A stretch of DNA of 58,879 nucleotides, taken from the IMG/VR virus record IMGVR_UViG_3300042090_001401, positions 1-58,879 of that record; one strand, 5' to 3'. The position numbers and the translations under genes were made by a program. Below, piece after piece: positions 1 through 58,879 of this stretch (the first letter of the stretch is position 1; every line of letters starts with the position of its first letter). The notes below the pieces were generated by a model. That model made no database searches. It was not told the DNA's origin and saw nothing but the letters and a program-made list of their open reading frames with translations. The DNA comes from a virus.

Positions 1-28
1 GCCCGGATGGGCGAGGCGCGGCTGGATC
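1..28. repeat. 28-bp direct terminal repeat, left copy
   Basis: Bases 1-28 are identical to 58852-58879. The reading frame of the cytosine methyltransferase continues exactly across the join, so this is the overlap of a circular assembly rather than two biological ends. The non-redundant genome is 58,851 bp. Confidence 0.95.
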
Positions 29-999
29 GCGCTCCTATCTGGGACGACGTCGCGACCTTCGACGGCGGCCCGTGGCGCGGCCGAGTGGATCTCGTCGCTG
101 CCGGCTTTCCTTGCCAGCCGGTCAGCCTCGCCGGGAAGCGCGCCGGCACGATGGATGACCGGTTCATCTGGCGTGATGTCTGGCGAGTGGTTCGCGAGGT
201 GGGACCGCGATACCTGTTCGTGGAGAATGTTCCCGGACTCCTCAGCGCGCCGGGTGCGTTCAATGAGGTCGTCGGCAACCTGGCCTCGTGCGGGTGGGTT
301 GCGGAGTGGGATTGCGTTCCGGCGGCGTCCGTTGGTGCCCCGCACCTCCGCGATCGGCTCTTCCTCCTCGCTGCCGACCCCGACCGCGAGCTCGTACGGG
401 TCGAGCCAGAACGGCATCAACTCGACGCGCCCGAGCGCGGCGACGCCGAGTCTGGAGGCGATGGCGGCGAGCGGGCTGCTCGAACGGCTAACGTCGAGCA
501 TGCTACCGACGCCGCTCGCGACGGGAACGCACGGGGGTACGAGCAGGACGCATGGCTCGCTGCTCGATGCGGTGAGGAACGAGACGCTGCTCGGCGCGAT
601 TCGGCGTCGGCTGCTGCCGACGCCGTGCGCGTCGGACGCGAGCAAGCGAGCCGACGTCGGATACCACGGGAAGCCGACGCTGCAGGCGCGCGCGAAGCTC
701 CTGCCGACGCCGACAGCGACCGACGCGAGGTCGAGCGGCACGGCGAACAACGTCGCGACGTCGAGCACGCGGCACTCGGGCACGACGCTGACCGACGCGG
801 TCGCGCGTCCGAGTGGCCCGTCGAGTGGCGGGACCCGCCTCAGCCCACGTTTCGTCTGCTGGATGATGGGATATCCGACGGGCTGGACCGAGATCGAACC
901 GACCAGCTACACGCCCTCGGGAACGCCGTAGTTCCGCTCGCTGCCGCCGTCGCGTTCGACTTGCTCTGGCGGCGACTCCACGGCGACCCGGCTCGGTGA
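1..999 (+). CDS. DNA (cytosine-5) methyltransferase, C-terminal 332 codons (gene continues from 58708)
   Basis: Methylates cytosine C5 in DNA. Joined to 58708-58879 it gives a 380-residue enzyme starting at GTG. Visible C5 motifs, in joined numbering: motif I CAGIGG near residue 16-21 (other fragment), catalytic GFPCQP near 86, ENVPGLL near 122, HLRDRLF (motif VIII), and ALGNAVVP near 355 (motif X). The region between VIII and X, where the target-recognition domain should lie, is an extremely Arg/Glu/Asp/Ala-rich stretch of about 170 residues without clear fold signals; the alternative frame there encodes the ORF at 155-931. It follows another C5 methyltransferase (57720-58706), suggesting DNA modification against host restriction. 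An ATG at 7 would be an artefact of the contig break. Confidence 0.9.
   Translation, partial: ARMGEARLDRAPIWDDVATFDGGPWRGRVDLVAAGFPCQPVSLAGKRAGTMDDRFIWRDVWRVVREVGPRYLFVENVPGLLSAPGAFNEVVGNLASCGWVAEWDCVPAASVGAPHLRDRLFLLAADPDRELVRVEPERHQLDAPERGDAESGGDGGERAARTANVEHATDAARDGNARGYEQDAWLAARCGEERDAARRDSASAAADAVRVGREQASRRRIPREADAAGAREAPADADSDRREVERHGEQRRDVEHAALGHDADRRGRASEWPVEWRDPPQPTFRLLDDGISDGLDRDRTDQLHALGNAVVPLAAAVAFDLLWRRLHGDPAR
155..931 (+). CDS. out-of-frame overlapping ORF of the LPTP-repeat phage family, inside the C5 methyltransferase
   Basis: 258 residues, read in another frame wholly within the methyltransferase gene. It is not a random shadow: it carries the recognisable signature of a phage protein family usually found beside C5 methyltransferases, namely DRDTCSWRM, ATWPRAGGLRSG, PLVPRTSAIG, several LPTPTAS-type repeats (near residues 73, 118, 155, 183) and RFVCWMMGYPTGWT near the C terminus. 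Function is unknown; a role in target recognition or as an inhibitor is only a guess. The ATG at 155 has no clear ribosome site, so it may be expressed by coupling or re-initiation. Family resemblance is from memory, not a search. Confidence 0.55.
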   Translation: MTGSSGVMSGEWFARWDRDTCSWRMFPDSSARRVRSMRSSATWPRAGGLRSGIAFRRRPLVPRTSAIGSSSSLPTPTASSYGSSQNGINSTRPSAATPSLEAMAASGLLERLTSSMLPTPLATGTHGGTSRTHGSLLDAVRNETLLGAIRRRLLPTPCASDASKRADVGYHGKPTLQARAKLLPTPTATDARSSGTANNVATSSTRHSGTTLTDAVARPSGPSSGGTRLSPRFVCWMMGYPTGWTEIEPTSYTPSGTP

Positions 1000-1047
1000 C
1001 CGGGCGCGGGATCGTCCGACGGATCGCCAGCGGGTGCGCGCACTTGT

Positions 1048-1066
1048 GGAATAGGTACTAGATTCC
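1048..1066. promoter_or_regulatory. imperfect dyad, possible operator
   Basis: GGAAT and ATTCC arms separated by 9 bases, just upstream of the near-consensus promoter at 1069-1096; the half-site GGAATAG recurs at 1083-1089 inside the promoter spacer. Compatible with a repressor or activator site for this operon; no direct proof. Confidence 0.3.
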
Positions 1067-1068
1067 GC

Positions 1069-1096
1069 TTTACACGGCGGACGGAATAGCTATTAT
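1069..1096 (+). promoter_or_regulatory. near-consensus sigma70-type promoter for the plus-strand early operon
   Basis: TTTACA (1069-1074), 16-base spacer, TATTAT (1091-1096), in an AT-rich pocket of an otherwise very GC-rich genome. The -10 box ends 6 bases before the ATG at 1103, so transcription would start at or next to the start codon, giving a leaderless message. It would drive the chain of coupled genes from 1103 to 5513. Confidence 0.75.
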
Positions 1097-1102
1097 CTAT
1101 TT

Positions 1103-1222
1103 ATGACGAAGGACGTAGACGAGTGCGACACCTGCGGCGACGTTCACCCGGCGGACATGGGTTGTCCGGGCAGCATGACCGAGCGCCACACGTGGGGGCT
1201 GGGCGGGGACTACGGCGCCTGA
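1103..1222 (+). CDS. 39-residue Cys-rich peptide, first gene of the 1.1-5.5 kb operon
   Basis: Starts at the ATG directly behind the promoter at 1069-1096 and ends 32 bases before the ParB-like gene. The peptide has a CDTCG knuckle at residues 8-12 followed by a His and one further Cys, suggestive of a small zinc-binding fold. Not recognised. No Shine-Dalgarno sequence precedes it, consistent with leaderless translation. Confidence 0.55.
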   Translation: MTKDVDECDTCGDVHPADMGCPGSMTERHTWGLGGDYGA

Positions 1223-1254
1223 CGATCGAAACGTTCCATCAAACGGAGGAGAGT

Positions 1255-2187
1255 ATGTCCACTAAGAAGGGATTCGAGTTCGCGCGCAATAGCATCTACG
1301 TCGCCGACCCGGCCGAGCTGGTCATCGTCGGCGGCAAGTCGCTGCCGCCCGACGAACGAGGTCACCTCGACACCGAGGTTGACGAGTCACACGAACTGCA
1401 CGATGAACGCGTCGACATGCCGCTGGCCGAGGAAACGATCGCCAACATCGACGCCTACGGCGTGATGGTGCCGATCCTGATCGCGAAGGTCGGCGACGAC
1501 GGCCTGGCCTACGTGGTCGACGGTCGCCAGCGCGTCCGCGCGGCCCGCGTCGTCAACGCGCGCCGGAAGAAGCGGGGCGAGCCGCCGATCAAGGTCGACG
1601 CGAAGGTGCGCCGCGCCACCGGCGAGTCGAGCCTGCTCGGCGCGATGGTGTCGACGAACGAGGTCCGCGTCGGCGACGACGTGCCGACCAAGATCGCCAA
1701 GGCGAAGCGGATGCTCGCGCGCGGCGTGTCCGTCGAGGACACGGCGGTCTCGTTCGGCTGCTCGCTGTCGACGCTGCAGCAGTGGCTGCACTACGACGAC
1801 CACGCGATCCCGCAGGTCAAGGCGGCGGTCGACTCCGGTCGCCTGTCGCAGTCGGCGGGCGCGACCATCGCGCGGCTGAAGGACCCCGACCGGCAGGCCG
1901 AGGCGCTGCAGTCGATCTCGGTCGCCGGTGCCGACGGGAAGAAGCCGAGCCTGCGCGCCGCGCGCACCGCTGTCGCGAAGAAGAAGAAGCCCGCCAGCTC
2001 GGGCGGGGTCGTCGACAAGGCGACGCAGCGCAGGCTGCTCGAGGCGATCGAGAAGATGCCCCACAAGAACGCCAGCGCCGAGACGCTGTCCTGGTGGCAG
2101 GGCGTCGAGGACGCGCTCAAGCTCGTCACCGGCGACGACGACCTCGACGCGCGGCTCGTGAAGGTGCTCGACGAGGTGAAGCCGTGA
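1255..2187 (+). CDS. ParB/Srx-like nuclease-domain protein
   Basis: 310 residues. The ATG at 1255 is chosen because GGAGGA sits at 1245-1250; a longer in-frame ORF upstream lacks a site and would overlap the 1103 gene. The N-terminal half resembles the ParB/sulfiredoxin fold (AEETIANIDAYGVMVPI, then VVDGRQRVRAAR around residues 85-96), and the middle has a ParB-like helix-turn-helix (VEDTAVSFGCSLSTLQQWL). The C-terminal part is basic and Lys-rich. Phage ParB-like proteins can be DNA-nicking or modification-linked; this one sits beside the methyltransferase cluster. A role in segregation is less likely because no ParA is present. Confidence 0.75.
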   Translation: MSTKKGFEFARNSIYVADPAELVIVGGKSLPPDERGHLDTEVDESHELHDERVDMPLAEETIANIDAYGVMVPILIAKVGDDGLAYVVDGRQRVRAARVVNARRKKRGEPPIKVDAKVRRATGESSLLGAMVSTNEVRVGDDVPTKIAKAKRMLARGVSVEDTAVSFGCSLSTLQQWLHYDDHAIPQVKAAVDSGRLSQSAGATIARLKDPDRQAEALQSISVAGADGKKPSLRAARTAVAKKKKPASSGGVVDKATQRRLLEAIEKMPHKNASAETLSWWQGVEDALKLVTGDDDLDARLVKVLDEVKP

Positions 2188-2528
2188 GCGCGAGGGAGGC
2201 GGCCGACGTCGAGGTCGACCAGCTGCGCCGCACCATCACAAAACTGACGGGTCGAACGTGCATGTCGCGCGACCTCCGCTACCTGCGCGACCGGGTCTCC
2301 GACCTCACGCGCCGCAAGGCGGCCGGCGAGGACGTGCGCCAGCGGCTCGCGATCCGCCGGTCGCCGCTGTCGATCTACCTCGCCGACGCGGCGAACACCG
2401 CCCTGATGTCGATGACCGAGCGCGCGAAGCTCGGCGCGAGCGCGCTCGTCCGCGAGGCGCTGCGCGAGTACGCAGACAGCCGCGGCTGGACGCGCGAGGC
2501 CGCCGCCTTCGCACCGGAGGTCCCGTGA
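2184..2528 (+). CDS. small protein with ribbon-helix-helix-like C-terminal half
   Basis: 114 residues from a GTG overlapping the ParB-like stop codon (GTGA). A charged helical first half is followed by LSIYLADAANTALMSMTERA and AKLGASALVREALREYADS, a pattern like ribbon-helix-helix DNA-binding proteins (a strand, then two helices). Could be the regulator of the operon, or a DNA-binding accessory of the ParB-like protein. Family not certain; an internal ATG at 2263 is an alternative start. Confidence 0.55.
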   Translation: MSAREAADVEVDQLRRTITKLTGRTCMSRDLRYLRDRVSDLTRRKAAGEDVRQRLAIRRSPLSIYLADAANTALMSMTERAKLGASALVREALREYADSRGWTREAAAFAPEVP

Positions 2529-2752
2529 TCGTTCACCTACTCAACACCCCGGACGGCTACGTCGACGGCACCACCGACAACGTGGCGGTCCACCACCAGA
2601 GCGAAGACGAACGAACGTCGGACGAGGCGATTCGCGTCGAGGCCGAACGTCTGATCGGCGTCCGCGTGACCTCGGTGAAGTTCGTCGACGTCGGCGACCA
2701 CCCGACCGAGATCGAATCGATCTACCGCGTCACGCTGGAGGCGTCGTCGTGA
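2525..2752 (+). CDS. hypothetical 75-residue protein
   Basis: Starts with GTG overlapping the preceding stop by 4 bases and ends overlapping the next GTG, so it is translationally coupled on both sides. Acidic, with strand-rich termini (VIVHLLNTPDGYV and IYRVTLEASS). Not recognised. Confidence 0.6.
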   Translation: MIVHLLNTPDGYVDGTTDNVAVHHQSEDERTSDEAIRVEAERLIGVRVTSVKFVDVGDHPTEIESIYRVTLEASS

Positions 2753-3078
2753 AGGTCGACGGCGCCACTACCATCGCGCAGCTCGGCGTCGAGCTCGCGA
2801 AACTCGGCGTGACCGGGCTCGCGGTCGACGTCGTCGCCGGCGCGTCGTGCCCGTTCGCGGTCACGCTGTACGGCGACGTCGGGCTTCTGCAGGTCGCGGG
2901 CGGGGCGACGCTCGCCGAGACGGTCGCCGCGGCGACCGAACTGCTGCGCGCGCGACTGGAGCGAGCGATCGGCGGCGACGCGATCGCCGCGAAGTTCGCC
3001 TCGGTCGGCGTCGACGCCCGTCGCGACGCCATGCGCGAGAACCTCGAGCGCGGCCGGTTCTTCGGGGAGGACGACTAG
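2749..3078 (+). CDS. hypothetical 109-residue protein
   Basis: GTG start inside the stop of the preceding gene. Alternating Ala/Val/Gly strands and helices (VDGATTIAQLGVELAKLGV and DVGLLQVAGGATLAETV) look like a compact alpha/beta domain; the last 20 residues are Arg/Glu-rich. Not recognised. GGGGAGGA near its 3' end could serve as ribosome site for the next gene. Confidence 0.6.
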   Translation: MKVDGATTIAQLGVELAKLGVTGLAVDVVAGASCPFAVTLYGDVGLLQVAGGATLAETVAAATELLRARLERAIGGDAIAAKFASVGVDARRDAMRENLERGRFFGEDD

Positions 3079-3088
3079 TCGTGCCCAA

Positions 3089-3364
3089 ATGGCTCGGCGA
3101 CTACGCCGATGGATGGGAAAAACCGTGACCGAGCGCCAGGTGCAGACGATCCGCGAGGCGGTGCGCGCCGCGCTTGAGGGGATTCCCAAGCGCGTGACCG
3201 GCGACGCCGACCTCGACGCGAACCTCGTACGCGTCGCCGTGCTCGGCTACGTGCATGCGTTCGCGCTGCGACGCGACGTCATCCTGTCCGACACGGACAT
3301 CTCGTCCGAACTGGAGGCGATCGCCGCCGAGATCGGCGACGTGCTGGTGAGCGTCAAGTGCTGA
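3089..3364 (+). CDS. hypothetical 91-residue protein
   Basis: Mostly helical, with REAVRAALEGI and DLDANLVRVAVLGYVHAFAL. An ATG at 3089 gives a very basic leader; a GTG at 3125 would give 79 residues beginning TERQVQTIREAV and is an equally good choice. It overlaps the start of the following gene by 7 bases. Not recognised. Confidence 0.55.
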   Translation: MARRLRRWMGKTVTERQVQTIREAVRAALEGIPKRVTGDADLDANLVRVAVLGYVHAFALRRDVILSDTDISSELEAIAAEIGDVLVSVKC

Positions 3365-3939
3365 CCATTCCGAGCGAGGTCATCCGCGCGCGCTGCGCGC
3401 ACCTGTCGGCCGACGAGCTGCGCCTCGCCCGCGTCAAGCTCGGCGTTCACCAGCGCGACGTTGAGGGTCCGCCGGTCGGCGTGGTCGTCGGCGAGGCACC
3501 CGGGCCGAGGTCATCGATCCGTCATGCGCTGTTCCCGTATCCGGCGTCGAGCAGCGCCGGTCGTCTGATGGGGTTCGCGCGCATGCCGCCCGGCGTGTTC
3601 CTCGGTCGCCTGCTGCGTCGCAACCTCTGCCGCGAGGAGTTCTCGGCGACCGAGGCCGAGCGCGCCGCGCTGCTGCTGCTGCGCGAGCTCGACGACATGG
3701 ACGGCGAGTTTCGCATCCTGCTGCTCGGCGTCGGGGTCGGCCGCGCGTTCGGCCTCGGTGCGTTCTACGACTACGCGCGGACCCGCAACCCGCACGCCGA
3801 CGTGCTCCGCTGGCACGACGTCGTGTGCATCCCGCATCCCAGCGGACTCAACCACCTGTACAACGAACCCGCGCACCGCCGCGCGGCCGCCGCGGCCCTC
3901 ACCTGGGCCGCGGGACTCGGCGGAAGGGGAACCACGTGA
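3358..3939 (+). CDS. uracil-DNA-glycosylase-like superfamily protein
   Basis: 193 residues, GTG start overlapping the previous gene. The UDG-type pattern is visible: VVVGEAPGP at residues 43-50 (motif 1 region), a Gly/Arg loop with FPYPASSSAGRLMGF, a hydrophobic strand ILLLGVGVGRAFGL near 120-134, and HPSGLNHLYN at 160-169, the equivalent of the UDG HPSPL loop. Motif 1 lacks the classical catalytic Asp of family 1, so activity and substrate are open; a nucleotide- or base-recognition role linked to the phage's DNA modification is plausible. Confidence 0.65.
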   Translation: MLTIPSEVIRARCAHLSADELRLARVKLGVHQRDVEGPPVGVVVGEAPGPRSSIRHALFPYPASSSAGRLMGFARMPPGVFLGRLLRRNLCREEFSATEAERAALLLLRELDDMDGEFRILLLGVGVGRAFGLGAFYDYARTRNPHADVLRWHDVVCIPHPSGLNHLYNEPAHRRAAAAALTWAAGLGGRGTT

Positions 3940-4307
3940 CCACGTCATTCGTACCGAAGTCGTTCGAGGAGCGCGCGCGTAGCATGAGCGAGATCGACCT
4001 GCGTCGCGCCCTCAAGATGCACAGCAACCCCGCGCTCGCGAGGTTTCGCGCCGAGGTCGCGCAGCTCGGCACGAGCGCGCTGATCGTCCTGCTCACGAAG
4101 CCGGACGGCCTGCTCGACCGGTTCCTCGTGCCCGAGGACCTCGACGACGACATCTCCGACGACACGAAGGCGACGCTCGCCGCGGCGCACTTCGAGATCT
4201 GCGACGAGCTCGACCGCCGCACGCCGCCGATCGCTCAGGTCGCCGGACAGGTCACGGTCGACGCCGTTGTGGTGGTCGGCGCCGACGGAAGGCCGGTGCG
4301 TCCGTGA
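3936..4307 (+). CDS. hypothetical 123-residue protein
   Basis: GTG overlaps the preceding TGA and is preceded by GGAAGGGGA (3921-3930). Predicted helical with an acidic centre (EDLDDDISDDTKATL). The C terminus is Val-rich. A later ATG (3984) would remove 16 residues. Not recognised. Confidence 0.6.
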   Translation: MTTSFVPKSFEERARSMSEIDLRRALKMHSNPALARFRAEVAQLGTSALIVLLTKPDGLLDRFLVPEDLDDDISDDTKATLAAAHFEICDELDRRTPPIAQVAGQVTVDAVVVVGADGRPVRP

Positions 4308-4930
4308 CCCGCAAGCCAACCGTCCGCTGCGACCTGTCCAACGGCGTGATCGTCCTCGCGCAGCACTTCGCCGGTCCGCCCTCGTGTCGCGAGGTGACCG
4401 TGCTGCACGCGCCGACCAACCGCCTGCTGGAGCGCGTGACGCCGCTGCCCGACGACGACGTCCACACGCGCGACGAGGTCGCGAAGCGCGTCGCCGCGCT
4501 GGTCGGGCTCGACGACGAGCAGCTCGCCGCGCTCGCCGCGTCGCTCGAGGGTTGCTGCGAGTACGCGAACTGCAGCGGCGGCAAGGCGGTGGCCGCGCTG
4601 CCACCGCGTCGACTGCCGGGCGGCGGGGTGCGCTCGGTCGCCGAGATCGAGGTCGCGCCGGGTCGCTTCCAGCGCGCAGCGGTCGCGGACGTCGACGTGC
4701 GACCGGCCGGCGCGACCGGCATCGGTATCTGTCCGCCGCACCACAAGCTCGCGACTGCACCGGCGATGGCCGTGTGCGCGACGTGTCTGCGGCCGGCGAT
4801 CGGCTGGCTGCGGTTCGCGAAGGGCAAGCGGCAGTGCTGGCCGTGCTTCCAGCAGTCGCTTGACTTCGACGCGACCAAACACATCGGCACCGGGCCCGAC
4901 TTCGAGTGGATCCGGGCGGTGACGCCGTGA
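4304..4930 (+). CDS. zinc-binding hypothetical protein
   Basis: 208 residues, GTG start overlapping the previous stop. Four cysteine/histidine clusters, CCEYANC (about residue 83-89), CPPHH, CATC and CWPC, suggest one or two zinc sites in the C-terminal half; the N-terminal half is strand-rich. Such Cys-rich proteins are frequent in phage early operons and often bind nucleic acid or host proteins, but I cannot assign a function. Confidence 0.6.
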   Translation: MTRKPTVRCDLSNGVIVLAQHFAGPPSCREVTVLHAPTNRLLERVTPLPDDDVHTRDEVAKRVAALVGLDDEQLAALAASLEGCCEYANCSGGKAVAALPPRRLPGGGVRSVAEIEVAPGRFQRAAVADVDVRPAGATGIGICPPHHKLATAPAMAVCATCLRPAIGWLRFAKGKRQCWPCFQQSLDFDATKHIGTGPDFEWIRAVTP

Positions 4931-5151
4931 CCGCCGTCGAGCTCGAGGTGATGCGCAGGCGCGCGATGACGTCGCGGGTCGCGGTCGACGCCGCGCTGGA
5001 GTCGGCGACGCTGGCCCGCGAGGGCCTGCGCGGGACCCCGGGCGCGTTCGGTCCGATCGCCGCCCTCGACGGCGCGCTCGCCGACCTGCGTCGCGCGGCC
5101 GGTCTCGTCGACGTGCTGCTGCAGAGGCTGCCAGCCAAGGAGGGTTCGTGA
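4927..5151 (+). CDS. hypothetical 74-residue helical protein
   Basis: GTG overlaps the preceding TGA. Two long amphipathic helices (VAVDAALESATLAREGL and LDGALADLRRAAGLVDVLLQRL) suggest a small helical hairpin or dimer. Its last codons contain AAGGAGGG (5137-5144), the ribosome site of the next gene. Confidence 0.6.
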   Translation: MTAVELEVMRRRAMTSRVAVDAALESATLAREGLRGTPGAFGPIAALDGALADLRRAAGLVDVLLQRLPAKEGS

Positions 5152-5513
5152 TGCGCCATCTCTACTTCGTCCTGTTCTCCCTCGCGTGTTCGTGCTGCGT
5201 CGCCGCGACGCACGACCATCCGCAGTCGGACGGCGGCGAGTGCGCGGGCACGCGCGAGGAGTGTGTGCGCGACGGCGGGTTCGGCGACCGCGACGCCGCG
5301 CCGGTCGACGCGCGCGATGTCGACGCGGCCGCGCCCGTGCGACCGGACGCCGGCGACCTGCCGCTGTGCTCGGTCGCGTGTCCCGGCGCGAGCGGCAGCG
5401 ACGACACGCTGACCGCGTGGTGGGTCGATGGCTCGTACTGGTGGAGCTACTGCCTGCCCAGCTACGAGAAGTGCATCGACCCTAGCCAGTGCGGGTCGAA
5501 CTGCCCGCCGTAG
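5151..5513 (+). CDS. secreted or lipoprotein-like, Asp/Ala-rich Cys-containing protein
   Basis: 120 residues from the ATG at 5151 (a GTG at 5148 is adjacent), with a strong AAGGAGGG site. Residues 1-20 (MRHLYFVLFSLACSCCVAAT) form a signal peptide; the Cys residues there could allow lipidation but the lipobox is imperfect. An Asp/Ala/Pro/Arg-rich linker follows, with DAAPVDARDVDAAAP, then a C-terminal domain with six Cys and many Trp/Tyr. Asp-Ala linkers after signal peptides are typical of Myxococcota envelope proteins, so this may be host-derived and act at the cell surface. The 3' end overlaps the convergent gene by 32 bases. Confidence 0.65.
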   Translation: MRHLYFVLFSLACSCCVAATHDHPQSDGGECAGTREECVRDGGFGDRDAAPVDARDVDAAAPVRPDAGDLPLCSVACPGASGSDDTLTAWWVDGSYWWSYCLPSYEKCIDPSQCGSNCPP

Positions 5514-5757
5514 CGCACGACGGACAGCGCACGTCCCACACGCGGGTGACCATCATGCCGCCGAGCCGCTGGATCTTCTTCGCGACCCAGCCGGCGGCGA
5601 CCGCGATCCGACGCGCGGCGCGGGGGTCCGGGGCCTCGGCGCCGCGCGCGCGACAGCCCTCGCAGCTCGCGAAGTAGACGTCTACCCGGCGACCGCCGCG
5701 GGTCGCCCGCTCGCTGATCACCCCGCCGACCCGCTCGCCTCTCAAGCGCGCAGCCAT
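5482..5757 (-). CDS. zinc-ribbon-like hypothetical protein, last gene of the minus-strand lysis block
   Basis: 91 residues. The ATG overlaps the 3' end of the endolysin gene by 16 bases. CEGC (about residue 36-39) and CPSC (about 79-82) bracket a helix-turn region and form a four-Cys zinc ribbon. Its 3' end overlaps the plus-strand gene end tail to tail. Function unknown. Confidence 0.6.
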   Translation of the reverse strand: MAARLRGERVGGVISERATRGGRRVDVYFASCEGCRARGAEAPDPRAARRIAVAAGWVAKKIQRLGGMMVTRVWDVRCPSCATAGSSTRTG

Positions 5758-6650
5758 CCGAGGTGCGCGTGTCCGACCGGGCCGAGCACGCCGTCGACCG
5801 ACAGGCCCGCGCGGGCCTGGAAGGCTCGGATCGCCTCGTCCATCTCGCTCGCGATGCACATCGGGTCGACGCCGAGGAGCTTCGCGTAGCGCGCCCAGCG
5901 CGTGCCCCCGCGCGGCGACGCGCACGTGAAGTAGTGCCAGCGGCTGACGTCGACCGTCGCCGAGAAGCCCGGGAAGTGCACCGCGTCGCCCTGAAACTGG
6001 TGGCACACCCACGCGTCGGAGTCGCCCGCCGCGCGCGGCACCGGCGGACCCGGCAGCAGGCCCGCCGCGGCCGCGCCGGGCTCGGCGTGGTACGGCAGCG
6101 CGTAGCGCGCGACCCACCACCAGCGATCGGCGAGCTCGGCGTCGGCCGCGCCCGCGAGCGTGTCGGTGTCGTCGGTGTCGACGACCCGCTGCGACCCGTA
6201 GACGCCAGCGCGACAGCCGAACGCGTCGTCGAGCGCCTTCAGCATGTCGCCGATGAAGCCCGCGAGCCCGGTCCGGTCCTCGGCGATGGTGCGTCCGCGC
6301 CCGGTCGCCGCGACGCCCTTCGAGAACTCGACGTCGAGCCACGGCGGCAGGTCGAGCCCGGGCACGAGGGCGGCGCCGCGCTTCGCTGCCATGACCTGCT
6401 GCGCCGCGCTGGGTGCGTTCGCCGAGTAGTCCGGCATCACGTACGCCCCGAGCACGAGCCCCGCCCTGCGCACGGCGTCGGCGTCGCGCGCGAACGTGGG
6501 GTCGCTCCAGTCGGAGTAGTCGCCGCGGATGATCCCGCCGACGAGTCCGGCGCCGCGCGCGGCCGACAGGTCGGGCGGGCGGTTGCCGTCGACGGACGCC
6601 CAGTCTGCGAGCAGGTTCGTCACCTGGGCGCCGTCCCGCACAGCGTCCAC
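5742..6650 (-). CDS. endolysin: GH25-like muramidase with C-terminal peptidoglycan-binding domain
   Basis: 302 residues, GTG start, overlapping the o-spanin gene by 31 bases. The N-terminal 220 residues resemble glycoside hydrolase family 25: LLADWASVDG near the start, GIIRGDYSDWSDPTF, LVLGAYVMPDYS, and the catalytic-type DVE in PPWLDVEFSKG near residue 107. The last 60 residues (AIRAFQARAGLSVDGVLGP) match a PG_binding_1 repeat. It would cleave the glycan backbone of peptidoglycan at the end of infection. No signal peptide, so release depends on the holin. Confidence 0.8.
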   Translation of the reverse strand: MDAVRDGAQVTNLLADWASVDGNRPPDLSAARGAGLVGGIIRGDYSDWSDPTFARDADAVRRAGLVLGAYVMPDYSANAPSAAQQVMAAKRGAALVPGLDLPPWLDVEFSKGVAATGRGRTIAEDRTGLAGFIGDMLKALDDAFGCRAGVYGSQRVVDTDDTDTLAGAADAELADRWWWVARYALPYHAEPGAAAAGLLPGPPVPRAAGDSDAWVCHQFQGDAVHFPGFSATVDVSRWHYFTCASPRGGTRWARYAKLLGVDPMCIASEMDEAIRAFQARAGLSVDGVLGPVGHAHLGWLRA

Positions 6651-6892
6651 GCGCGACGCGCGTAGGCGGTGACGTCAGCGGCGTAGACCTCGATCGCCTC
6701 GAGCTGGGCGGGCGTCGGCGCCGCCGAGCCCGCGAGCCACGCGTCCACCATCGGCGGGAACGCCGGCGGCGGCTGCGTCAGGCAGTCAGGACTTCCCGGT
6801 ACCACGACCGCCGCCGGGGTCGCCGGGGGCGGGCACGCCGGCGAGCTGGCGCAGGCGGTCGCGGCCAGAGCCGATAGGAGTAGCCTCGTCAT
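6620..6892 (-). CDS. outer-membrane spanin (Rz1-like lipoprotein)
   Basis: 90 residues. Begins with a signal sequence and a lipobox-like end (LLLSALAATAC), then a Pro-rich segment typical of o-spanins, then a short helical C terminus. It begins inside the i-spanin gene in another frame (107-base overlap) and extends beyond it, the overlapping arrangement seen in P2-like Rz/Rz1 pairs. With the i-spanin it would fuse inner and outer membranes, which implies a diderm host. Confidence 0.7.
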   Translation of the reverse strand: MTRLLLSALAATACASSPACPPPATPAAVVVPGSPDCLTQPPPAFPPMVDAWLAGSAAPTPAQLEAIEVYAADVTAYARRAWTLCGTAPR

Positions 6893-7112
6893 CGCTCAGC
6901 TCCTTCTCCAGCGCGTCGCCGCGCTTCTCTTGCCGCGCGACCGCGGCGGCTGCGAGCTGGGCGCTCGCGTCCGCGTCCGCGACCCGGAGGTTCGCCTCGC
7001 TCGCGCGCGCGTCGAGCTCGGCCTGGCGCGCGGCGGCGAGCTGCCGCGCCATGTAGACCACCGCCGCGACCGCCGCGGCGCCGAGCGCGATGGCGGCGAT
7101 CGCCAGGCTCAC
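6786..7112 (-). CDS. inner-membrane spanin (Rz-like)
   Basis: 108 residues from a GTG overlapping the holin-like stop codon. A single N-terminal membrane segment (AIAAIALGAAAVAAVVYMA) is followed by a long Ala/Glu/Arg coiled coil with heptad spacing (QLAAARQAELDARASEANL and onwards), then a Gly-rich tail. This N-in, C-out form plus the overlapping lipoprotein gene identifies an i-spanin. Confidence 0.75.
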   Translation of the reverse strand: MSLAIAAIALGAAAVAAVVYMARQLAAARQAELDARASEANLRVADADASAQLAAAAVARQEKRGDALEKELSDDEATPIGSGRDRLRQLAGVPAPGDPGGGRGTGKS

Positions 7113-7606
7113 GCGGACGTCGGTCCCTTGGCCACGATGCCGGCGAACACGGCGACCGCGCCGACGACCATCGCGAGCGTCGGGGTCGTGCCGTTCATGA
7201 TCGACTCGACCAGCGTCCCGAGCGCGGCCATGCCGGCCGAGATGTAGAACGCGTGCACCTTGTCGACCTTCGCGGCGAGCGACAGCAGCAGGTAGACCGC
7301 GACCGCGCCGGCCGCGAGCAGCGATCCGCCGCGCCACAACTTCTCGATCATCCCGACCTCGGTCGCCGGGTTCATGGCCGGCGCGGGCGTCGGGGTCGCG
7401 ACCTGGGCGGGCGCGGGCGTCGCGGCCTGGGACCCGGACCCGGCCGCCGCGATCGCCGACCCCGCGGACCCAGCCGACCCGGCGGACCCGGAGCCGAGCT
7501 GCTGCGCCGCGGCGTTGCGACCCAAGTACATCGCCCCCTCGTGAACCCCGACGGTCAGACAGAACGTGCCGAGTATGAAGGCCAGTACGAGGGCGCGGGT
7601 GTTCAT
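7109..7606 (-). CDS. holin-like multi-spanning membrane protein
   Basis: 165 residues from the ATG at 7606, directly behind a TGGACA-17-TAGGCT promoter. One membrane segment at residues 5-22, then a low-complexity Gly-Ser-Ala and Ala-Pro-Thr linker (repeated GSA units near residue 45), then three further hydrophobic segments (SLLAAGAVAVYLLLSLAA, AFYISAGMAALGTLVESIM and TLAMVVGAVAVFAGIVA). Position just before the spanins and endolysin supports a holin. The periplasmic-like linker is unusual for a holin. Confidence 0.65.
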   Translation of the reverse strand: MNTRALVLAFILGTFCLTVGVHEGAMYLGRNAAAQQLGSGSAGSAGSAGSAIAAAGSGSQAATPAPAQVATPTPAPAMNPATEVGMIEKLWRGGSLLAAGAVAVYLLLSLAAKVDKVHAFYISAGMAALGTLVESIMNGTTPTLAMVVGAVAVFAGIVAKGPTSA

Positions 7607-7613
7607 GCCCTGG

Positions 7614-7642
7614 AGCCTACATGCGGGACCCGGACCTGTCCA
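7614..7642 (-). promoter_or_regulatory. late-class promoter for the lysis cassette
   Basis: TGGACA, 17-base spacer, TAGGCT, then 7 bases to the ATG of the holin-like gene. Lies in the gap after the stop of the gene at 7644-8246. Confidence 0.7.
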
Positions 7643-7643
7643 A

Positions 7644-8246
7644 TCAGCGTCCCTGACGCGTCTCCAGGCCCTCCAGCAGCGCCGCGTTGCGGCGCGCGGT
7701 GTCGCGTACCTCGGCGAGTTCACGCGCGTAGGCGTCGAGCTGTGAGGCCAGGGCGTCGACCCGGTCGCGCTCCTGCTGGAGGGTGATCCGGGCCCCCTCG
7801 TCGGCGACCCCCCGGTCGTAGATGTACCGCCCGACCAGCACGGCCGAGGTCACCGCGGGCACGGCGATCACCGTGATCACGACCTTCAGCCGGCGGATCG
7901 TTCGCTCGAGGGCGGACATCTGCTCGGCCGGCGGCTTGTCGCCCATGGCCTTGAAGATCCGGTCCGCGGCGTCCTTGCGCGCCTCGAGCACCATCGACCG
8001 GACCTGCTCGCGGGTGTGCTCGTCGCGGGCGTAGAGCCGCGCGAGGTCGGGGTCCTCGTTGATGCGCTTGGTGATGCCCGTGTCGGGACCCTCGAACGCG
8101 TCGGGCACGGCGTCGGTGTCGGCCGCGCGCGCGAGCTCGCCGACCTGGTCGTGACCGGCCTGGGACTTCGCGCGCTCGCGCCGCGCCGCGGCCCCTTCGA
8201 GGTCGCGTTGGGTCTGCGACCACCAGGGCCGACGCTTGTCCGACAT
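7644..8246 (-). CDS. membrane-anchored coiled-coil protein
   Basis: 200 residues from the ATG at 8246 (a TTG at 8255 is in frame but lies within the promoter). A charged cytoplasmic N-terminal half of about 120 residues, one membrane segment (VVITVIAVPAVTSAVLVG near residue 125-142), then a coiled coil (ITLQQERDRVDALASQLDAY). Located just upstream of the holin-like gene; could be an antiholin or a second holin component, or an unrelated membrane protein. Not recognised. Confidence 0.6.
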   Translation of the reverse strand: MSDKRRPWWSQTQRDLEGAAARRERAKSQAGHDQVGELARAADTDAVPDAFEGPDTGITKRINEDPDLARLYARDEHTREQVRSMVLEARKDAADRIFKAMGDKPPAEQMSALERTIRRLKVVITVIAVPAVTSAVLVGRYIYDRGVADEGARITLQQERDRVDALASQLDAYARELAEVRDTARRNAALLEGLETRQGR

Positions 8247-8253
8247 GAGGTAC

Positions 8254-8282
8254 AAGCTACATGTCGCGCGCGCACGCGTCCA
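8254..8282 (-). promoter_or_regulatory. late-class promoter for the coiled-coil membrane protein
   Basis: TGGACG, 17-base spacer, TAGCTT, then 7 bases to the ATG at 8246. It lies within the last codons of the methyltransferase gene. Confidence 0.65.
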
Positions 8283-8964
8283 ACGAGGCGTCGCTCGTCG
8301 ACGGTCGACACGTCGCGTCCGCCGGCGAACGCGACACGTAAATGTTCCACGCGCGCGTGACGCCGCCGGACCCCGGGAACAGGTCGACGAACGTGTCGCC
8401 GGGCAGCGCGCCGACCAGGTCGAACAGCCAGTAGCAGAACGCGGCCGGCTTGGCGCCGACGACTCGGCGCGGATCCGTCGTTCTCGGCCGAGCGCAACGG
8501 ATGACCGCGTCCGGTCGCGCGCCCAGTTCGAGGTCGCGCCGCTCGCCGCTGTAGAGCACGGGCTCCCACGCCTGCAGGGGACCGAGCGCCTTGACGACGC
8601 GTACGCCGCGAAACCATGCGGCGACCCGCGGCGCGAGCCCGAGCTCGCACGCGGTCGCGAGTACGTCGGGCAGCGCGCGCGACGAGGTGGATAGCGCCCA
8701 CGCGTCGCTCTGCTGCAGTTGCGACAGGAGCGCGCGGTGGTCGACCTCGCCCGCGTAGTCGACGTGTCCCGAGTAGTAGCGCCTCGACAGCCCCGGGTAC
8801 GGCGGATCGGCGTACGTGAAGGTCATCGGACGCGTCGTGTAGGTCCTCCGCGACGCGTCTCTGCCGAACCGGTGGAGGGCCTGTCGACATCGCTTCGAGC
8901 AGGTTCTCGCGTCGCGTCGTTTCGTCGCGTCGAGCAGCTCGTTACACCACGCGCATTTCGTCAT
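8257..8964 (-). CDS. DNA N6-adenine methyltransferase with N-terminal zinc finger
   Basis: 235 residues. A CAWC ... CSKRC zinc finger at residues 4-28 is followed by the amino-methyltransferase motif TYADPPYPG (DPPY, motif IV) near residue 49, and the SAM-binding VDLFPGSGG (motif I) near residue 205, the motif order expected for a class in which the catalytic motif comes first. Likely modifies adenine in phage DNA. It follows the giant tail gene after 67 intergenic bases containing a dyad element and a TTGACA hexamer. Confidence 0.75.
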   Translation of the reverse strand: MTKCAWCNELLDATKRRDARTCSKRCRQALHRFGRDASRRTYTTRPMTFTYADPPYPGLSRRYYSGHVDYAGEVDHRALLSQLQQSDAWALSTSSRALPDVLATACELGLAPRVAAWFRGVRVVKALGPLQAWEPVLYSGERRDLELGARPDAVIRCARPRTTDPRRVVGAKPAAFCYWLFDLVGALPGDTFVDLFPGSGGVTRAWNIYVSRSPADATCRPSTSDASLDACARDM

Positions 8965-8985
8965 GCACGCAACGTCGCGCGAGCC

Positions 8986-9031
8986 GTCGCGACTGTCAAG
9001 CGGCGACGCGTCGCGGCTCGAGGTGCGACGG
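8986..9031. repeat. compound palindrome, left copy of an inverted 23-bp element
   Basis: Bases 9009-9031 are identical to the reverse complement of 27267-27289. The 23-mer is itself nearly palindromic, with CGTCGC and GCGACG arms around a CTCGAG core. A second palindrome, GTCGCGAC, sits at 8986-8993; the right copy also has GTCGCGAC next to it (27253-27260). The element begins one base from the tail-gene stop codon. A terminator is possible but no T-run follows; a binding site for a dimeric protein fits as well. Confidence 0.6.
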
Positions 9032-12000
9032 CTAGCTGTACTTTGAGTAACCAGCGCGCAGTACGACCTGCGAGACGAACCCCGAGAACGCCTGTTCCGC
9101 GCCGGCGCCGATTCGCAGCCTGGTGAGACGCGTGCCGTCGTACGTCCACGTCGAGTTTCGACCGTAGCCACTCGTCGGCGTCAGGTTGTCGATGCACGCG
9201 ATCCCAGCGTATGGGTTGGTCGCGTTGTCGGTCAGCTCGGACGCGCACCAGCGACCGGCGAGCGAGAAGTTGCCCGTCCAGCTGATGGCGGATCCGTTGA
9301 GCGACGACACGACCGCGGGCGTCGAGTCCCAGTGGTCAAAACGCGCGTCGTCGGTCGAGTCGACGAGCAGCTCGCGGCGATTCTTGGAGTCGACGCCGTC
9401 GTCCACGCACACGATGGTCGAGGTCGGCGGCGACGCCGCGCCCGCGTGCGTCCCGTAGACGTCGAGCTCGCCCTCCTCGTTGAGCTGCAGGAGCATTTCG
9501 CCGGACCCGGCCGGCGCCGCGTAGGTCGCGATCACGTCCTGCGACAGCTGACCGCCGGGCAGGTGCGGGATCAGCGGCGACACGTCCGTGCCCATCTGCA
9601 CGTGGACGACGTGCGACAGCTCGAGGTCGAGCAGGCCGAACTGCGACCGGAACGCGATCGCTCCGCTCACCGTCGATGCGTCCCACGCCGTGAAGTTGAC
9701 GACGTAGCGCGTCCACGTCGAGGTCAGCGTGACGTTGACGGTTTGCTTCGCGACCGCCGCGGCGTTCTCAAGCACGACCGCGAGCCCGGTCTGCGTGCCG
9801 GTGACGCGCGCCCAGAACGTGATCGACAGGTTCGCGCCCGAGCCGAGCGGGATACCCTGCGCGAGCAGGCCCGCGGTCGTTCCGGCCGGCACGAGGATCC
9901 CGAGCGCGAGCCCGGTCGCGTCGGTGATGTCGTACGTCGGCGCGCCGGCGCCCGACTCGATCGCCCAGTCGACGCCCTGAAAGTTGAACGACTGGATCAG
10001 GTTTTGCGAGCTCGCGGCCGCCGCGGTGCACGCGCCCATGGTCGAGCTCGCCGAGTAGACGTTCAGACGCGGACAGTAGCCGATCGGAAACTGCCCGGGC
10101 CCGAGCCGGACGATCGTCTCGTTGCCTCCGCTGTCGAGTTGACCCGGCGCGTACACGGCGTCGACGAGCGACGTCGTCATCACGCCGTTGGGGTCGACGC
10201 CGTAGTTCCAGTGCGCGGCGACCTGCGCGGCCGTCAGACACGCGCCGTCGAAGAAGTAGCCGAACGCCTGCACGCCGGCCATCGGCGACTGCGTCGCGGT
10301 CGAGTTGCCAACGAGCATGAGGGTCTGCCCGTTGCTGTTGTAGATCTCGCCGATGCTCGAGGTCGCCACGTTCACGTTGCCCCGGTCGTCAAACGCGGTC
10401 AGCCCTGCGGTCGGCGAGTACGTGATCGCCGCCATGTGCCAACCCCCGTCGGCGACGTTCGAGCCGACCCGCACCGCGGCGATCGTGCCGAACTTGCCGG
10501 TGAGGATCGCGTTGACCTGCCCGCTCGCGTCCAGTTCCAGCGACCACCCGGCCGACGAGTCGCGGCGACCGCAGAGTCCGCACGCCCCGCCGTACACGTC
10601 CTCGTCGATGCGGAAGATCACGATCGCCGTGAACGAGCCGGACGCCATCGGCGACATGAACCGCGTGCCGGGGCTCTCGCCCGTCGACTGCAGCACCGGG
10701 CCGGTGCGCGAGAACTGCCACGCCGTGACCTCGGCGACCCCGCCGCCCCACTGACCGACGCCCGCGACGGTCGGCACGGCAGAGCCCGAGCTCGCCGCGA
10801 AGGCGAGCTGGCGCGAGCTGATCGCGTCCTGCGAGCACGTGTAGCCGCCGCCCGCGAGCACGAGCGGGTGCGGAACGCCCGCGAGGTACAGCGCGCGCTG
10901 CGCGACGTGCCACTGCTGCCACGTCGCCGGGACCGGCTGCACGCTCGGCGCGTCGAGCTGCAGGTCGAGATAGTAGCGCGGGTCGCTGAGGTCTTTCGCG
11001 ATCGACAACGCGAACTCGTCGAACTCGAACCCCGGAACCGCGATGCCCGAGCAGATGCCGTTGATGATCGTGCGGATCGTCACCGTGCCCTCGGGGATGT
11101 CGATCGACAGCCGACGCTGGACCCACGTGCCGCCGGTGATCGCCTCGTAGCCGGTGGTCGCCGACGCGAGCACGTTCGACATGTTGTCGAGCGCCTCGAG
11201 CGTGACCTGGCCCTGGTCGGTCGTGCCGCTCGCGTTGCTGCGCCAGCACGTCAAGATCGCCGAGCCTCCGTACTGCCAGCCAGCCGGAAGCGTGTAGTCC
11301 TGATGGTACTGCGCGGTTCCCGCCGTGATGCCGGCGCCCTTCGCATAGGTCGCGCTCGGGCTCGGCGAACTCGTCGACGTTAGCATCGCGAGGCTGTCGG
11401 CCGTCCACCCGGTGAAGGAGCCGCTCTCGAATGAACCGTTCGTCAACACGTTGCGTTGGAAGAGTCCGACGCGCAGCCGCGGCTCGCAGATGCTCGCGAA
11501 GGGCTGCGTCTGCAGACCGCCGAACGTGAACGTGACCTCGATGTAACGGGTGCCGGCCGGCAGCTGTCCGGTCGTCAGGTCGAACACCTCGAACACGTTG
11601 CCGAGCGGCGCCGTCCACGTGTTGCTGGTGCTGCCCAGGCTGGCCATCGACGAGTTCAGGTACGTGATGGTGGCCTGCACCTGGTCCGCGCCGGACGCGC
11701 CGGTGACGTTGCTGGCTGCGTAGAATTCGAGCCACGCGATCAGCCCGCGCGGCAGGTAGCCGAGCAGGTCGACGGTCTGCGACAGCGTCGCCGCGTTGAC
11801 CGTGCCCGTCGCGAAGTTGCCGGTGGTCTTGTAGATCGACTGCGTCGTCCCGGATTCGATCGTGGCGTTCGTGCCCGTCCAGCACGGGCCGACCGTCGCG
11901 CCCGGCCCGTTGACGATCCACCGCGTGTTTCCCAGAAGGTTGCGCCAGCGCTCGGCGCGAATGCGGACCTTGGGCGTATCCCACTCGTTCGCGTTCAGCG

Positions 12001-15000
12001 CGGTCGTCGTCGTGTGGATCGACACGTCCATGTCGCCGTAGCCGGCCGCGCCGACCAGAAAGTCGGCGAACGGGTCGCCGACGAACGTGTACCCGCTGAG
12101 CAGCGTCTGCTCGGTGCCCGCGAGCTCGCCGGGCTGCGCGGCGACCTTGGTCACGCCGACGCCGTAGGTCACCGCGTCGGTCGGGGTCTGCGACGCCTCG
12201 TCGCCGCGGATGAACATCGCGGACAGTCGGTCGCGGCTCGTGCAGTTGAACCCGAACCCCTCCTCCATGTTCGTGACCTTGCCGAAGTAGCCCGAGTAGC
12301 CGCTCGCCGCGACGCTCGCCGGCTGCAACGCGACGCCGGTCATGACCTCGCCGGCGAGACACGGCTGCCCGACGCGCGGCGACAACGCGTGGCGACCGAC
12401 CACGGAGATCGCGTCGGTCGGGTCGGCGCCAGAGCCCGAGATCGAACCGCGCTTCGCGGACATGACGACGTCGACCACGCCCGTGTTGTCCGGGAACGTC
12501 CGCGTGCCCATCAGCGTCGTCGGGCCGAACGCGCCGCCGATCATGTACACGTCCTCGCCGACCACGTGGTCGTGCGCGCTCGTGTCGAGCATCCCGCGCC
12601 ACACCTGCTCGAACAGCCACGGCCCGACGCCCGCGTTCGAGGTGTCCTGCACCGACTGCCAGGCCATGATCTCGTTGCCGCCGACGAGCATGAGCGGAAA
12701 GCCGTAGGTCTCGATGTCGCTGTACGTCCACGAGGTCGCGCACAACGTCGCGGCGAGCTGCGGGTTCAGCCCGGATATCAGGATGCCCGTGCTGATATCG
12801 TATGGACCGAGCGACCGGTCGTACGCGGCCGCCACGACGCCGTGCGCGGGGAAGTTCGCGAGCGCGAGGTCGGACACGAACGCCTGGCTGCCGACCAGCG
12901 ACAACACGCGCTTGTCCGCGGCGCCGTACGACGAGGACGCGTCGTCAGGATAGGCGAGGAACATGATCCGCTGCTGGTCCGCGGACGCGTACTGCCCGTA
13001 GGACACGCCCAGGCCCATCAGCTGGCGCGGCGCGAGCTGCTCGAGGCGCGTCGTCAGCGGCGCGGGCGACGGGATGTAGATCTGCCACGGCAGCGGGCTG
13101 GAGTAGCTCGCGCCCTGGCCGACCGAGTAGATGTCCTGCATCGCGGTGACCTTTACGCTCGACTCGCCGATCTGTCCAAGGTCGACGTCGGTAACCCGAA
13201 ACACGACGCCGTTCGCGAGCGACGGATAGTCGGCGAGCGTGAGCAGAAACACTGAGCCGGGTCGCAACGTCGCCGCCGAACGGTTGAGCGTCACCTTGAT
13301 CTGTTGCAACGGCACCGACAACAGCGACAGGTCACGCGTCGCGAGGTTCTGCGCGTTCGCCGCCGACGCGCAGCCCTTGTACTCGCTCGTCACCGTTCGC
13401 AGCTGGCCGTTCTGTCCGCTGCCGAGCTGGCCCGCTACCGTCGACTGCATCATCGCCGACGCGGTGTTCTGCGCGAGCTGCGAGCCCTCGTTGTAGCCGG
13501 CCGCGCGGTCGTAAAACTTCACGCGCACCGCGTTCGCGACGTTGCGCCAGCCGGGCACCGTGTTGTCGTCGACCGAGATCACCTGCGCGGCGGTGAACTG
13601 CGGGATCCCCGAGATCGGCTGGTAGTCGTTTCTGATGAGCTTGTACGTCAGCTGCCCGGTGACCGGGTCGACGTAGACCGCGCCGCACGTCTGGTTGCAG
13701 ATGTCTTGAATCAGCTCGCGCGCGTCGCCGAGCGTGTCGACGCACCGCGAGTAGCCGTTGCCCTCGGCGAGCAGCGTCGTCGACGCGGCCATGAACGACG
13801 CCGTGTTGATCTGCGTCGGGTCGGCGATCCCGACCTTGCCCCACTTCTCGACGACCAGGTCGTAGAGCACGCTCGCCGGGTCGGCGTCCTGCTGCGTCGA
13901 CCATCCCTGGTTGAACTGGTAGCGATAGCTGCTGACCTCGAACGAGATCGCCGGGATGTTCGGCGCGCCGCCACCGACCTGCGACGAGAAGTAGAACGCA
14001 TCCCAGAACGGGAAAGGCGTGTTCGTCCACTGCGTCGGAATGTCGTGTTTGCCCGTGAGGCCCACGAGCAGCTGGCCGCGGTAGCCGGGGATCGTCGTCG
14101 GGTCGACGTCGATGTAGTTGTTCTGCGTCGTGATCTGATTACCGCCGACCGCGCCCGACCGACGCATGAACCATCCCAGGTCGGTCACGTCGTTATAAAC
14201 GCTCGCGCTGACCGCGTTCGCGGACGACTTGAACGCGATGCCGAAGCTGCACACGTTCGACGACGTCGCAAGCGCGAGTGTCGTCTGCGGGATCTGCGCC
14301 TCCGACGTGCCGGTCGCGCCGACGATGCACGAACAGCCGCCGCCGAGCGATGTCGACTGATCTGACTCGATCGTGAGTCCGCTCAACGTCGAGTTCGTCG
14401 GGTTGCTCGACTGCGGCGCCGCGCTCGGCACCTCGTAGCCGACGAAGGTCGCGACCAGTTCGAACTCGGCGGTGAGCGAGTTCGTCCACTGCGGTAGCAC
14501 GACGTTGCTCACGTGTTGCTGCGTCGCAGTCATGAACGTGTCGACCGGATAGAGAACGCTCGACACGCCGCGGAACGAGAACAGCTGCGCGAATTGGTTG
14601 AGCGAGTTCGCGGCGACGACAGGCTGCGGCGGGTTCGTGCTCGCGATCGTGTTGTTGAGGTAGATCGCCATCGTGCACGGCGTGCCCGAGCCGCCGCTGT
14701 TGAGCGTCGTGCCGACCTGGGCGAAGCCGGCCGGCGTCGACAGCGACGGCGTCTGGCCCTGGGTAACCACGACGAGCACGAGCGTGTCGCCGACGCCCAT
14801 CGCGGTCGGATACGTCGGACTGAGCGTGACGCCAGCGCCGGACGCGACCGGACCCGCCTCGACGAACGTCGGCAGCGTGCCCGGGTTGTTATTCGAGATC
14901 CGCTGGTCGGTTCCGCCGTTGAAGAACGAGACCCAGCCGACGCAGCCCGGCCACGGCACCGACTGGCCGATGTAGTTCGGATAGTCGGGAAAGCCCTCCT

Positions 15001-15472
15001 CGTTGTCGCTATCGTTGGTCGCGCCCTCGTAGTAGACGTATTGGCCCGAGCCGCCGGGGATCCCGTTCGACACCGCGCCGTTCTGTCCGGGCAGCTGGTA
15101 GCCAAGCGACGAGTAGACCTCGCCGATCCACATCCCGTATAGCGTCGCGTTCGTGTTCGCGACGTTCGCGCGTGGCCCCATCGGGATCCCGCAGTCGAAC
15201 GCCATGTTGATGCCGTGGTTGACCGTGCCCGACGCCTGATTGAGATTGCCGTACGTCCACGCGCCGCTGACCTGAAAGCCGCCGTACCACGCGAACAGCG
15301 GACGCTTCACGCGACAGCGCCCGTAGATGAGGTTCAGCGGCTCGCCCTCGTTCGCGTGCGGCTCCTCGCTGAGGTACTTCGCGCCGGTGAACGGCGGCGC
15401 GAGCAGGTACTTGTTGATCGCCGACATCGCGACCGTTACGCCGATCTCGGCGACGATTGCCCAAGGATTCAC
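9032..15472 (-). CDS. giant tail-tip/host-specificity protein (central fibre, gpJ-like role)
   Basis: 2146 residues, from a GTG overlapping the previous stop codon. The N terminus has a hydrophobic segment (IVAEIGVTVAMSAI) like lambda-type tail-tip proteins. Residues 205-417 are an inserted beta-sandwich-like module also present in the product of 16328-19681. Residues about 430-830 (including VEKWGKVGIAD and ELIQDICNQTCGAVYVDPVTG) match the phage tail-tip core. The C-terminal 1,000 residues are Ser/Thr/Gly-rich, with LamG-like segments (FTAIVIFRIDEDVYGG near 1640, HWNYGVDPNGV near 1790), probably carbohydrate binding. It should form the tail tip and determine adsorption. Confidence 0.75.
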   Translation of the reverse strand: MNPWAIVAEIGVTVAMSAINKYLLAPPFTGAKYLSEEPHANEGEPLNLIYGRCRVKRPLFAWYGGFQVSGAWTYGNLNQASGTVNHGINMAFDCGIPMGPRANVANTNATLYGMWIGEVYSSLGYQLPGQNGAVSNGIPGGSGQYVYYEGATNDSDNEEGFPDYPNYIGQSVPWPGCVGWVSFFNGGTDQRISNNNPGTLPTFVEAGPVASGAGVTLSPTYPTAMGVGDTLVLVVVTQGQTPSLSTPAGFAQVGTTLNSGGSGTPCTMAIYLNNTIASTNPPQPVVAANSLNQFAQLFSFRGVSSVLYPVDTFMTATQQHVSNVVLPQWTNSLTAEFELVATFVGYEVPSAAPQSSNPTNSTLSGLTIESDQSTSLGGGCSCIVGATGTSEAQIPQTTLALATSSNVCSFGIAFKSSANAVSASVYNDVTDLGWFMRRSGAVGGNQITTQNNYIDVDPTTIPGYRGQLLVGLTGKHDIPTQWTNTPFPFWDAFYFSSQVGGGAPNIPAISFEVSSYRYQFNQGWSTQQDADPASVLYDLVVEKWGKVGIADPTQINTASFMAASTTLLAEGNGYSRCVDTLGDARELIQDICNQTCGAVYVDPVTGQLTYKLIRNDYQPISGIPQFTAAQVISVDDNTVPGWRNVANAVRVKFYDRAAGYNEGSQLAQNTASAMMQSTVAGQLGSGQNGQLRTVTSEYKGCASAANAQNLATRDLSLLSVPLQQIKVTLNRSAATLRPGSVFLLTLADYPSLANGVVFRVTDVDLGQIGESSVKVTAMQDIYSVGQGASYSSPLPWQIYIPSPAPLTTRLEQLAPRQLMGLGVSYGQYASADQQRIMFLAYPDDASSSYGAADKRVLSLVGSQAFVSDLALANFPAHGVVAAAYDRSLGPYDISTGILISGLNPQLAATLCATSWTYSDIETYGFPLMLVGGNEIMAWQSVQDTSNAGVGPWLFEQVWRGMLDTSAHDHVVGEDVYMIGGAFGPTTLMGTRTFPDNTGVVDVVMSAKRGSISGSGADPTDAISVVGRHALSPRVGQPCLAGEVMTGVALQPASVAASGYSGYFGKVTNMEEGFGFNCTSRDRLSAMFIRGDEASQTPTDAVTYGVGVTKVAAQPGELAGTEQTLLSGYTFVGDPFADFLVGAAGYGDMDVSIHTTTTALNANEWDTPKVRIRAERWRNLLGNTRWIVNGPGATVGPCWTGTNATIESGTTQSIYKTTGNFATGTVNAATLSQTVDLLGYLPRGLIAWLEFYAASNVTGASGADQVQATITYLNSSMASLGSTSNTWTAPLGNVFEVFDLTTGQLPAGTRYIEVTFTFGGLQTQPFASICEPRLRVGLFQRNVLTNGSFESGSFTGWTADSLAMLTSTSSPSPSATYAKGAGITAGTAQYHQDYTLPAGWQYGGSAILTCWRSNASGTTDQGQVTLEALDNMSNVLASATTGYEAITGGTWVQRRLSIDIPEGTVTIRTIINGICSGIAVPGFEFDEFALSIAKDLSDPRYYLDLQLDAPSVQPVPATWQQWHVAQRALYLAGVPHPLVLAGGGYTCSQDAISSRQLAFAASSGSAVPTVAGVGQWGGGVAEVTAWQFSRTGPVLQSTGESPGTRFMSPMASGSFTAIVIFRIDEDVYGGACGLCGRRDSSAGWSLELDASGQVNAILTGKFGTIAAVRVGSNVADGGWHMAAITYSPTAGLTAFDDRGNVNVATSSIGEIYNSNGQTLMLVGNSTATQSPMAGVQAFGYFFDGACLTAAQVAAHWNYGVDPNGVMTTSLVDAVYAPGQLDSGGNETIVRLGPGQFPIGYCPRLNVYSASSTMGACTAAAASSQNLIQSFNFQGVDWAIESGAGAPTYDITDATGLALGILVPAGTTAGLLAQGIPLGSGANLSITFWARVTGTQTGLAVVLENAAAVAKQTVNVTLTSTWTRYVVNFTAWDASTVSGAIAFRSQFGLLDLELSHVVHVQMGTDVSPLIPHLPGGQLSQDVIATYAAPAGSGEMLLQLNEEGELDVYGTHAGAASPPTSTIVCVDDGVDSKNRRELLVDSTDDARFDHWDSTPAVVSSLNGSAISWTGNFSLAGRWCASELTDNATNPYAGIACIDNLTPTSGYGRNSTWTYDGTRLTRLRIGAGAEQAFSGFVSQVVLRAGYSKYS

Positions 15473-16323
15473 TGCGCCCCCGAGAAGCGCGGATCGCGCC
15501 AAAACCAATTCGACGACCGGATGTGCGGGTGGCCGCCGAAGTTCAACACGTTGTTGAACTTGTCCCGGCACGTCGTGACCTGGTGGTCGCAGCCGGGTCC
15601 GAGCGACACGACGTCGCCGACCTGGACCGAGCTCGGCAGCACGACGTCGAGGGTCAGCACGTTGCCGGTGACGTCCTGCGCGGTGATGGTCCGCAGCTCG
15701 CCGGTCGCGACGTGCTGCAGACTACCGAACGTGAAGTATGTGTTGGAGTATGGCGCGGTCGACGACACCGTGACCACGTTGCCGTTGATCGCGGTGATCG
15801 TCGGAACGCAGATGTTCGTGACCGGGATCTGACACATCGAGTCGCCGAGCACGTGGTTGCACAGCCGCGAGATCACCGCGCTGGGCAACTGCATTTGCAG
15901 CGACCGGTCGGTGAACGGCGGGACCGACAGCACCGCGGTTCGACGCGAGCCGCCCGACTCGCGGAACGAGCACGTATCGACGTAGCCGAACCACACCTGC
16001 TGACCCTGGCCGCTCCGCTGCTGCACGCTGTACACGCGCACCATCAACGTCTGCGGCGGGACGCCGTTGCCCGCGTAGCGCTCCACGACCGGGTCGAGCG
16101 CGGGTAGCTCGACGGTGACCGTCGGGATGTTCTCGATCCCCGACACGACCTGCAGCGCGCCGCGACGAATGCCGCCGGCGACCGCGAGATACGTGTTGCC
16201 GTTCCACGAGAAGTTCTGCGTATAGCCCGTGTAGCGGATCACGCCGCCGGTCGCGAACGTGAACTCGAACAGCTCGACGGGCCGGCTCGCCTGGACCGAG
16301 GTGTCGTCGTCGACGTAAGCCAC
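15469..16323 (-). CDS. tail-tip protein, DUF2163/BR0599-like
   Basis: 284 residues, GTG start. The pattern of this tail-tip family is visible: an N-terminal RPVELFEFT and YTQNFSWNGNTY region, a middle FGYVDTCSF, and the C-terminal CDHQVTTCRDKFNNVLNFGG motif (about residues 246-265) with conserved Cys and FGG. It lies between the two large tail proteins, the usual place for this baseplate-hub component, and may include peptidase-like packing of the tail tip. Confidence 0.75.
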   Translation of the reverse strand: MAYVDDDTSVQASRPVELFEFTFATGGVIRYTGYTQNFSWNGNTYLAVAGGIRRGALQVVSGIENIPTVTVELPALDPVVERYAGNGVPPQTLMVRVYSVQQRSGQGQQVWFGYVDTCSFRESGGSRRTAVLSVPPFTDRSLQMQLPSAVISRLCNHVLGDSMCQIPVTNICVPTITAINGNVVTVSSTAPYSNTYFTFGSLQHVATGELRTITAQDVTGNVLTLDVVLPSSVQVGDVVSLGPGCDHQVTTCRDKFNNVLNFGGHPHIRSSNWFWRDPRFSGAQ

Positions 16324-16327
16324 GGGT

Positions 16328-19300
16328 CTATTGCTGCACGACGCGGGCGATCGTGTCCAGGCGGAAGGACGCCGCGAGGCCGCCGGGCGCGCCCCACCGC
16401 ACCTCGATGTCGTCGCTCTCGAACCTGCAGAGGTCGAGGAACGACACCATCGAGACCGTCGACGACGGGGTCGCCGAGATCGTCAGCGTCGCGGTGCCGT
16501 TGCCGTTGTCGATCGCCGCGGTAACCGACACGTACTGATACGCGCCCGTCGACAGCGTCAGGCACAGCCGCTTGCCCAGGCCCGCGTTGAACCACTGGAT
16601 GAAGTCGCCGTATCCAGTGGTGCCGCCCGAGTCCTTGTAGACCAGCAGTGACGGCCCGGTTGGCGTCGCGGCGAGCACGAGGTCGGGACGACCGGTCGGC
16701 GCGAGCCACGAGAGCTGACGACCGCGGACGGTCGCAAGGAACAGCTTGAGCCACTGCCAGTCGGATTGTTCGCTCGACTCGAAGCGAATCGCGCGGCCCA
16801 TGTCGACGTAGGGCGCCGAGCCCTTCGCGAGTGGCACGCCGCCGAGGTCGATCAGGTCGGCGAGCGTCTGCACGCTGTCGGGCGCGGGTTCCTCGCCGCT
16901 CGACATCAGCCCGTGGTCCCACACCGGCACGCTCCCGAGGGTCGGGTCGGCGAAGTAGGCGAGGGTCGCGCCGTTGCCCATCGCGTCCGAGCCCGCGTAG
17001 CCGAACCGCGCGGCGCGAGCCTTGAGCTGCCACGCCTCGGCGCCGATCGGATACCGCGCGAAGCCCTGGTTTTGGTCGAGGTACACCGGCACGAGCGGCA
17101 TGATCCGCGCACCCGCCTGGCCGCAGTCGGAGCCGAGCGCGGTGTCGAGCGAGAACTGCGTCGGGCTGACCGCGCCCTGGACGACCGCCGTCGCGGTCGT
17201 GAGGTCGGGCGAGATGGCGATCACGCGCTGACCGGGCACGACCCAGTCGAGCTCGGCGACCGAGGCGACGGTGACGACGGTGCCCGCGCTGGGCGCGAGG
17301 ATGGTCGCCTCCTCCCACGGCACGCCCAGGAGGAACGCCGCGCCGTTCGCGGCGTTCACGAGCAGGTTCGTGCGCACGTCGCGACGGTCGCCGTCGACGA
17401 GCAGCGCGGTCGCGTCGTACACGCGGCGCGGGCCAGACAGCAGCGCGGCGCGGTACTCGGCGCCGCTCCACGCCTTGTGGATCTCGGTCGCCCACTCCAG
17501 CGTCACGCTGGAGCGTCCGCTCTCCATCAGCACGACGAGGACCGGGCCGCTCGGGTCGTACGGCGGGACGACGACGAACGGGAACGGCTCGAATAGCCAC
17601 GGCGCGAGATGGTCGACGCGCGGCCGACGCAGCGCGACGTCGGCCGCCTGCACGAGCATCTGCGTGAACGCGGGGCCGATCGGCGGCGGGACGAACAGCG
17701 GCGCGAAGTAGCTCGGCGCGCGGCGAACGGCGTCGAGTCGCGCCTCGCGCTGACGGGCGAGGTCGGGATAGACCGCGTACATGCCCTGGAGTGTCGGCAC
17801 CGCGCCCGCCGGCACCCAGACCGGCGCGAAGTAGGACGGGTGTTTGCTGACCGCGTCCTCGACGCGGTGCTCGCGGTGCTCGGCGAGGTCTGGGGTGACG
17901 ACGAGCGAGCTCGTGTTCGTGTCGGTGACCCCGGGCTGCTGCACGAACGACAGGTAGGGCGACAGGTGGGCGACCCGCGGCCGTGCGTACGCGATCGGCG
18001 CCTGGTGACCGAGCATCGCGACGTCGGTGTCGGTGATGCCGGGCTGCTGCACGAAGAACGACGACGGCGCACGTCGTCGCATGTCGAGGCCGCGAGCCTC
18101 GCGCTGCCCGGCCTGGTCCGGGTAGATCGCGAGCGCGCCCTGCACCTCGACGACCGGTGGCGGAAACCACACATCCGCGAAGTAGCTTGGGTAGGTGGCG
18201 ATCGCCGCGGCGCGCGCCTGCGCGAACTTGCGCGTCGAGCCGTCGTCCAGCCAGCTCTGCGCCGGCACGTCGACGCCCCACGCGGTGCCGTAGCCGAGCC
18301 CGGTCAGCAGGGTCTGCGAGACCGCGAGCGCGACCTCGGCGCTCGTGCCCTCGAAGAATGCGAGGCCACCCGCGACAAACGCGGGCGTGCCGCCCGTGTA
18401 GCCGAGCTCGAGGATGGTGTCGCCGCTCGACAGCGCGCCCTGCCACGTCGGCGTGATGACCTCATACGGCGTAATGATCCGCGTGACGAGGTTGGTGCGG
18501 TCGTACTGCAGGATGATCGGCACCGTGCCGACGCTGGTCATCGCCTGCGTACCGGTCGCCGCGTTGAAGCTCGACCCGTTCCACGCCTGACACTCCAGCA
18601 AGCCGCCGGAGGCCATCGTCACGAGGATGCCGGCGCTACCGCCAAAATTGAGGACGCTCGTGCCCGCGACGATCGCGGTGATGTCCAGCAACAGAACAGC
18701 GTAGTAGCTCGTCGTCGACGGGTTCGGAAACGTCGTATTGTAGAACGCGCCGACCGCGTTATTCGTGAACGAGATGCCCTTGCGCGAGAAGCCGGACAAC
18801 GCCTGTTGGTAGGCGATGTTGCCGGATCCGACCTGCACCGGCAGCGAAATCGCGCCCGTCCCGTTGTCCGCGAGCGGCGAGCCGCTGTCCTGCAGCGTGT
18901 AGTTGTCCGTGACGGTCATCGACGCGATCGACAGCGCGGTCAGCATCGCCGCCCACTCGTTCGGCCCGTTCGGCCACGCCTTGTTGGCGGTCGCGTCGAC
19001 GTTCCACGTCGGCTTGAGCGACAAGCTCACGTTGACCTGCACCGACGACGTCGCCAGCGTCGCGGTGCTCGTGCCGTACGCGCCGCCTGCCGCGAATCCG
19101 CCGACAGCGACCGCGAGTCCACCGGACAGCGTCGTCGAGTTGTCGACCTCCTTGGTGAGCGCCGGGTTCGCGAGGTTCGCATTGGTCCACCCGGATGACT
19201 GCGGCGTGGCCGACGACGCGTTGTAGCCGCAGATCGCGACCACCATCTCATTCTTCTGCAGGTCGGTCGCGCCAGTGACCGAGACGGACGTCGACGCGGT

Positions 19301-19681
19301 CGCCGTGCCGCTGGTCGCGCTGACGTCGAACGGGTTGCCGTCCTGCGAGCAGCCACGGAACGTGACGATCTGCGCGCACGAGTCGTTTGCGTTGGCCGCG
19401 ACGACCGGCGAGAACGGCGACGAGCTCGACGCGCGCGACCAGAACACGGCCATGCTCAGCGTGCCGAACGTGACCGTCGAGCCAATCTGGACGAAGTTCG
19501 ATGCGCCCGAGCCGCTCGATGTCGACAGCGTCACCGTGGTGTCGCTGAGCTGCAGGACGATCAGTAACGCGACGTCGTTCGCCTGCGCCGTCGGCCAGGG
19601 GACGGTTAGCGCGGACGCGCCGCTCTGAAACGTCCCGCCGGCGACGAACGACGGGATCGACGGGGTGACCGGGCTCGCCAC
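16328..19681 (-). CDS. large distal tail protein with inserted adhesion module and internal repeats
   Basis: 1117 residues, GTG start. Residues 8-224 form a beta-rich module homologous by eye to an insertion in the giant tail-tip protein. Residues about 500-705 are a run of degenerate repeats of roughly 45-50 residues (YPDQAGQREARGLD, FVQQPGITDTD, FVQQPGVTDTN, YPDLARQREARLD, each with an APSYF-like stretch). The C-terminal 250 residues (QNQGFARYPIGAEAW to LDLCRFESDDIEVRW) match proteins that commonly precede the BR0599-like tail-tip protein. Probably part of the distal tail complex. Confidence 0.7.
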   Translation of the reverse strand: MASPVTPSIPSFVAGGTFQSGASALTVPWPTAQANDVALLIVLQLSDTTVTLSTSSGSGASNFVQIGSTVTFGTLSMAVFWSRASSSSPFSPVVAANANDSCAQIVTFRGCSQDGNPFDVSATSGTATASTSVSVTGATDLQKNEMVVAICGYNASSATPQSSGWTNANLANPALTKEVDNSTTLSGGLAVAVGGFAAGGAYGTSTATLATSSVQVNVSLSLKPTWNVDATANKAWPNGPNEWAAMLTALSIASMTVTDNYTLQDSGSPLADNGTGAISLPVQVGSGNIAYQQALSGFSRKGISFTNNAVGAFYNTTFPNPSTTSYYAVLLLDITAIVAGTSVLNFGGSAGILVTMASGGLLECQAWNGSSFNAATGTQAMTSVGTVPIILQYDRTNLVTRIITPYEVITPTWQGALSSGDTILELGYTGGTPAFVAGGLAFFEGTSAEVALAVSQTLLTGLGYGTAWGVDVPAQSWLDDGSTRKFAQARAAAIATYPSYFADVWFPPPVVEVQGALAIYPDQAGQREARGLDMRRRAPSSFFVQQPGITDTDVAMLGHQAPIAYARPRVAHLSPYLSFVQQPGVTDTNTSSLVVTPDLAEHREHRVEDAVSKHPSYFAPVWVPAGAVPTLQGMYAVYPDLARQREARLDAVRRAPSYFAPLFVPPPIGPAFTQMLVQAADVALRRPRVDHLAPWLFEPFPFVVVPPYDPSGPVLVVLMESGRSSVTLEWATEIHKAWSGAEYRAALLSGPRRVYDATALLVDGDRRDVRTNLLVNAANGAAFLLGVPWEEATILAPSAGTVVTVASVAELDWVVPGQRVIAISPDLTTATAVVQGAVSPTQFSLDTALGSDCGQAGARIMPLVPVYLDQNQGFARYPIGAEAWQLKARAARFGYAGSDAMGNGATLAYFADPTLGSVPVWDHGLMSSGEEPAPDSVQTLADLIDLGGVPLAKGSAPYVDMGRAIRFESSEQSDWQWLKLFLATVRGRQLSWLAPTGRPDLVLAATPTGPSLLVYKDSGGTTGYGDFIQWFNAGLGKRLCLTLSTGAYQYVSVTAAIDNGNGTATLTISATPSSTVSMVSFLDLCRFESDDIEVRWGAPGGLAASFRLDTIARVVQQ

Positions 19682-19712
19682 GCCTCAGACTCCCACGCCC
19701 GAGACCGGTCTC

Positions 19713-20057
19713 CTAGTACCGCCTGACGCGCCGGCGCTCGCGGTCGCGGGCGATCGCCAGCTCGATGTCGCGCGTCGTCAACGCGTCGCGGACGCCTCGC
19801 TCGGCGAGCTCGATGCGCTTCTCGATCGGCGCGCACTTCGGGTCGCGCGTGCAGCCCTCGCAGAGAAACGCGTGGCACACCGAGCAGCCGCCGCTGATGT
19901 CGCGCTTCCGGCCGTCGGGTCCATGCGTGTTGATGTGCGCGCCGCAGTGGCCGCACATCACCGTCTCGCACTGGCGCGTGACCACGCCGTCCTGCGTCCA
20001 GATCGAGCCGCCACCCTTCGTGTTCTCGCGCGGCCGGCCGACGATGACGAACGCCAC
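19713..20057 (-). CDS. zinc-finger protein within the tail module
   Basis: 114 residues, GTG start. CGHCGAH (about residue 36-42) and CSVCHAFLCEGC (about 59-70) form a cross-braced zinc site; the C terminus is a basic Arg-rich helix (IARDRERRRVRRY). Also has CAP motif Cys. Similar small zinc proteins are seen between tape-measure and tail-tip genes in other siphoviruses; possibly an assembly factor. Confidence 0.6.
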   Translation of the reverse strand: MAFVIVGRPRENTKGGGSIWTQDGVVTRQCETVMCGHCGAHINTHGPDGRKRDISGGCSVCHAFLCEGCTRDPKCAPIEKRIELAERGVRDALTTRDIELAIARDRERRRVRRY

Positions 20058-20060
20058 GAG

Positions 20061-20474
20061 CTAGCCCGCGATGCGACCGCGGCCGGGGACCGCGACCTCG
20101 AGCGGCGGGTGCTCGGCGACCGAGATCGTCAGCTCCATCGAGCCCGAGCCCGGCGGCGACTCCTGCCGACGCGCGTGGACGCCGACGTGCGAGTCGGGCG
20201 GGTAGATCGCGACCCCGGCCTTGCACAGCGCGAGCGCGTGGTTGAACGCGCCGCGCTCGATCTCGCAGTCGGCGTAGTGCGCCTCGACCGCCTTGTCGTG
20301 CTTCGCCTTCGCCTCGGCCATGTCATCGAAGAACTTCGGGTGGCCCGGTTCGAGGCGCGGCGGGTTGAACGGGGGCGGCGCGGTGCGCGCGGCCTCGAAG
20401 GTCAGCTGATCGAGGTACGCGGCGACGTCGACCTGTTTGCCCGAGCGGTCGATGATGAAGAACAGGGTGGCCAT
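20061..20474 (-). CDS. hypothetical protein in the tail module
   Basis: 137 residues. A strand-rich start (ATLFFIIDRSGKQVDVAAYL), a Pro-rich stretch with PPPFNPPRLEPGHPKFF, a Lys/Ala helix (DDMAEAKAKHDKAVEAH) and a beta-rich C terminus. Not recognised; likely a minor virion or assembly protein by position. Confidence 0.55.
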   Translation of the reverse strand: MATLFFIIDRSGKQVDVAAYLDQLTFEAARTAPPPFNPPRLEPGHPKFFDDMAEAKAKHDKAVEAHYADCEIERGAFNHALALCKAGVAIYPPDSHVGVHARRQESPPGSGSMELTISVAEHPPLEVAVPGRGRIAG

Positions 20475-20478
20475 GGGG

Positions 20479-20937
20479 TTACTGCTCCTCGAAGTAGTAG
20501 AACGCGGTCATGTTCGACGAGCTGCCCGCGGTCGGGGTCAGCAGGCCGAACCCGTTGCTGGCGGTCGCCGGGATGACGAGCTCGCCGCCGGGCGACGCGA
20601 TCCATCGATACGTCGCCTTTTGGTTGAGGGGGGTGTCCGCGAGGACGATCGCACCCGAGCTCGTGTACGTCGGCTCGACGCTGTTCGCCTGGCCCGCGAC
20701 CGTGACGCACGCCGCGTCGGCCGTGTCGAGCGGGCTCGGGGTCACCGCGGTGTTCGTGCCCGGCGCCGTGCAGCGCGACAGGCGCCACAGGTTAGCGACG
20801 TCGGCGGGCACGGCCTCGGAGCCGAGCGTGAAGTCGTAGATCTTGGCTCGGCGCATCGAGCTCGCCGGCGCCGTGAGAGTGCCGACCGACGCGGACGCGC
20901 TCGCGGTCCGCTGGAGCAGCGCCGAATACTTGGCCAT
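20479..20937 (-). CDS. small virion-associated beta-rich protein
   Basis: 152 residues from an ATG 6 bases after a TGGACA-17-TAGTCT promoter. The pattern MAKYSALL ... RRAKIYDFTLGSEAVPADVANLWRLSR ... KATYRWIASPGGELVIPATASNGFG resembles a widespread phage structural protein family that I know only as a virion component. Its own promoter suggests high expression. Located just after the tape measure. Confidence 0.6.
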   Translation of the reverse strand: MAKYSALLQRTASASASVGTLTAPASSMRRAKIYDFTLGSEAVPADVANLWRLSRCTAPGTNTAVTPSPLDTADAACVTVAGQANSVEPTYTSSGAIVLADTPLNQKATYRWIASPGGELVIPATASNGFGLLTPTAGSSSNMTAFYYFEEQ

Positions 20938-20943
20938 GCGGCG

Positions 20944-20972
20944 AGACTAACGGCCCCTGTCGCCGCTGTCCA
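20944..20972 (-). promoter_or_regulatory. late-class promoter for the 20479-20937 gene
   Basis: TGGACA, 17-base spacer, TAGTCT, then 6 bases to the ATG. The -35 box abuts the tape-measure stop codon at 20973. Confidence 0.75.
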
Positions 20973-23900
20973 CTAGCCGCGATTTCGCGACCGCAGCCCG
21001 ACGAGCGGTCCCACCGCCCGCACCGAGATGTGAGAGACCGAGCGCTCGCCGCCGGGCGTGTCGAGCGCCCTCAGCATCTGGCCCGGCTCGAGGTGGATGT
21101 GCGCCTGGACGGCGGGCGCGCCGAGTCCGCGACCGCCCAGGCCGCCGCCGTCGCCCATCTGCTGGGCCGGCGTGGCGACCGAGACGCGCTCGCCGGGCGT
21201 GGCGCGGAACGCGACGAGCTGCGAGTCGGTGCCGCCCTGGCCGGCGACGGTAAACTCGCCGCCGCCCGCGAAGCCGCCGACCACCGCTTTCGTCAGCATC
21301 TGCGCCGCGCCGGTCGCGTTGAACCCGCCCGAGCCGCCACCGCCGCTCGACGACCCGCCCAGAAAGTTGAACCCGCCCGACGCACCGCCGCCGCCGTCGC
21401 CGAGCAGCGCCTTGAACGCCTGGTTGGTCATGAGCTTGATCATGTCCTGCAGCAGCGAGTCGACCATCGACTTCCAGTTGATCTTGGTGCCCATCACGAG
21501 GTCGGCGATCGACTTCGAAATGTCGCCGGTCACCTGCTTGAAGATCGCGCCGACCTGCGCGCCCGTGTTCGACGCCTCCTCCTTGAGCTGTAGAAACGCG
21601 ACCTCGAAGCCGCCCGCCATCGTGCGCGCCTCGCCGCTCGACTGCAGGAACTCCAGACGCAGCTTGTCCTGTGTCTGCGCGAGCTGATCGGTCGACAGGT
21701 GCAGTCGACCGTTGAGGTCGTCTAGCGCCTTGAGCTGGGTCTGGTACGTCTCCGCGGCGTCGACATTGAACGCCTTGCCGATCGTCCGCTGGTCGAGGTC
21801 GATCATGGCCTTGTTCGTGATGTCGGGACCGACGAGCATATTCGACTGCGCGTCGCTGATCTTCTTCAGCTCGCCGTAGAATTTCTCCGTCGGCGTCTCT
21901 AGTCGCTTCATCGACTGTTCGAGCTGCTCGAACTGCTTGTTGGTCTCGACCATCGCGGGTACGAGCTGCTGCGACGCCTCGAGCGCGACCTTCGACCAGT
22001 CGGCGCCCTTCGTATCGCCGCCGCTAGAGCCGAGCGACGCCGCGCCGACCCGCGAGTTCGTCGGCATCACCACGTTGCCGTTGACGTCCATGCCGGCGCC
22101 GTGCGTGTTCTGATTCTTGGCGTCGAGCGCGAGCAGCTTCTCGTACTCGCCGTAATACTCCTGCGCGGTGATCTTCCCGCGCTTCATCAGGTCCTCGATG
22201 TAGATCATCCCCTGCGCGAACTCGCGCTGCGGACGCGTCAGCTCGTCGAGCAGTCGCTGTTCCTCGGAGATCTGACCGTTGAACTCCTTTATCGTGACGC
22301 CAAGGTCCTTGAGCACCTTCTCGGGACCGCCGCTGACGAACGCGCCCACCCACTTGCCGATCGAGAACGTGCCCTGATTGATCGCGTTCGACAGCGCGTC
22401 GACGTGTTCGGCGTCGGTAATCAGCCACGGGTCCGCGGCGACGAGTTGCTGCACCCAGTCCTCGACACTCGCGCGCACGTCCCTCGTCGCCTCCTTGTTG
22501 CCGAGGAACGCGCTCAACAGGGTGCCGGCCGCGCCGGCCGCGTCGCGCTGCGCGCCGGACAGCGTCTGCAGCGCGCTCGACATCTTGCCGACGTCGACGG
22601 CGCCGGTGCGAACGGTGTCGAGCCACGGGTCGATCGAGCCCTTGAGCATGCTCGCGTCGGAACCGTTGCCCTCGTCGCCGAGCTGCTTCATCAACGTGTC
22701 GCGCATCTGCGCGTACGACGACGTTCCGCCGGTGCCGCCGTTGTCGCCTACGCCGAGGATGCCCATCGGCCCCATCATCTTGACGCCGGGCATCTTGCCG
22801 ATCGTGTCGTCGTACGCGCCCTTGAGCTTGCCGAGCAGCGACGCGCCCTGGCCCGCACTGTCGGCGAGCTTGCCCATGTCCGCGAGGATCCCCTTCGCGG
22901 TGTCGGAGAACGACTGACCGATCTGTCCGAACGCGACGACCGCCTGGTCCTTGAAGTGCTGCCACGCCTGGCCCGCGGTCTCGGCGAGCTGCGCGTGTTT
23001 CGCCGCGATGTCGGTCGACGCAGCCTCGGTCGCCGCGACGAGGTCCTGCGCGGACAGCTTGCCGTCGTTCGCCATCTTCAGCAGGCCGGCGCCCGTCGTG
23101 CCGAAGAACTTCTCCCAGGACTCGGCGAGCACGGGGTCGGCACGCATGATCGACCGCAGTTCGCGACCCGACAGCTGGCCCTGGTCCATGGCAAACACGA
23201 GCTTGTCCATCACGCCGGTCGCCTCGCCCATGCTGCGACCGGACAGCTGCATCGACTCGGCGAGCGCCTTGGTCAGCGTGTTCTGCTGCGCGTAGCTGAG
23301 GTTCGCCGCGTCGCCGACCTCGGCGGCGCGCAGCGACAGCGCGTTCGTCTCTGCGAGCGAGCCGTGCAGCTCGCCGGCCAGCTGCAACTGGTCGCGCACG
23401 ATCTCGTCCGCCGAGCGGTAGCTGGTCGCGAACCGCTGCACGCTGTTGGTCAGCGTCGTGTACTCGTCGCCGACCTTCACGAGCGCGACGGCCAGCGCCG
23501 CGGCGCCGACCGCGGCGACCGACATCCCGGACGCCATCGACGATAGACCGCCCGGTCCGCCCATGCCGCCGGCGAGCATCTGCGTCAGCCCCGCGGGGCC
23601 GCCCGAACCGCCGCCCCCCGCGCCGCCCACGCCCGCGCGCGCGGGGTCGAACACCGGGCCAAACTGCTCCTGCTTGGCGGTGACCGCGCCGGCGAAGTCG
23701 CTCGGCCGCGCGCGCTGCAGCTCGCGGTTCATGCGCGCGACGGCGTCGGCGTACTCGTTGACCGAGATCGCGCCCTTCTCGAGCAGCGCATCCGCGGCCT
23801 GGAGGTTCTTGCCGTACTCGTCGAGCGGGCCCTTGAGCGAGTCGAGGATGGACTTCTGCCGCGCGAGCTGGTCGGTGCCCGCGGCGAGCATCGCCTCGAA

Positions 23901-24116
23901 CTCGATCTCCTCGTCCGTCATCTTGCGGACGCCCTCGGCCGCCTCGGCGGCGGCGTTGCCAACCGCGGTGAACCGCCCGACGGCGTCGCGCAGCTGCTCG
24001 AAGCCGAGGTTTTCCTTCGCCGCCTGGCCGACCTCCCGAACCGCGGACTTCACCTCGCCGAGCGCCTGCTTGGCTCCCGCGCTGCCGACCTTCAGCTCGA
24101 TCGAGATGCCGCTCAT
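20973..24116 (-). CDS. tape measure protein
   Basis: 1047 residues. N-terminal coiled coil (KQALGEVKSAVREVGQAAKE), the tape-measure N-terminal domain pattern (SYRSADEIVRDQLQLAGELHG; GRSMGEATGVMDKLVFAMDQG; SGRELRSIMRADPVLAESW), a Gly-rich segment, a hydrophobic span (SMASGMSVAAVGAAALAVALV), and a Gly/Ser-rich C terminus ending with a TPGERVSVATPAQQ motif. It sets tail length; roughly 1.5 A per residue would give a tail near 155 nm if most of it is extended. The upstream promoter has a -10 TAGCCT 6 bases before the ATG. Confidence 0.9.
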   Translation of the reverse strand: MSGISIELKVGSAGAKQALGEVKSAVREVGQAAKENLGFEQLRDAVGRFTAVGNAAAEAAEGVRKMTDEEIEFEAMLAAGTDQLARQKSILDSLKGPLDEYGKNLQAADALLEKGAISVNEYADAVARMNRELQRARPSDFAGAVTAKQEQFGPVFDPARAGVGGAGGGGSGGPAGLTQMLAGGMGGPGGLSSMASGMSVAAVGAAALAVALVKVGDEYTTLTNSVQRFATSYRSADEIVRDQLQLAGELHGSLAETNALSLRAAEVGDAANLSYAQQNTLTKALAESMQLSGRSMGEATGVMDKLVFAMDQGQLSGRELRSIMRADPVLAESWEKFFGTTGAGLLKMANDGKLSAQDLVAATEAASTDIAAKHAQLAETAGQAWQHFKDQAVVAFGQIGQSFSDTAKGILADMGKLADSAGQGASLLGKLKGAYDDTIGKMPGVKMMGPMGILGVGDNGGTGGTSSYAQMRDTLMKQLGDEGNGSDASMLKGSIDPWLDTVRTGAVDVGKMSSALQTLSGAQRDAAGAAGTLLSAFLGNKEATRDVRASVEDWVQQLVAADPWLITDAEHVDALSNAINQGTFSIGKWVGAFVSGGPEKVLKDLGVTIKEFNGQISEEQRLLDELTRPQREFAQGMIYIEDLMKRGKITAQEYYGEYEKLLALDAKNQNTHGAGMDVNGNVVMPTNSRVGAASLGSSGGDTKGADWSKVALEASQQLVPAMVETNKQFEQLEQSMKRLETPTEKFYGELKKISDAQSNMLVGPDITNKAMIDLDQRTIGKAFNVDAAETYQTQLKALDDLNGRLHLSTDQLAQTQDKLRLEFLQSSGEARTMAGGFEVAFLQLKEEASNTGAQVGAIFKQVTGDISKSIADLVMGTKINWKSMVDSLLQDMIKLMTNQAFKALLGDGGGGASGGFNFLGGSSSGGGGSGGFNATGAAQMLTKAVVGGFAGGGEFTVAGQGGTDSQLVAFRATPGERVSVATPAQQMGDGGGLGGRGLGAPAVQAHIHLEPGQMLRALDTPGGERSVSHISVRAVGPLVGLRSRNRG
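21169..21200. repeat. 32-bp direct repeat, copy in the tape measure gene
   Basis: Identical to 28300-28331, in the same orientation and reading frame. Both encode the ATPGERVSVATP core. See the copy at 28300. Confidence 0.85.
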
Positions 24117-24122
24117 GTGGAC

Positions 24123-24151
24123 AGGCTACAGCCCGGTCCGGGCGCCGTCAC
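24123..24151 (-). promoter_or_regulatory. late-class promoter for the tape measure gene
   Basis: TAGCCT 6 bases before the ATG at 24116, and a weaker -35 GTGACG exactly 17 bases upstream, overlapping the stop codon of the tail chaperone extension. Confidence 0.5.
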
Positions 24152-24968
24152 TTGCGGGGGCGCGGCGGGGTCGGCGGCGGTCGCGAGCGGATCTGCTGGT
24201 CGACGAGCATGATGGTGTCGGTGGCGAGCTCGACGGCCTCGCGACTGAGGCCGCGGCGCTCGAAGAAGTCCTCGATCTTCCCGACGGGCAGCGGCCACAC
24301 GCCCGCGAACGCCGGCATGCGCTCGGTCGCGAGCTTCGCGTAGGCGTCGGTGAGGAACGCGATCCGCGTGTCGGTCGGCGGCTCCTCGGCGAGGATGCGC
24401 AGCTGTTCCGTCGTCGGCGGCCGCGGCGGACGCCTCGTCTTGCCCTGGGCGATCGACTTCTTCACCGGCGCGGCGCGTTCGACCCAGTCGAGCCGCGCGA
24501 CTATTTTTTTGCGAGCTGGTCGGCGGTCGGCGGCGGTGCGAACTGCGGACGCTCGCGGAAGTTCTCCTGATTCAACACGTACGGCAGCACGTACACGTTG
24601 AACACGTCGTCCGACAGCGAGAGCATCACCTCCATGATGCCATCGGGCGTCGACGGCACGGGCCGCTCGTAGTCGGGTCCGCCGTCCGCGCCGTCGAAGT
24701 AGAAGCCCTCGACCCCGGCGCACGCGAACCGCGCCACCGACTCGCGGTTCCGCAGCATGTTGCGCTGGCGCTCGGCCTCGTTCGTCGCGGTCGCGCCCAG
24801 CGCGCGCGCGTCCTCGTCGGGGGCGCTGAGCAGGTGCGACATCCACTCGGCGTTCGTCGAGCCGAGGTGGCGCAGCAGCAGGACGGGGTTGCCGACGAGC
24901 ATGTCGAGCACGCGCCGCACGACCTTGCCGGGCTGGACGCGCTGTCGCTGGAGGTTTCCGATGGGCAT
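24148..24968 (-). CDS. tail assembly chaperone, frameshifted long form (gpGT-like)
   Basis: Produced by a -1 ribosomal frameshift on the A7 run at 24504-24510, adding about 118 residues to the short form. The extension (KKIVARLDWVERAAPVKKS ... EDFFERRGLSREAVELATD) has no good independent start. Like lambda gpGT, the long form would bridge the tape measure to the tail tube protein during assembly. The total is about 273 residues. Confidence 0.75.
24501..24968 (-). CDS. tail assembly chaperone, short form (gpG-like)
   Basis: 155 residues, ATG 7 bases after a TGGACG-18-TACCCT promoter. Contains VQPGKVVRRVLDMLVGNPVLLLRHLGS and a C-terminal ENFRERPQFAPPPTADQLAKK; the last two Lys codons are the slippery AAA AAA followed at once by TAG. 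It sits between the tail tube and tape measure genes, the canonical place for gpG. Confidence 0.75.
   Translation of the reverse strand: MPIGNLQRQRVQPGKVVRRVLDMLVGNPVLLLRHLGSTNAEWMSHLLSAPDEDARALGATATNEAERQRNMLRNRESVARFACAGVEGFYFDGADGGPDYERPVPSTPDGIMEVMLSLSDDVFNVYVLPYVLNQENFRERPQFAPPPTADQLAKK
24504..24510 (-). promoter_or_regulatory. -1 programmed frameshift slippery heptamer A AAA AAA
   Basis: In the chaperone frame the codons read GCA AAA AAA TAG, giving the X XXY YYZ heptamer A AAA AAA directly before the stop. The -1 frame stays open to 24148 and reads on as a plausible protein. No other A7 run stands out in this GC-rich genome. Confidence 0.8.
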
Positions 24969-24975
24969 CCCCGCG

Positions 24976-25005
24976 AGGGTAGCCCCGCGCGCCGCGGCGC
25001 GTCCA
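24976..25005 (-). promoter_or_regulatory. late-class promoter for the tail chaperone gene
   Basis: TGGACG, 18-base spacer, TACCCT, 7 bases to the ATG at 24968. The only class member with an 18-base spacer. Confidence 0.6.
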
Positions 25006-25009
25006 GCCC

Positions 25010-25663
25010 TCAGCCGTCGCGGGCGGCGACGTCGATCTGCACCTCGAGCGCGCTGGCCGACGTCTGGCCGGCGAGCGCGAGGTGCATGAACCACCACGTG
25101 TTCGCGGCGACCTTCATCGCCTCGGGATAGAAGTAGCGCTCGGCGACGGTCGCGAGCGTCGGCATTGCCGTGTTCGGCTCGCTGGGCGTGCCGAACCGCC
25201 ACTCGTAACGGTCGCCGACGACCGGGGAGACCGAGCGCACGAGGTCGTCGTCGTACAATTGCATCGACGCCGTAGCGGTCGGCGCGGTGTTGGCCCCCGC
25301 GAGCAGCTGGCAGCTCGTCGCCTTTGCGCTGTTGCCGTTGCGGTTGAGGAACGACAGCACCGACCCGCCGATCACGCCGCCGTTCTGGTTGAACGCGCCG
25401 CGCGCGGCCGCGTCCATCTTGAAGCACGACCGCAGCGACGTGATGGTGCCACCGCCGAGCGAGGCGAACATCAGTCGAACCCGCATGATCGCCACCGGCT
25501 TGAGCGCGAACAGGGCGAGGAACGGCTTCGTGTCGTCGGTGATCGAGGTCGGCGCGGCGACCGTCGCGAGGCCCGTACCAGGCGTCGGCGACCGGGCGCT
25601 GAACAGCGACCCCTCGTCGGCGAGGTAGTGGTTGGTCTGGTACGGGTTGAAAAGGACGGTCAT
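25010..25663 (-). CDS. virion structural protein of unknown role between tail tube and chaperone genes
   Basis: 217 residues, ATG with GGAGG 5 bases upstream. Beta-rich, with FNPYQTNHYLADEGSLF, a hydrophobic VAIMRVRLMFASLGGGTITSL, and a late QIDVAARDG. Not recognised. The abundance of Ala/Ser/Thr/Gly strands fits a tail-associated or decoration protein. Confidence 0.55.
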   Translation of the reverse strand: MTVLFNPYQTNHYLADEGSLFSARSPTPGTGLATVAAPTSITDDTKPFLALFALKPVAIMRVRLMFASLGGGTITSLRSCFKMDAAARGAFNQNGGVIGGSVLSFLNRNGNSAKATSCQLLAGANTAPTATASMQLYDDDLVRSVSPVVGDRYEWRFGTPSEPNTAMPTLATVAERYFYPEAMKVAANTWWFMHLALAGQTSASALEVQIDVAARDG

Positions 25664-25676
25664 CGACGCCTCCGGG

Positions 25677-27173
25677 TTACGACGAGGGCAGGTACGGGAA
25701 AATCGACAGGCCCGCAACAAAGCCGGTGACCGGGTCCTGGAAACCGGCCGCCTTCGAGCTGATGATCACCGACTTGTTCATCTCCAGCTTGCGACCGTCG
25801 GCGGTTAGGTTCGCGGCCGAGATGTCGAACAGCATTCCGAAGTCGCCGTTACGCGCGGCGACGTCGACGGCCACCTGTTCGTTGTTGTGGACGCCGATGA
25901 TGATCTGGTCGCTCGTGAAGATGACCTCGGCCTCCCAGTCGCACTCGAAGTAGCCAACGTTCAACTTCGAGGCGCCGAGGATGCCGAGCTCCTTCTCGGG
26001 CGTCACGTTGTTCTTGCACGTGATCTTGATCGACTGGAAGTCGGTCGACACCGCCGCCTCGGCCGTGGTCGTCAGACGCAGCCGCATCAGGTCGGTCGCG
26101 GTCGACACCGCTGCCTGCTTGAGCGGCGCCAGCGCCGAGCTCGCACCGGTCTGTCGCGTGACCGTCGGGTCGTTCGAGACCGTGCCCTTGAACCCGAGGT
26201 TGAGCGTCGCCTTCGTCGTCAGCGAGAAGTTGAACGTGCACTCGTCGAGCATGTTGCCGAGCATGTACTCGTACTCGGGCGTGCCGACCGCGTTGAGGTC
26301 GGTGTACGTGACCTCGAACGACCACGACGGCATCAGGTACGAGGCGTTGTTCGACGCGACGTTGCAGACCCACCGCGAGAAGAACAGCTCGATGGTCTTG
26401 CCGGTGCCGGTGTCGGCCGAGCCGACGGTCCACGACCGGCGCTGCAGCGTCAGCAGGTTGCTCGTGATCGACACGATGCGCGCGAAGCCGCGATAGGCCA
26501 GCGTCGCGAACGAGTTGCCGCCGCCGAGCGCGGTGTCGCCGCCGACCCAGATCCACTGCCCGACGTTGAGGCCGAGCGACGTGAAGTTGAGGGTCGTGCT
26601 CGTCAGGTTGCCCGACGAGTTCATCTGCACGTCGCCGCTGGTCGCGCGCACGCCGGCGACCTCGAGCGTCGCGTTCGCGGGACACGTCTCGTTCACCAGC
26701 GTGTCGCCGGTGACAATGCTCGTGCCGGTCGAGCCCGTCGTGAGCACGTGCAGGCCGTTGTTGGCCGCGCCGGCGACCGAGGCCCCCGAGTAGTAGACCA
26801 TGATGCCGCTCGCCAGCGCGCCGCCCGACGCGACCGTCCACGCGTTCGACGCGACCGCGGTCGGCCGGAAGTACGCGGTGCCCGTGCCGCCGCTCTGCTG
26901 CACGGTCGACATGAAGATCCCCGACGCGAACTCGTCGAGGACGTCCTTCGTGAGGTCCGCGTCGAACGAGAACTTGGAGTCCTCGTCGACCAGGATGCTC
27001 TGCTGATACATCCGGTTCTGCGAGATCGGCATCCGGCTCAGCTTCTTGTACGTCGGACCGTAGTCCCCGAAACTGTTCGGCTGGAGCTGCAGCCAGCCCG
27101 AGCTCGGCAGCGTGCTGAGCGTCGACTCCAGCCCCACGTTGAGATTTACGCGCTCGGTGAGTACCTGGGCCAT
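25677..27173 (-). CDS. major tail tube protein
   Basis: 498 residues, larger than the usual 150-350, suggesting added Ig-like decorations. Starts MAQVLTERVNLNVGLESTL; SQNRMYQQSILVDEDSKFSFDADLTKD is characteristic of tail tube proteins, as is CTFNFSLTTKATLNLGFKG near residue 310. Polymerises around the tape measure. A TGGACA-17-TAGCCT promoter lies directly upstream, with the -10 ending 6 bases before the ATG. Confidence 0.8.
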   Translation of the reverse strand: MAQVLTERVNLNVGLESTLSTLPSSGWLQLQPNSFGDYGPTYKKLSRMPISQNRMYQQSILVDEDSKFSFDADLTKDVLDEFASGIFMSTVQQSGGTGTAYFRPTAVASNAWTVASGGALASGIMVYYSGASVAGAANNGLHVLTTGSTGTSIVTGDTLVNETCPANATLEVAGVRATSGDVQMNSSGNLTSTTLNFTSLGLNVGQWIWVGGDTALGGGNSFATLAYRGFARIVSITSNLLTLQRRSWTVGSADTGTGKTIELFFSRWVCNVASNNASYLMPSWSFEVTYTDLNAVGTPEYEYMLGNMLDECTFNFSLTTKATLNLGFKGTVSNDPTVTRQTGASSALAPLKQAAVSTATDLMRLRLTTTAEAAVSTDFQSIKITCKNNVTPEKELGILGASKLNVGYFECDWEAEVIFTSDQIIIGVHNNEQVAVDVAARNGDFGMLFDISAANLTADGRKLEMNKSVIISSKAAGFQDPVTGFVAGLSIFPYLPSS

Positions 27174-27179
27174 GCGCGC

Positions 27180-27208
27180 AGGCTAAAGCCCCCGGCCGAA
27201 TCTGTCCA
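27180..27208 (-). promoter_or_regulatory. late-class promoter for the major tail tube gene
   Basis: TGGACA, 17-base spacer, TAGCCT, 6 bases to the ATG at 27173. Confidence 0.8.
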
Positions 27209-27266
27209 CCCACGCCCCACGCGTCGCGTCTCGCCGGTCCTACGCGACAACTGTCGCGACTGCGAA

Positions 27267-27289
27267 CCGTCGCACCTCGAGCCGCGACG
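27267..27289. repeat. right copy of the inverted 23-bp dyad element
   Basis: Exact reverse complement of 9009-9031. It begins two bases from the stop codon of the 27291-27719 gene, as the left copy does for the giant tail gene, so the two copies bracket the tail module (9032-27173). Confidence 0.85.
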
Positions 27290-27290
27290 A

Positions 27291-27719
27291 CTATACGTTC
27301 CACGTGTAGTAGGTGAACGGGACCGTGACGAGCATCGAGTAGAACTGGCCCTCCGTGCCGACCGGTCGCCACGACGCCTCGTAGCAGATCACTCCGTCGT
27401 CGCCGCTCGTCTGCGCGAACCGCTGGCCCTCGAAGATCTGCTGCACGTAGCCGACCCACGTCAGCGCGAGCTGGCTGCCCTGGTCGACCGGGATGTTCAG
27501 CTTCGCGAGGATGAGACCGTTGCGTCGGAACTTGCGCGAGCCCGGCGCGGCGACCGTCCACTGCTGATTCCTCGTGCCCTGCACCTGCAGCAGCGCGTAG
27601 CCGGTCGCCGGCTGGTCCGCGGCCTCGTCGTCGAGCACCGTCGGGATGTTCGACGACAGCCCCGGCCACAGCGACAGCCACTGCTTTTGGATCGCCTGCT
27701 CGGCGGCCGCGGGCAGCAC
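27291..27719 (-). CDS. tail terminator-like / tail completion protein
   Basis: 142 residues, GTG start. LPAAAEQAIQKQWLSLWPGL, TGYALLQVQGTR and a Tyr/Trp-rich C terminus (FYSMLVTVPFTYYTW) resemble small tail-completion proteins (DUF4128/gpU-like) that cap the tail and join it to the head. Position between the gp10-like protein and the tail tube supports this. Confidence 0.6.
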   Translation of the reverse strand: MLPAAAEQAIQKQWLSLWPGLSSNIPTVLDDEAADQPATGYALLQVQGTRNQQWTVAAPGSRKFRRNGLILAKLNIPVDQGSQLALTWVGYVQQIFEGQRFAQTSGDDGVICYEASWRPVGTEGQFYSMLVTVPFTYYTWNV

Positions 27720-28217
27720 CTAGCGCTCCTCGATGTCGGCGACCGCGTGGAACGACGCCTCCGCGCCGTACTCCTCCTCGATCGTCTGACACGCGCGCTC
27801 GACCGCGTTCTCGATGAACCCGGCCGGCTGCTGCGAGCTGTGCCCGTCGTTCAACGAGCCCGGACCGACCATGTAGGGGACGTTGTTGGTCACGTACAGG
27901 TCGCCGTCCTCAAGCGTGTACTCGAGCACGTCGGCGCGGCCGGTCTCCTGCGCGCCGCCCGCGGTCGTCGAGCCGCGGTTGACCTCGACGCCGCGGCGGT
28001 ACTCGCTGCGCGTCTGCTCGCCGTCCTCGTCCATGAACGGCGCGCTGCGCGACGGCACCCAGTTCGCCGCGGCGTGCCGCGTGTCGACCGGGGTGTCCTC
28101 GACCAGGTTGGCGAGGACCTCGAACGTCGCGGCGATCGCCACCTGCTCGACGTCGCGGGTCGCGTGCGCGAGCTCGGCCTCGATCTGCTCGTCCAGGTCG
28201 TCGAACGGGTCGGCCAC
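27720..28217 (-). CDS. HK97 gp10-like minor tail/head-tail joining protein
   Basis: 165 residues, GTG start. Typical features of this family: an early DEQIEAELAHATRDVEQVAIAA helix, TPVDTRHAAANWVPSRS (PVDTG-like), and VTNNVPYMVGPGSLNDGHSSQQP (the conserved N-x-x-PYa..le.G..). It probably contributes to the head-tail interface. Confidence 0.75.
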   Translation of the reverse strand: MADPFDDLDEQIEAELAHATRDVEQVAIAATFEVLANLVEDTPVDTRHAAANWVPSRSAPFMDEDGEQTRSEYRRGVEVNRGSTTAGGAQETGRADVLEYTLEDGDLYVTNNVPYMVGPGSLNDGHSSQQPAGFIENAVERACQTIEEEYGAEASFHAVADIEER

Positions 28218-28220
28218 GGG

Positions 28221-28970
28221 CTACCGCCCGCGCCGGTGGGGCTTGCCCTTGGCGACCTGCTGCGGCGCGGGCGTCGGCGGCGGGGGCAGCGGGAACGACG
28301 GCGTGGCGACCGAGACGCGCTCGCCGGGCGTCGCGAGGAACCGGACCACCTGCGACTCCGGTCCGGCGTCGGCGAAGTGCGCGGCCTCGGCCAGGATGGC
28401 CGCGTCGGCGTCGAGCTCGGCCGCGCTGCCGACGGCCTCCTCGTCCTCGACCGCGTGCGGCTGCACGTCGCGCCACGACCCCTCGGGCAGTTCGTACGCG
28501 GCGCCCTCTGGCACCTGTTCGCGTCTGGCGTCGATGTAGGCGCGGTCGCCGCGATGGACGCGCTGCATCACGCGGACTGTCCGCGTCCCGGGCCCGGCGT
28601 CGACCCCGGCGTCGACCCCGGCGACGCCACCGGCCCTCAGGGCGTTCGCAGTGGCCGCGTCGCCGCCGATCGGCACGTCGACAGCGACCAGCACGGTGTC
28701 GCCGTCCTGCGCGCGCTGGGCGCGTTTCGCGCGCTCCTGGCGGCTGACCGGCAGGTCCTCGGCGCCCTGCGCGGGCGCGCGCGGGTCCTCGTGGCCGATC
28801 AGCCGCTGGTCGTGCCACATGCGCAGGTTGCGGAGCGTGACCCCCGCGTAGCGCTGCCACACGAACTTCTCGCCGACCTGGAACGTGCGGTCGCCGAGCC
28901 GCATGCCCGGTCGGAGCACGTAAAGCGTCGCGTCGGCGTCCAGCTCTCGGTGACCGCGGATGCGGGGCAT
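28221..28970 (-). CDS. hypothetical protein at the head-tail boundary carrying a tape-measure-like motif
   Basis: 249 residues, ATG 8 bases after a TGGACT-17-CATGCT promoter. The N-terminal part has DATLYVLRPGMRLGDRTFQVGEK; the middle is Asp/Ala/Val-rich, with a repeated VDAGVDAG unit; the C terminus has FLATPGERVSVATP followed by Pro-rich and Arg/Lys tails. The ATPGERVSVATP core is the same as in the tape measure C terminus and is encoded by an identical 32-base stretch. Function unknown; could be a docking or scaffold partner. Confidence 0.55.
   Translation of the reverse strand: MPRIRGHRELDADATLYVLRPGMRLGDRTFQVGEKFVWQRYAGVTLRNLRMWHDQRLIGHEDPRAPAQGAEDLPVSRQERAKRAQRAQDGDTVLVAVDVPIGGDAATANALRAGGVAGVDAGVDAGPGTRTVRVMQRVHRGDRAYIDARREQVPEGAAYELPEGSWRDVQPHAVEDEEAVGSAAELDADAAILAEAAHFADAGPESQVVRFLATPGERVSVATPSFPLPPPPTPAPQQVAKGKPHRRGR
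28300..28331. repeat. 32-bp direct repeat, second copy
   Basis: Identical to 21169-21200 in the tape measure gene. Flanks diverge at once apart from scattered matches, so this looks like a transferred or strongly constrained module. Confidence 0.85.
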
Positions 28971-28978
28971 CTGGGGCG

Positions 28979-29007
28979 AGCATGCCCCGCCCCGATCCGC
29001 GAGTCCA
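28979..29007 (-). promoter_or_regulatory. late-class promoter for the 28221-28970 gene
   Basis: TGGACT, 17-base spacer, CATGCT, 8 bases to the ATG. It lies just after the capsid gene stop codon at 29011. Confidence 0.65.
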
Positions 29008-29010
29008 GGG

Positions 29011-30111
29011 CTAGACGACCGGCGTGATCCACACGCCGAGGTCGGGCGCGATCACCTTGTGGATGAAGGCGCTTTGCATCTCGACGTAGTCCGACTCGTA
29101 CTGCTCGAGGCGGTACTTCTTGATGCGGAACCCGACGTCCGCCGACAGGTACCGACGCCACGTGAACGTGCGCACCGCGGTCACGTCCTCGATCGTCGAG
29201 TCCGGGTTTTTGTACTGCAGCAGCGCGTTGTTGCCGGCGATGTACGAGCCCGAGAACGTGCCGCCTTCCGGGGCCGTGTTGTAGACCGCGGACATCACCA
29301 CGATCTCCTCGAGGTTCATCACCGCGGCGCACAGGTCCGTGGTGATGTGGGCGAGCGTGTTGTTGATCTGCCCGCCGTACTTCAGACGGTCGATCAGCTC
29401 GGCGTGGTTCGTCAGCACGTCCCACACCTGCTGCCCCATCGCGAGGCTGTTCGGGCGGTAGCCCGTCAGCAGCTCGACGAGGGTGCACATCGCCTGCACG
29501 TCCTCGATCGGCGTCGACCCGGAGATCGACCACTTCTGCAGCGTGCCGCCCGAGATGTTCGAGGCGGACGAGTTGCCCGTGATGTTGGTCGTCCACGTGC
29601 CGGACGCGAACACGACCGACGCGAACGCCAGCTCGCGGCGGATGCGCTCGAGGCGGGTCACGAACCGCATCGCCGAGCGGTCGCTGTTGAGCGGCGCGTC
29701 CTCGTTCGCGCGCACCATGTCCGGGATCGCCTTGCGCACCGCGTACGGCGTGCAGGCGAACGAGCCGGTCGTGATGCCGTAGCCGGCGTCGACGGCCTCG
29801 GCGCCGATGCCGCGGACCTTCATCTCGTCACGGAACCAGTAGTCCTTCGTGAAGATGAAGTAGAGGTCCGAGCGGTTGTCGCTCGGGATGATCGGGGCGA
29901 GGTTGTCCGCCTGGAACTTGTCGAGCGACTGGGCGTACGCGACCGACAGGTTCGTGAGCGGTCGGTTGACGTGGACGTCGCCCGGGGTCGGGATGCCCTT
30001 GGCGATGCGACGGCCCTGCCCGAGCCCGAACCGCTTCTTGATCGCGTCGAGCTCGCGCTGGTAGCCGGTCGCCTTGTCGGAGAGCTGCCGGCGGAGGATC
30101 TTGGTCTGCAT
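29011..30111 (-). CDS. major capsid protein
   Basis: 366 residues, ATG preceded by AAGGA. HK97-fold type features: an N-terminal Lys/Arg helix, VNRPLTNLSVAYAQ (N-arm), an extended central beta region, VEEL-type helix EDVQAMCTLVELLTGYRPNSLAMGQQVWDVL (spine helix), and DLCAAVMNLEEIVVMSAVYNTAPEGG. Position after the decoration protein and protease genes fits. I place it by context and overall pattern; similar to the capsid family with conserved N-terminal NRPL. Confidence 0.8.
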   Translation of the reverse strand: MQTKILRRQLSDKATGYQRELDAIKKRFGLGQGRRIAKGIPTPGDVHVNRPLTNLSVAYAQSLDKFQADNLAPIIPSDNRSDLYFIFTKDYWFRDEMKVRGIGAEAVDAGYGITTGSFACTPYAVRKAIPDMVRANEDAPLNSDRSAMRFVTRLERIRRELAFASVVFASGTWTTNITGNSSASNISGGTLQKWSISGSTPIEDVQAMCTLVELLTGYRPNSLAMGQQVWDVLTNHAELIDRLKYGGQINNTLAHITTDLCAAVMNLEEIVVMSAVYNTAPEGGTFSGSYIAGNNALLQYKNPDSTIEDVTAVRTFTWRRYLSADVGFRIKKYRLEQYESDYVEMQSAFIHKVIAPDLGVWITPVV

Positions 30112-30167
30112 CGTCTGGGTCCTTGTGGGCTAGGGCGGGTTGCTGCTGCGGATGGGTTGGACGCGGC
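30112..30167. other. short intergenic gap before the major capsid gene
   Basis: 56 bases with the capsid ribosome site AAGGA; no promoter of the late class. The capsid gene is probably read from upstream promoters. Confidence 0.5.
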
Positions 30168-31175
30168 CTAGAACGCGGCGACCGCGGTCGGCAGGATCTC
30201 GCGCCACGCGGCGCCGTCCCACTCGACGCCGACGTACGCGCCGGTCGTGGTAATCGCGGTGGTCTGCCCCCACCCGGTCGACGTCACGCCGAGCTTGGTC
30301 AGAAACGCGCCGGTGATCTTGCCCGACGGCGTCGACGCCGCGGTCGTCACGTAGAAGTAAACGCGCTCGCCGGGAACGTTGCCGTTCGCGAGCGAGCTCG
30401 CGACGGTGCCGGTCACCGACAGGTTCTGCTCGGAGTGGAGGTCCGAGCCACCGATGTTCGTCGTGCCGACGACGATGGCGCCCGCCGCGGCGGTGCCCGC
30501 GCGTCGCTTGCTGACGATGTGCCAGCCGGTCGCCGCGCGCCACTCCAGCTCGATCATCTGGCCGACGAAGTCGAAGAAGTAGGTCGCCTGCTCGCCGGTG
30601 AACGGGGTCGTGATCGTCAACGTGCCGGCCGGCGTGGTCGAGGCGACCGAGCACTCGATCCGCTTGCGTTGACCGTTCACGACGCCGTTAGGCAGCGTGT
30701 ACGCCTGCGTCCCGGTGACCGAGATATACGAGGTCACCGTGTAGGCCGACAGGTTGCCGGACGTGACCGTCTCGTCGCCGCCGACGTAGCTGTTCGCGAC
30801 GCCCATCGTGCCGAGAAGGGCGATCGCCACCTGGCCCGAGCTCGCACCCTGGATGCACCGCGCGGTGCCCGAGCCGGCCGCGATGTCGGTCGCGTTGCAC
30901 GCGACGCACTGGCCGGACGCGTTGGTCTTGAGCACGTTACCCGAGGCGACCGTGCCGCCGGCGTACCACTGCGACGCGCCGATGAAGCCGATCGAGATCG
31001 GGTCGTTCAGGTTGATCGCGTCGTCGTTCTGCACGACGCCGACGATCGAGCCGCCCGCGGACGGCAGCACCGGGTTGCCGGACGAGTTGACGTCGACCGC
31101 CAGGAACAGGTTGGCCGCGAACGACGAGTTGCCGTTCGGGAGGGTGATCACGCGGAGCGAATTTGAGCTGGCCAT
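30168..31175 (-). CDS. capsid decoration-type protein
   Basis: 335 residues. GGAG precedes the ATG. The N-terminal third (GGSIVGVVQNDDAINLNDPISIGFIGASQWYAGGTVASG) resembles DUF2190-like capsid decoration proteins; the remainder is Ser/Thr/Gly-rich beta structure (SYISVTGTQAYTLPNG; WHIVSKRRAGTAAAGAIVVG). It lies directly before the capsid gene, as decoration genes often do. It may have an extra C-terminal Ig-like domain. Confidence 0.65.
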   Translation of the reverse strand: MASSNSLRVITLPNGNSSFAANLFLAVDVNSSGNPVLPSAGGSIVGVVQNDDAINLNDPISIGFIGASQWYAGGTVASGNVLKTNASGQCVACNATDIAAGSGTARCIQGASSGQVAIALLGTMGVANSYVGGDETVTSGNLSAYTVTSYISVTGTQAYTLPNGVVNGQRKRIECSVASTTPAGTLTITTPFTGEQATYFFDFVGQMIELEWRAATGWHIVSKRRAGTAAAGAIVVGTTNIGGSDLHSEQNLSVTGTVASSLANGNVPGERVYFYVTTAASTPSGKITGAFLTKLGVTSTGWGQTTAITTTGAYVGVEWDGAAWREILPTAVAAF

Positions 31176-31231
31176 GTCCTGGTCTCCGGGTCGGTGTGTC
31201 TAGGTTGCGTGGGGTTGTTGGGCGGCTCGCG

Positions 31232-32020
31232 CTACGCGGCGCCGCCCGCCTCGTCGTCGTCGCCGCCGACGGTCTCGACCTCGCCGTCGTCGTCGGCGTA
31301 GTCGTCGAGCTCGGGGTTGTCGCCCTGCGGCACGCGGTGGTAGTTGCCGGCGCGGCCCTGGCGGACCTCCATCTCGGCGTACAGCTCCTGGCCCTCGGCG
31401 GTCTTGAGCACCGCGTCGTAGGCCTTGTGATAGCTGATCTTGTCGTCCTTCATCTTCGCCTTGGCCAACGCCTCGAGCGCGGCCTCGGGGTTGAGGTCGT
31501 CGCCGTCGCCGCCGTCGTCGTCGGGGACGTTGACGCCGGCGCGCTTGCCGATCGCGGAGCGCTTCGCGAGCGCGCGTTCGCCCGCGGCGATGGACGCCAT
31601 CGCGGCCTTGAGCGCGTCGCCGTCGTCCTTGCCCGAGAACTCCTTCTCGACGGCCTTCAGGATGCGCGCGCGGATGCCGATGTCGCCGGGGTACGACTTC
31701 ATCAGCTTGGTCGCCTTGGCCTCGGCCTCGGCGCGCTCGGCGCGCTCCTCCTGCTTGCGCAGCTTCTCGGCGTTCGCGTCGTTCGCGCGCGCGAGCCGCT
31801 CGGCGATCTGTCCGTGCGACTTGCGGATCTCCGTGCCGTCGTCGCACTTGTACACGACGGGGTCGGAGTCGCCGGCCGCCTTCACGAGCGCCTCGCGCTG
31901 CGATGCGGTCAACCCGACGAAGGCCTCCTGGTCGCGCTTGGCGAGCGTCCGGTAGTGCGCCTTGTGGGCGTCGGACATCTCGGCGAGGGCTTCGAGCTCG
32001 GCCTGCTTCTTCGGGTCCAT
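31232..32020 (-). CDS. nested scaffolding protein (internal start inside the protease gene)
   Basis: 262 residues, same frame and stop as the long protease-scaffold ORF. The internal ATG at 32020 has AAGGAG 6 bases upstream, and a late-class promoter (TGGACA-17-TAGCGT) lies 26 bases before it. The product is highly charged and helical (EELEALAEMSDAH..., NANAEKLRKQEERAERAEAEA, ending in an acidic tail), as capsid scaffolds are. This matches the lambda C/Nu3 arrangement, where the scaffold is made in excess from an internal start. Confidence 0.75.
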   Translation of the reverse strand: MDPKKQAELEALAEMSDAHKAHYRTLAKRDQEAFVGLTASQREALVKAAGDSDPVVYKCDDGTEIRKSHGQIAERLARANDANAEKLRKQEERAERAEAEAKATKLMKSYPGDIGIRARILKAVEKEFSGKDDGDALKAAMASIAAGERALAKRSAIGKRAGVNVPDDDGGDGDDLNPEAALEALAKAKMKDDKISYHKAYDAVLKTAEGQELYAEMEVRQGRAGNYHRVPQGDNPELDDYADDDGEVETVGGDDDEAGGAA

Positions 32021-33331
32021 CGCGTTCTCCTTGTCCTTGCCGATGGACGCTAAAGGCCCCGGCGTGTTTTGTCCAGCGACCGCACCGCGCGCCCACTTCG
32101 GCGCGCGACGCTCGACGTTCTCCATGACCTGGGCGGTCGACGCGTTCGCCGCGTCCGCGGTCACCGCGCGGTCGATGACGAGGTCGACGTCGTGCGAGTG
32201 GCCGTCGTTCGCGGCGATCTCGATCTTGCCCGTCTTGTCGTCGACGATGAACGCGTGGCAGTGCGGGTAGTCGTCGCCCGCCTTCGTCGCGTGGCCCGTC
32301 CAGCCGCGGTCGCGGTCGTCGTCGAGGTCCTCGTCCGGGTCGATGACGTGCTGGTGGCCGGCCGACAGCGACGTGAGCACCGCGTCCTTGCGGATCCACA
32401 TCAGCGTGTCGGGCGTGACCGTCGCTGCCTTCACGATCGACACGAGCGCACCCTCCTGGGCCGGCCAGTCGACGAGCGACGCGAAGTCGATGCGGAAGTC
32501 GTCGAACACGCGCAGCCGACGCGGCTCGACCTCGGTCGCCGACTTGCCGAACCGGCCGTCGCGCGACTTGCCGCCCTTGCCCGCCTTGCCCATCGCGGCG
32601 AACTCCTTCGAGCCGTACTTCTGCCGGCCGATGTACGCGGCGAGCGCGTCCGGGTTGTCCGCGCCCTTCGACGCGAGTCGGTCGCTCAGCTCGGAGAACG
32701 CCGACTTCTCGAACGCCGCGCCCGCGCGCTTGCCGCCCTTCTTGCCACCGAACGCCGCGGCGTTCTCCTCGTGCATCGCGTCCGCATGGCGACCGAGCTC
32801 GTCCTTCTCGTCGTCGCTGAGCGCGCCGACGACGTCGTGCAGATGCTGCTCGAGCTCGACGTCGGACGGCGAGCCGTTGTGCTTGCCGCCCGGACCCCTG
32901 CGCGACTTGCCCGTCGCTGACACCTCGTGTGAGCGGTGCAGCGAGCCGCCGATCGAGAAGCCGCGACGCTCGCCGCGATCGATCTTGGACAGCAGCGAGC
33001 GATCGCGCGGCGCGAAGCCGATCACGATGCCCTCCTGGTCGGGCTCGCCGCCCAGGCCGACGATGCCGGACGTCACGCCCTTCTCGACGGGGAAGCAGTA
33101 CACGACGTCGCCGATCGTGCGCTCGTCGTGCTGCTCGTCGGAGCGACGCGAGTCCTTCATGAACTGCGCGGTCGCGCGCTTCGCGGCGTCGAGCGGGATG
33201 TGATCGCCCTGGAGGTCGAAGTACGGCTCGCCGCCGACCGTCGACACGATCAGCCACCCGTAGGCGACGCCCTCCTCGTGGTCGACCTTCGAGAAGGTCA
33301 GCTCTCGCTTCGCGAAGCCGTTGCGCGCCAT
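31232..33331 (-). CDS. prohead serine protease fused to capsid scaffold
   Basis: 699 residues. N-terminal 130 residues look like an XkdF-type phage serine protease (SKVDHEEGVAYGWLIV, GDHIPLDAAKRATAQFM, IVIGFAPRD, GERRGFSIGGSL). A basic insert follows, with DALAAYIGRQKYGSKEFAAMGK (about residue 222-243), then a His/Asp-rich segment with AGHQHVIDPDED and HCHAFIVDD near residues 320-365, and finally the scaffold from residue 438. The protease would mature the prohead and remove the scaffold. The mid-section with repeated His pairs is unusual for this family and may bind metal. Confidence 0.75.
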   Translation of the reverse strand: MARNGFAKRELTFSKVDHEEGVAYGWLIVSTVGGEPYFDLQGDHIPLDAAKRATAQFMKDSRRSDEQHDERTIGDVVYCFPVEKGVTSGIVGLGGEPDQEGIVIGFAPRDRSLLSKIDRGERRGFSIGGSLHRSHEVSATGKSRRGPGGKHNGSPSDVELEQHLHDVVGALSDDEKDELGRHADAMHEENAAAFGGKKGGKRAGAAFEKSAFSELSDRLASKGADNPDALAAYIGRQKYGSKEFAAMGKAGKGGKSRDGRFGKSATEVEPRRLRVFDDFRIDFASLVDWPAQEGALVSIVKAATVTPDTLMWIRKDAVLTSLSAGHQHVIDPDEDLDDDRDRGWTGHATKAGDDYPHCHAFIVDDKTGKIEIAANDGHSHDVDLVIDRAVTADAANASTAQVMENVERRAPKWARGAVAGQNTPGPLASIGKDKENAMDPKKQAELEALAEMSDAHKAHYRTLAKRDQEAFVGLTASQREALVKAAGDSDPVVYKCDDGTEIRKSHGQIAERLARANDANAEKLRKQEERAERAEAEAKATKLMKSYPGDIGIRARILKAVEKEFSGKDDGDALKAAMASIAAGERALAKRSAIGKRAGVNVPDDDGGDGDDLNPEAALEALAKAKMKDDKISYHKAYDAVLKTAEGQELYAEMEVRQGRAGNYHRVPQGDNPELDDYADDDGEVETVGGDDDEAGGAA
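32047..32075 (-). promoter_or_regulatory. late-class promoter inside the protease gene, for the nested scaffold
   Basis: TGGACA, 17-base spacer, TAGCGT. Unlike the others it is followed by a 26-base leader with a good ribosome site before the scaffold ATG. Confidence 0.7.
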
Positions 33332-33337
33332 GCCGCC

Positions 33338-33366
33338 AAGCTACGCGCCGCGTCCGCGCCTGTCCA
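33338..33366 (-). promoter_or_regulatory. late-class promoter for the protease-scaffold gene
   Basis: TGGACA, 17-base spacer, TAGCTT, 6 bases to the ATG at 33331. The -35 box directly follows the stop codon of the upstream gene (33367). Confidence 0.8.
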
Positions 33367-34380
33367 CTACAGGCCCGACGCGCGACCGGCCTGCAGCGCG
33401 CCACGGCTCACGCCGGCGACCTGCAGACGACCGACGCGCGGCCTGTAGCGCGTGACGACCACGCACATGCAATTGATCGTCTCCTCGGGCCGCGCGTCGG
33501 GGTCGCATGGGAACATCAGCCGGTTGCCGAGCCCGCTCGTGAACGGCGTGTCCAGCCCGGTTACCGTGTCGCCGTCCATCGACACGTGAAACTCGCGCTG
33601 AAACTTGCCGCGGTTCTTGTGGCGCCACGTGCGCTTGAACGCCTCGCCGTCGACCTTGCCCGACTCGGCCGCCTGGCGCAGGCCGACCAGCGACCCGGCG
33701 TGCGCGGCGCGCAGGCCCTCGGTGCGCGCGATGGTCTCGGCGCGCCAGTTGACCCAGTTGTCCGCGTACGCGTCGACCATCGCCGCGACCTGGTCACCGT
33801 CGAGCTCGCCGCCGTCGCGCGCGAGTCGCTCGAGGCGCTTCGCGTTGCGGCCGTCGACGAGCTGGCGCGCGAGCGCGTCGGCGTAGCGACCCTCCTCCAG
33901 CTCGTGCTGGAAGTTCACGACGTACTCGGCCTGGCCGTCGGTGAGGCCGATGCACGCGCGCAGCGTGCGGGCGATCGTGCGCGGGTTCTCGCCGCGCGCG
34001 AGCCCGTCCTCGAGCACGCCGCGCACCATGGCGCGCTGGTCCTCGGTCACGTTGCGCAGCACGTCGAGTCTGCCCTCGGCGACCGCGCGCACGGCGTTCA
34101 CGTTGGTCTCGTCGAAGTTCATCAGCTGCTCGGCGTCGCGACCGACCCATCCCATCGTCTCGCGCGCGGCGACCTTCCACGCGGCGCCGACCTCGTTCGC
34201 GAAGTGCTCGGCGGCCTCGGCGATGCCCGCGATCGCGCCGGCCGCGTCGCCCGCGGCGATGCGCGCCGCGACGTCGACGAGTTGATTCTGGTCGCGCAGG
34301 TAGGACAGGATTTGTCGCCACGCGGGGCCGAGGAGTCGCTGCACGCGCGCGACGAGCTCGGTCATCTCCTCCTCGGTCAC
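33367..34380 (-). CDS. head morphogenesis protein (Mu gpF / SPP1 gp7-like)
   Basis: 337 residues, GTG overlapping the stop of the preceding gene. N-terminal helical region (LVARVQRLLGPAWRQIL...), AETIARTEGLRAAHAGSL (the conserved R-T-E helix), and a C-terminal MDGDTVTGLDTPF ... ETINCMCVVV, the Cys pair seen at the end of this minor head protein family. Likely incorporated in the prohead near the portal. Confidence 0.8.
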   Translation of the reverse strand: MTEEEMTELVARVQRLLGPAWRQILSYLRDQNQLVDVAARIAAGDAAGAIAGIAEAAEHFANEVGAAWKVAARETMGWVGRDAEQLMNFDETNVNAVRAVAEGRLDVLRNVTEDQRAMVRGVLEDGLARGENPRTIARTLRACIGLTDGQAEYVVNFQHELEEGRYADALARQLVDGRNAKRLERLARDGGELDGDQVAAMVDAYADNWVNWRAETIARTEGLRAAHAGSLVGLRQAAESGKVDGEAFKRTWRHKNRGKFQREFHVSMDGDTVTGLDTPFTSGLGNRLMFPCDPDARPEETINCMCVVVTRYRPRVGRLQVAGVSRGALQAGRASGL

Positions 34381-34799
34381 GGCGGGGTCGCCCTGCGACA
34401 GTGCAGGATCCACGTCGCGCCGGCGGGGTCGCGCTCGACGCCGCGCTCGGTGACGATGGCGACCGAGTTGCCGAGCAGCGGGTCGCCGGTGATCTGGATC
34501 TTGTCGTTCGGCGCCGGTGCGACGCCTGCGGGGAGCGCGAGCGTGCCGGCGATGATGAGCACCTTCAGCTCGCCGGCGCGGACGAGGTTGTTGGCGCGCA
34601 GGTAGGTCGAGTAGTCGATCGCGAACGCGTTGCACGGATACGTCGCCGTGGTCGGGTTCGTGCCGGTGCCCGGCGTCGACGAGCTGCGCGTGCCCGGCGT
34701 GACCTTCGTGAAGACCGCCGAGTAGACGGCGGCGGGCCCGCCGGCGCCCAGGTTCTGGGCGACGATCTGCTCGATGTCGACCCCCATGAACAAGCCCAT
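34377..34799 (-). CDS. small head-region protein of unknown function
   Basis: 140 residues from an ATG at 34799; a second in-frame ATG is 4 codons later. GVDIEQIVAQNLGAGGPAAVYSAVFTKVTPGTRS resembles small head-tail joining proteins that begin this way in related gene orders; the C-terminal half is beta-rich (LKVLIIAGTLALPAGVAP). Not firmly recognised. Confidence 0.5.
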   Translation of the reverse strand: MGLFMGVDIEQIVAQNLGAGGPAAVYSAVFTKVTPGTRSSSTPGTGTNPTTATYPCNAFAIDYSTYLRANNLVRAGELKVLIIAGTLALPAGVAPAPNDKIQITGDPLLGNSVAIVTERGVERDPAGATWILHCRRATPP

Positions 34800-34889
34800 G
34801 AGGGTGACTCCACCACGGCGCCGCGATCGCGTCTACCGGCGAGGGAGGGAGCGGCGACGCGTCCAGCGTAGCGCCGCGGTGGAGACAGG
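34800..34889. other. 90-bp intergenic gap
   Basis: No gene seen. It contains a TGGACG hexamer on the minus strand (around 34860) but no -10 box at 17-18 bases, so I do not call a promoter. Confidence 0.5.
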
Positions 34890-35348
34890 TTACGCCTTCG
34901 GCGCGGCGGTCGACGCGACGACGGCCGCGGCAGTCGCGGGCGCGGACGCCGGGGCCGCGGGGCTGGTCGCCGTCGTGGTGGCAGCGGACGAACTCGGCGC
35001 GGGCGTCGGCGCGGGCGTCGAGGCGGGCGTGTTCGCGGCGATCGCCGCGGCGAGCGCGTTGCTCGCGTTCGACAGCTGCGTCGCCATCGCGGCGACCGCA
35101 GCGGGGTCGGTCGCGGCGGCAGCGAGCTGGGTCGCGAGGCCCTGGATCAGGGTGACGGCGGACGCCTCCACGGTGGTGGTGGCGGCGACCTGGGCTTGAA
35201 GGGCGGCGAGTGCGGGGTCCATGGCCGCAAAGCTAGCAGATATGGCTGACACGAGGTCAACGAACAGCGCGCACAACTCGCCGACGCGACGTTCGAGGCG
35301 CTGGACCTCGGCGGTCAGGCGACCGATCTCGGATGCGGTTCCAGACAT
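34890..35348 (-). CDS. small coiled-coil protein with Ala/Thr/Pro-rich tail
   Basis: 152 residues. N-terminal coiled coil (SEIGRLTAEVQRLERRVGELCALFVDLVSAI) followed by Ala-rich helices and a low-complexity Ala/Pro/Ser/Thr C terminus. A TAGGCT box ends 6 bases before the ATG, but the expected TGGACN box is missing 17 bases upstream. Function unknown. Confidence 0.6.
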   Translation of the reverse strand: MSGTASEIGRLTAEVQRLERRVGELCALFVDLVSAISASFAAMDPALAALQAQVAATTTVEASAVTLIQGLATQLAAAATDPAAVAAMATQLSNASNALAAAIAANTPASTPAPTPAPSSSAATTTATSPAAPASAPATAAAVVASTAAPKA

Positions 35349-35357
35349 GCCGTCAGC

Positions 35358-35666
35358 CTACAGCAGGTGCGCGAGCTGCGCCTGCGTCTCCTCGATCGCG
35401 CGCCGCAGGTGCTCGCGCATCCGTTCGCGCGTCCACACGCGGAACGGCCCGGAGAAGTCGGTTCGCTGGCGATGGTGCAGCGAGCACGCGGGTATCACGG
35501 TCGTGTCGTCGGCCTTGCGACCGAGCGCGCGTCGGCCGGCATGGTCGGCCTCGACCGGACCGCCGCACGTCGACACCTCGGCGAACGCGCACGGCAACAG
35601 CTTGCACGCGAGCATGTAGTCGGTGTCGCGCTCGCGTCGCGCGTATCGCGAACGTCGACTGGTCAT
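35358..35666 (-). CDS. HNH-like nuclease, DUF968-type
   Basis: 102 residues. The core PVEADHAGRRALGRKADDTTVIPACSLHHRQ (about residues 36-67; here in two pieces, EADHAGRRALG and CSLHHRQ) resembles HNH/RecA-dependent phage nucleases, with the CKLLPC pair before it as the zinc half. It ends 10 bases before the 35348 gene. HNH proteins in head modules often assist terminase cleavage, but it could also be a recombination nuclease. Confidence 0.65.
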   Translation of the reverse strand: MTSRRSRYARRERDTDYMLACKLLPCAFAEVSTCGGPVEADHAGRRALGRKADDTTVIPACSLHHRQRTDFSGPFRVWTRERMREHLRRAIEETQAQLAHLL

Positions 35667-35971
35667 CGTCGCGTCGCGAGCTGGGCGTTGTGCCGCGCGC
35701 GTAATCGGGCGACGTCGTCGGACGAGATCGCCGCGCCGACGACCGCCTCGACGTGCTCGCCGTCGAGCTCCAACTCGAGCCGCGCGCCGTCCGATCGCAG
35801 CAGCAGCGCGACCGAGGCGACCGGCAGGTCGACCACGACCTCGCCGCCGCGACCGTCCGACTGCACCGCCTCGACGCGCGCGGTGACCGGGTCGCCGTCG
35901 TACACGACGCGAACGCGGGACATCGGACGCAGCTTCGCGTGTCGATCGGTGTCGACGTCGTCGCTAGCCAC
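35663..35971 (-). CDS. hypothetical 102-residue beta-rich protein
   Basis: GTG start overlapping the end of the preceding gene by 8 bases; its own stop overlaps the HNH start. Alternating strands (SRVRVVYDGDPVTARVEAVQ; VVVDLPVASVALLLRSDGARLELEL) and a basic C-terminal helix. Not recognised. Confidence 0.55.
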   Translation of the reverse strand: MASDDVDTDRHAKLRPMSRVRVVYDGDPVTARVEAVQSDGRGGEVVVDLPVASVALLLRSDGARLELELDGEHVEAVVGAAISSDDVARLRARHNAQLATRR

Positions 35972-36452
35972 GCGGCGCCTGCTCGCCGGCGAGAACCGCG
36001 CGCACCGCCGCGTCCTTCGCCTCGAGCAGCTTGCGCAGTGCGACCGTGCGTTCGGCGTTGCGCGGCAGCGTGCGGACGACCTGGTAGGCGAGGTGACAAA
36101 ACGGTCGACTGACCGTCTGCAGCTCGGGCGGCAGGTGACCGAACTGGAACCACTGCAGCATCGGCTCGTCGCCGAACCCGGCGCCCCACTTCTTCGACGG
36201 GTGCGACTCGCCGAAGTGACCGTGCGCGCGGATGCCGCGGTGCAGGTCGTCGACGATCGGCGTCGTGTCCGGCCAGTGCGTCAACGTCGCCGACACGATG
36301 CTCGCGTTCGCGCCGAGCTCGCGCACGAGTCGCAGTGCGGTCCCGTCCGGCGAGTTGCGCGACGAGTCGATGTCGAGCGGCTCGCCAGGCTTCGCGGTGC
36401 GGTCGTCGCCGTGACCACCGACCGCCTCGATCTCGATCTTGAAGTTGCCCAT
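35964..36452 (-). CDS. putative cyclic-nucleotide sponge: Acb2/Tad1-type hairpin domain fused to an N-terminal domain
   Basis: 162 residues. The last 60 residues resemble the helical-hairpin domain shared by anti-CBASS Acb2 and anti-Thoeris Tad1 proteins: FQFGHLPPELQTVSRPF (residues 102-118), LAYQVVRTLP (121-130), ERTVALRKLLEAKDAAVRAVL (134-154). Such proteins sequester immune signalling nucleotides. The N-terminal 95 residues (KIEIEAVGGHGDDR; LTHWPDTTPIVDDLHRG) form a separate domain common in phages, function unknown to me. It has its own promoter (TGGACC-17-TACGGT, 7 bases to ATG). Whether this fold still binds a signal here is untested. Confidence 0.6.
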   Translation of the reverse strand: MGNFKIEIEAVGGHGDDRTAKPGEPLDIDSSRNSPDGTALRLVRELGANASIVSATLTHWPDTTPIVDDLHRGIRAHGHFGESHPSKKWGAGFGDEPMLQWFQFGHLPPELQTVSRPFCHLAYQVVRTLPRNAERTVALRKLLEAKDAAVRAVLAGEQAPRG

Positions 36453-36459
36453 TGCCGCG

Positions 36460-36488
36460 ACCGTACCAGCGCGCGGCCGCGGGGTCCA
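36460..36488 (-). promoter_or_regulatory. late-class promoter for the Acb2/Tad1-like gene
   Basis: TGGACC, 17-base spacer, TACGGT, 7 bases to the ATG at 36452. Confidence 0.6.
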
Positions 36489-36495
36489 ACGTCGA

Positions 36496-36762
36496 CTAGC
36501 GAACCGTCGCGGCCGGCTTCGCCGCCGGCGCGCCCGAGCCCGAGCCCGAACCCTGAGCGGCGAGCTTCGCGGCGCGCGCCTGCTGCGCGCACTGGATCAG
36601 GTCGGTCGTGATCGCGCCGTAGTTGCCGGCGCTGGCGTACTGCACGAGTGCGACGTCGTCGCCCTCCAGACACTTGACGCCCGCCTTCTCGCCCGCCTTG
36701 TCGGCGGCGGAACAGGCGACGAGCGTCACGAGCGTCACGACGAACAGCAGGATGGGGCGCAT
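36496..36762 (-). CDS. small lipoprotein
   Basis: 88 residues from the ATG at 36762; the upstream in-frame ATG (36774) lies within the promoter. Signal peptide MRPILLFVVTLVTLVAC with a good lipobox (LVAC), then Cys-containing helical domain and a Gly-Ser/Ala-Pro-rich C terminus. Phage-encoded lipoproteins can block superinfection or modify the envelope; the exact role is unknown. Confidence 0.65.
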   Translation of the reverse strand: MRPILLFVVTLVTLVACSAADKAGEKAGVKCLEGDDVALVQYASAGNYGAITTDLIQCAQQARAAKLAAQGSGSGSGAPAAKPAATVR

Positions 36763-36769
36763 GGACCGG

Positions 36770-36798
36770 AGCATGCGCCAGCTCGGTCGCCGAGTCCA
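36770..36798 (-). promoter_or_regulatory. late-class promoter for the lipoprotein gene
   Basis: TGGACT, 17-base spacer, CATGCT, 7 bases to the ATG at 36762. It supports that ATG as the true start. Confidence 0.6.
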
Positions 36799-36804
36799 GC
36801 GGGC

Positions 36805-37422
36805 TCAGATCGAGCGGTCGAGGGTGTAGCCGTCGTCGTCGTAGAACTCCGACACGCTCGGCGAGCCGTCGTCGTTCGTCGCGCCGTACGCCTGGCCGTA
36901 GGCGCTCGGGTCCTGCGCCGAGCCGCCCAGGTACTGACCCAGCAGCTCGTTGACCTGCGTCGGGAACCGGCCCGTGATGCCGAGGGTCGGACGGAAGAAC
37001 CGCACCGTCGCCGGGCCCGCGCCGACGCTCGCGACGTTGCTGCCCGAGATCGCCGTATCCTGCGTCGACGTGTTGAACAGCACCATCGCGGCGAGCTCGT
37101 AGCAGCCGTAGATGACGCCCCACGGGATCGTCGTCGGGTCGACCGCGTCGCCGAGCGCGTCGACCACGTTCGACCGCGGCCACTGCAGCTGCACGTCGAC
37201 CTGCGGCTGCGTGTTCCACGTCCCCTGCCACTGCTGGCGGTCGAGCATGCGCGACGCCTCGAGCAGCGCGCTCGCCTGCGTCGCGGGGACCGCGGCGTTA
37301 AAGGCGGCCTTCGCCGGCGTGAGGCCAGGCGCGAGGTACGCCTGACACGCGGCGAGCGACCCGTAGACCGCGTAGGTGACGGAGTTGATCGTGACCGAGC
37401 CCTGGGTTCCTCCGTCGGCCAT
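36805..37422 (-). CDS. head-tail connector (DnaT-like/gp6-like adaptor)
   Basis: 205 residues, ATG with AAGGAG 7 bases upstream. Pattern GSLAACQAYLAPGLTPAKAAFNAA, ASRMLDRQQWQGTW, QLQWPRSNVVDALGDAVDPTTIPWGVIYGCYELAAMVL is that of the DnaT-like ssDNA-binding/connector proteins that follow portal genes. It probably forms the ring under the portal. Confidence 0.7.
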   Translation of the reverse strand: MADGGTQGSVTINSVTYAVYGSLAACQAYLAPGLTPAKAAFNAAVPATQASALLEASRMLDRQQWQGTWNTQPQVDVQLQWPRSNVVDALGDAVDPTTIPWGVIYGCYELAAMVLFNTSTQDTAISGSNVASVGAGPATVRFFRPTLGITGRFPTQVNELLGQYLGGSAQDPSAYGQAYGATNDDGSPSVSEFYDDDGYTLDRSI

Positions 37423-37424
37423 GA

Positions 37425-39245
37425 CTACTCCTTCACGTCGGTCTCGACGGGCTTCATCGGTTGCTTCTTTTCCTCGTCGTTCGTCAGCACCGACGGGACG
37501 GGGATGTTGACGCCGGTCGACGGGTCGCGCGGCTGTCCGGTCGCGTCCATCGTCGGCGTGGGCTGGTCGCTGTTGCCGGTCGCCATGTCGGTCGTGCCGG
37601 TCGCGAGCGGCGACTCGTTGCCGCGCGCGCCCGACTGCGGCACGGGCGAGCGGTCGACGGTACCGTAGCTGCCGGGCGCGTCGGCGCCCTGCGCGCGCGA
37701 GGTGTTCTCGGTGCCGTCGAGCGCGCGGGTCACGTTCGGCGAGCCCTGACCGGGCGGCTGCTGGGCGCCGGGCAGCGAGCCGGGCGCGCCAGGGAACGGT
37801 GACTGACCGGGCGCGGGGATCGGTCGACCGAGCGGACCGACGATCTGCGGCGGCATGACGGGGGCGCCGACGACGCCGAGCATGTCGCGGATCTGACCGA
37901 ACACCGGGTCGTCGGGCGGCATGTACGCGCCCGCCTGCTTGAGCTGCACGATCGCATTCATCATCTCGACGACCGAGGACAGCTGGACCTTGTCGGGGAT
38001 GAGCCGCGGCATGAGGTCGCGATCCCACCCGTTGAGGTCGAACAGCGTGCCGACGACGTCGACGCGGTAGCAGTCGGCGAGCTCGTTCAGCGTGCCGGTG
38101 ATGAGCTGGGCGAATAGCTCGGTCTTGTCCTGCGACAGCGCGAGCGAGCCCTTACCGCCGGCGCCCAGCAGCACGTGCTCGAGGCCGAACACGCGGGCGA
38201 TCTCCTCGTTCTTGCGGACGATGGTCTCGTGGATCTCGTGCAGGCCCGCGCCGTCGCCGCGCAGGAGTTCGAGCCCGTACATCTTCTGAGCCGACGGGGT
38301 CTGCAGCGGGCCGATGTCCGTGTAGACCGACGAGTCCATCACGAGACCGAGACCTGGATTCTTGACGTGGTTGGCGACGATGTTGTTGATGCCGCGGACG
38401 CGACGGTCGCGCTCGGCCGGCGTGATGACGCCCTCGGACACGAGCTGCGCGAGCAGGCCGAGCGGCGCCGAGCCGACGGGTATGCCGCGCGCGTCGGTCT
38501 CGTAGCCCCATCCCTCGAGCTGTTCGAGACGCTTCAGCTGGCGGTTCGTCTCGACGACGTGGCGCAGGAGACCGACGCCGTCGGGCTGATCGGTGACCGT
38601 GTCGTCGACGACGTAGACGACCTTGTCGCGCGGTAGGTACAGTAGCTGGCCCGAGTACGGCACGCGCTGCACGAACCCGGCGACGAGACCGTCCTCGTCG
38701 ATGTCCCACTGTTCGATCGTCCACTGCGGCCGACGTTCGATCGTCAGAAACCCGATGTTGCCGTCCGCGCGTCGCTTCGCGACCCACTCCTGCACCGAGT
38801 AGCCGAGCAGGCGGAACAGCAGCGTGCCCTTGACGAACTTCGACCACGGCATCTCCATGTCGTGAATCGCGTCGTCGACGATCTCGGCGTACTTCTTCGC
38901 CTGGTCGATCGAGCCGCCCTTCGCCTTGCCGATCGCCTTGAGGTTGTCGACGTCGGGCGGCTCGACGGTCCAGCCGACGCCCGAACCCATCGCGAGGTAG
39001 TAGCGGCTGCACGCCCCGACGATCCCCGTGTTGAGGAGCATCTGGTTGAGCGTCTTGAACCGCTGCGGTCCGTACGTCAGGTCGGCGTTCGACTCGGCGC
39101 TGACCAGGAAGCCGCCGACCGCGTTCGTGCCGCCGACGCCCTGTCGCTGCTGCGGCTTGGGCTTGACGCGGAAAAAGTCCGCGACGCGGGTCAGAAACTC
39201 CTTCGCGATGCCGCCGCGGCGCGGACGTGGGGCGGCTGCTGCCAT
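37425..39245 (-). CDS. portal protein (Mu gp29 / DUF935-like)
   Basis: 606 residues. Typical portal features: SADLTYGPQRFKTLNQML, FLTIERRPQWTIEQWDIDEDG, DVTDQPDGVGLLRHVVETNRQLKRLE (stem), IHETIVRKNEEIARVFGLEHVLLGAGGKGSLALSQDKTELFAQ near residues 345-390, then a Pro/Gly-rich C-terminal tail that is longer than usual. Twelve copies should form the DNA entry vertex. The promoter TGGACT-17-CATCCT ends 6 bases before the ATG. Confidence 0.85.
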   Translation of the reverse strand: MAAAAPRPRRGGIAKEFLTRVADFFRVKPKPQQRQGVGGTNAVGGFLVSAESNADLTYGPQRFKTLNQMLLNTGIVGACSRYYLAMGSGVGWTVEPPDVDNLKAIGKAKGGSIDQAKKYAEIVDDAIHDMEMPWSKFVKGTLLFRLLGYSVQEWVAKRRADGNIGFLTIERRPQWTIEQWDIDEDGLVAGFVQRVPYSGQLLYLPRDKVVYVVDDTVTDQPDGVGLLRHVVETNRQLKRLEQLEGWGYETDARGIPVGSAPLGLLAQLVSEGVITPAERDRRVRGINNIVANHVKNPGLGLVMDSSVYTDIGPLQTPSAQKMYGLELLRGDGAGLHEIHETIVRKNEEIARVFGLEHVLLGAGGKGSLALSQDKTELFAQLITGTLNELADCYRVDVVGTLFDLNGWDRDLMPRLIPDKVQLSSVVEMMNAIVQLKQAGAYMPPDDPVFGQIRDMLGVVGAPVMPPQIVGPLGRPIPAPGQSPFPGAPGSLPGAQQPPGQGSPNVTRALDGTENTSRAQGADAPGSYGTVDRSPVPQSGARGNESPLATGTTDMATGNSDQPTPTMDATGQPRDPSTGVNIPVPSVLTNDEEKKQPMKPVETDVKE

Positions 39246-39251
39246 GTCGCG

Positions 39252-39280
39252 AGGATGCCCGCTGCGGCCCGGCGAGTCCA
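39252..39280 (-). promoter_or_regulatory. late-class promoter for the portal gene
   Basis: TGGACT, 17-base spacer, CATCCT, 6 bases to the ATG at 39245. Confidence 0.75.
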
Positions 39281-39286
39281 GCGGCG

Positions 39287-41161
39287 CTACCAGGCGGACC
39301 CGTTGTCGTCGTCGACCTCGTCGTCGATCTCGGGCCCGCGGTAGTTCGGGTTGTGCCGCGGCTTTCCGTTCATCGCCTCGCGCATCTTCTCGGCGCGCTG
39401 CTCGAGGTCGGCGGGCGTGTCCTTGCCGGGGTCGATCATCACCGACCCGCCGGGCACGACCTGGTGGCGCATGCTCGCGAGCCGGTTGAACGCGCGCGAG
39501 CCGGCGTCGACGAGCGCGCTCATGCGACTGTTCGGGAAGTTGCCGTACTCCTCGACCAGCTCGGCGTTCCACGGGCCGCGCACGAGGAACACGCGGTGGT
39601 GCTGCTGCATCGCCGACAGCGGCGAGGCGCGCACGACCTTGCTGCCCGACTCGGGCGAGCTCGCGGTGACCGTGCCCGGCGCCTCGGCCGCGAAGCCGCG
39701 CACCTGGTCGACGCCAGCCTGACCGGGATCCTGCGGAAAGTCCTGCACCGTGCGCGGACCGTCCTCGGTGCGACGCAGCTCGCGCTCGGTCTTCACGCCG
39801 CCGGGCCCGAGCCGCACGCGGTGCGCGTGCATGACGTAGAAGTTTCCGTCCACGCCCCACCGCATCCGCACCGAGCCGGTGCCGTCGCTGGTCGCCTCGG
39901 TCGACGCCGCGAGGTCCCAGCCGCGCACGTCGAATGGAACGCGTCGCGCCGGCACCTGGTCGGGCTCGACGTACTGCCAGTCCTCGTGCTTGAACATGTC
40001 GCCGCTCCCCTCGCTGGGATACTGACGGAACTGCGCCGCGACCGCGTTCGTGCCGACGGTCAGCAGCAGCACCTCGCGCTGCGACTCGACGGCCGCGCGC
40101 GAGAACCGAACGGGGTCGGCGAGCATCGCGACGTCGCGACCGACCAGCAGCCAGAACCGACAGAGGCCGAGGAGCGAACCCTCGTCGCCTGCGTGCGCGC
40201 GGTCGAACGCGGCGATCGCGGCGTCGGCGCGCGCGACCTCGGCGTACCGCCAGTCGACGTAACCGATCTTGCTCGGTCGCCACGCCGCCTTGCCCGTCTT
40301 CTTCGACTTGCGCGCCCGGACCGGGTGCGCGTCGCCCTCGAACTCCATCTCGATCAGCAGGTGCTCGAAGTCGAGCTCGGCCTCCAGGATCAACCCGCTG
40401 ATGTCGTCGTGCGCGAGCCGCTGCATGATGACGATCGTCGACGACGGCTGCACGAGCACGCCCTCGACGACCTCGGGGTAGGGGTTCGCGTTGCGCACGC
40501 GCGAGGTCAGCGTCGACGTGAACCAATCGCGCGTGAACTTCATGTCCGCCTCGGACCGCGCGCCCATCACGCTGTGCGGGTCGTCGAGGATGAGTCGGTC
40601 CGCGCGCTCGCCGGTGCCCATGCCGCGCACGCCCGACGCGATGCGAAAGCCCTCACTGCTGTTCTTGTAGTAGCCCTTCGTGTTCTGCCGCGGGTCCCAG
40701 TCGAAGCCCGACACGATGACGTCGCCGGGCCCGCGACGCGGCCCCCACAACGCGCGGTACTCGGGCGCGTTGATCAGCTTCGCGCCCTTCTCGTTGTCGC
40801 GCTCGGTGAGGTGCTCGCCGTACGCCCAGCTGATGTATCGCAGGTCCGGTCGCTTGCGCGGACCCCACTCCCACGACGGAAAGAACACGTCGACGAGCGA
40901 CGACTTGGACATGCCCGGCGGGCAGTTGATGAGCAGGTTGCGGATCTGCCCGGCGTGCACCGCCTCGAGGTGCTCGCAGATCGCCTCCATCGCGCGCGAC
41001 ACGCGCAACGGGTTGCCGGGGTCGACGCGGTGCCACGTCAGCCGCACGTAGTCGATCAGCCGCAGCTCGGCGCGGTCGCGCAGGATCGCCATCGCGGCCA
41101 TCGCGGGGTTCCTCACCGCGCGCGCGTACTCGCGGCTCGCGCGGTCGTCCGCGGTCGCCAC
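39287..41161 (-). CDS. terminase large subunit
   Basis: 624 residues. ATPase motor motifs: variant Walker A PPGMSKS at 81-87 and Walker B LILDDPH at 190-196 with SAT-like MQRLAHDD near 246-253. The nuclease domain begins around VRGWDLAAS (412-420) and continues through VDQVRGFAAEA and a C-terminal region. It packages DNA into proheads. The Walker A lacks the second Gly, as in the PPGHMKS subgroup of terminases. Starts with GTG or ATG two bases after the preceding gene. Confidence 0.9.
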   Translation of the reverse strand: MATADDRASREYARAVRNPAMAAMAILRDRAELRLIDYVRLTWHRVDPGNPLRVSRAMEAICEHLEAVHAGQIRNLLINCPPGMSKSSLVDVFFPSWEWGPRKRPDLRYISWAYGEHLTERDNEKGAKLINAPEYRALWGPRRGPGDVIVSGFDWDPRQNTKGYYKNSSEGFRIASGVRGMGTGERADRLILDDPHSVMGARSEADMKFTRDWFTSTLTSRVRNANPYPEVVEGVLVQPSSTIVIMQRLAHDDISGLILEAELDFEHLLIEMEFEGDAHPVRARKSKKTGKAAWRPSKIGYVDWRYAEVARADAAIAAFDRAHAGDEGSLLGLCRFWLLVGRDVAMLADPVRFSRAAVESQREVLLLTVGTNAVAAQFRQYPSEGSGDMFKHEDWQYVEPDQVPARRVPFDVRGWDLAASTEATSDGTGSVRMRWGVDGNFYVMHAHRVRLGPGGVKTERELRRTEDGPRTVQDFPQDPGQAGVDQVRGFAAEAPGTVTASSPESGSKVVRASPLSAMQQHHRVFLVRGPWNAELVEEYGNFPNSRMSALVDAGSRAFNRLASMRHQVVPGGSVMIDPGKDTPADLEQRAEKMREAMNGKPRHNPNYRGPEIDDEVDDDNGSAW

Positions 41162-41162
41162 G

Positions 41163-41363
41163 CTACTCGGGCAGTCGCGGACGCGGCGGCGGCTGCCACG
41201 CGCGACCCGACAGCTCCCTCGCCTGCATACGTCGAATCATCGCGGCGACCTCGGCCTCGAACAGCGGGTGGCCCTGCAGCTTGCACCGCTTGATGTCGAG
41301 GCACTCGCACGTGCCCTGGCCGTCGCACGTGCGGTGACACGTTTGAAAGGTCGGCAGCGCCAC
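41163..41363 (-). CDS. small Cys-rich protein between the terminase subunits
   Basis: 66 residues from a GTG at 41363. CHRTCDGQGTCECLDIKRCK places five Cys within 20 residues, a likely zinc site, followed by an amphipathic helix (EAEVAAMIRRMQA) and a Pro-rich tail. Only 1 base separates it from the terminase start, so it is coupled to packaging genes. Not recognised. Confidence 0.6.
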   Translation of the reverse strand: MALPTFQTCHRTCDGQGTCECLDIKRCKLQGHPLFEAEVAAMIRRMQARELSGRAWQPPPRPRLPE

Positions 41364-41365
41364 GA

Positions 41366-41950
41366 CTAGTTCGCCTTCGCCTCGCGCGCCCGGACCGCGA
41401 ACAGCTCGGCCGCGAGCTGTCGCAGGTCGCCGTTCGGCGCGAGCGCGGTGATGCCGGCCTCGAGCGCGTCGCGCGCGGCCTGGGGCAGCGCCGCGAGGTC
41501 GGGCAGCTGGTCGCCGACCCCAGTGACCGAGATCTCCGCGCGCTGCGGCGCGTCCAGGCCGTCGAGGTGGCGCAGCTGGGCGAGCGCGTGCAGCGCGCGT
41601 TGCAGGTCCGGCAGCAGCCGCATGACCGGCTTGCCCTTCTCGTCGACCAGCCACTTCCCGTCGCCGTCCTTCGCCTGAACGACGCGGGTCATCGCCTCGG
41701 TGACGATGGTGCCGAGGGTCTTGCGCATGTCGTCGCGACGCTGGTCGCGTATCTCGTCGGACGGTCGCGCGCTCGCCTCGGCGCGCCAGCGGTCGCGCAC
41801 CTCCTTCATCCAGCGTTGCACCGTTCGCGGCGCGACCGACCACTTGCGGCCGATGTGGTCGAGGATGCGAAACTCGCTGCGCAGCTTGACCATCGCCTCC
41901 TCGGTCTCGGCGAGCTGGCGGGCCTTCGTTTCTGGCGGGACCTTGGGCAT
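41366..41950 (-). CDS. terminase small subunit-like DNA-binding protein
   Basis: 194 residues. A helix-turn-helix (RILDHIGRKWSVAPRTVQRWMKEVRDRW, in the first 60 residues) is followed by helices likely to oligomerise (LPDLQRALHALAQLRHLDGLD). Its place just before the large terminase makes a packaging-recognition role likely. The start lies in the divergent gap opposite the orphan plus-strand gene. Confidence 0.7.
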   Translation of the reverse strand: MPKVPPETKARQLAETEEAMVKLRSEFRILDHIGRKWSVAPRTVQRWMKEVRDRWRAEASARPSDEIRDQRRDDMRKTLGTIVTEAMTRVVQAKDGDGKWLVDEKGKPVMRLLPDLQRALHALAQLRHLDGLDAPQRAEISVTGVGDQLPDLAALPQAARDALEAGITALAPNGDLRQLAAELFAVRAREAKAN

Positions 41951-42033
41951 GGTTCGTATGGCGTCGGGTGACGTCAGATCCGAGCCTAGCCCGCGACGCG
42001 GCCGGGTTCCAGACCCGTGATAACCTCCGACCC
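41951..42033. other. 83-bp divergent intergenic region
   Basis: Separates the packaging operon (minus) from an orphan plus-strand gene. On the plus strand, TAACCT (42020-42025) ends 8 bases before the ATG at 42034 but no good -35 box is visible. A packaging site could lie here or nearby; I cannot see one with confidence. Confidence 0.4.
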
Positions 42034-42342
42034 ATGTCCTGGTCCTACTACAACAAGTCCACCGACAAGGCCGCCCTGCTCGCCGACGTGGAGGAGAAGC
42101 TCGGCGCCAGCGAGGCGACGTACCGCAACATCGCGACGGGGTGTCGCGAGACCGATCCGACGTACTCGGCGGTCGCCTCGCGCGAGGCCGACGACGTCGC
42201 CTACGCCACGCGGTGCATCGTCGAGACCGTCGAGGCGATCAAGCTCGACGTCCACTGGAACACCTACAACGTCGAGGCCTACGGCTCGCGCAGCATCGGC
42301 TCGGTCAGCGTGCACGCCGTCGTCGGCCTCGTGCACACCTAG
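42034..42342 (+). CDS. orphan plus-strand hypothetical protein
   Basis: 102 residues, the only plus-strand gene between 5.5 and 52.5 kb. Starts MSWSYYNKSTDKAALLADVEEKL; otherwise a soluble mixed alpha/beta protein with DVHWNTYNVEAYG near residue 75. Divergent from the terminase operon and convergent with the gene at 42350. Its isolated orientation suggests separate control, as for a moron-type insertion. Not recognised. Confidence 0.6.
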   Translation: MSWSYYNKSTDKAALLADVEEKLGASEATYRNIATGCRETDPTYSAVASREADDVAYATRCIVETVEAIKLDVHWNTYNVEAYGSRSIGSVSVHAVVGLVHT

Positions 42343-42349
42343 TCGTCGG

Positions 42350-42724
42350 TCACCACGGCGAACCCTCGTAGAACGCGCACGCGCCCGGGGCTGCGGTCGT
42401 CGAAAGCGTGATCACGTCGGCCTCGACGAACCGTTCGCGGATCCCGTCGGCCAGCGCCGCGTGCACGACCTCGCCGTGCGAGGCGACCCACGACGCGATC
42501 CGCTCGACGTATCGCGCGAGTCGACGCTCCATCAGCCAGAGACCCGATGAATCCCCGGTCACGAAGATGCTCCACACCTCGTGTCGAGACTCGTCGTCGT
42601 CGAGGTCCATCGTCAACACGTCGTAGTCCCGCATGCCGTCGTCGCTCGCCCTGCACAGCTTGACCACGAGGTGACTTCCCGGACCGGACACGATCGGCGC
42701 AACGGCCTGCCACTGCACGCTCAT
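42350..42724 (-). CDS. hypothetical 124-residue protein
   Basis: ATG overlaps the preceding stop codon (ATGA). Beta-rich N terminus (HLVVKLCRASDDGMRDYDVLTMDLDDD split by turns) and a helix ERRLARYVERIASWV. Last gene of the 42.3-52.5 kb minus block. Not recognised. Confidence 0.55.
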   Translation of the reverse strand: MSVQWQAVAPIVSGPGSHLVVKLCRASDDGMRDYDVLTMDLDDDESRHEVWSIFVTGDSSGLWLMERRLARYVERIASWVASHGEVVHAALADGIRERFVEADVITLSTTAAPGACAFYEGSPW

Positions 42725-43410
42725 CGCGTCGGTCCCGGCATGCCCACGCGACGCGCGAGCGAATCGTTGCTGTCGACGTCGTCGAGATGCACTCGCTCCC
42801 AGTAGGTAGGCGACGTCGACGTGGTCGCCGCGTGCACCGTCGTCCTGCACGTCGCGCAGCCGACGAAGTAGGTCGGTCGTCCGCTGTGCAGTCCGCGGCG
42901 CGACGTGTTCAGCGTCGCCGTGTAGCGGTGTCCGCGCAGGTCGACGACCAGCGTCGACGGCTCCGGCGTCTGCTTGAGCAGGCGCGCGGCCTCGCGCTCG
43001 ACGACCTCGAGCGGGTTCTCCGGGTCCGTCGACCACCGACGCGTGACCGCGCCGGTGAACCGCTCCAATACGGCGTCGGCGACCACGCCGCAGAGGTCGC
43101 GCAGCTTCCTCAACTCCTCGGGCGCGGCGAGCGCGCCGGGCGCGTCGGCGACGACGAACCCGCGGATGAACGCGGCGATCGCTACCGCGATGTCGCGCTC
43201 GCGTTGGGCGTGCTCGAAGTCGACCGGCCGACCGGTCAGGTGCGGAACGTGAAACGTCGCGACCTCGCGACGGCCGCCGCCGGTGTCGACGACCTGCAGC
43301 ACCGCGCCGGTCGCCCACGACGGGACCGGAAGCCTCGCCTCGACGAGCTCGGCGCCCTCGGTCGTGACGCCGATCAGGTCAAGCACGAACTGCGCGTAAT
43401 CGACGGCCAT
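42721..43410 (-). CDS. hypothetical 229-residue protein with C-terminal CxxC
   Basis: ATG joined as TAATG to the upstream gene. Beta-rich N-terminal part (VEARLPVPSWATGAVLQVVDTGGGRR), helices near RELRKLRDLCGVVADAVLERF, and a CATC motif near residue 195. No family recognised. Confidence 0.6.
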   Translation of the reverse strand: MAVDYAQFVLDLIGVTTEGAELVEARLPVPSWATGAVLQVVDTGGGRREVATFHVPHLTGRPVDFEHAQRERDIAVAIAAFIRGFVVADAPGALAAPEELRKLRDLCGVVADAVLERFTGAVTRRWSTDPENPLEVVEREAARLLKQTPEPSTLVVDLRGHRYTATLNTSRRGLHSGRPTYFVGCATCRTTVHAATTSTSPTYWERVHLDDVDSNDSLARRVGMPGPTR

Positions 43411-43856
43411 TATCGACTCTCCAGATCGAGAGCGTCGACGACGATTCGCTTTAGCACGTACAACGCCATGTTCGCGTTGCTGAGCGAGTGCATCGACGTG
43501 GTCGCGACGTCGTGGACGAAAACGCGCATCTTGTCCATCCGCGCGCGCAGCTCGTTGAGCTCGGTGACTACGCGATAGTGGATCGCGATGCTGGGCGCGA
43601 GGGCCGCCATCACGTCCGCGATCCCGACGTCGTGACCCCGCGCGCGCACCTGTCGGAACGCGACCTCGAGCGCGCCGCGCACCTTGGCCGCGGTCGCGTG
43701 GTCGACGTCGACCAGCGGCGGGTGGCAAACGTTGCAGTCGGCCGAGTCACAGCCGCACCGCATCGCGGCCGCGCACGGGACGCAGGTCATGACGACCTGG
43801 CCATAGACCGTGGTCGGCGTCAGTGGGCGACGACACGCACCGCAGTGGGGCTCCAC
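43410..43856 (-). CDS. zinc-binding hypothetical protein
   Basis: 148 residues, GTG start. Eight cysteines in the first 45 residues (CGAC, CVPC, CGCDSADCNVC) suggest two zinc sites; the rest is helical (AKVRGALEVAFRQVRARG; NELRARMDKMRVFVHDV). Not recognised. Confidence 0.55.
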   Translation of the reverse strand: MEPHCGACRRPLTPTTVYGQVVMTCVPCAAAMRCGCDSADCNVCHPPLVDVDHATAAKVRGALEVAFRQVRARGHDVGIADVMAALAPSIAIHYRVVTELNELRARMDKMRVFVHDVATTSMHSLSNANMALYVLKRIVVDALDLESR

Positions 43857-43858
43857 GA

Positions 43859-43990
43859 CTAGCCCTCCCCGCCGAGGTCGATCCACTCGGCGACCGAGCG
43901 CTCGACCTCGTAGTGGCGACGGGCCGCGAGCTCGACCAGCTCGTACAGCCACGCGTTGACGTGCGCGAATCGATCCCAGTCGTCGAACAT
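43859..43990 (-). CDS. 43-residue hypothetical protein
   Basis: ATG at 43990 directly after the stop of the upstream gene; ends just before the next start. Acidic, aromatic and helical (FAHVNAWLYELVELAARRHYE split over two helices). The tight packing between neighbours supports it as a real gene. Confidence 0.55.
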   Translation of the reverse strand: MFDDWDRFAHVNAWLYELVELAARRHYEVERSVAEWIDLGGEG

Positions 43991-43992
43991 GG

Positions 43993-44226
43993 CTAGTTGA
44001 CCTCGGGCGGGATCATGTTGTGGGGCACGTAGATGACGTAGAACTTCGTCTCGTCGCTGTCGACGGTCGGCACGTCGTCCGGTCGCAACACCCGTACGGT
44101 GCGCGGACAGCCCGACTCGTCGAAGTCCGACGCCTGGACGGTGACGCGGTGGAAGATCTTGCCCCGCACCTTGGCGTGCTCGGGCAGCTCGGTCCGCCTG
44201 TTGATGTGCCTGCTCGCGTTGCTCAT
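43993..44226 (-). CDS. hypothetical 77-residue protein
   Basis: ATG with GGAGG 5 bases upstream. N-terminal basic, beta-rich (KIFHRVTVQASDFDESGCP; KFYVIYVPHNMIPPE). Preceded by a perfect 13-base palindrome (44238-44250). Not recognised. Confidence 0.6.
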   Translation of the reverse strand: MSNASRHINRRTELPEHAKVRGKIFHRVTVQASDFDESGCPRTVRVLRPDDVPTVDSDETKFYVIYVPHNMIPPEVN

Positions 44227-44237
44227 GTGTCCTCCGT

Positions 44238-44250
44238 GATGGTTACCATC
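44238..44250. promoter_or_regulatory. perfect palindrome, possible operator
   Basis: GATGGT-T-ACCATC in the 56-base gap between the 44283 and 44226 genes, 11 bases upstream of the ATG. Too short for a strong terminator; could be an operator or an mRNA hairpin overlapping the ribosome site region. Confidence 0.35.
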
Positions 44251-44282
44251 CGCGCCGCTTCTTGCGACGTCGTACGGGCTGG

Positions 44283-44450
44283 TCACGACGAGAGCCGCTC
44301 GACCAGCTCGGCGCCGGCGATCGCCAGCAGCATCATGACCGTCCACAACGCGATCGTGCGACGCGTCGCGCTCGGCCGCGACGCGTGGTCGAGGCCGACC
44401 AACACGACGACCCACAGCGACAGAACGACGACGGGCGCGAGGTCGTCCAC
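44283..44450 (-). CDS. 55-residue membrane protein
   Basis: GTG start. Two predicted membrane segments (LAPVVVLSLWVVVLVGL and TIALWTVMMLLAIAGAEL) joined by a basic loop. It follows the previous gene by 2 bases. Small two-span proteins in early phage operons may target host membrane functions; unknown here. Confidence 0.6.
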   Translation of the reverse strand: MDDLAPVVVLSLWVVVLVGLDHASRPSATRRTIALWTVMMLLAIAGAELVERLSS

Positions 44451-44452
44451 GA

Positions 44453-44749
44453 CTACGCCGCCTCTGGGAACGTCTTGAGGATCGGCGCCAGCCGCGCCAG
44501 CACGTCGCCCGCGCCCGCGCCCGCGATGCCCTCGGCGACGTCCTGCGCGAGCTCGTCGCACAGCGCCTGCAGCGCCTCGCGCGCCTGGACGACGCGCTCG
44601 AGGGACCGCCACTCCGCGAGCGTCAACTCGACCGTGTGCGACCGGGCCTGGCCGGTCTCGTGTCGAATGGTCACGGCGACCGAGTCGCCCGGCATCACCG
44701 CCGCCGACAGGTCGGCCGCGCCGATCCGAAGTCGCTCGCGGATCCTCAC
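44453..44749 (-). CDS. hypothetical 98-residue protein
   Basis: GTG start overlapping the previous stop. A short beta part (GDSVAVTIRHETGQAR) then helices (EWRSLERVVQAREALQALCDELAQ). Not recognised. Confidence 0.55.
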   Translation of the reverse strand: MRIRERLRIGAADLSAAVMPGDSVAVTIRHETGQARSHTVELTLAEWRSLERVVQAREALQALCDELAQDVAEGIAGAGAGDVLARLAPILKTFPEAA

Positions 44750-44943
44750 AACCGACTCCAGCTCGCCGGCGCGAACGCGACCACGACGTCGGCGGCCGAC
44801 CGGTCGGTCGCCGCGCGCTCGACCTCGACGCGGGTCGGCTCGTTCGTGTCGGGGTCGCGCGCGAGCACGCGAAACACCGTGGGTACGTACTTCACGCCGT
44901 CGACCACGGCGACCATCTGACTCGGGAACTTATCGTGTGCCAT
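44746..44943 (-). CDS. hypothetical 65-residue protein
   Basis: ATG lies 6 bases after a TAGGGT box of the early-class element (44944-44970). Beta-rich (MVAVVDGVKYVPTVFRVLA). Not recognised; a leaderless start is predicted. Confidence 0.55.
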   Translation of the reverse strand: MAHDKFPSQMVAVVDGVKYVPTVFRVLARDPDTNEPTRVEVERAATDRSAADVVVAFAPASWSRL

Positions 44944-44949
44944 GTCGCG

Positions 44950-44970
44950 ACCCTACTCGGTCGGTGTGAC
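44950..44970 (-). promoter_or_regulatory. early-class promoter element 1
   Basis: GTCAC, then GTA 14 bases from its first base (as GTAGGG), with TAGGGT ending 6 bases before the ATG at 44943. It overlaps the last codons of the upstream gene. Confidence 0.5.
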
Positions 44971-45528
44971 TTCGGACGCCGCGACGCCGCCGCCCAGGTC
45001 GACCACCGTCGGCTGCCAGCTCGGCGGCGCGAAGCCCTGGATCTGGAAGATCGCGATCGGATCGCCGTTCTCGGCGACCGCGATGTCGCGCGGCACGAAC
45101 GGCGTGGTCGACCCCTCGGGCACGATCGCGCAGGCCGCCTCGCCGAACTCGTCGCCGTCGCCGACCTTGTTCCTCGCGATCACGAACCGACACGGGATCG
45201 GCGGCGAGTCGGGGTTCACGAAGAACAGCAGCCGCAGTTTCGGCACGCGCTCGCTGGTCTCGCCGTTGGGACCGAACAGTCTGCTCTCGCGCATGACGCG
45301 AACGGCGCGCTTGAACAACGCAGGTCCGGGCACGGCGCAGTCGAACACGGCGACGCCCTGGTCAATCCAGGCGACGTCGACGTAGTAGCTCGTCCACCGC
45401 ACGCCGCGCGCGACCTGCGTCGTCGGGTGCACCCCCGCGTGTCCGTTCGCGCGCTCGACCTCGGCCGGCTGCTCGCCGCTGCGGTCCTCGAACTCGATCG
45501 CGCCACTCGTCTCGTTGTCGTCGTCCAC
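44953..45528 (-). CDS. hypothetical 191-residue protein
   Basis: The GTG at 45528 is preferred because GGAG stands 6 bases upstream; another GTG at 45534 overlaps that site. Mixed alpha/beta with TSYYVDVAWIDQGVAVFDC, KLRLLFFVNPDSPPI and IVPEGSTTPFVPRDIAV. Acidic N terminus. Not recognised. Confidence 0.55.
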   Translation of the reverse strand: MDDDNETSGAIEFEDRSGEQPAEVERANGHAGVHPTTQVARGVRWTSYYVDVAWIDQGVAVFDCAVPGPALFKRAVRVMRESRLFGPNGETSERVPKLRLLFFVNPDSPPIPCRFVIARNKVGDGDEFGEAACAIVPEGSTTPFVPRDIAVAENGDPIAIFQIQGFAPPSWQPTVVDLGGGVAASEVTPTE

Positions 45529-45530
45529 GT

Positions 45531-46061
45531 TCACTCCTCGATGGTTGGTCCGCGCCAGCCGAGCGACATCGCCCGGCCGGCGAACAGTTGCGCGAACGCG
45601 AGCTGCGGTCCGGTGCACGCGCGCGCGTCCAGCGCGCACGCCGTCCCGCCCGCGTGACCGCGCAGCACGCACGCCGCGTCGCCGCGGCACGTCGCCGCCC
45701 ACTCCAGCAGCTCCAACGCGCCGGCCCGCATCGCGCCGTCGAGTCGCATCGCGCGTCCGCACGTGTTCGCGTCGCCGTACATCGCCTGCAGGTAGCCGCA
45801 CACGTACGGCCTGGGCCACCGCGGGTCGACCCAGCACCGCGGCGCGACCACGTCGACGCGTCGACCGGCTGCCCGAAACGACACCGCGCACGGCTCGAGG
45901 TCGGACTCGTGCTCGGCGACCGCGACCAGGATCGCCGGCGACACGCGCAGCTCGACGCCGACCTCGGCCGCGACCCACGCGGCCGCGAGCACGCGCGCGA
46001 CCGGCTGTCGCGGGTACGCGAACAACGACAACACGGCGACCACGACGAACCGCGCGATCAC
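45531..46061 (-). CDS. SLT-like lytic transglycosylase with signal anchor
   Basis: 176 residues, GTG overlapping the preceding stop (GTGA). Hydrophobic segment FVVVAVLSLFAY at residues 5-16, then RVSPAILVAVAEHESDLEP (residues 39-57), which matches the catalytic Glu region of soluble-lytic-transglycosylase folds, followed by GYLQAMYGD and six Cys. It would cut peptidoglycan in the periplasm. Odd place: inside the early block, not with lysis or tail genes. An envelope-remodelling or entry-related role is possible. Confidence 0.55.
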   Translation of the reverse strand: MIARFVVVAVLSLFAYPRQPVARVLAAAWVAAEVGVELRVSPAILVAVAEHESDLEPCAVSFRAAGRRVDVVAPRCWVDPRWPRPYVCGYLQAMYGDANTCGRAMRLDGAMRAGALELLEWAATCRGDAACVLRGHAGGTACALDARACTGPQLAFAQLFAGRAMSLGWRGPTIEE

Positions 46062-46963
46062 GACCGTGGCCTCCGCTTGTTCTCGACGCGTCGAACCGCG
46101 CGCTCCCACGACGCCGAGCCACCCGTCGCGCGTCGACGCTCGACGTCTAGTCCGACCTCCTCGATCCACTGTTGCGCCGCGCGCGCAGCGTCGACGTAGG
46201 CGGTCGACGGTCGGCCGGTCTGTTCCTGGCCGGGCGCGTACGCGCGCCAGATCGCATCGCGGATGCCCGGCGGCAACATGTACCAGTGCTCGCGACAGCC
46301 CCACATCGCGGGCGGAACCTGTCGCGTGCACGTCGGCCAGTGACACGCGTGGTCGCGCGTCTGTCCCGCGCGCTTGACGTGCGCGACCTTGTCGGCGATC
46401 GACGCCGTGGCGATCGTCGACGGCATCTCGCCGGTGACCACGGCGCCGACGCGGTGTCCGTCGTTCGACTGCTGAAACGACCCGCACAGCTCCTCGGTGC
46501 GTTCGATGGTCGCCGACCGCGCATCGACCGCGAACGCGTCCGCGCCCTTCTCGGACACGCGTTGCCAGTCGGGGAACATCGCGATCAGCGCATCGCGGTC
46601 GACCTTGTCCAGGTCGTCAACCTCGCGCGCCTCGCGGTCCTTCTCCGTTCGCAACCACGCGCGCGCCTCGTTCCTGCGACGCAGCGACTCGGCCGCGAGC
46701 TCGAGGCCGGGTCGACGGGCGCGCTCGTGCGGCGGGCAGAGGTCGATCGACTTCGACGAATCGACCATGATGACGGTAGCGCACCGGTCGCACATCGGCG
46801 CCGAACACGTCGCGCCCGCGCGTTTGTCGCGCAGCGGCTCGTCGCACAGCTTCGTCGACGACGCGCCGCAAAACCGGCACGGCTTCGCGTCGCGTCGCGG
46901 TCCGCGCATACACACGAACCCCGCGATGCGTCCGTCGGGCAATCGAAACGGCGTACAGGTCAC
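46058..46963 (-). CDS. zinc-binding early protein, widespread phage type
   Basis: 301 residues, GTG start. N-terminal CTPFRLPDGRIAGFVC and CRFCGASSTKLCD zinc sites, CSAPMCDRC, a basic helical middle (RRRNEARAWLRTEKDREARE), and C-terminal CHWPTCTRQVPPAMWGCREHWYMLP, a motif common in phage early proteins. Residues near 265 resemble YAPGQEQTGRPS. Function unknown to me; several neighbours also bind zinc. Confidence 0.6.
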   Translation of the reverse strand: MTCTPFRLPDGRIAGFVCMRGPRRDAKPCRFCGASSTKLCDEPLRDKRAGATCSAPMCDRCATVIMVDSSKSIDLCPPHERARRPGLELAAESLRRRNEARAWLRTEKDREAREVDDLDKVDRDALIAMFPDWQRVSEKGADAFAVDARSATIERTEELCGSFQQSNDGHRVGAVVTGEMPSTIATASIADKVAHVKRAGQTRDHACHWPTCTRQVPPAMWGCREHWYMLPPGIRDAIWRAYAPGQEQTGRPSTAYVDAARAAQQWIEEVGLDVERRRATGGSASWERAVRRVENKRRPRS

Positions 46964-47244
46964 AGCCCGACCTCGACCATCGCGCGACCGACCATCAACC
47001 ACTGACGACAAAACGTCGACCATCGCGGGCCGCGCGTCGTGACCGGCGCGGTTTCGATCGTCTCGGCGAGGCGGTGGCCGGCGCGCGCAAGTCGACGCAT
47101 GCGCGATGTCGCGGTTCGCGTGCGCGAGTCGTCCTCGCGCGATCGTCGATTCTGCGACACGCCGCAGTCGTCGCAGAAGTACACCGCGCACGGGTCGCCG
47201 CACGCGATGCATCGGCCGCGGGATGCGCGGTCCGCGGCGTTCAC
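46960..47244 (-). CDS. zinc-finger hypothetical protein
   Basis: 94 residues, GTG start overlapping the upstream stop. RCIACGDPCAVYFCDDCGVS (four Cys) followed by a basic region with RTRTATSRMRRLARAGHRL. Possibly nucleic-acid-binding. Confidence 0.55.
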   Translation of the reverse strand: MNAADRASRGRCIACGDPCAVYFCDDCGVSQNRRSREDDSRTRTATSRMRRLARAGHRLAETIETAPVTTRGPRWSTFCRQWLMVGRAMVEVGL

Positions 47245-47504
47245 GCCGACCTCCGCTGCGCCAGCTCGGCCGCGTCGGTGCATATCCCGACGTGCTGGTC
47301 CCATAATATCATCTTCAGCTCGTGCATGTAGCCGAGCACGCCGTGACGCCGGCCGTACTTCGTCTTACCGGTCTTGCGGTCGACGCCGATCGCGATGATG
47401 TCGCGACGCGCCTGCTTGAACGACAATCCCGTGCGCATGTCGTCGTACGCGAGTCCGCACGCGGGGCACGTCATGTTGCGGTTGGTGCCGTACGCGCTCG
47501 CCAC
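47241..47504 (-). CDS. zinc-knuckle hypothetical protein
   Basis: 87 residues, GTG start; an ATG at 47475 would drop 10 residues. CPACGLAYDDMRTGLSFKQA, then a basic middle and helices (GYMHELKMILWDQHVGICTD). Only two close Cys plus one later. Not recognised. Confidence 0.5.
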   Translation of the reverse strand: MASAYGTNRNMTCPACGLAYDDMRTGLSFKQARRDIIAIGVDRKTGKTKYGRRHGVLGYMHELKMILWDQHVGICTDAAELAQRRSA

Positions 47505-47506
47505 GG

Positions 47507-47902
47507 TCAGACCCCGCGCAGCGCCTTGAGCAGCTCGCGCGCCTTGTCGAGCGCCTCGCGCCGGTCGTCGATCTGCGCGGCGACTAGCGCCGGCGCGGCC
47601 TCGATCAGCCGGTCGATGACGCCCAGCGCGAGCACCCGGCTGCGGATGCCGCGCGGCGCGGAGGTCAGCGGGTTGCCGTCCCAGCTGAGTCGCCACCGGT
47701 CGCTGATCTTGGCCACGCCGATCGAGTGCGTCTCCAGCTTGTCGCCGTGCAGCGACGGAAAGTCGCTCACCACCAGCACGATGCGCGTGCGAATGTGGTC
47801 GACGAGCTCGTCCTCGATCGACTGGATCACCGCCGACAGCTCGGAGTCCAGTTCGTCGAGGCGCTCGGTCGACTCGGATACGGCGTCGACGTCGAGTCTC
47901 AC
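47507..47902 (-). CDS. hypothetical 131-residue protein
   Basis: GTG overlaps the preceding TGA. Acidic helical N terminus (ESTERLDELDSELSAVIQSI), beta-strand centre (RTRIVLVVSDFPSL), and helical end (DRREALDKARELLKALR). Not recognised. Confidence 0.55.
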   Translation of the reverse strand: MRLDVDAVSESTERLDELDSELSAVIQSIEDELVDHIRTRIVLVVSDFPSLHGDKLETHSIGVAKISDRWRLSWDGNPLTSAPRGIRSRVLALGVIDRLIEAAPALVAAQIDDRREALDKARELLKALRGV

Positions 47903-48270
47903 GACTCACCGCCAAAGGTCGCCATCAGCTCGACGGCCGCGGCGTGAGCCTCGACCTCGCGCCACGACCATCCGCACGTCGTGCACCAATCGTCGACCAC
48001 GGCGACGTGCGGTCGGTTGGGGTTGACGCCGTGCGGATCGTGCACGGCGCGGGTCTCCTGCACGAACTCGTGATCGAACCTCGAACACGGCCGGTCGCGA
48101 CGCGGTCGCGACGCCCGCGCGACCATCGCCTGGGCATGGCACTGACACGTTTCGGCGTGGCCTGTGTCGGTGCCGTGGTCGTGTATCGGATAGCCGCACG
48201 TGCACGACAGCAGGTCGCCGACCATGCGGGCGCGGACCCTACGCGCGAGGTCGAGCTCGGCGCGGGTCAC
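47899..48270 (-). CDS. zinc-finger hypothetical protein
   Basis: 123 residues, GTG start. CTCGYPIHDHGTD, CQCHAQ and a later CTTCGWSW provide three possible zinc ligands sets. The HDHG stretch is also metal-like. Not recognised. Confidence 0.55.
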   Translation of the reverse strand: MTRAELDLARRVRARMVGDLLSCTCGYPIHDHGTDTGHAETCQCHAQAMVARASRPRRDRPCSRFDHEFVQETRAVHDPHGVNPNRPHVAVVDDWCTTCGWSWREVEAHAAAVELMATFGGES

Positions 48271-48602
48271 GACGGCGGTCCCTTCGGGGACGGCACCTCG
48301 ATCGCGGCGGCCCCGCGTTCCCTGCCATGCACCGCGGTCGCGACCATCAGCGCGAGCCGGTGCGCGGCGACGCGCCACGCGAGGGCGTCGAACGCGCACG
48401 CGGCGGTCGACAGCGCAAACCCGAAGCCCTGCGCCCAGCGCTCGCCGGTCGAGATCGAGTAGGCCAGCGCGGCGACCGACGCGACCGCGAACCCGGCGAC
48501 CATGAAGCGAAGGACGGGCGCGACGAGCTGTCGACGGTCGACGCGAACCGCGCCCAGGTCGCCGCGCACGCGCAACACGATGTCGATGCGTCGATCGCTC
48601 AC
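48267..48602 (-). CDS. two-span membrane protein
   Basis: 111 residues, ATG overlapping by 4 bases with the next gene. Membrane segments near LRFMVAGFAVASVAALAY and GFGFALSTAACAFDALAW, flanked by Arg. Function unknown. Confidence 0.55.
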   Translation of the reverse strand: MSDRRIDIVLRVRGDLGAVRVDRRQLVAPVLRFMVAGFAVASVAALAYSISTGERWAQGFGFALSTAACAFDALAWRVAAHRLALMVATAVHGRERGAAAIEVPSPKGPPS

Positions 48603-48853
48603 ACCGCCGCCTTATGCGGGTCGTCGACGAAGAAGCGAGGCATCACGTTGCCGACTAGAACGTCCTTGCGACGCGGCCAATTGTCGGTGGGCGTGCGAAT
48701 CGCGTATATCGCGCGACCCCTCCACCGGTGCGGGGCGCGGACCCAGCGCGCTCGGAACTTCGCGACGAAGTCGTCCACGAGATTCTGCGGCCATCCCGCG
48801 TCGAGCATCATTCGCTTGACCTTGGTCAGCCTCTTGGCCTGTCGTTCGTTCAC
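48599..48853 (-). CDS. hypothetical 84-residue basic protein
   Basis: GTG start 6 bases after a TAAACC box (early-class element at 48859-48880); also overlaps the upstream stop (GTGA). Helical, Lys/Arg-rich, with DDFVAKFRARWVRAPHRW. Not recognised. Confidence 0.55.
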   Translation of the reverse strand: MNERQAKRLTKVKRMMLDAGWPQNLVDDFVAKFRARWVRAPHRWRGRAIYAIRTPTDNWPRRKDVLVGNVMPRFFVDDPHKAAV

Positions 48854-49224
48854 GGGTCTGGTTTACTCGGTGGGGGTGACAGCCGCGCGAGCGGGTCGAG
48901 TCGGTCGCCCTCGCGGTCGACCGCGACGCCCTCGCGGGTCATGACCTGTCGCGCGCGCCGGCGGACGACGGCCTCGACCTGGACGTCGACCACGACGTAC
49001 GGACCGCCGGGCAGTTCGCGCAGCGTGTCGGGGTCGACCACGCGGACGTAGGCGTAGTCGCCGCGGCACTCGCCGCGATAGCAGACGAACACGACCTCGC
49101 CGCGCAGCGCGCGGTCGACGTCGCTGTACTCGCTGCCGACCGGCCATACGATCGCCGCGACGTCGCCGCGCGCGAGCTCGCGCAGTCGCGGCTCGGCGTC
49201 CGGGTCTACCTGGGCCCGCGCCAT
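48850..49224 (-). CDS. hypothetical 124-residue protein
   Basis: ATG at 49224. Beta-rich with RGDVAAIVWPVGSEYSD, VVFVCYRGECRGDYAYV and YVVVDVQVEAVV; acidic-basic helix between. The C-terminal coding region contains early-class element 2. Not recognised. Confidence 0.55.
   Translation of the reverse strand: MARAQVDPDAEPRLRELARGDVAAIVWPVGSEYSDVDRALRGEVVFVCYRGECRGDYAYVRVVDPDTLRELPGGPYVVVDVQVEAVVRRRARQVMTREGVAVDREGDRLDPLARLSPPPSKPDP
48859..48880 (-). promoter_or_regulatory. early-class promoter element 2
   Basis: GTCAC, then GTA (GTAAAC) 14 bases from its first base; TAAACC ends 6 bases before the GTG at 48853. Here the sequence is read in a different frame from the similar coding stretch at 44953, so the match is at DNA level. 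Confidence 0.5.
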
Positions 49225-49430
49225 CGCTCGGCGTCGACGCAGGTCGCGAAGTGACTCGTGCGTCGCTCGCGAATCAGCCGCGCGTCCTCGGGTCCGTACG
49301 CGTGCGCCTTGCCGGCGACCACCGCGAGGTTTCCGCGCGGATCGGCGCCGACGTTCAACGGGATCGGCTTGTTCGTGCGCTCGGACGTCGCCCACTCAAT
49401 CTGCGCGCCGCACGACCTGCAGGTCGCCAC
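49206..49430 (-). CDS. zinc-ribbon hypothetical protein
   Basis: 74 residues, GTG start, overlapping the next gene's start by 19 bases. CRSCGAQIEWA is the classic N-terminal zinc knuckle, with TNKPIPLNV after it, a phage family pattern; one His/Cys pair (HFATC) comes late. Not further recognised. Confidence 0.6.
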   Translation of the reverse strand: MATCRSCGAQIEWATSERTNKPIPLNVGADPRGNLAVVAGKAHAYGPEDARLIRERRTSHFATCVDAERWRGPR

Positions 49431-49431
49431 G

Positions 49432-49890
49432 TCAGTCGACCTCGAGTCGCACGCCGCCGGGCAGGTCAAGGTCCTCGGTCGTCACGCCGCCGAGCTCGAT
49501 GATGGCGGCGCCGTACGCGGGGTCGATGCGACACTCGATCTCGAAGCGACCGCCCGCGGAGCGAACGTCGACGCCGACCGCGCACAACAGCGCGTCGAGT
49601 CGCGAGCACTCCTCGTAAGTCCGTCGGACGTCGCGAACGAGCAGCCACACGCGTCCGTGCGGCGGATGCGTCCATTCCAGCACCTGAAAGCCGCAGCACT
49701 GCAGCCACGCGAGCAGTCCGCGCAGCTGCGTCGGGGCGGTCGACACGAAGCCGCGGTCGACCAATCCCGCGAGCATCGGGTCGCGGTCGCCATACGCAAC
49801 GTAGTCGCCAAGGTTCATGACCGGCGGTTCACGGCCGGGCATGCACATGTACTTCATGGACGTAGGCAGACGACTGGACACTTCGGACAT
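49432..49890 (-). CDS. hypothetical 152-residue protein
   Basis: ATG with GGAGG 7 bases upstream. Early Met-rich part (TSMKYMCMPGREPPVM), then RGLLAWLQCCGFQVLEWTH and FEIECRIDPAYGAAIIEL. Not recognised. Confidence 0.55.
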   Translation of the reverse strand: MSEVSSRLPTSMKYMCMPGREPPVMNLGDYVAYGDRDPMLAGLVDRGFVSTAPTQLRGLLAWLQCCGFQVLEWTHPPHGRVWLLVRDVRRTYEECSRLDALLCAVGVDVRSAGGRFEIECRIDPAYGAAIIELGGVTTEDLDLPGGVRLEVD

Positions 49891-50279
49891 CAGCGAACCT
49901 CCGCGAGACAGTTGACGCATTGCCGGTCGTGACCGACGAACACGTGACGACCATCCGAATCGTGCGAACACATGCCGACCGCGAACAGCGCCTCGGCGAC
50001 CGAGCGAACCACGTGCGCGCGTTCGCCGCGCCACGCGTCCCACCACTTGACCTGCGCGGGCGTGAGGTCGCCGCGACCGCCGGGCTTCGCGCCGTGCCTT
50101 TGCACGCCGCCGCGCGGCCCCATCGGCATCTTGACCTCGAGCAGGTACGTGCGACCGTCGCGACCGACCAGCAGGTCGGGCACGCCCGCGTCGCCGAGCC
50201 TGGTCACCGTGCAGCCGACCGCGCGCAGGGCATCAACGATCTCGACCTCGTTCGCGTCGCGTTGCTTGGCATACTTCAC
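49890..50279 (-). CDS. PD-(D/E)XK nuclease, VRR-NUC-like (Holliday-junction resolvase type)
   Basis: 129 residues, GTG overlapping the upstream TGA. ANEVEIVDALRAVGCTVTRLG (Glu helix), GVPDLLVGRDGRTYLLEVK (catalytic D and E-x-K, about residues 32-50), and LTPAQVKWWDAWRG match VRR-NUC nucleases. Likely resolves recombination or replication junctions. The C-terminal extension carries CVNC and may bind zinc. Confidence 0.75.
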   Translation of the reverse strand: MKYAKQRDANEVEIVDALRAVGCTVTRLGDAGVPDLLVGRDGRTYLLEVKMPMGPRGGVQRHGAKPGGRGDLTPAQVKWWDAWRGERAHVVRSVAEALFAVGMCSHDSDGRHVFVGHDRQCVNCLAEVR

Positions 50280-50605
50280 GGCGTCACCACCACGCGCGCC
50301 GACTCGCGCGGCATGCGCCACCGCGGCACGGGCTCGGCGCGCGAGAACGCCCACTCGACGCGGTGACCGTTGACGCCGTGCGAGAGCACGAGTCGGTCGG
50401 ACTCGATCACGCACGAGTCGACCGCGTGCCAGCGACCGGGCGCGACCTCGACCTCCACCAGCACGCGACGCGTGTCGCCGTCCGACGTGGTCAGCGGCGG
50501 GAGCGCGAGGACCGCCATCAGGCCGAGCAGCCGCGCCTGCTGTTCGGGATCATCGGCGACATGTGTCGACACGCGACCACGAGTAACGGGTGGGTGTGAC
50601 ATCAT
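50276..50605 (-). CDS. hypothetical 109-residue protein
   Basis: ATG at 50605 overlaps the upstream TGA (ATGA). A GTG at 50572 is an alternative, lying after early-class element 3. Beta-rich C-terminal half (VLVEVEVAPGRWHAVDS; VEWAFSRAEPVPRW). Not recognised. Confidence 0.5.
   Translation of the reverse strand: MMSHPPVTRGRVSTHVADDPEQQARLLGLMAVLALPPLTTSDGDTRRVLVEVEVAPGRWHAVDSCVIESDRLVLSHGVNGHRVEWAFSRAEPVPRWRMPRESARVVVTP
50581..50600 (-). promoter_or_regulatory. early-class element 3
   Basis: GTCAC with TTA at 14 bases, followed 8 bases after TTACTC by a GTG (50572). Weaker than the others because TTA replaces GTA. Confidence 0.35.
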
Positions 50606-51402
50606 CGCGAGCCCCCACGCATCGACTCGCTCGCGCTCGTCGACACGACGACCCAGCGACCAACCTCGCGCATGCGGTCCTCGAACCGCGCGCCGTACAG
50701 CTGACACAGGTCGCGTTGCGACAGGTTCGTCGTGACCACGGTCGGCAGTCGGTTGCGGTAGCGCGCGACCAGCAGCTCGACGACCGGGCCGCGCAGGTGC
50801 TCGCGTTCGCCGCCGGCCTCGTCGACCACGAGCGCGAGACAGTCGCCGATCTCCGCGCGTCTCTCGAACGGGACCTCGCCCAGCATCGGCGCCTCCAGAA
50901 AGCGACGCGCGAGCACGCGCCGGCGGATGAGCGGGCTCGCGCCGTGCGACGCGCTCCACAGCCAGCGCGCGGCCGCGAAGCTCTTGCCGCAGCCGACGTC
51001 GCCGCAGAGCACGAGCGTCATGCGTCCGTCCAGCCCGTGCCGGTCGCACGCGCGCGTGCTGCGGGTCTCGCGCACGTCGCCGACGGCGAGCTGCTCGGCG
51101 ATCAGAACCGGGATTCCGCACGACACCATGCGGCCCGGGTCGTCGCGCGCGTCCGGCCACCACGTGCGCTCGTTCGGCGCCAGTTCGGGCCCGGGCATGC
51201 GTCGCGCGGCCGCGGGGAGCGGTCGTCCGCTGCTGAGCGCCTCGCGCGCGCGCTCCTGTACCTCGCGGTCCTCCGGGGTCGCCGAGCCGACGCCGAGCCG
51301 ACGCACGCGCTCGTCCCACGCGCGCTGCGACACCGGGTCGAGTCGGTCGAACGCCTCGAACCACGAGGGCAGCTGCGAGCGAAAGTCGGGCCGGCTAGTC
51401 AT
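50602..51402 (-). CDS. DnaC/IstB-like replicative helicase loader
   Basis: 266 residues. Walker A GDVGCGKS at 134-141, Walker B ALVVDEAGG at 190-198, sensor-1-like TTNLS at 224-228, and a C-terminal RYRNRLPTVV context typical of DnaC-type AAA+ proteins. The N terminus would contact the host helicase. It follows the initiator-like gene, forming a replication pair like lambda O/P. Confidence 0.8.
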   Translation of the reverse strand: MTSRPDFRSQLPSWFEAFDRLDPVSQRAWDERVRRLGVGSATPEDREVQERAREALSSGRPLPAAARRMPGPELAPNERTWWPDARDDPGRMVSCGIPVLIAEQLAVGDVRETRSTRACDRHGLDGRMTLVLCGDVGCGKSFAAARWLWSASHGASPLIRRRVLARRFLEAPMLGEVPFERRAEIGDCLALVVDEAGGEREHLRGPVVELLVARYRNRLPTVVTTNLSQRDLCQLYGARFEDRMREVGRWVVVSTSASESMRGGSR

Positions 51403-52159
51403 CGGTCACCGACCCGTAGTAGCCCTCGCCCGTACGGCGGTGACCCGTCATCCCGCCGCGAGCGGGAACCGCCGCGAACAGGTCGAAGTGCGTCGCGAAC
51501 GCGGCCATCGTGTAGGGCGGCGGCGGGAAGCGACGCGGTTCGTCGAACATCACGCGCATCCTACGGAGAACCTCTGACTCGTCGTGCAGTTTGAGAAGCT
51601 CCTTGACCATACGACCCTCGCGCGCGCCCCAGGTCGGTGTCGCCTCGTACGCGGCGAGAAACGCCGCGTGGAACGCCCCTACCACGCGCCGGTGCGCACC
51701 GGGCTGCGGGGATCGCGCGCCCGCGCGCCCGCCCCCGCGCGCGTTGTCAGAAACCTCGGGACTTCGTCCCTCGGTGTCGACGCTGGCGCGTCGACGTCCT
51801 CCCGGATCTTGGGATCTCTCCCAGGGAGGCAGCTCGTCGGCTGTCGCCTTGAGCGCTTCGTCTTTCGTCGACTTCGTCTCCTCAGACTCAGACCCGCGCG
51901 ACCCTACGACATCGGGGTGACTTTCGGTCGCCGCGGACGCGACGTCGACCCGACCAGTCAGGTCGAGAAGCCCTTCGGAGACAAGCTCTTGCACCGCGCG
52001 AGAAATTATTTTCGGGGTGGTGCCGATCCCCCTCGCGGCGACGCGCGCCCATGCGACGTCGACCCTGCGGGTCGGCTCGACCGCGAGGTGCACGGCCAGC
52101 TTGACGGCGTCGCCGGTGAGACGGGGGAGCGCCTCGGCGATGGCGGCGAGTTCGATCAC
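51395..52159 (-). CDS. replication initiator-like winged-helix protein
   Basis: 254 residues, GTG (52159) overlapping the upstream stop; another GTG is one codon earlier. N-terminal winged-helix (DVAWARVAARGIGTTPKIISRAVQELVSEGLL), an acidic/Ser-rich linker (SESEETKSTKDE), and a C-terminal domain with AFHAAFLAAYEATPTWGAREGRMVKELL and PYTMAAFATHFDLF. Organisation fits phage initiators (O-like); the origin may lie within this gene, but I see no iterons by eye. Confidence 0.6.
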   Translation of the reverse strand: MIELAAIAEALPRLTGDAVKLAVHLAVEPTRRVDVAWARVAARGIGTTPKIISRAVQELVSEGLLDLTGRVDVASAATESHPDVVGSRGSESEETKSTKDEALKATADELPPWERSQDPGGRRRASVDTEGRSPEVSDNARGGGRAGARSPQPGAHRRVVGAFHAAFLAAYEATPTWGAREGRMVKELLKLHDESEVLRRMRVMFDEPRRFPPPPYTMAAFATHFDLFAAVPARGGMTGHRRTGEGYYGSVTDD

Positions 52160-52536
52160 CACCGCCTCCGACCGTAACGACGGGTCGCGCCCGTGCGACC
52201 GTTGCAGTTGCTGCACAGGGCGCGCATCCGCACGCGCGCGCGCAGCTCGCGCCAGTACCGGGCGACGCGCGTCCACGCGTTCACGCGACGCACCTCCCAC
52301 TGACGGCCGTCGACGTGGTCGACCTCGAGCATGCGGGCGGGGATCGCGCACCGGCAGATCGCGCACCGGCCGAACCCGGGCGGCAGTGGCGACTCGCCGC
52401 GACGCGGTCGCCCACGACGCGACAACAGGATCAGCAGCTTCTCGCGGCTGGCCGTCGCGCGCGCGAGCTTCACGCTGTTGGGCTCGCCCTTGCGTTTGGG
52501 GATGGGGATCGTCTCGGTTGGTTCGTCGGCTGTCAT
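52156..52536 (-). CDS. HNH endonuclease
   Basis: 126 residues. CAIC and CSNCNG zinc pairs bracket the catalytic LEVDHVDG near residue 72-78. The basic N terminus (IPKRKGEPNSVKLARATASREK) may contact DNA. It is the first gene of the minus-strand early block, preceded by early-class element 4 with TATACG 8 bases before the ATG. Confidence 0.75.
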   Translation of the reverse strand: MTADEPTETIPIPKRKGEPNSVKLARATASREKLLILLSRRGRPRRGESPLPPGFGRCAICRCAIPARMLEVDHVDGRQWEVRRVNAWTRVARYWRELRARVRMRALCSNCNGRTGATRRYGRRRW

Positions 52537-52593
52537 GGTCGTCTCGTATACGGGTTGGCAGTGACGCTATTCGCGTCGCAAGGAGCGATCCCC
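52537..52593. promoter_or_regulatory. divergent early control region
   Basis: The gap between the minus HNH gene and the plus 52594 gene. Minus strand: GTCAC (52561-52565) with GTATACG 14 bases on. Plus strand: AAGGAG (52580-52585) 8 bases before the ATG; a TTGGCA hexamer (52555-52560) could be part of a plus-strand promoter. Confidence 0.5.
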
Positions 52594-53139
52594 ATGAGAA
52601 AGACCGACGAAATCTCCCAACCGACAAGCTGCCTCAACATCGCCAACTCCGACGAACGTTTGTTCATCCTGTTGGGTCGCGACCCCGCCGCGCCGCGCGC
52701 CGTTCGCGCGTGGGCCGCGGCGCGGCTGTTCCTCGGCAAGAACAAGTTCGGCGACGAGCAGATTCAAGAGGCGCTCGCCGCCGCCGACGCCATGGATCGC
52801 GAACGTCATCGCTACGCGAAGGACCCGCTCGACGCCGCGCCCGCGCCTAAACCGCACGGTACGACTGACGAACGTCAGCGCGAGCTGAACCTGCTGTGCG
52901 ACGAACCGAGAACGATCCCCACGGCCGCGTTTTCGCACGGCGTCGTGCGCGACATCGACACCGCGTCGTTCGACCGAGCGGTCGCGCAGTTGCGGGCCGA
53001 GGTCGACCAGTCGCACGACTACCGCTGTCGCGAGTGCGCGAAGGTCGTCGCGGTTCGCGAGGTCACGTGCGGCGACTGTCGCCGCGGGTTGTTCGGCCGG
53101 TTCGCACGCGCCGCGCAGGCCGCGATGGAGGCGTTCTAG
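52594..53139 (+). CDS. first gene of the plus-strand early block: zinc-ribbon protein
   Basis: 181 residues, ATG with AAGGAG. Conserved-looking RDPAAPRAVRAWAAARLFLGKNKFGDEQIQEALAAADAMD near residues 28-68 is a phage early-protein pattern; the C terminus has CRECAKVVAVREVTCGDC, a four-Cys zinc ribbon. Function unknown; perhaps a DNA-binding factor for the recombination genes that follow. Confidence 0.65.
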   Translation: MRKTDEISQPTSCLNIANSDERLFILLGRDPAAPRAVRAWAAARLFLGKNKFGDEQIQEALAAADAMDRERHRYAKDPLDAAPAPKPHGTTDERQRELNLLCDEPRTIPTAAFSHGVVRDIDTASFDRAVAQLRAEVDQSHDYRCRECAKVVAVREVTCGDCRRGLFGRFARAAQAAMEAF

Positions 53140-53141
53140 CC

Positions 53142-54350
53142 GTGCCGTCGATCTCGGTCCACTCGTACAACACGCTGCAGACGTGTCGTCGCCTGTTCTA
53201 CTGGCAAGCCGTACGATACGTCGAACGTGTGCGCGACGACGGCGCGCGCGGGTTCGGCGGCATGTACCACAAGGGCATGGAGGCGTGGTGGCGACTCGCC
53301 GGCGGTGGCGACGCGCCGTGGTCGAAGGTCGGCGAGGCGCGCGGGGCGGCACTGGCCGCGATCCGCGACGGCGCGAGCGCGGTCGACGTCGACCGCTACG
53401 ACGTCGCGCGCGCCGAGGCCATGATGGAGGGCTACCACGCGCGGTGGCAGCACCTCGAGTTCGAGCTCGTCGGGGGCGGGGTCGAGTCGGCGTTTCGCGT
53501 GCCGCTCATCGACCCCGACGGCGCAGCGGTGCCCGGGTGGTTCATGTCCGGTCGCAAGGACGCGCTCGTCCAGTTCGCCGACCGCGACCACGCGTCGGTC
53601 GTCGACCACAAGTCGACGACGCAGGACATCGCGCCCGGTTCCGAGTTCTGGCAGCAGCTCGGCATCAACGGCCAGGTGTCGATGTACGTCGACGCCGCGC
53701 GCGCGGCCGACGTGCCGGTCGGCGATGCGGTGTGGGACGCGTCGGCGAAGCCCGACGTGACGCCGCAGCTCGCGACGCCCGAGGACCAGCGCGAGTACAC
53801 GCAGGGCAAGGGCTGCAAGTCGTGCGGCGGGTCGGCGAAGGCCGGCGAGGTCAAGCGCGGCGCTGGCGTCATCGAACAAACCATCGGCGATCCGATCCCG
53901 TGCAGCGACTGCGCGGGCACGGGCTGGAAGCTCGACAAGGAGGGCAAGCCCGACGCGCCGCGGCTGTACGCGAAGCAACGCACCGAGGACGAGCCCGTCG
54001 AAGACTTCAAGCGACGCGTGGTCGCGAAGCTCGCCGACAACCCGGGCGCGTACTTCCAACAGGGGGTCGTGTACCGGACATCGCGCCAGCTCGACGAGGC
54101 GAGATACGACCTGGTCGAGGCGACGGTCGAGATCGACCGTCTGTACGCGCGCGCCCGCGAGCTCGGTAACGGCGCGCTGGACGACGTCGACTCGCGGCTC
54201 GCGTTCCCCCGCAACACGCAGGCGTGTTTTCACATGTACGGTCGCCGCTGCGACTTCTGGGAGGTGTGCATGGGCTCGATCGTCGAGCCCGCCGCGTCTC
54301 CCCTCTACCGAATCCGGCCGCGTCCGTCGACTGTCACACCGCGCGAGTAG
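53142..54350 (+). CDS. Cas4/RecB-like exonuclease with zinc-finger insertion
   Basis: 402 residues, GTG start two bases after the upstream stop. PD-(D/E)XK motifs: GRKD (D140), VVDHKS (155-157). Cys at 15, 362, 370 and 376 could hold a 4Fe-4S cluster as in Cas4/AddB nucleases. Between them an insert carries CKSCGG (225) and CSDCAGTG (254), a DnaJ-type zinc finger. It probably degrades DNA ends for strand annealing with the Sak4-like and SSB-like proteins downstream. Confidence 0.75.
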   Translation: MPSISVHSYNTLQTCRRLFYWQAVRYVERVRDDGARGFGGMYHKGMEAWWRLAGGGDAPWSKVGEARGAALAAIRDGASAVDVDRYDVARAEAMMEGYHARWQHLEFELVGGGVESAFRVPLIDPDGAAVPGWFMSGRKDALVQFADRDHASVVDHKSTTQDIAPGSEFWQQLGINGQVSMYVDAARAADVPVGDAVWDASAKPDVTPQLATPEDQREYTQGKGCKSCGGSAKAGEVKRGAGVIEQTIGDPIPCSDCAGTGWKLDKEGKPDAPRLYAKQRTEDEPVEDFKRRVVAKLADNPGAYFQQGVVYRTSRQLDEARYDLVEATVEIDRLYARARELGNGALDDVDSRLAFPRNTQACFHMYGRRCDFWEVCMGSIVEPAASPLYRIRPRPSTVTPRE

Positions 54351-54353
54351 GTT
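54333..54353 (+). promoter_or_regulatory. early-class promoter element 5
   Basis: GTCAC, GTA (GTAGGTT) 14 bases from its first base, overlapping the 3' end of the nuclease gene. It is followed by GAGGAG and the ATG of the Sak4-like gene at 54377. The distance to the start is 23 bases, so this one has a normal leader. Confidence 0.5.
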
Positions 54354-54376
54354 CGCGCGCAGAGGAGAGCAATCAG

Positions 54377-55696
54377 ATGAACCTGTCAGACATCAAGCGA
54401 GTGACCGCCGCGGGGCCGACACGATTCGGCATCTACGCGTCGGTCGGATTCTGCAAGACCACGATCGGCGCGTCGTTCCCGCGGCCCGTGTTCGAGGCGC
54501 CGGAAAACGGCTTCCCGCGCGACCTGCGCCGTCAGCCCGACCGACTGCCGACGCCCGAGCGGTGGGAGGACGTGCTCGACCACGTCGACTTTCTGACCGA
54601 CGCGCAACACGACTACGAGACGGTCGTGTACGACACGCTCGACTGGCTGGAGCCCGTGCTCAACGCGTACGTGTGTCATCGCGACAGCGGTCGCAAAACC
54701 GAGTTGAACAAGGGCGGCAACAAGCTCGTGTCGATCCTCGACTACGGGTACGGCAAGGGTGAGCAGGCCGCGGCCGAGGAGTTCCGCAACCTCGTGCGCA
54801 AGCTCGACCGGCTGCAGTCGTGGCGCGGGATGCACGTGGTCGTGCTCGCGCACGCCATGATCAAGAACTTCAAGAACCCGAGCGGGCCCGACTTCGACCA
54901 GTGGGTCATCAAGGGCAACCAACACATCGCCAGCATCGTCGCCGAGTGGACGGAGAACCTGTTCTACGGGTTCCACGAGATCGAGGCTGGCAAGCTCGAC
55001 GACAAGGACCGCAAGGCGAAGGCCGCGAGCACGGGCAAGCGGCTGCTCGGCACGCGACAGGGCGCGACCTACTACGCGAAGAACCGCATCGGCCTCGCCG
55101 ACGTCGTCGAGATGCCCGCCGACGCGCGCGACCTCGTGCCGATCCTGCTCGGCGAGCACCTGTCGACCCCGGCGACCGAGCCCGCGCGCGAGGACGCGAA
55201 GGCGACGCACGCGGTCGCCGACAAGGGGCTGCGCGACTACGCCGACAAGGTCGCCGACGAGGTGCGCGCGCCGACACCGGCCGAGCGCGTCCAGCGCGAC
55301 GAGCGGGCACGCGACTCCGCGTACGAGAACCTGCACCGCGATCGCGACAGCGAGCGACGCGAGGCCCGCGAGTGGACCGAGCCCAAGCGGCCCGCGAATG
55401 ACGCGGCCCCGCGCGGCGGCAAGCACGACCCCGCACCGTCCGCGAAGGTCGGTCCGACGAAGGACGACCGCGCGCCGACGCCACCGTCGCCGACCGAGAA
55501 GCCGAGCCCCGAGCACGACCGCGTCGCGTACCTGACGCGACTGATCGTGCGCGCGGGCGAGGAGAAGGGCGACAAGTACCGGTCCAACGTCGAGCGTTGG
55601 CTGAAGGGCGCGAAGGGCGACGCGGACCGCATCGAGGCAATCATCGAGGACGTCGAAAAAACGCTTCGACAGAGCAACAGCAAGGGAGCGGCGTAA
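54377..55696 (+). CDS. Sak4-like single-strand annealing ATPase (RecA/RadA-type AAA)
   Basis: 439 residues, ATG with GAGGAG. P-loop region YASVGFCKTTIGASFP, pvfeapENGFP and YETVVYDTLDWLEP (Walker B) follow the phage AAA_24/Sak4 pattern; the central RKTELNKGGNKLVSILDYGYG and VVLAHAMIKNF blocks agree. In the P-loop the usual Gly before Lys is Cys. The C-terminal 150 residues are charged and low-complexity with a final folded helix. It would pair with the exonuclease and SSB for recombination. Confidence 0.7.
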   Translation: MNLSDIKRVTAAGPTRFGIYASVGFCKTTIGASFPRPVFEAPENGFPRDLRRQPDRLPTPERWEDVLDHVDFLTDAQHDYETVVYDTLDWLEPVLNAYVCHRDSGRKTELNKGGNKLVSILDYGYGKGEQAAAEEFRNLVRKLDRLQSWRGMHVVVLAHAMIKNFKNPSGPDFDQWVIKGNQHIASIVAEWTENLFYGFHEIEAGKLDDKDRKAKAASTGKRLLGTRQGATYYAKNRIGLADVVEMPADARDLVPILLGEHLSTPATEPAREDAKATHAVADKGLRDYADKVADEVRAPTPAERVQRDERARDSAYENLHRDRDSERREAREWTEPKRPANDAAPRGGKHDPAPSAKVGPTKDDRAPTPPSPTEKPSPEHDRVAYLTRLIVRAGEEKGDKYRSNVERWLKGAKGDADRIEAIIEDVEKTLRQSNSKGAA

Positions 55697-55720
55697 CAGC
55701 CGCGGAAGGGACAAGCGAAC

Positions 55721-56389
55721 GTGAGCAACGGACAGAACGAACAGAACGACGACGAGGTCGGGATCATCCCCGAAGGCAGGTACCCGGTGGCGTGCACCGA
55801 CGCGACGCTCGGATACACGTCGGAGGGGAACCCTCAGATCGGCATCTCGCTGGTGATCGCCGATGGCGAGTACAGCGGACGGTTTCTCGCCTACTACGGC
55901 TACTTCACGCCCAAGACCACCGAGCACACCATCAAGGGCATGCGCGCGCTCGGTTGGAAGGGCCACGACATGACCGAGCTCGGGTCGATGATCGGCAAGA
56001 GCGGCACGGTCGCGACCGCGGTCGTCGAGCACGAGGCCGACCGCGACGGCAAGATGCGCGCGCGCGTGCGTTGGATCAACGGCGCGGGCGTGGCCATGAA
56101 AGACAAGATGAACCCGGCGCAGCAGGCCGAGTTCGCCGCGCGCATGCGTCGCGTCGCGATGGCCAGCGAGACCCCGGACAACGAGGGCGGCGGCGACGGG
56201 CGCAGGCTCCCGTCGACCAACCGCGACGACCGCGACGACCGCGGCGGGTATCGCGGCTCGGACCGCAGCGACAACCGCGGACAGCGCCAGCTGCCGAGCA
56301 CGGCGCGTCGCGACGACGTGCCGCCGCCCGGCGAGGACGACCGGCCGCCGTACGAGCGCGGCCGCGGGTACCAGGACAACCGTCGGTGA
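55721..56389 (+). CDS. ssDNA-binding-like protein (DUF669-type)
   Basis: 222 residues, GTG start. The N-terminal 120 residues (EGRYPVACTDATLGYTSEGNPQIGISLVIADGEYSGR) match the phage protein family that accompanies Sak/Sak4 recombinases. The C-terminal 75 residues are acidic/Arg/Gly-rich, like a disordered SSB tail for protein interactions. It overlaps the next gene by 4 bases. Confidence 0.7.
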   Translation: MSNGQNEQNDDEVGIIPEGRYPVACTDATLGYTSEGNPQIGISLVIADGEYSGRFLAYYGYFTPKTTEHTIKGMRALGWKGHDMTELGSMIGKSGTVATAVVEHEADRDGKMRARVRWINGAGVAMKDKMNPAQQAEFAARMRRVAMASETPDNEGGGDGRRLPSTNRDDRDDRGGYRGSDRSDNRGQRQLPSTARRDDVPPPGEDDRPPYERGRGYQDNRR

Positions 56390-56628
56390 ACGTCGACCGC
56401 GAACACCTTGAGCGGCTCGCTGCTACGATCGCGGCCGGGGTTATCGCCCAGATCGACGAGCGTCGTGGGTCCGACTCGTTCAACCTGGACGCGATCGCGA
56501 TGTTGTCGGTCGAGGTCGCCGAGAACATCGTCGGCGAGGTGCGTCGACGGCATCCCGTCGCCGCCGACGGTCGCACCGAACGACCACCACCGACGCGCGT
56601 GCCGGGTCCTGGGATCGTGCCGCGGTGA
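56386..56628 (+). CDS. hypothetical 80-residue protein
   Basis: GTG start (GTGA overlap). Helical N-terminal part (REHLERLAATIAAGVIAQIDE), then AMLSVEVAENIVGEVRRRH and a Pro/Arg-rich tail. Not recognised; coupled on both sides. Confidence 0.6.
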   Translation: MNVDREHLERLAATIAAGVIAQIDERRGSDSFNLDAIAMLSVEVAENIVGEVRRRHPVAADGRTERPPPTRVPGPGIVPR

Positions 56629-57101
56629 CCGACGTCGAGGCCGACCGGGATAGCTGGTGCACGCCGCGCGAGCTCGCGCTGGCGATCGGCCCGGTCGACC
56701 TCGACCCATGCTCCAACCCGCGTAGTCACATCGTGGCCGCGCGGACGTTCTCGCTCGAGGAGGGCCAGGACGGGCTGCAGCTCGCGCGGTTCGTGTCGCG
56801 CCGCATGCGCACGCACGTCAACCCGCCCTACAGCCGCGGCAGCGTCATCCAGTGGGTGCACGCCTACCGCCACACGCGGTTCGACTTCCTCGTGCGCCAC
56901 GACACGCGCACCGAGTGGTGGCGCGAGCTATGGCCCTACGTCGGCGCGATGGCGTCGGTCCCGGAGTGCGAGTTCGAACCGCCCCCGGGCGTCGAGCAGC
57001 CGCCCGGGTCGCCCTTCCCGCACATCTTGCTCTATGCCAGCGCCAGCGACGTAACGGACGCCGTCAGGGCGCTGTGCTACGTGTCGATACCAAGCCGATG
57101 A
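56625..57101 (+). CDS. DNA N6-adenine methyltransferase (phage Dam/DNMT-type)
   Basis: 158 residues. DSWCTPRELALAIGPVDLDPCSNPRSH and the catalytic VNPPYSRG (NPPY) near residue 64 are the hallmarks of this family of phage adenine methyltransferases; the C-terminal part (HDTRTEWWRELWPYV) follows. It acts on phage or host DNA. It is coupled to the ParB-like gene downstream (ATGA). Confidence 0.85.
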   Translation: MTDVEADRDSWCTPRELALAIGPVDLDPCSNPRSHIVAARTFSLEEGQDGLQLARFVSRRMRTHVNPPYSRGSVIQWVHAYRHTRFDFLVRHDTRTEWWRELWPYVGAMASVPECEFEPPPGVEQPPGSPFPHILLYASASDVTDAVRALCYVSIPSR

Positions 57102-57718
57102 CGAAGAAAAAGCCCGCGGACGCCCCGACCGAAGTACACCTCGAGCGCATGCCCCTGTCGACGCTGCTCGGCATGCGGCACGAGCGCAACCCGAAGGAGC
57201 ACGACATTCCGTCACTGGTCGACTCGTTCCGCCGATTCGGGTTCGTCGCGTTTCCGACGATCGACGAGGCGAGCGGCGTGCTCGTCGCCGGCCACGGTCG
57301 GTGCGAGGCGCTGGAGACGATCCGCGTGGCCGGCGAGCGACCGCCGATGAACGTCACCGAGGACATCAGCTCGGCGACCGGAAAGGTCGACTGGCTGGTG
57401 CCAGTCGTCCGCGGCGTGGCGTTCGTCAGCGAGATCGAGCGCGACGCGTTCGTCGTCGCCGACAACCAACACGTGATGAACGGCGGGTGGCAGTTCGACA
57501 AGCTGACCGACATGCTCGGCCGGCTCGGCGCGGACGGCGGCTCGTACCAGGGGCTTGGCTTCGAGCAGGTCGAGCTCGACAACCTGCTCGGTAACTACCG
57601 CCAGGACCCGGCGCCGCCCGACGGCTACGACCCCGAGGGCGCGCCGTCCGACAAGCCCCGGACCACCATCACGGCGCACGTGACGTGCCCGAGCTGCGGC
57701 CACACGTTCGAGCGGTAG
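57098..57718 (+). CDS. ParB/Srx-like protein with C-terminal zinc knuckle
   Basis: 206 residues. LVAGHGRCEALE near residue 66-77 is the GHGR catalytic-type loop of ParB/sulfiredoxin-like nucleases; FRRFGFVAFPTIDEASGVL precedes it, and DAFVVADNQHVMNGGWQFDKL follows, a phage-type pattern. The last residues contain CPSCGHTF, one half of a zinc knuckle. Unlike the protein at 1255-2187 it lacks an obvious DNA-binding helix-turn-helix. It lies between two methyltransferases, so a modification-linked role is likely. Confidence 0.75.
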   Translation: MTKKKPADAPTEVHLERMPLSTLLGMRHERNPKEHDIPSLVDSFRRFGFVAFPTIDEASGVLVAGHGRCEALETIRVAGERPPMNVTEDISSATGKVDWLVPVVRGVAFVSEIERDAFVVADNQHVMNGGWQFDKLTDMLGRLGADGGSYQGLGFEQVELDNLLGNYRQDPAPPDGYDPEGAPSDKPRTTITAHVTCPSCGHTFER

Positions 57719-57719
57719 C

Positions 57720-58706
57720 GTGACCTCGGTCGTCAGCACGTTCAGCGGATGCGGCGGCTCGTCGCTCGGCTACAGGCTCGCCGGCTGCACGGTGCGGCTC
57801 GCGGTCGAGTGGGACGCCGACGCGGTCGAGACGTACCGGGCGAACTTCCCGACCACGCCCGTGTTCCACGGCGACATCCACGACCTGACCGCCGTGCGCG
57901 CCCGCGAGCTGGCGGGCCTCGCGCCCGGCGAGGAGCTTGACGTGCTCGACGGCTCGCCGCCGTGCCAGGGCTTCTCGACGATGCGCGGAACGCGCGACGC
58001 CGGCGACGAGCGCAACCAGCTGTTTCGCGAGTACGCGCGGCTGCTGCGCGAGCTGAGGCCGCGGGCCTTCGTGATGGAGAACGTGCGCGGGATGGTCGTC
58101 GGCGAGATGCGGCCCATCTTCGACGAGGTCCTCGCGACGCTGCGCGCGTGCGGCTACCGCGTCCGCGCGCGCGTGCTGAACGCGATGTGGTACGGCGTGC
58201 CGCAGTCGCGCCAGCGCGTCATCTTCGTCGGCGTGCGCGACGACCTGGGCGTGGAGCCGTCGCACCCGGAGCCGACGGTCGCGCGACCGGTCTCGGTCGC
58301 CGAGGCGCTGGAGGACTGTCCGGTGGGTGAGTCGTTCGCGCTGACCGACCGATACGGCCGACTGTGGCGCCGCATCCGGCCCGGCGAGCGCGCGGCCGAC
58401 GTGCTCGAGGACGCGGTCGGCTCGCTGTCCGGATTCGGCATGTCGAAGCTCGATCCGCGCAAGCCCGCGCGCACCATCGTGAAGATGGTCGGGGGTCGCG
58501 GCTTCGCGACGATGTGTCACTGGGCCGAGCCCCGGTCGCTCTCGACCGAGGAGGCGCAGCGGCTCGCCGGCTTCCCCGACTCGTTCCGGTTCTCGGGCGA
58601 CTTTCACGCGCGCTGGGCGCGCATCGGCAACTGCGTGCCGCCGCCGCTCATGCGCGCGGTCGCCGCGCACGTCGTCGGCCTGCTCGCGCAGGCGGTGGAG
58701 GCATGA
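57720..58706 (+). CDS. DNA (cytosine-5) methyltransferase, complete
   Basis: 328 residues, GTG start. All C5 motifs: FSGCGGSSLG (8-17), SPPCQGFS (79-86), MENVRG (119-124), PQSRQRV (161-167), and GNCVPPP near 306 (motif X), with a target-recognition region of about 100 residues between. It probably protects the phage from restriction. A second, unrelated-looking C5 enzyme begins two bases downstream. Confidence 0.9.
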   Translation: MTSVVSTFSGCGGSSLGYRLAGCTVRLAVEWDADAVETYRANFPTTPVFHGDIHDLTAVRARELAGLAPGEELDVLDGSPPCQGFSTMRGTRDAGDERNQLFREYARLLRELRPRAFVMENVRGMVVGEMRPIFDEVLATLRACGYRVRARVLNAMWYGVPQSRQRVIFVGVRDDLGVEPSHPEPTVARPVSVAEALEDCPVGESFALTDRYGRLWRRIRPGERAADVLEDAVGSLSGFGMSKLDPRKPARTIVKMVGGRGFATMCHWAEPRSLSTEEAQRLAGFPDSFRFSGDFHARWARIGNCVPPPLMRAVAAHVVGLLAQAVEA

Positions 58707-58707
58707 C

Positions 58708-58879
58708 GTGGCTGCACGTGCCCGGCCTCGAACCGCCCTCGCCCTCTGCGCCGGGATCGGCGGCCTCGAGCGAGGGGTCGCGATCGTCTGTCCCGGACTA
58801 CGGTTGGTGGGCGTTGTCGAGCGCCAGGCCTTCCCTGCGTCCGTCCTCGTGGCCCGGATGGGCGAGGCGCGGCTGGATC
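58708..58879 (+). CDS. N-terminal part of the second DNA (cytosine-5) methyltransferase, joined to 1-999
   Basis: 57 codons from the GTG at 58708, ending at the contig edge. Contains LALCAGIGGLERGV, the motif I SAM-binding loop. Because the last 28 bases equal the first 28, the reading frame runs on without a break into 1-999, giving 380 residues. Confidence 0.85.
   Translation, partial: MAARARPRTALALCAGIGGLERGVAIVCPGLRLVGVVERQAFPASVLVARMGEARLD
58852..58879. repeat. 28-bp direct terminal repeat, right copy
   Basis: Identical to 1-28; see the left copy. Confidence 0.95.

Follow-up and report, generated by a model that had tools for sequence, protein, structure and literature searches.

The window analysed here is the whole of IMG/VR virus record IMGVR_UViG_3300042090_001401 (58,879 bases, 70% GC). 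Its terminal 28 bases (58852-58879) repeat bases 1-28 exactly and a cytosine methyltransferase reading frame continues across the join, so the record probably represents an entire genome of 58,851 bp, either circular or circularly permuted. Minus-strand genes between about 41 and 5.7 kb encode terminase, Mu-type portal, head morphogenesis, XkdF-type protease, capsid, tail tube, tape measure, tail assembly and endolysin proteins, and it is on this gene content that we call the region late. Judged by its sequence, the phage is an uncultivated tailed phage, a YuA/RDJL-like siphovirus, and it resembles YuA/RDJL/KPP23-type siphoviruses in gene order and has homologues of their portal, protease-scaffold, capsid and tail tube proteins. 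Among named phages, the nearest by capsid and portal (about 35-42% identity) are Pseudomonas phages KPP23 and RSP, the Roseobacter RDJL phages and Rhizobium phages; the nearest virus contig reaches 52% in the capsid, and alignment of the capsid against genome contigs found no prophage relative. Genes were called on the window by codon usage; gene 34890-35222 was added after the weight matrix described below indicated it, and for the gene at 36496 we shifted the start from 36774 to 36762, a promoter-linked ATG four codons further in. The genome also encodes at least three DNA methyltransferases (two near the join, at 57720-58706 and across the join itself, and one Dam-like early protein) and, among its early proteins, some that are ParB-like; opposite one coding stretch a tRNA-Ala is called at 2376-2458.

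Twelve promoter-like sites had been listed on the minus strand by a first-pass annotation, and all twelve are present there; we keep its naming, in which a site takes the number of the low (plus-strand) end of its -10 box. Eleven lie directly before a gene. The -10 box ends 6 bases 5' of the ATG at 39252-39280 (TGGACT-N17-CATCCT, portal gene 37425-39245), 33338-33366 (TGGACA-N17-TAGCTT, fused protease-scaffold ORF 31232-33331), 27180-27208 (TGGACA-N17-TAGCCT, the top-scoring site, tail tube gene 25677-27173), 24123-24151 (GTGACG-N17-TAGCCT, with a weak -35 box, tape measure gene 20973-24116) and 20944-20972 (TGGACA-N17-TAGTCT, gene 20479-20937). The distance is 7 bases at 36770-36798 (TGGACT-N17-CATGCT, before ATG 36762 of the small lipoprotein-like gene 36496-36762), 36460-36488 (TGGACC-N17-TACGGT, weak by matrix, gene 35964-36452), 24976-25005 (TGGACG-N18-TACCCT, gene 24501-24968, a tail assembly chaperone by position), 8254-8282 (TGGACG-N17-TAGCTT, gene 7644-8246) and 7614-7642 (TGGACA-N17-TAGGCT, gene 7109-7606), and 8 bases at 28979-29007 (TGGACT-N17-CATGCT, gene 28221-28970). 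The twelfth site, 32047-32075 (TGGACA-N17-TAGCGT), is internal to the protease-scaffold ORF, 26 bases 5' of an internal ATG at 32020 (Met438). Gene 24501-24968 terminates in A AAA AAA TAG followed by an inverted repeat, and the next ORF lies in the -1 frame; the tail assembly chaperones encoded in this stretch (24148-24968, minus strand), directly before the tape measure gene, are probably expressed through a programmed -1 frameshift with its slip site at about 24504-24510.

The twelve sites share the consensus TGGAC-N17/18-[T/C]A...T, from which 24123 deviates at the -35 box. The spacer is 17 bases throughout except for 18 at 24976, as first described, and thus falls within the 16-18 bases of sigma70-type promoters; the A at position 2 and the T at position 6 of the -10 box are invariant (12/12), and at the -35 box position 2 of TTGAC is replaced, giving TGGAC, in 11 of 12 sites. 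The -10 sequence had been given as TAGNCT or CATNCT, which describes most sites but not 36460 (TACGGT), 24976 (TACCCT), or 8254 and 33338 (both TAGCTT). The CAT-type boxes (28979, 36770 and 39252) occur in exactly the three sites that read TGGACT, and this trio is a possible sub-class. Across 129 aligned bases only TGGAC and [TC]A...T are conserved, so that nothing points to an operator nearby; GC content is very high in the spacer and the discriminator (84-86%). The boxes do tend to abut the preceding stop codon: most of the genes are preceded by gaps of 31-43 bp, about the promoter's own length, with exceptions of 10, 117 and 135 bp.

A pattern of this kind, assembled by eye, might have arisen by chance, and the weight matrix used here was itself built on the sites chosen in the first-pass annotation. 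The scan of both strands that it had proposed nonetheless placed the real sites far above the Markov expectation. Twelve positions in the window exceeded 12 bits, every one of them on the minus strand, against 3.3 on both strands of order-3 Markov sequences of equal size; at 15 bits or more there were 9 (all minus strand) against a mean of 0.22 on both strands, and at 17 bits 6 against 0.03. When each site was scored with a matrix from which it had been left out, 10 of 12 outscored every non-family position on both strands, among them 39252 (15.0) and 32047 (16.9), neither of which was matched elsewhere. The exceptions, 36460 (equalled by 8 other positions) and 24123 (by 40), are unremarkable by matrix alone and are supported mainly by their position.

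Start codons gave a separate test. Among the 943 ATGs of the window, 10 have TGGAC and [TC]A...T at the fixed spacing and all 10 are predicted gene starts, the adjusted ATG 36762 included; both boxes occurred at that spacing before none of 897 other ATGs, leaving no false positives, and before none of 1865 GTGs. These controls contradict a chance origin for at least 10 of the 12 sites, and we consider it extremely improbable for the pattern. The matrix scan also confined the family to the virion and lysis region and added a thirteenth site, a candidate at 35230-35260 (TTGACC-N19-TAGCTT), 7 bases 5' of ATG 35222 of gene 34890-35222, which is not one of the ten ATGs with both boxes. Outside the family, a weak leadered candidate on the minus strand at 41983 (TGGAAC-N17-TAGGCT) would leave a 32-base leader before 41950, and the -10-like sequences TAGGGT (44943, minus) and TAACCT (42034, plus) lie 6-7 bases 5' of ATGs with no TGGAC box.

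In sigma70 promoters the first transcribed base is expected 7-9 bases past the -10 box. With gaps of 6-8 bases, as the first-pass annotation had measured at the eleven gene-proximal sites, transcription would therefore be expected to begin at the ATG or adjacent to it. Consistent with its claim that these genes lack a Shine-Dalgarno sequence, none of the twelve starts (the eleven listed and 35222) has GGAG, GAGG, AGGA or AAGG at the usual place, so that a -10 box some 6-8 bases 5' of the start is combined with no ribosome site at all twelve. Other late genes carry a Shine-Dalgarno in 9 of 23 cases (p=0.015), the remaining 14 likewise being without a recognised one, and only 11 of these 23 begin with ATG, compared with 12 of 12 family genes (p=0.002). 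At 20937, 24116, 27173 and 33331 an earlier start is impossible because the TAG of the -10 box is itself an in-frame stop.

It could still be that the promoters are real but that transcription starts, or the true start codons, lie further downstream, giving leadered mRNAs. In-frame codons led by a Shine-Dalgarno do occur 19-27 codons downstream of 7606 (codon 26) and 24968 (codon 20), which makes those two starts less certain, and site 32047 is leadered. The other starts have no such codon within the next 40, and alignments to homologues of the tail tube, portal and protease begin within the first 1-31 residues; we regard this alternative as quite unlikely. The original reading of a promoter family producing leaderless mRNAs is instead supported by the fixed distance between -10 box and ATG, the absence of Shine-Dalgarno sequences, the exclusive use of ATG, the scarcity of alternative starts and the presence in relatives of a Shine-Dalgarno at the same start codon. 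Together these features strongly predict leaderless late transcription.

The exception had also been described correctly, as having a 26-base leader with a good ribosome site: AAGGAG stands at a good distance from Met438. The first-pass annotation did not mention that 32047 sits within a 699-residue ORF (31232-33331), residues 12-130 of which match the XkdF protease family (PF14550). Within this protease ORF, the in-frame internal start and its ribosome site predict a nested gene (31232-32020, minus strand) of 262 residues, from Met438 to the end of the ORF, with a putative scaffold function. In RDJL Phi 2 and KPP23 the protease-scaffold region consists of two genes. A methionine led by a Shine-Dalgarno stands at the position aligned to Met438 in RDJL Phi 2 gp61 (residue 146) and in L004 (residue 441), and KPP23 has a methionine at the aligned position. 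Site 32047 probably drives this nested scaffold gene, and finding a family site just 5' of an internal start that is conserved lends weight to reading the whole family as promoters. Phage lambda C/Nu3 is the familiar case of nested protease-scaffold genes. As there, an in-frame internal start in the protease ORF would yield a separate scaffold protein; unlike there, the internal start has its own late-family promoter upstream.

The most telling evidence for leaderless starts comes from relatives. RDJL Phi 2 and KPP23 begin their tail tube gene at the codon used here, L004 begins it a single codon away, and Shine-Dalgarno-like sites are present at the start in all three; the portal genes of RDJL Phi 2 and KPP23 also carry a Shine-Dalgarno, but their starts are displaced by some codons. 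Orthologous starts in RDJL Phi 2 and KPP23 mostly have a Shine-Dalgarno, with no family motif in the stretches compared, the opposite of the arrangement here. The two relatives closest by capsid (52% and 42% in that protein) lack the class as well. A pattern scan of virus contigs gave 12 loci with a single copy each and no second copy, under a GC filter that passes only part of a true family and may have omitted near kin. Across several genome groups the pattern showed no enrichment, and in genome contigs it was scattered among the matches listed; plasmids of Gemmatirosa, Thermus, Deinococcus, Streptomyces, Methylorubrum, Rubrobacter, Isosphaera, Amycolatopsis and Azospirillum had 0 or 1 match. 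No sampled genome, virus or relative contained the class.

What would read these promoters? Late promoters of YuA are sigma54-dependent, and a relaxed form of their -24/-12 element (TGGCAC-N5-TTGCW) had no match in the window, so we reject sigma54 promoters here. Scans of the late region for consensus E. coli-type promoters and for terminators gave nothing above shuffles. A phage sigma factor was rejected on a search of the phage proteins for sigma70 region 4 (PF04545), which gave no match at E 1 while controls matched. No sigma family member, polymerase, known activator or co-activator was detected among the phage proteins scanned, and use of the host polymerase is therefore likely. In the mechanism we infer, a host RNA polymerase holoenzyme carrying a primary-type sigma factor would read TGGAC at -35 and [T/C]A...T at -10 late in infection and begin transcription 7-9 bases past the -10 box, on the ATG or no more than one or two bases from it. 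The majority of these mRNAs would accordingly lack a leader, with the ribosome binding the 5' AUG directly. Each promoter would occupy the short gap 5' of its gene and open a unit that comprises a single gene or a few, the later genes of which often have Shine-Dalgarno sites; 32047 would be the one leadered member, making extra scaffold protein from the nested start.

That the sites are ordinary housekeeping promoters of a host in which leaderless genes are common, with nothing specific to the phage or to late expression, is a serious possibility, if somewhat short of probable. Leaderless genes led by TAnnnT are common in some high-GC groups, namely Actinobacteria and Deinococcus-Thermus (PMC3160421, PMC12340547), and like them the phage genes have TANNNT a few bases 5' of the start and no Shine-Dalgarno. 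A candidate early promoter of the phage (TTTACA-N16-TATTAT, 1069-1096, plus strand), 6 bases 5' of ATG 1103 of a 39-residue ORF, would be leaderless too. The cellular TA-led genes, however, have no uniform TGGAC at -35, and sampled members of those groups show no TGGAC excess. Restriction of the family to the virion and lysis region and the replacement at position 2 of TTGAC also speak against ordinary promoters, as do the 0-4 pattern matches in each sampled genome or plasmid, a sample that does not include the host, compared with six in the 59 kb phage.

The uniformity of the class, its confinement to virion and lysis genes and the departure of its -35 box from the sigma70 consensus could also point to a dedicated late switch, in which a phage sigma-remodelling protein or an alternative host sigma modifies the holoenzyme. 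Proteins with which phages retarget the host sigma have been described, for example P23-45 gp39 and T4 AsiA (PMC7403470). The scans that detected no sigma factor or known co-activator count against this, in a phage most of whose early proteins match no family, and we hold the idea tentatively, as possible but rather doubtful. Its fuller form, in which a late-modified holoenzyme reading TGGAC and a shift of the infected cell to leaderless initiation would together make a transcription-translation switch, each virion or lysis unit dosed by its own leaderless promoter and the scaffold the leadered exception, seems to us unlikely. As a whole, the data are best explained by sigma70-type leaderless promoters serving the virion and lysis region, a reading that we consider probable with good confidence.

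Sevostyanova et al. reportedly described in 2007 middle and late promoters of phage phiYS40 with only a -10-like element, and the strong -35 box of the present phage sets it apart from that Thermus myovirus. Many middle and late transcripts of phiYS40 are leaderless, for which a shift in IF2/IF3 has been proposed (PMC3594737). In each of the two phages a promoter element of its own recurs before many late genes in a leaderless middle/late layout, predicted in our case; phiYS40 uses host RNA polymerase, as our phage likely does. Leaderless SigA-like promoters have also been predicted in mycobacteriophage Corndog, which like the Cluster O phages and our phage is a siphovirus (PMC4351075). Corndog and Cluster O phages have three such promoters of different sequence rather than a uniform late class, and the one promoter in Corndog's structural operon drives a leftward gene (PMC4351075). 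The first-pass statement that no such uniform leaderless late class is known in siphoviruses was therefore too strong when set beside Corndog and, outside the siphoviruses, phiYS40. Since leaderless phage transcripts and TAnnnT-led leaderless genes have already been reported or predicted, the layout is of a known kind. Leaderless promoters are known in a few other phages, and as a uniform class they are unusual. What is new is a -35/-10 class that recurs uniformly over about a dozen virion and lysis units and is missing from the relatives examined, whose starts have Shine-Dalgarno sites, together with the leadered exception nested at 32047.

If this reading is true, a change from leadered to leaderless expression would become open to study on orthologous genes, because the gene that this phage would express from a leaderless promoter begins with a Shine-Dalgarno in relatives. 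Start codons in such phages would be predictable from promoter geometry, and a nested scaffold gene, seemingly with a promoter of its own, would be added to the gene set of the virion region.
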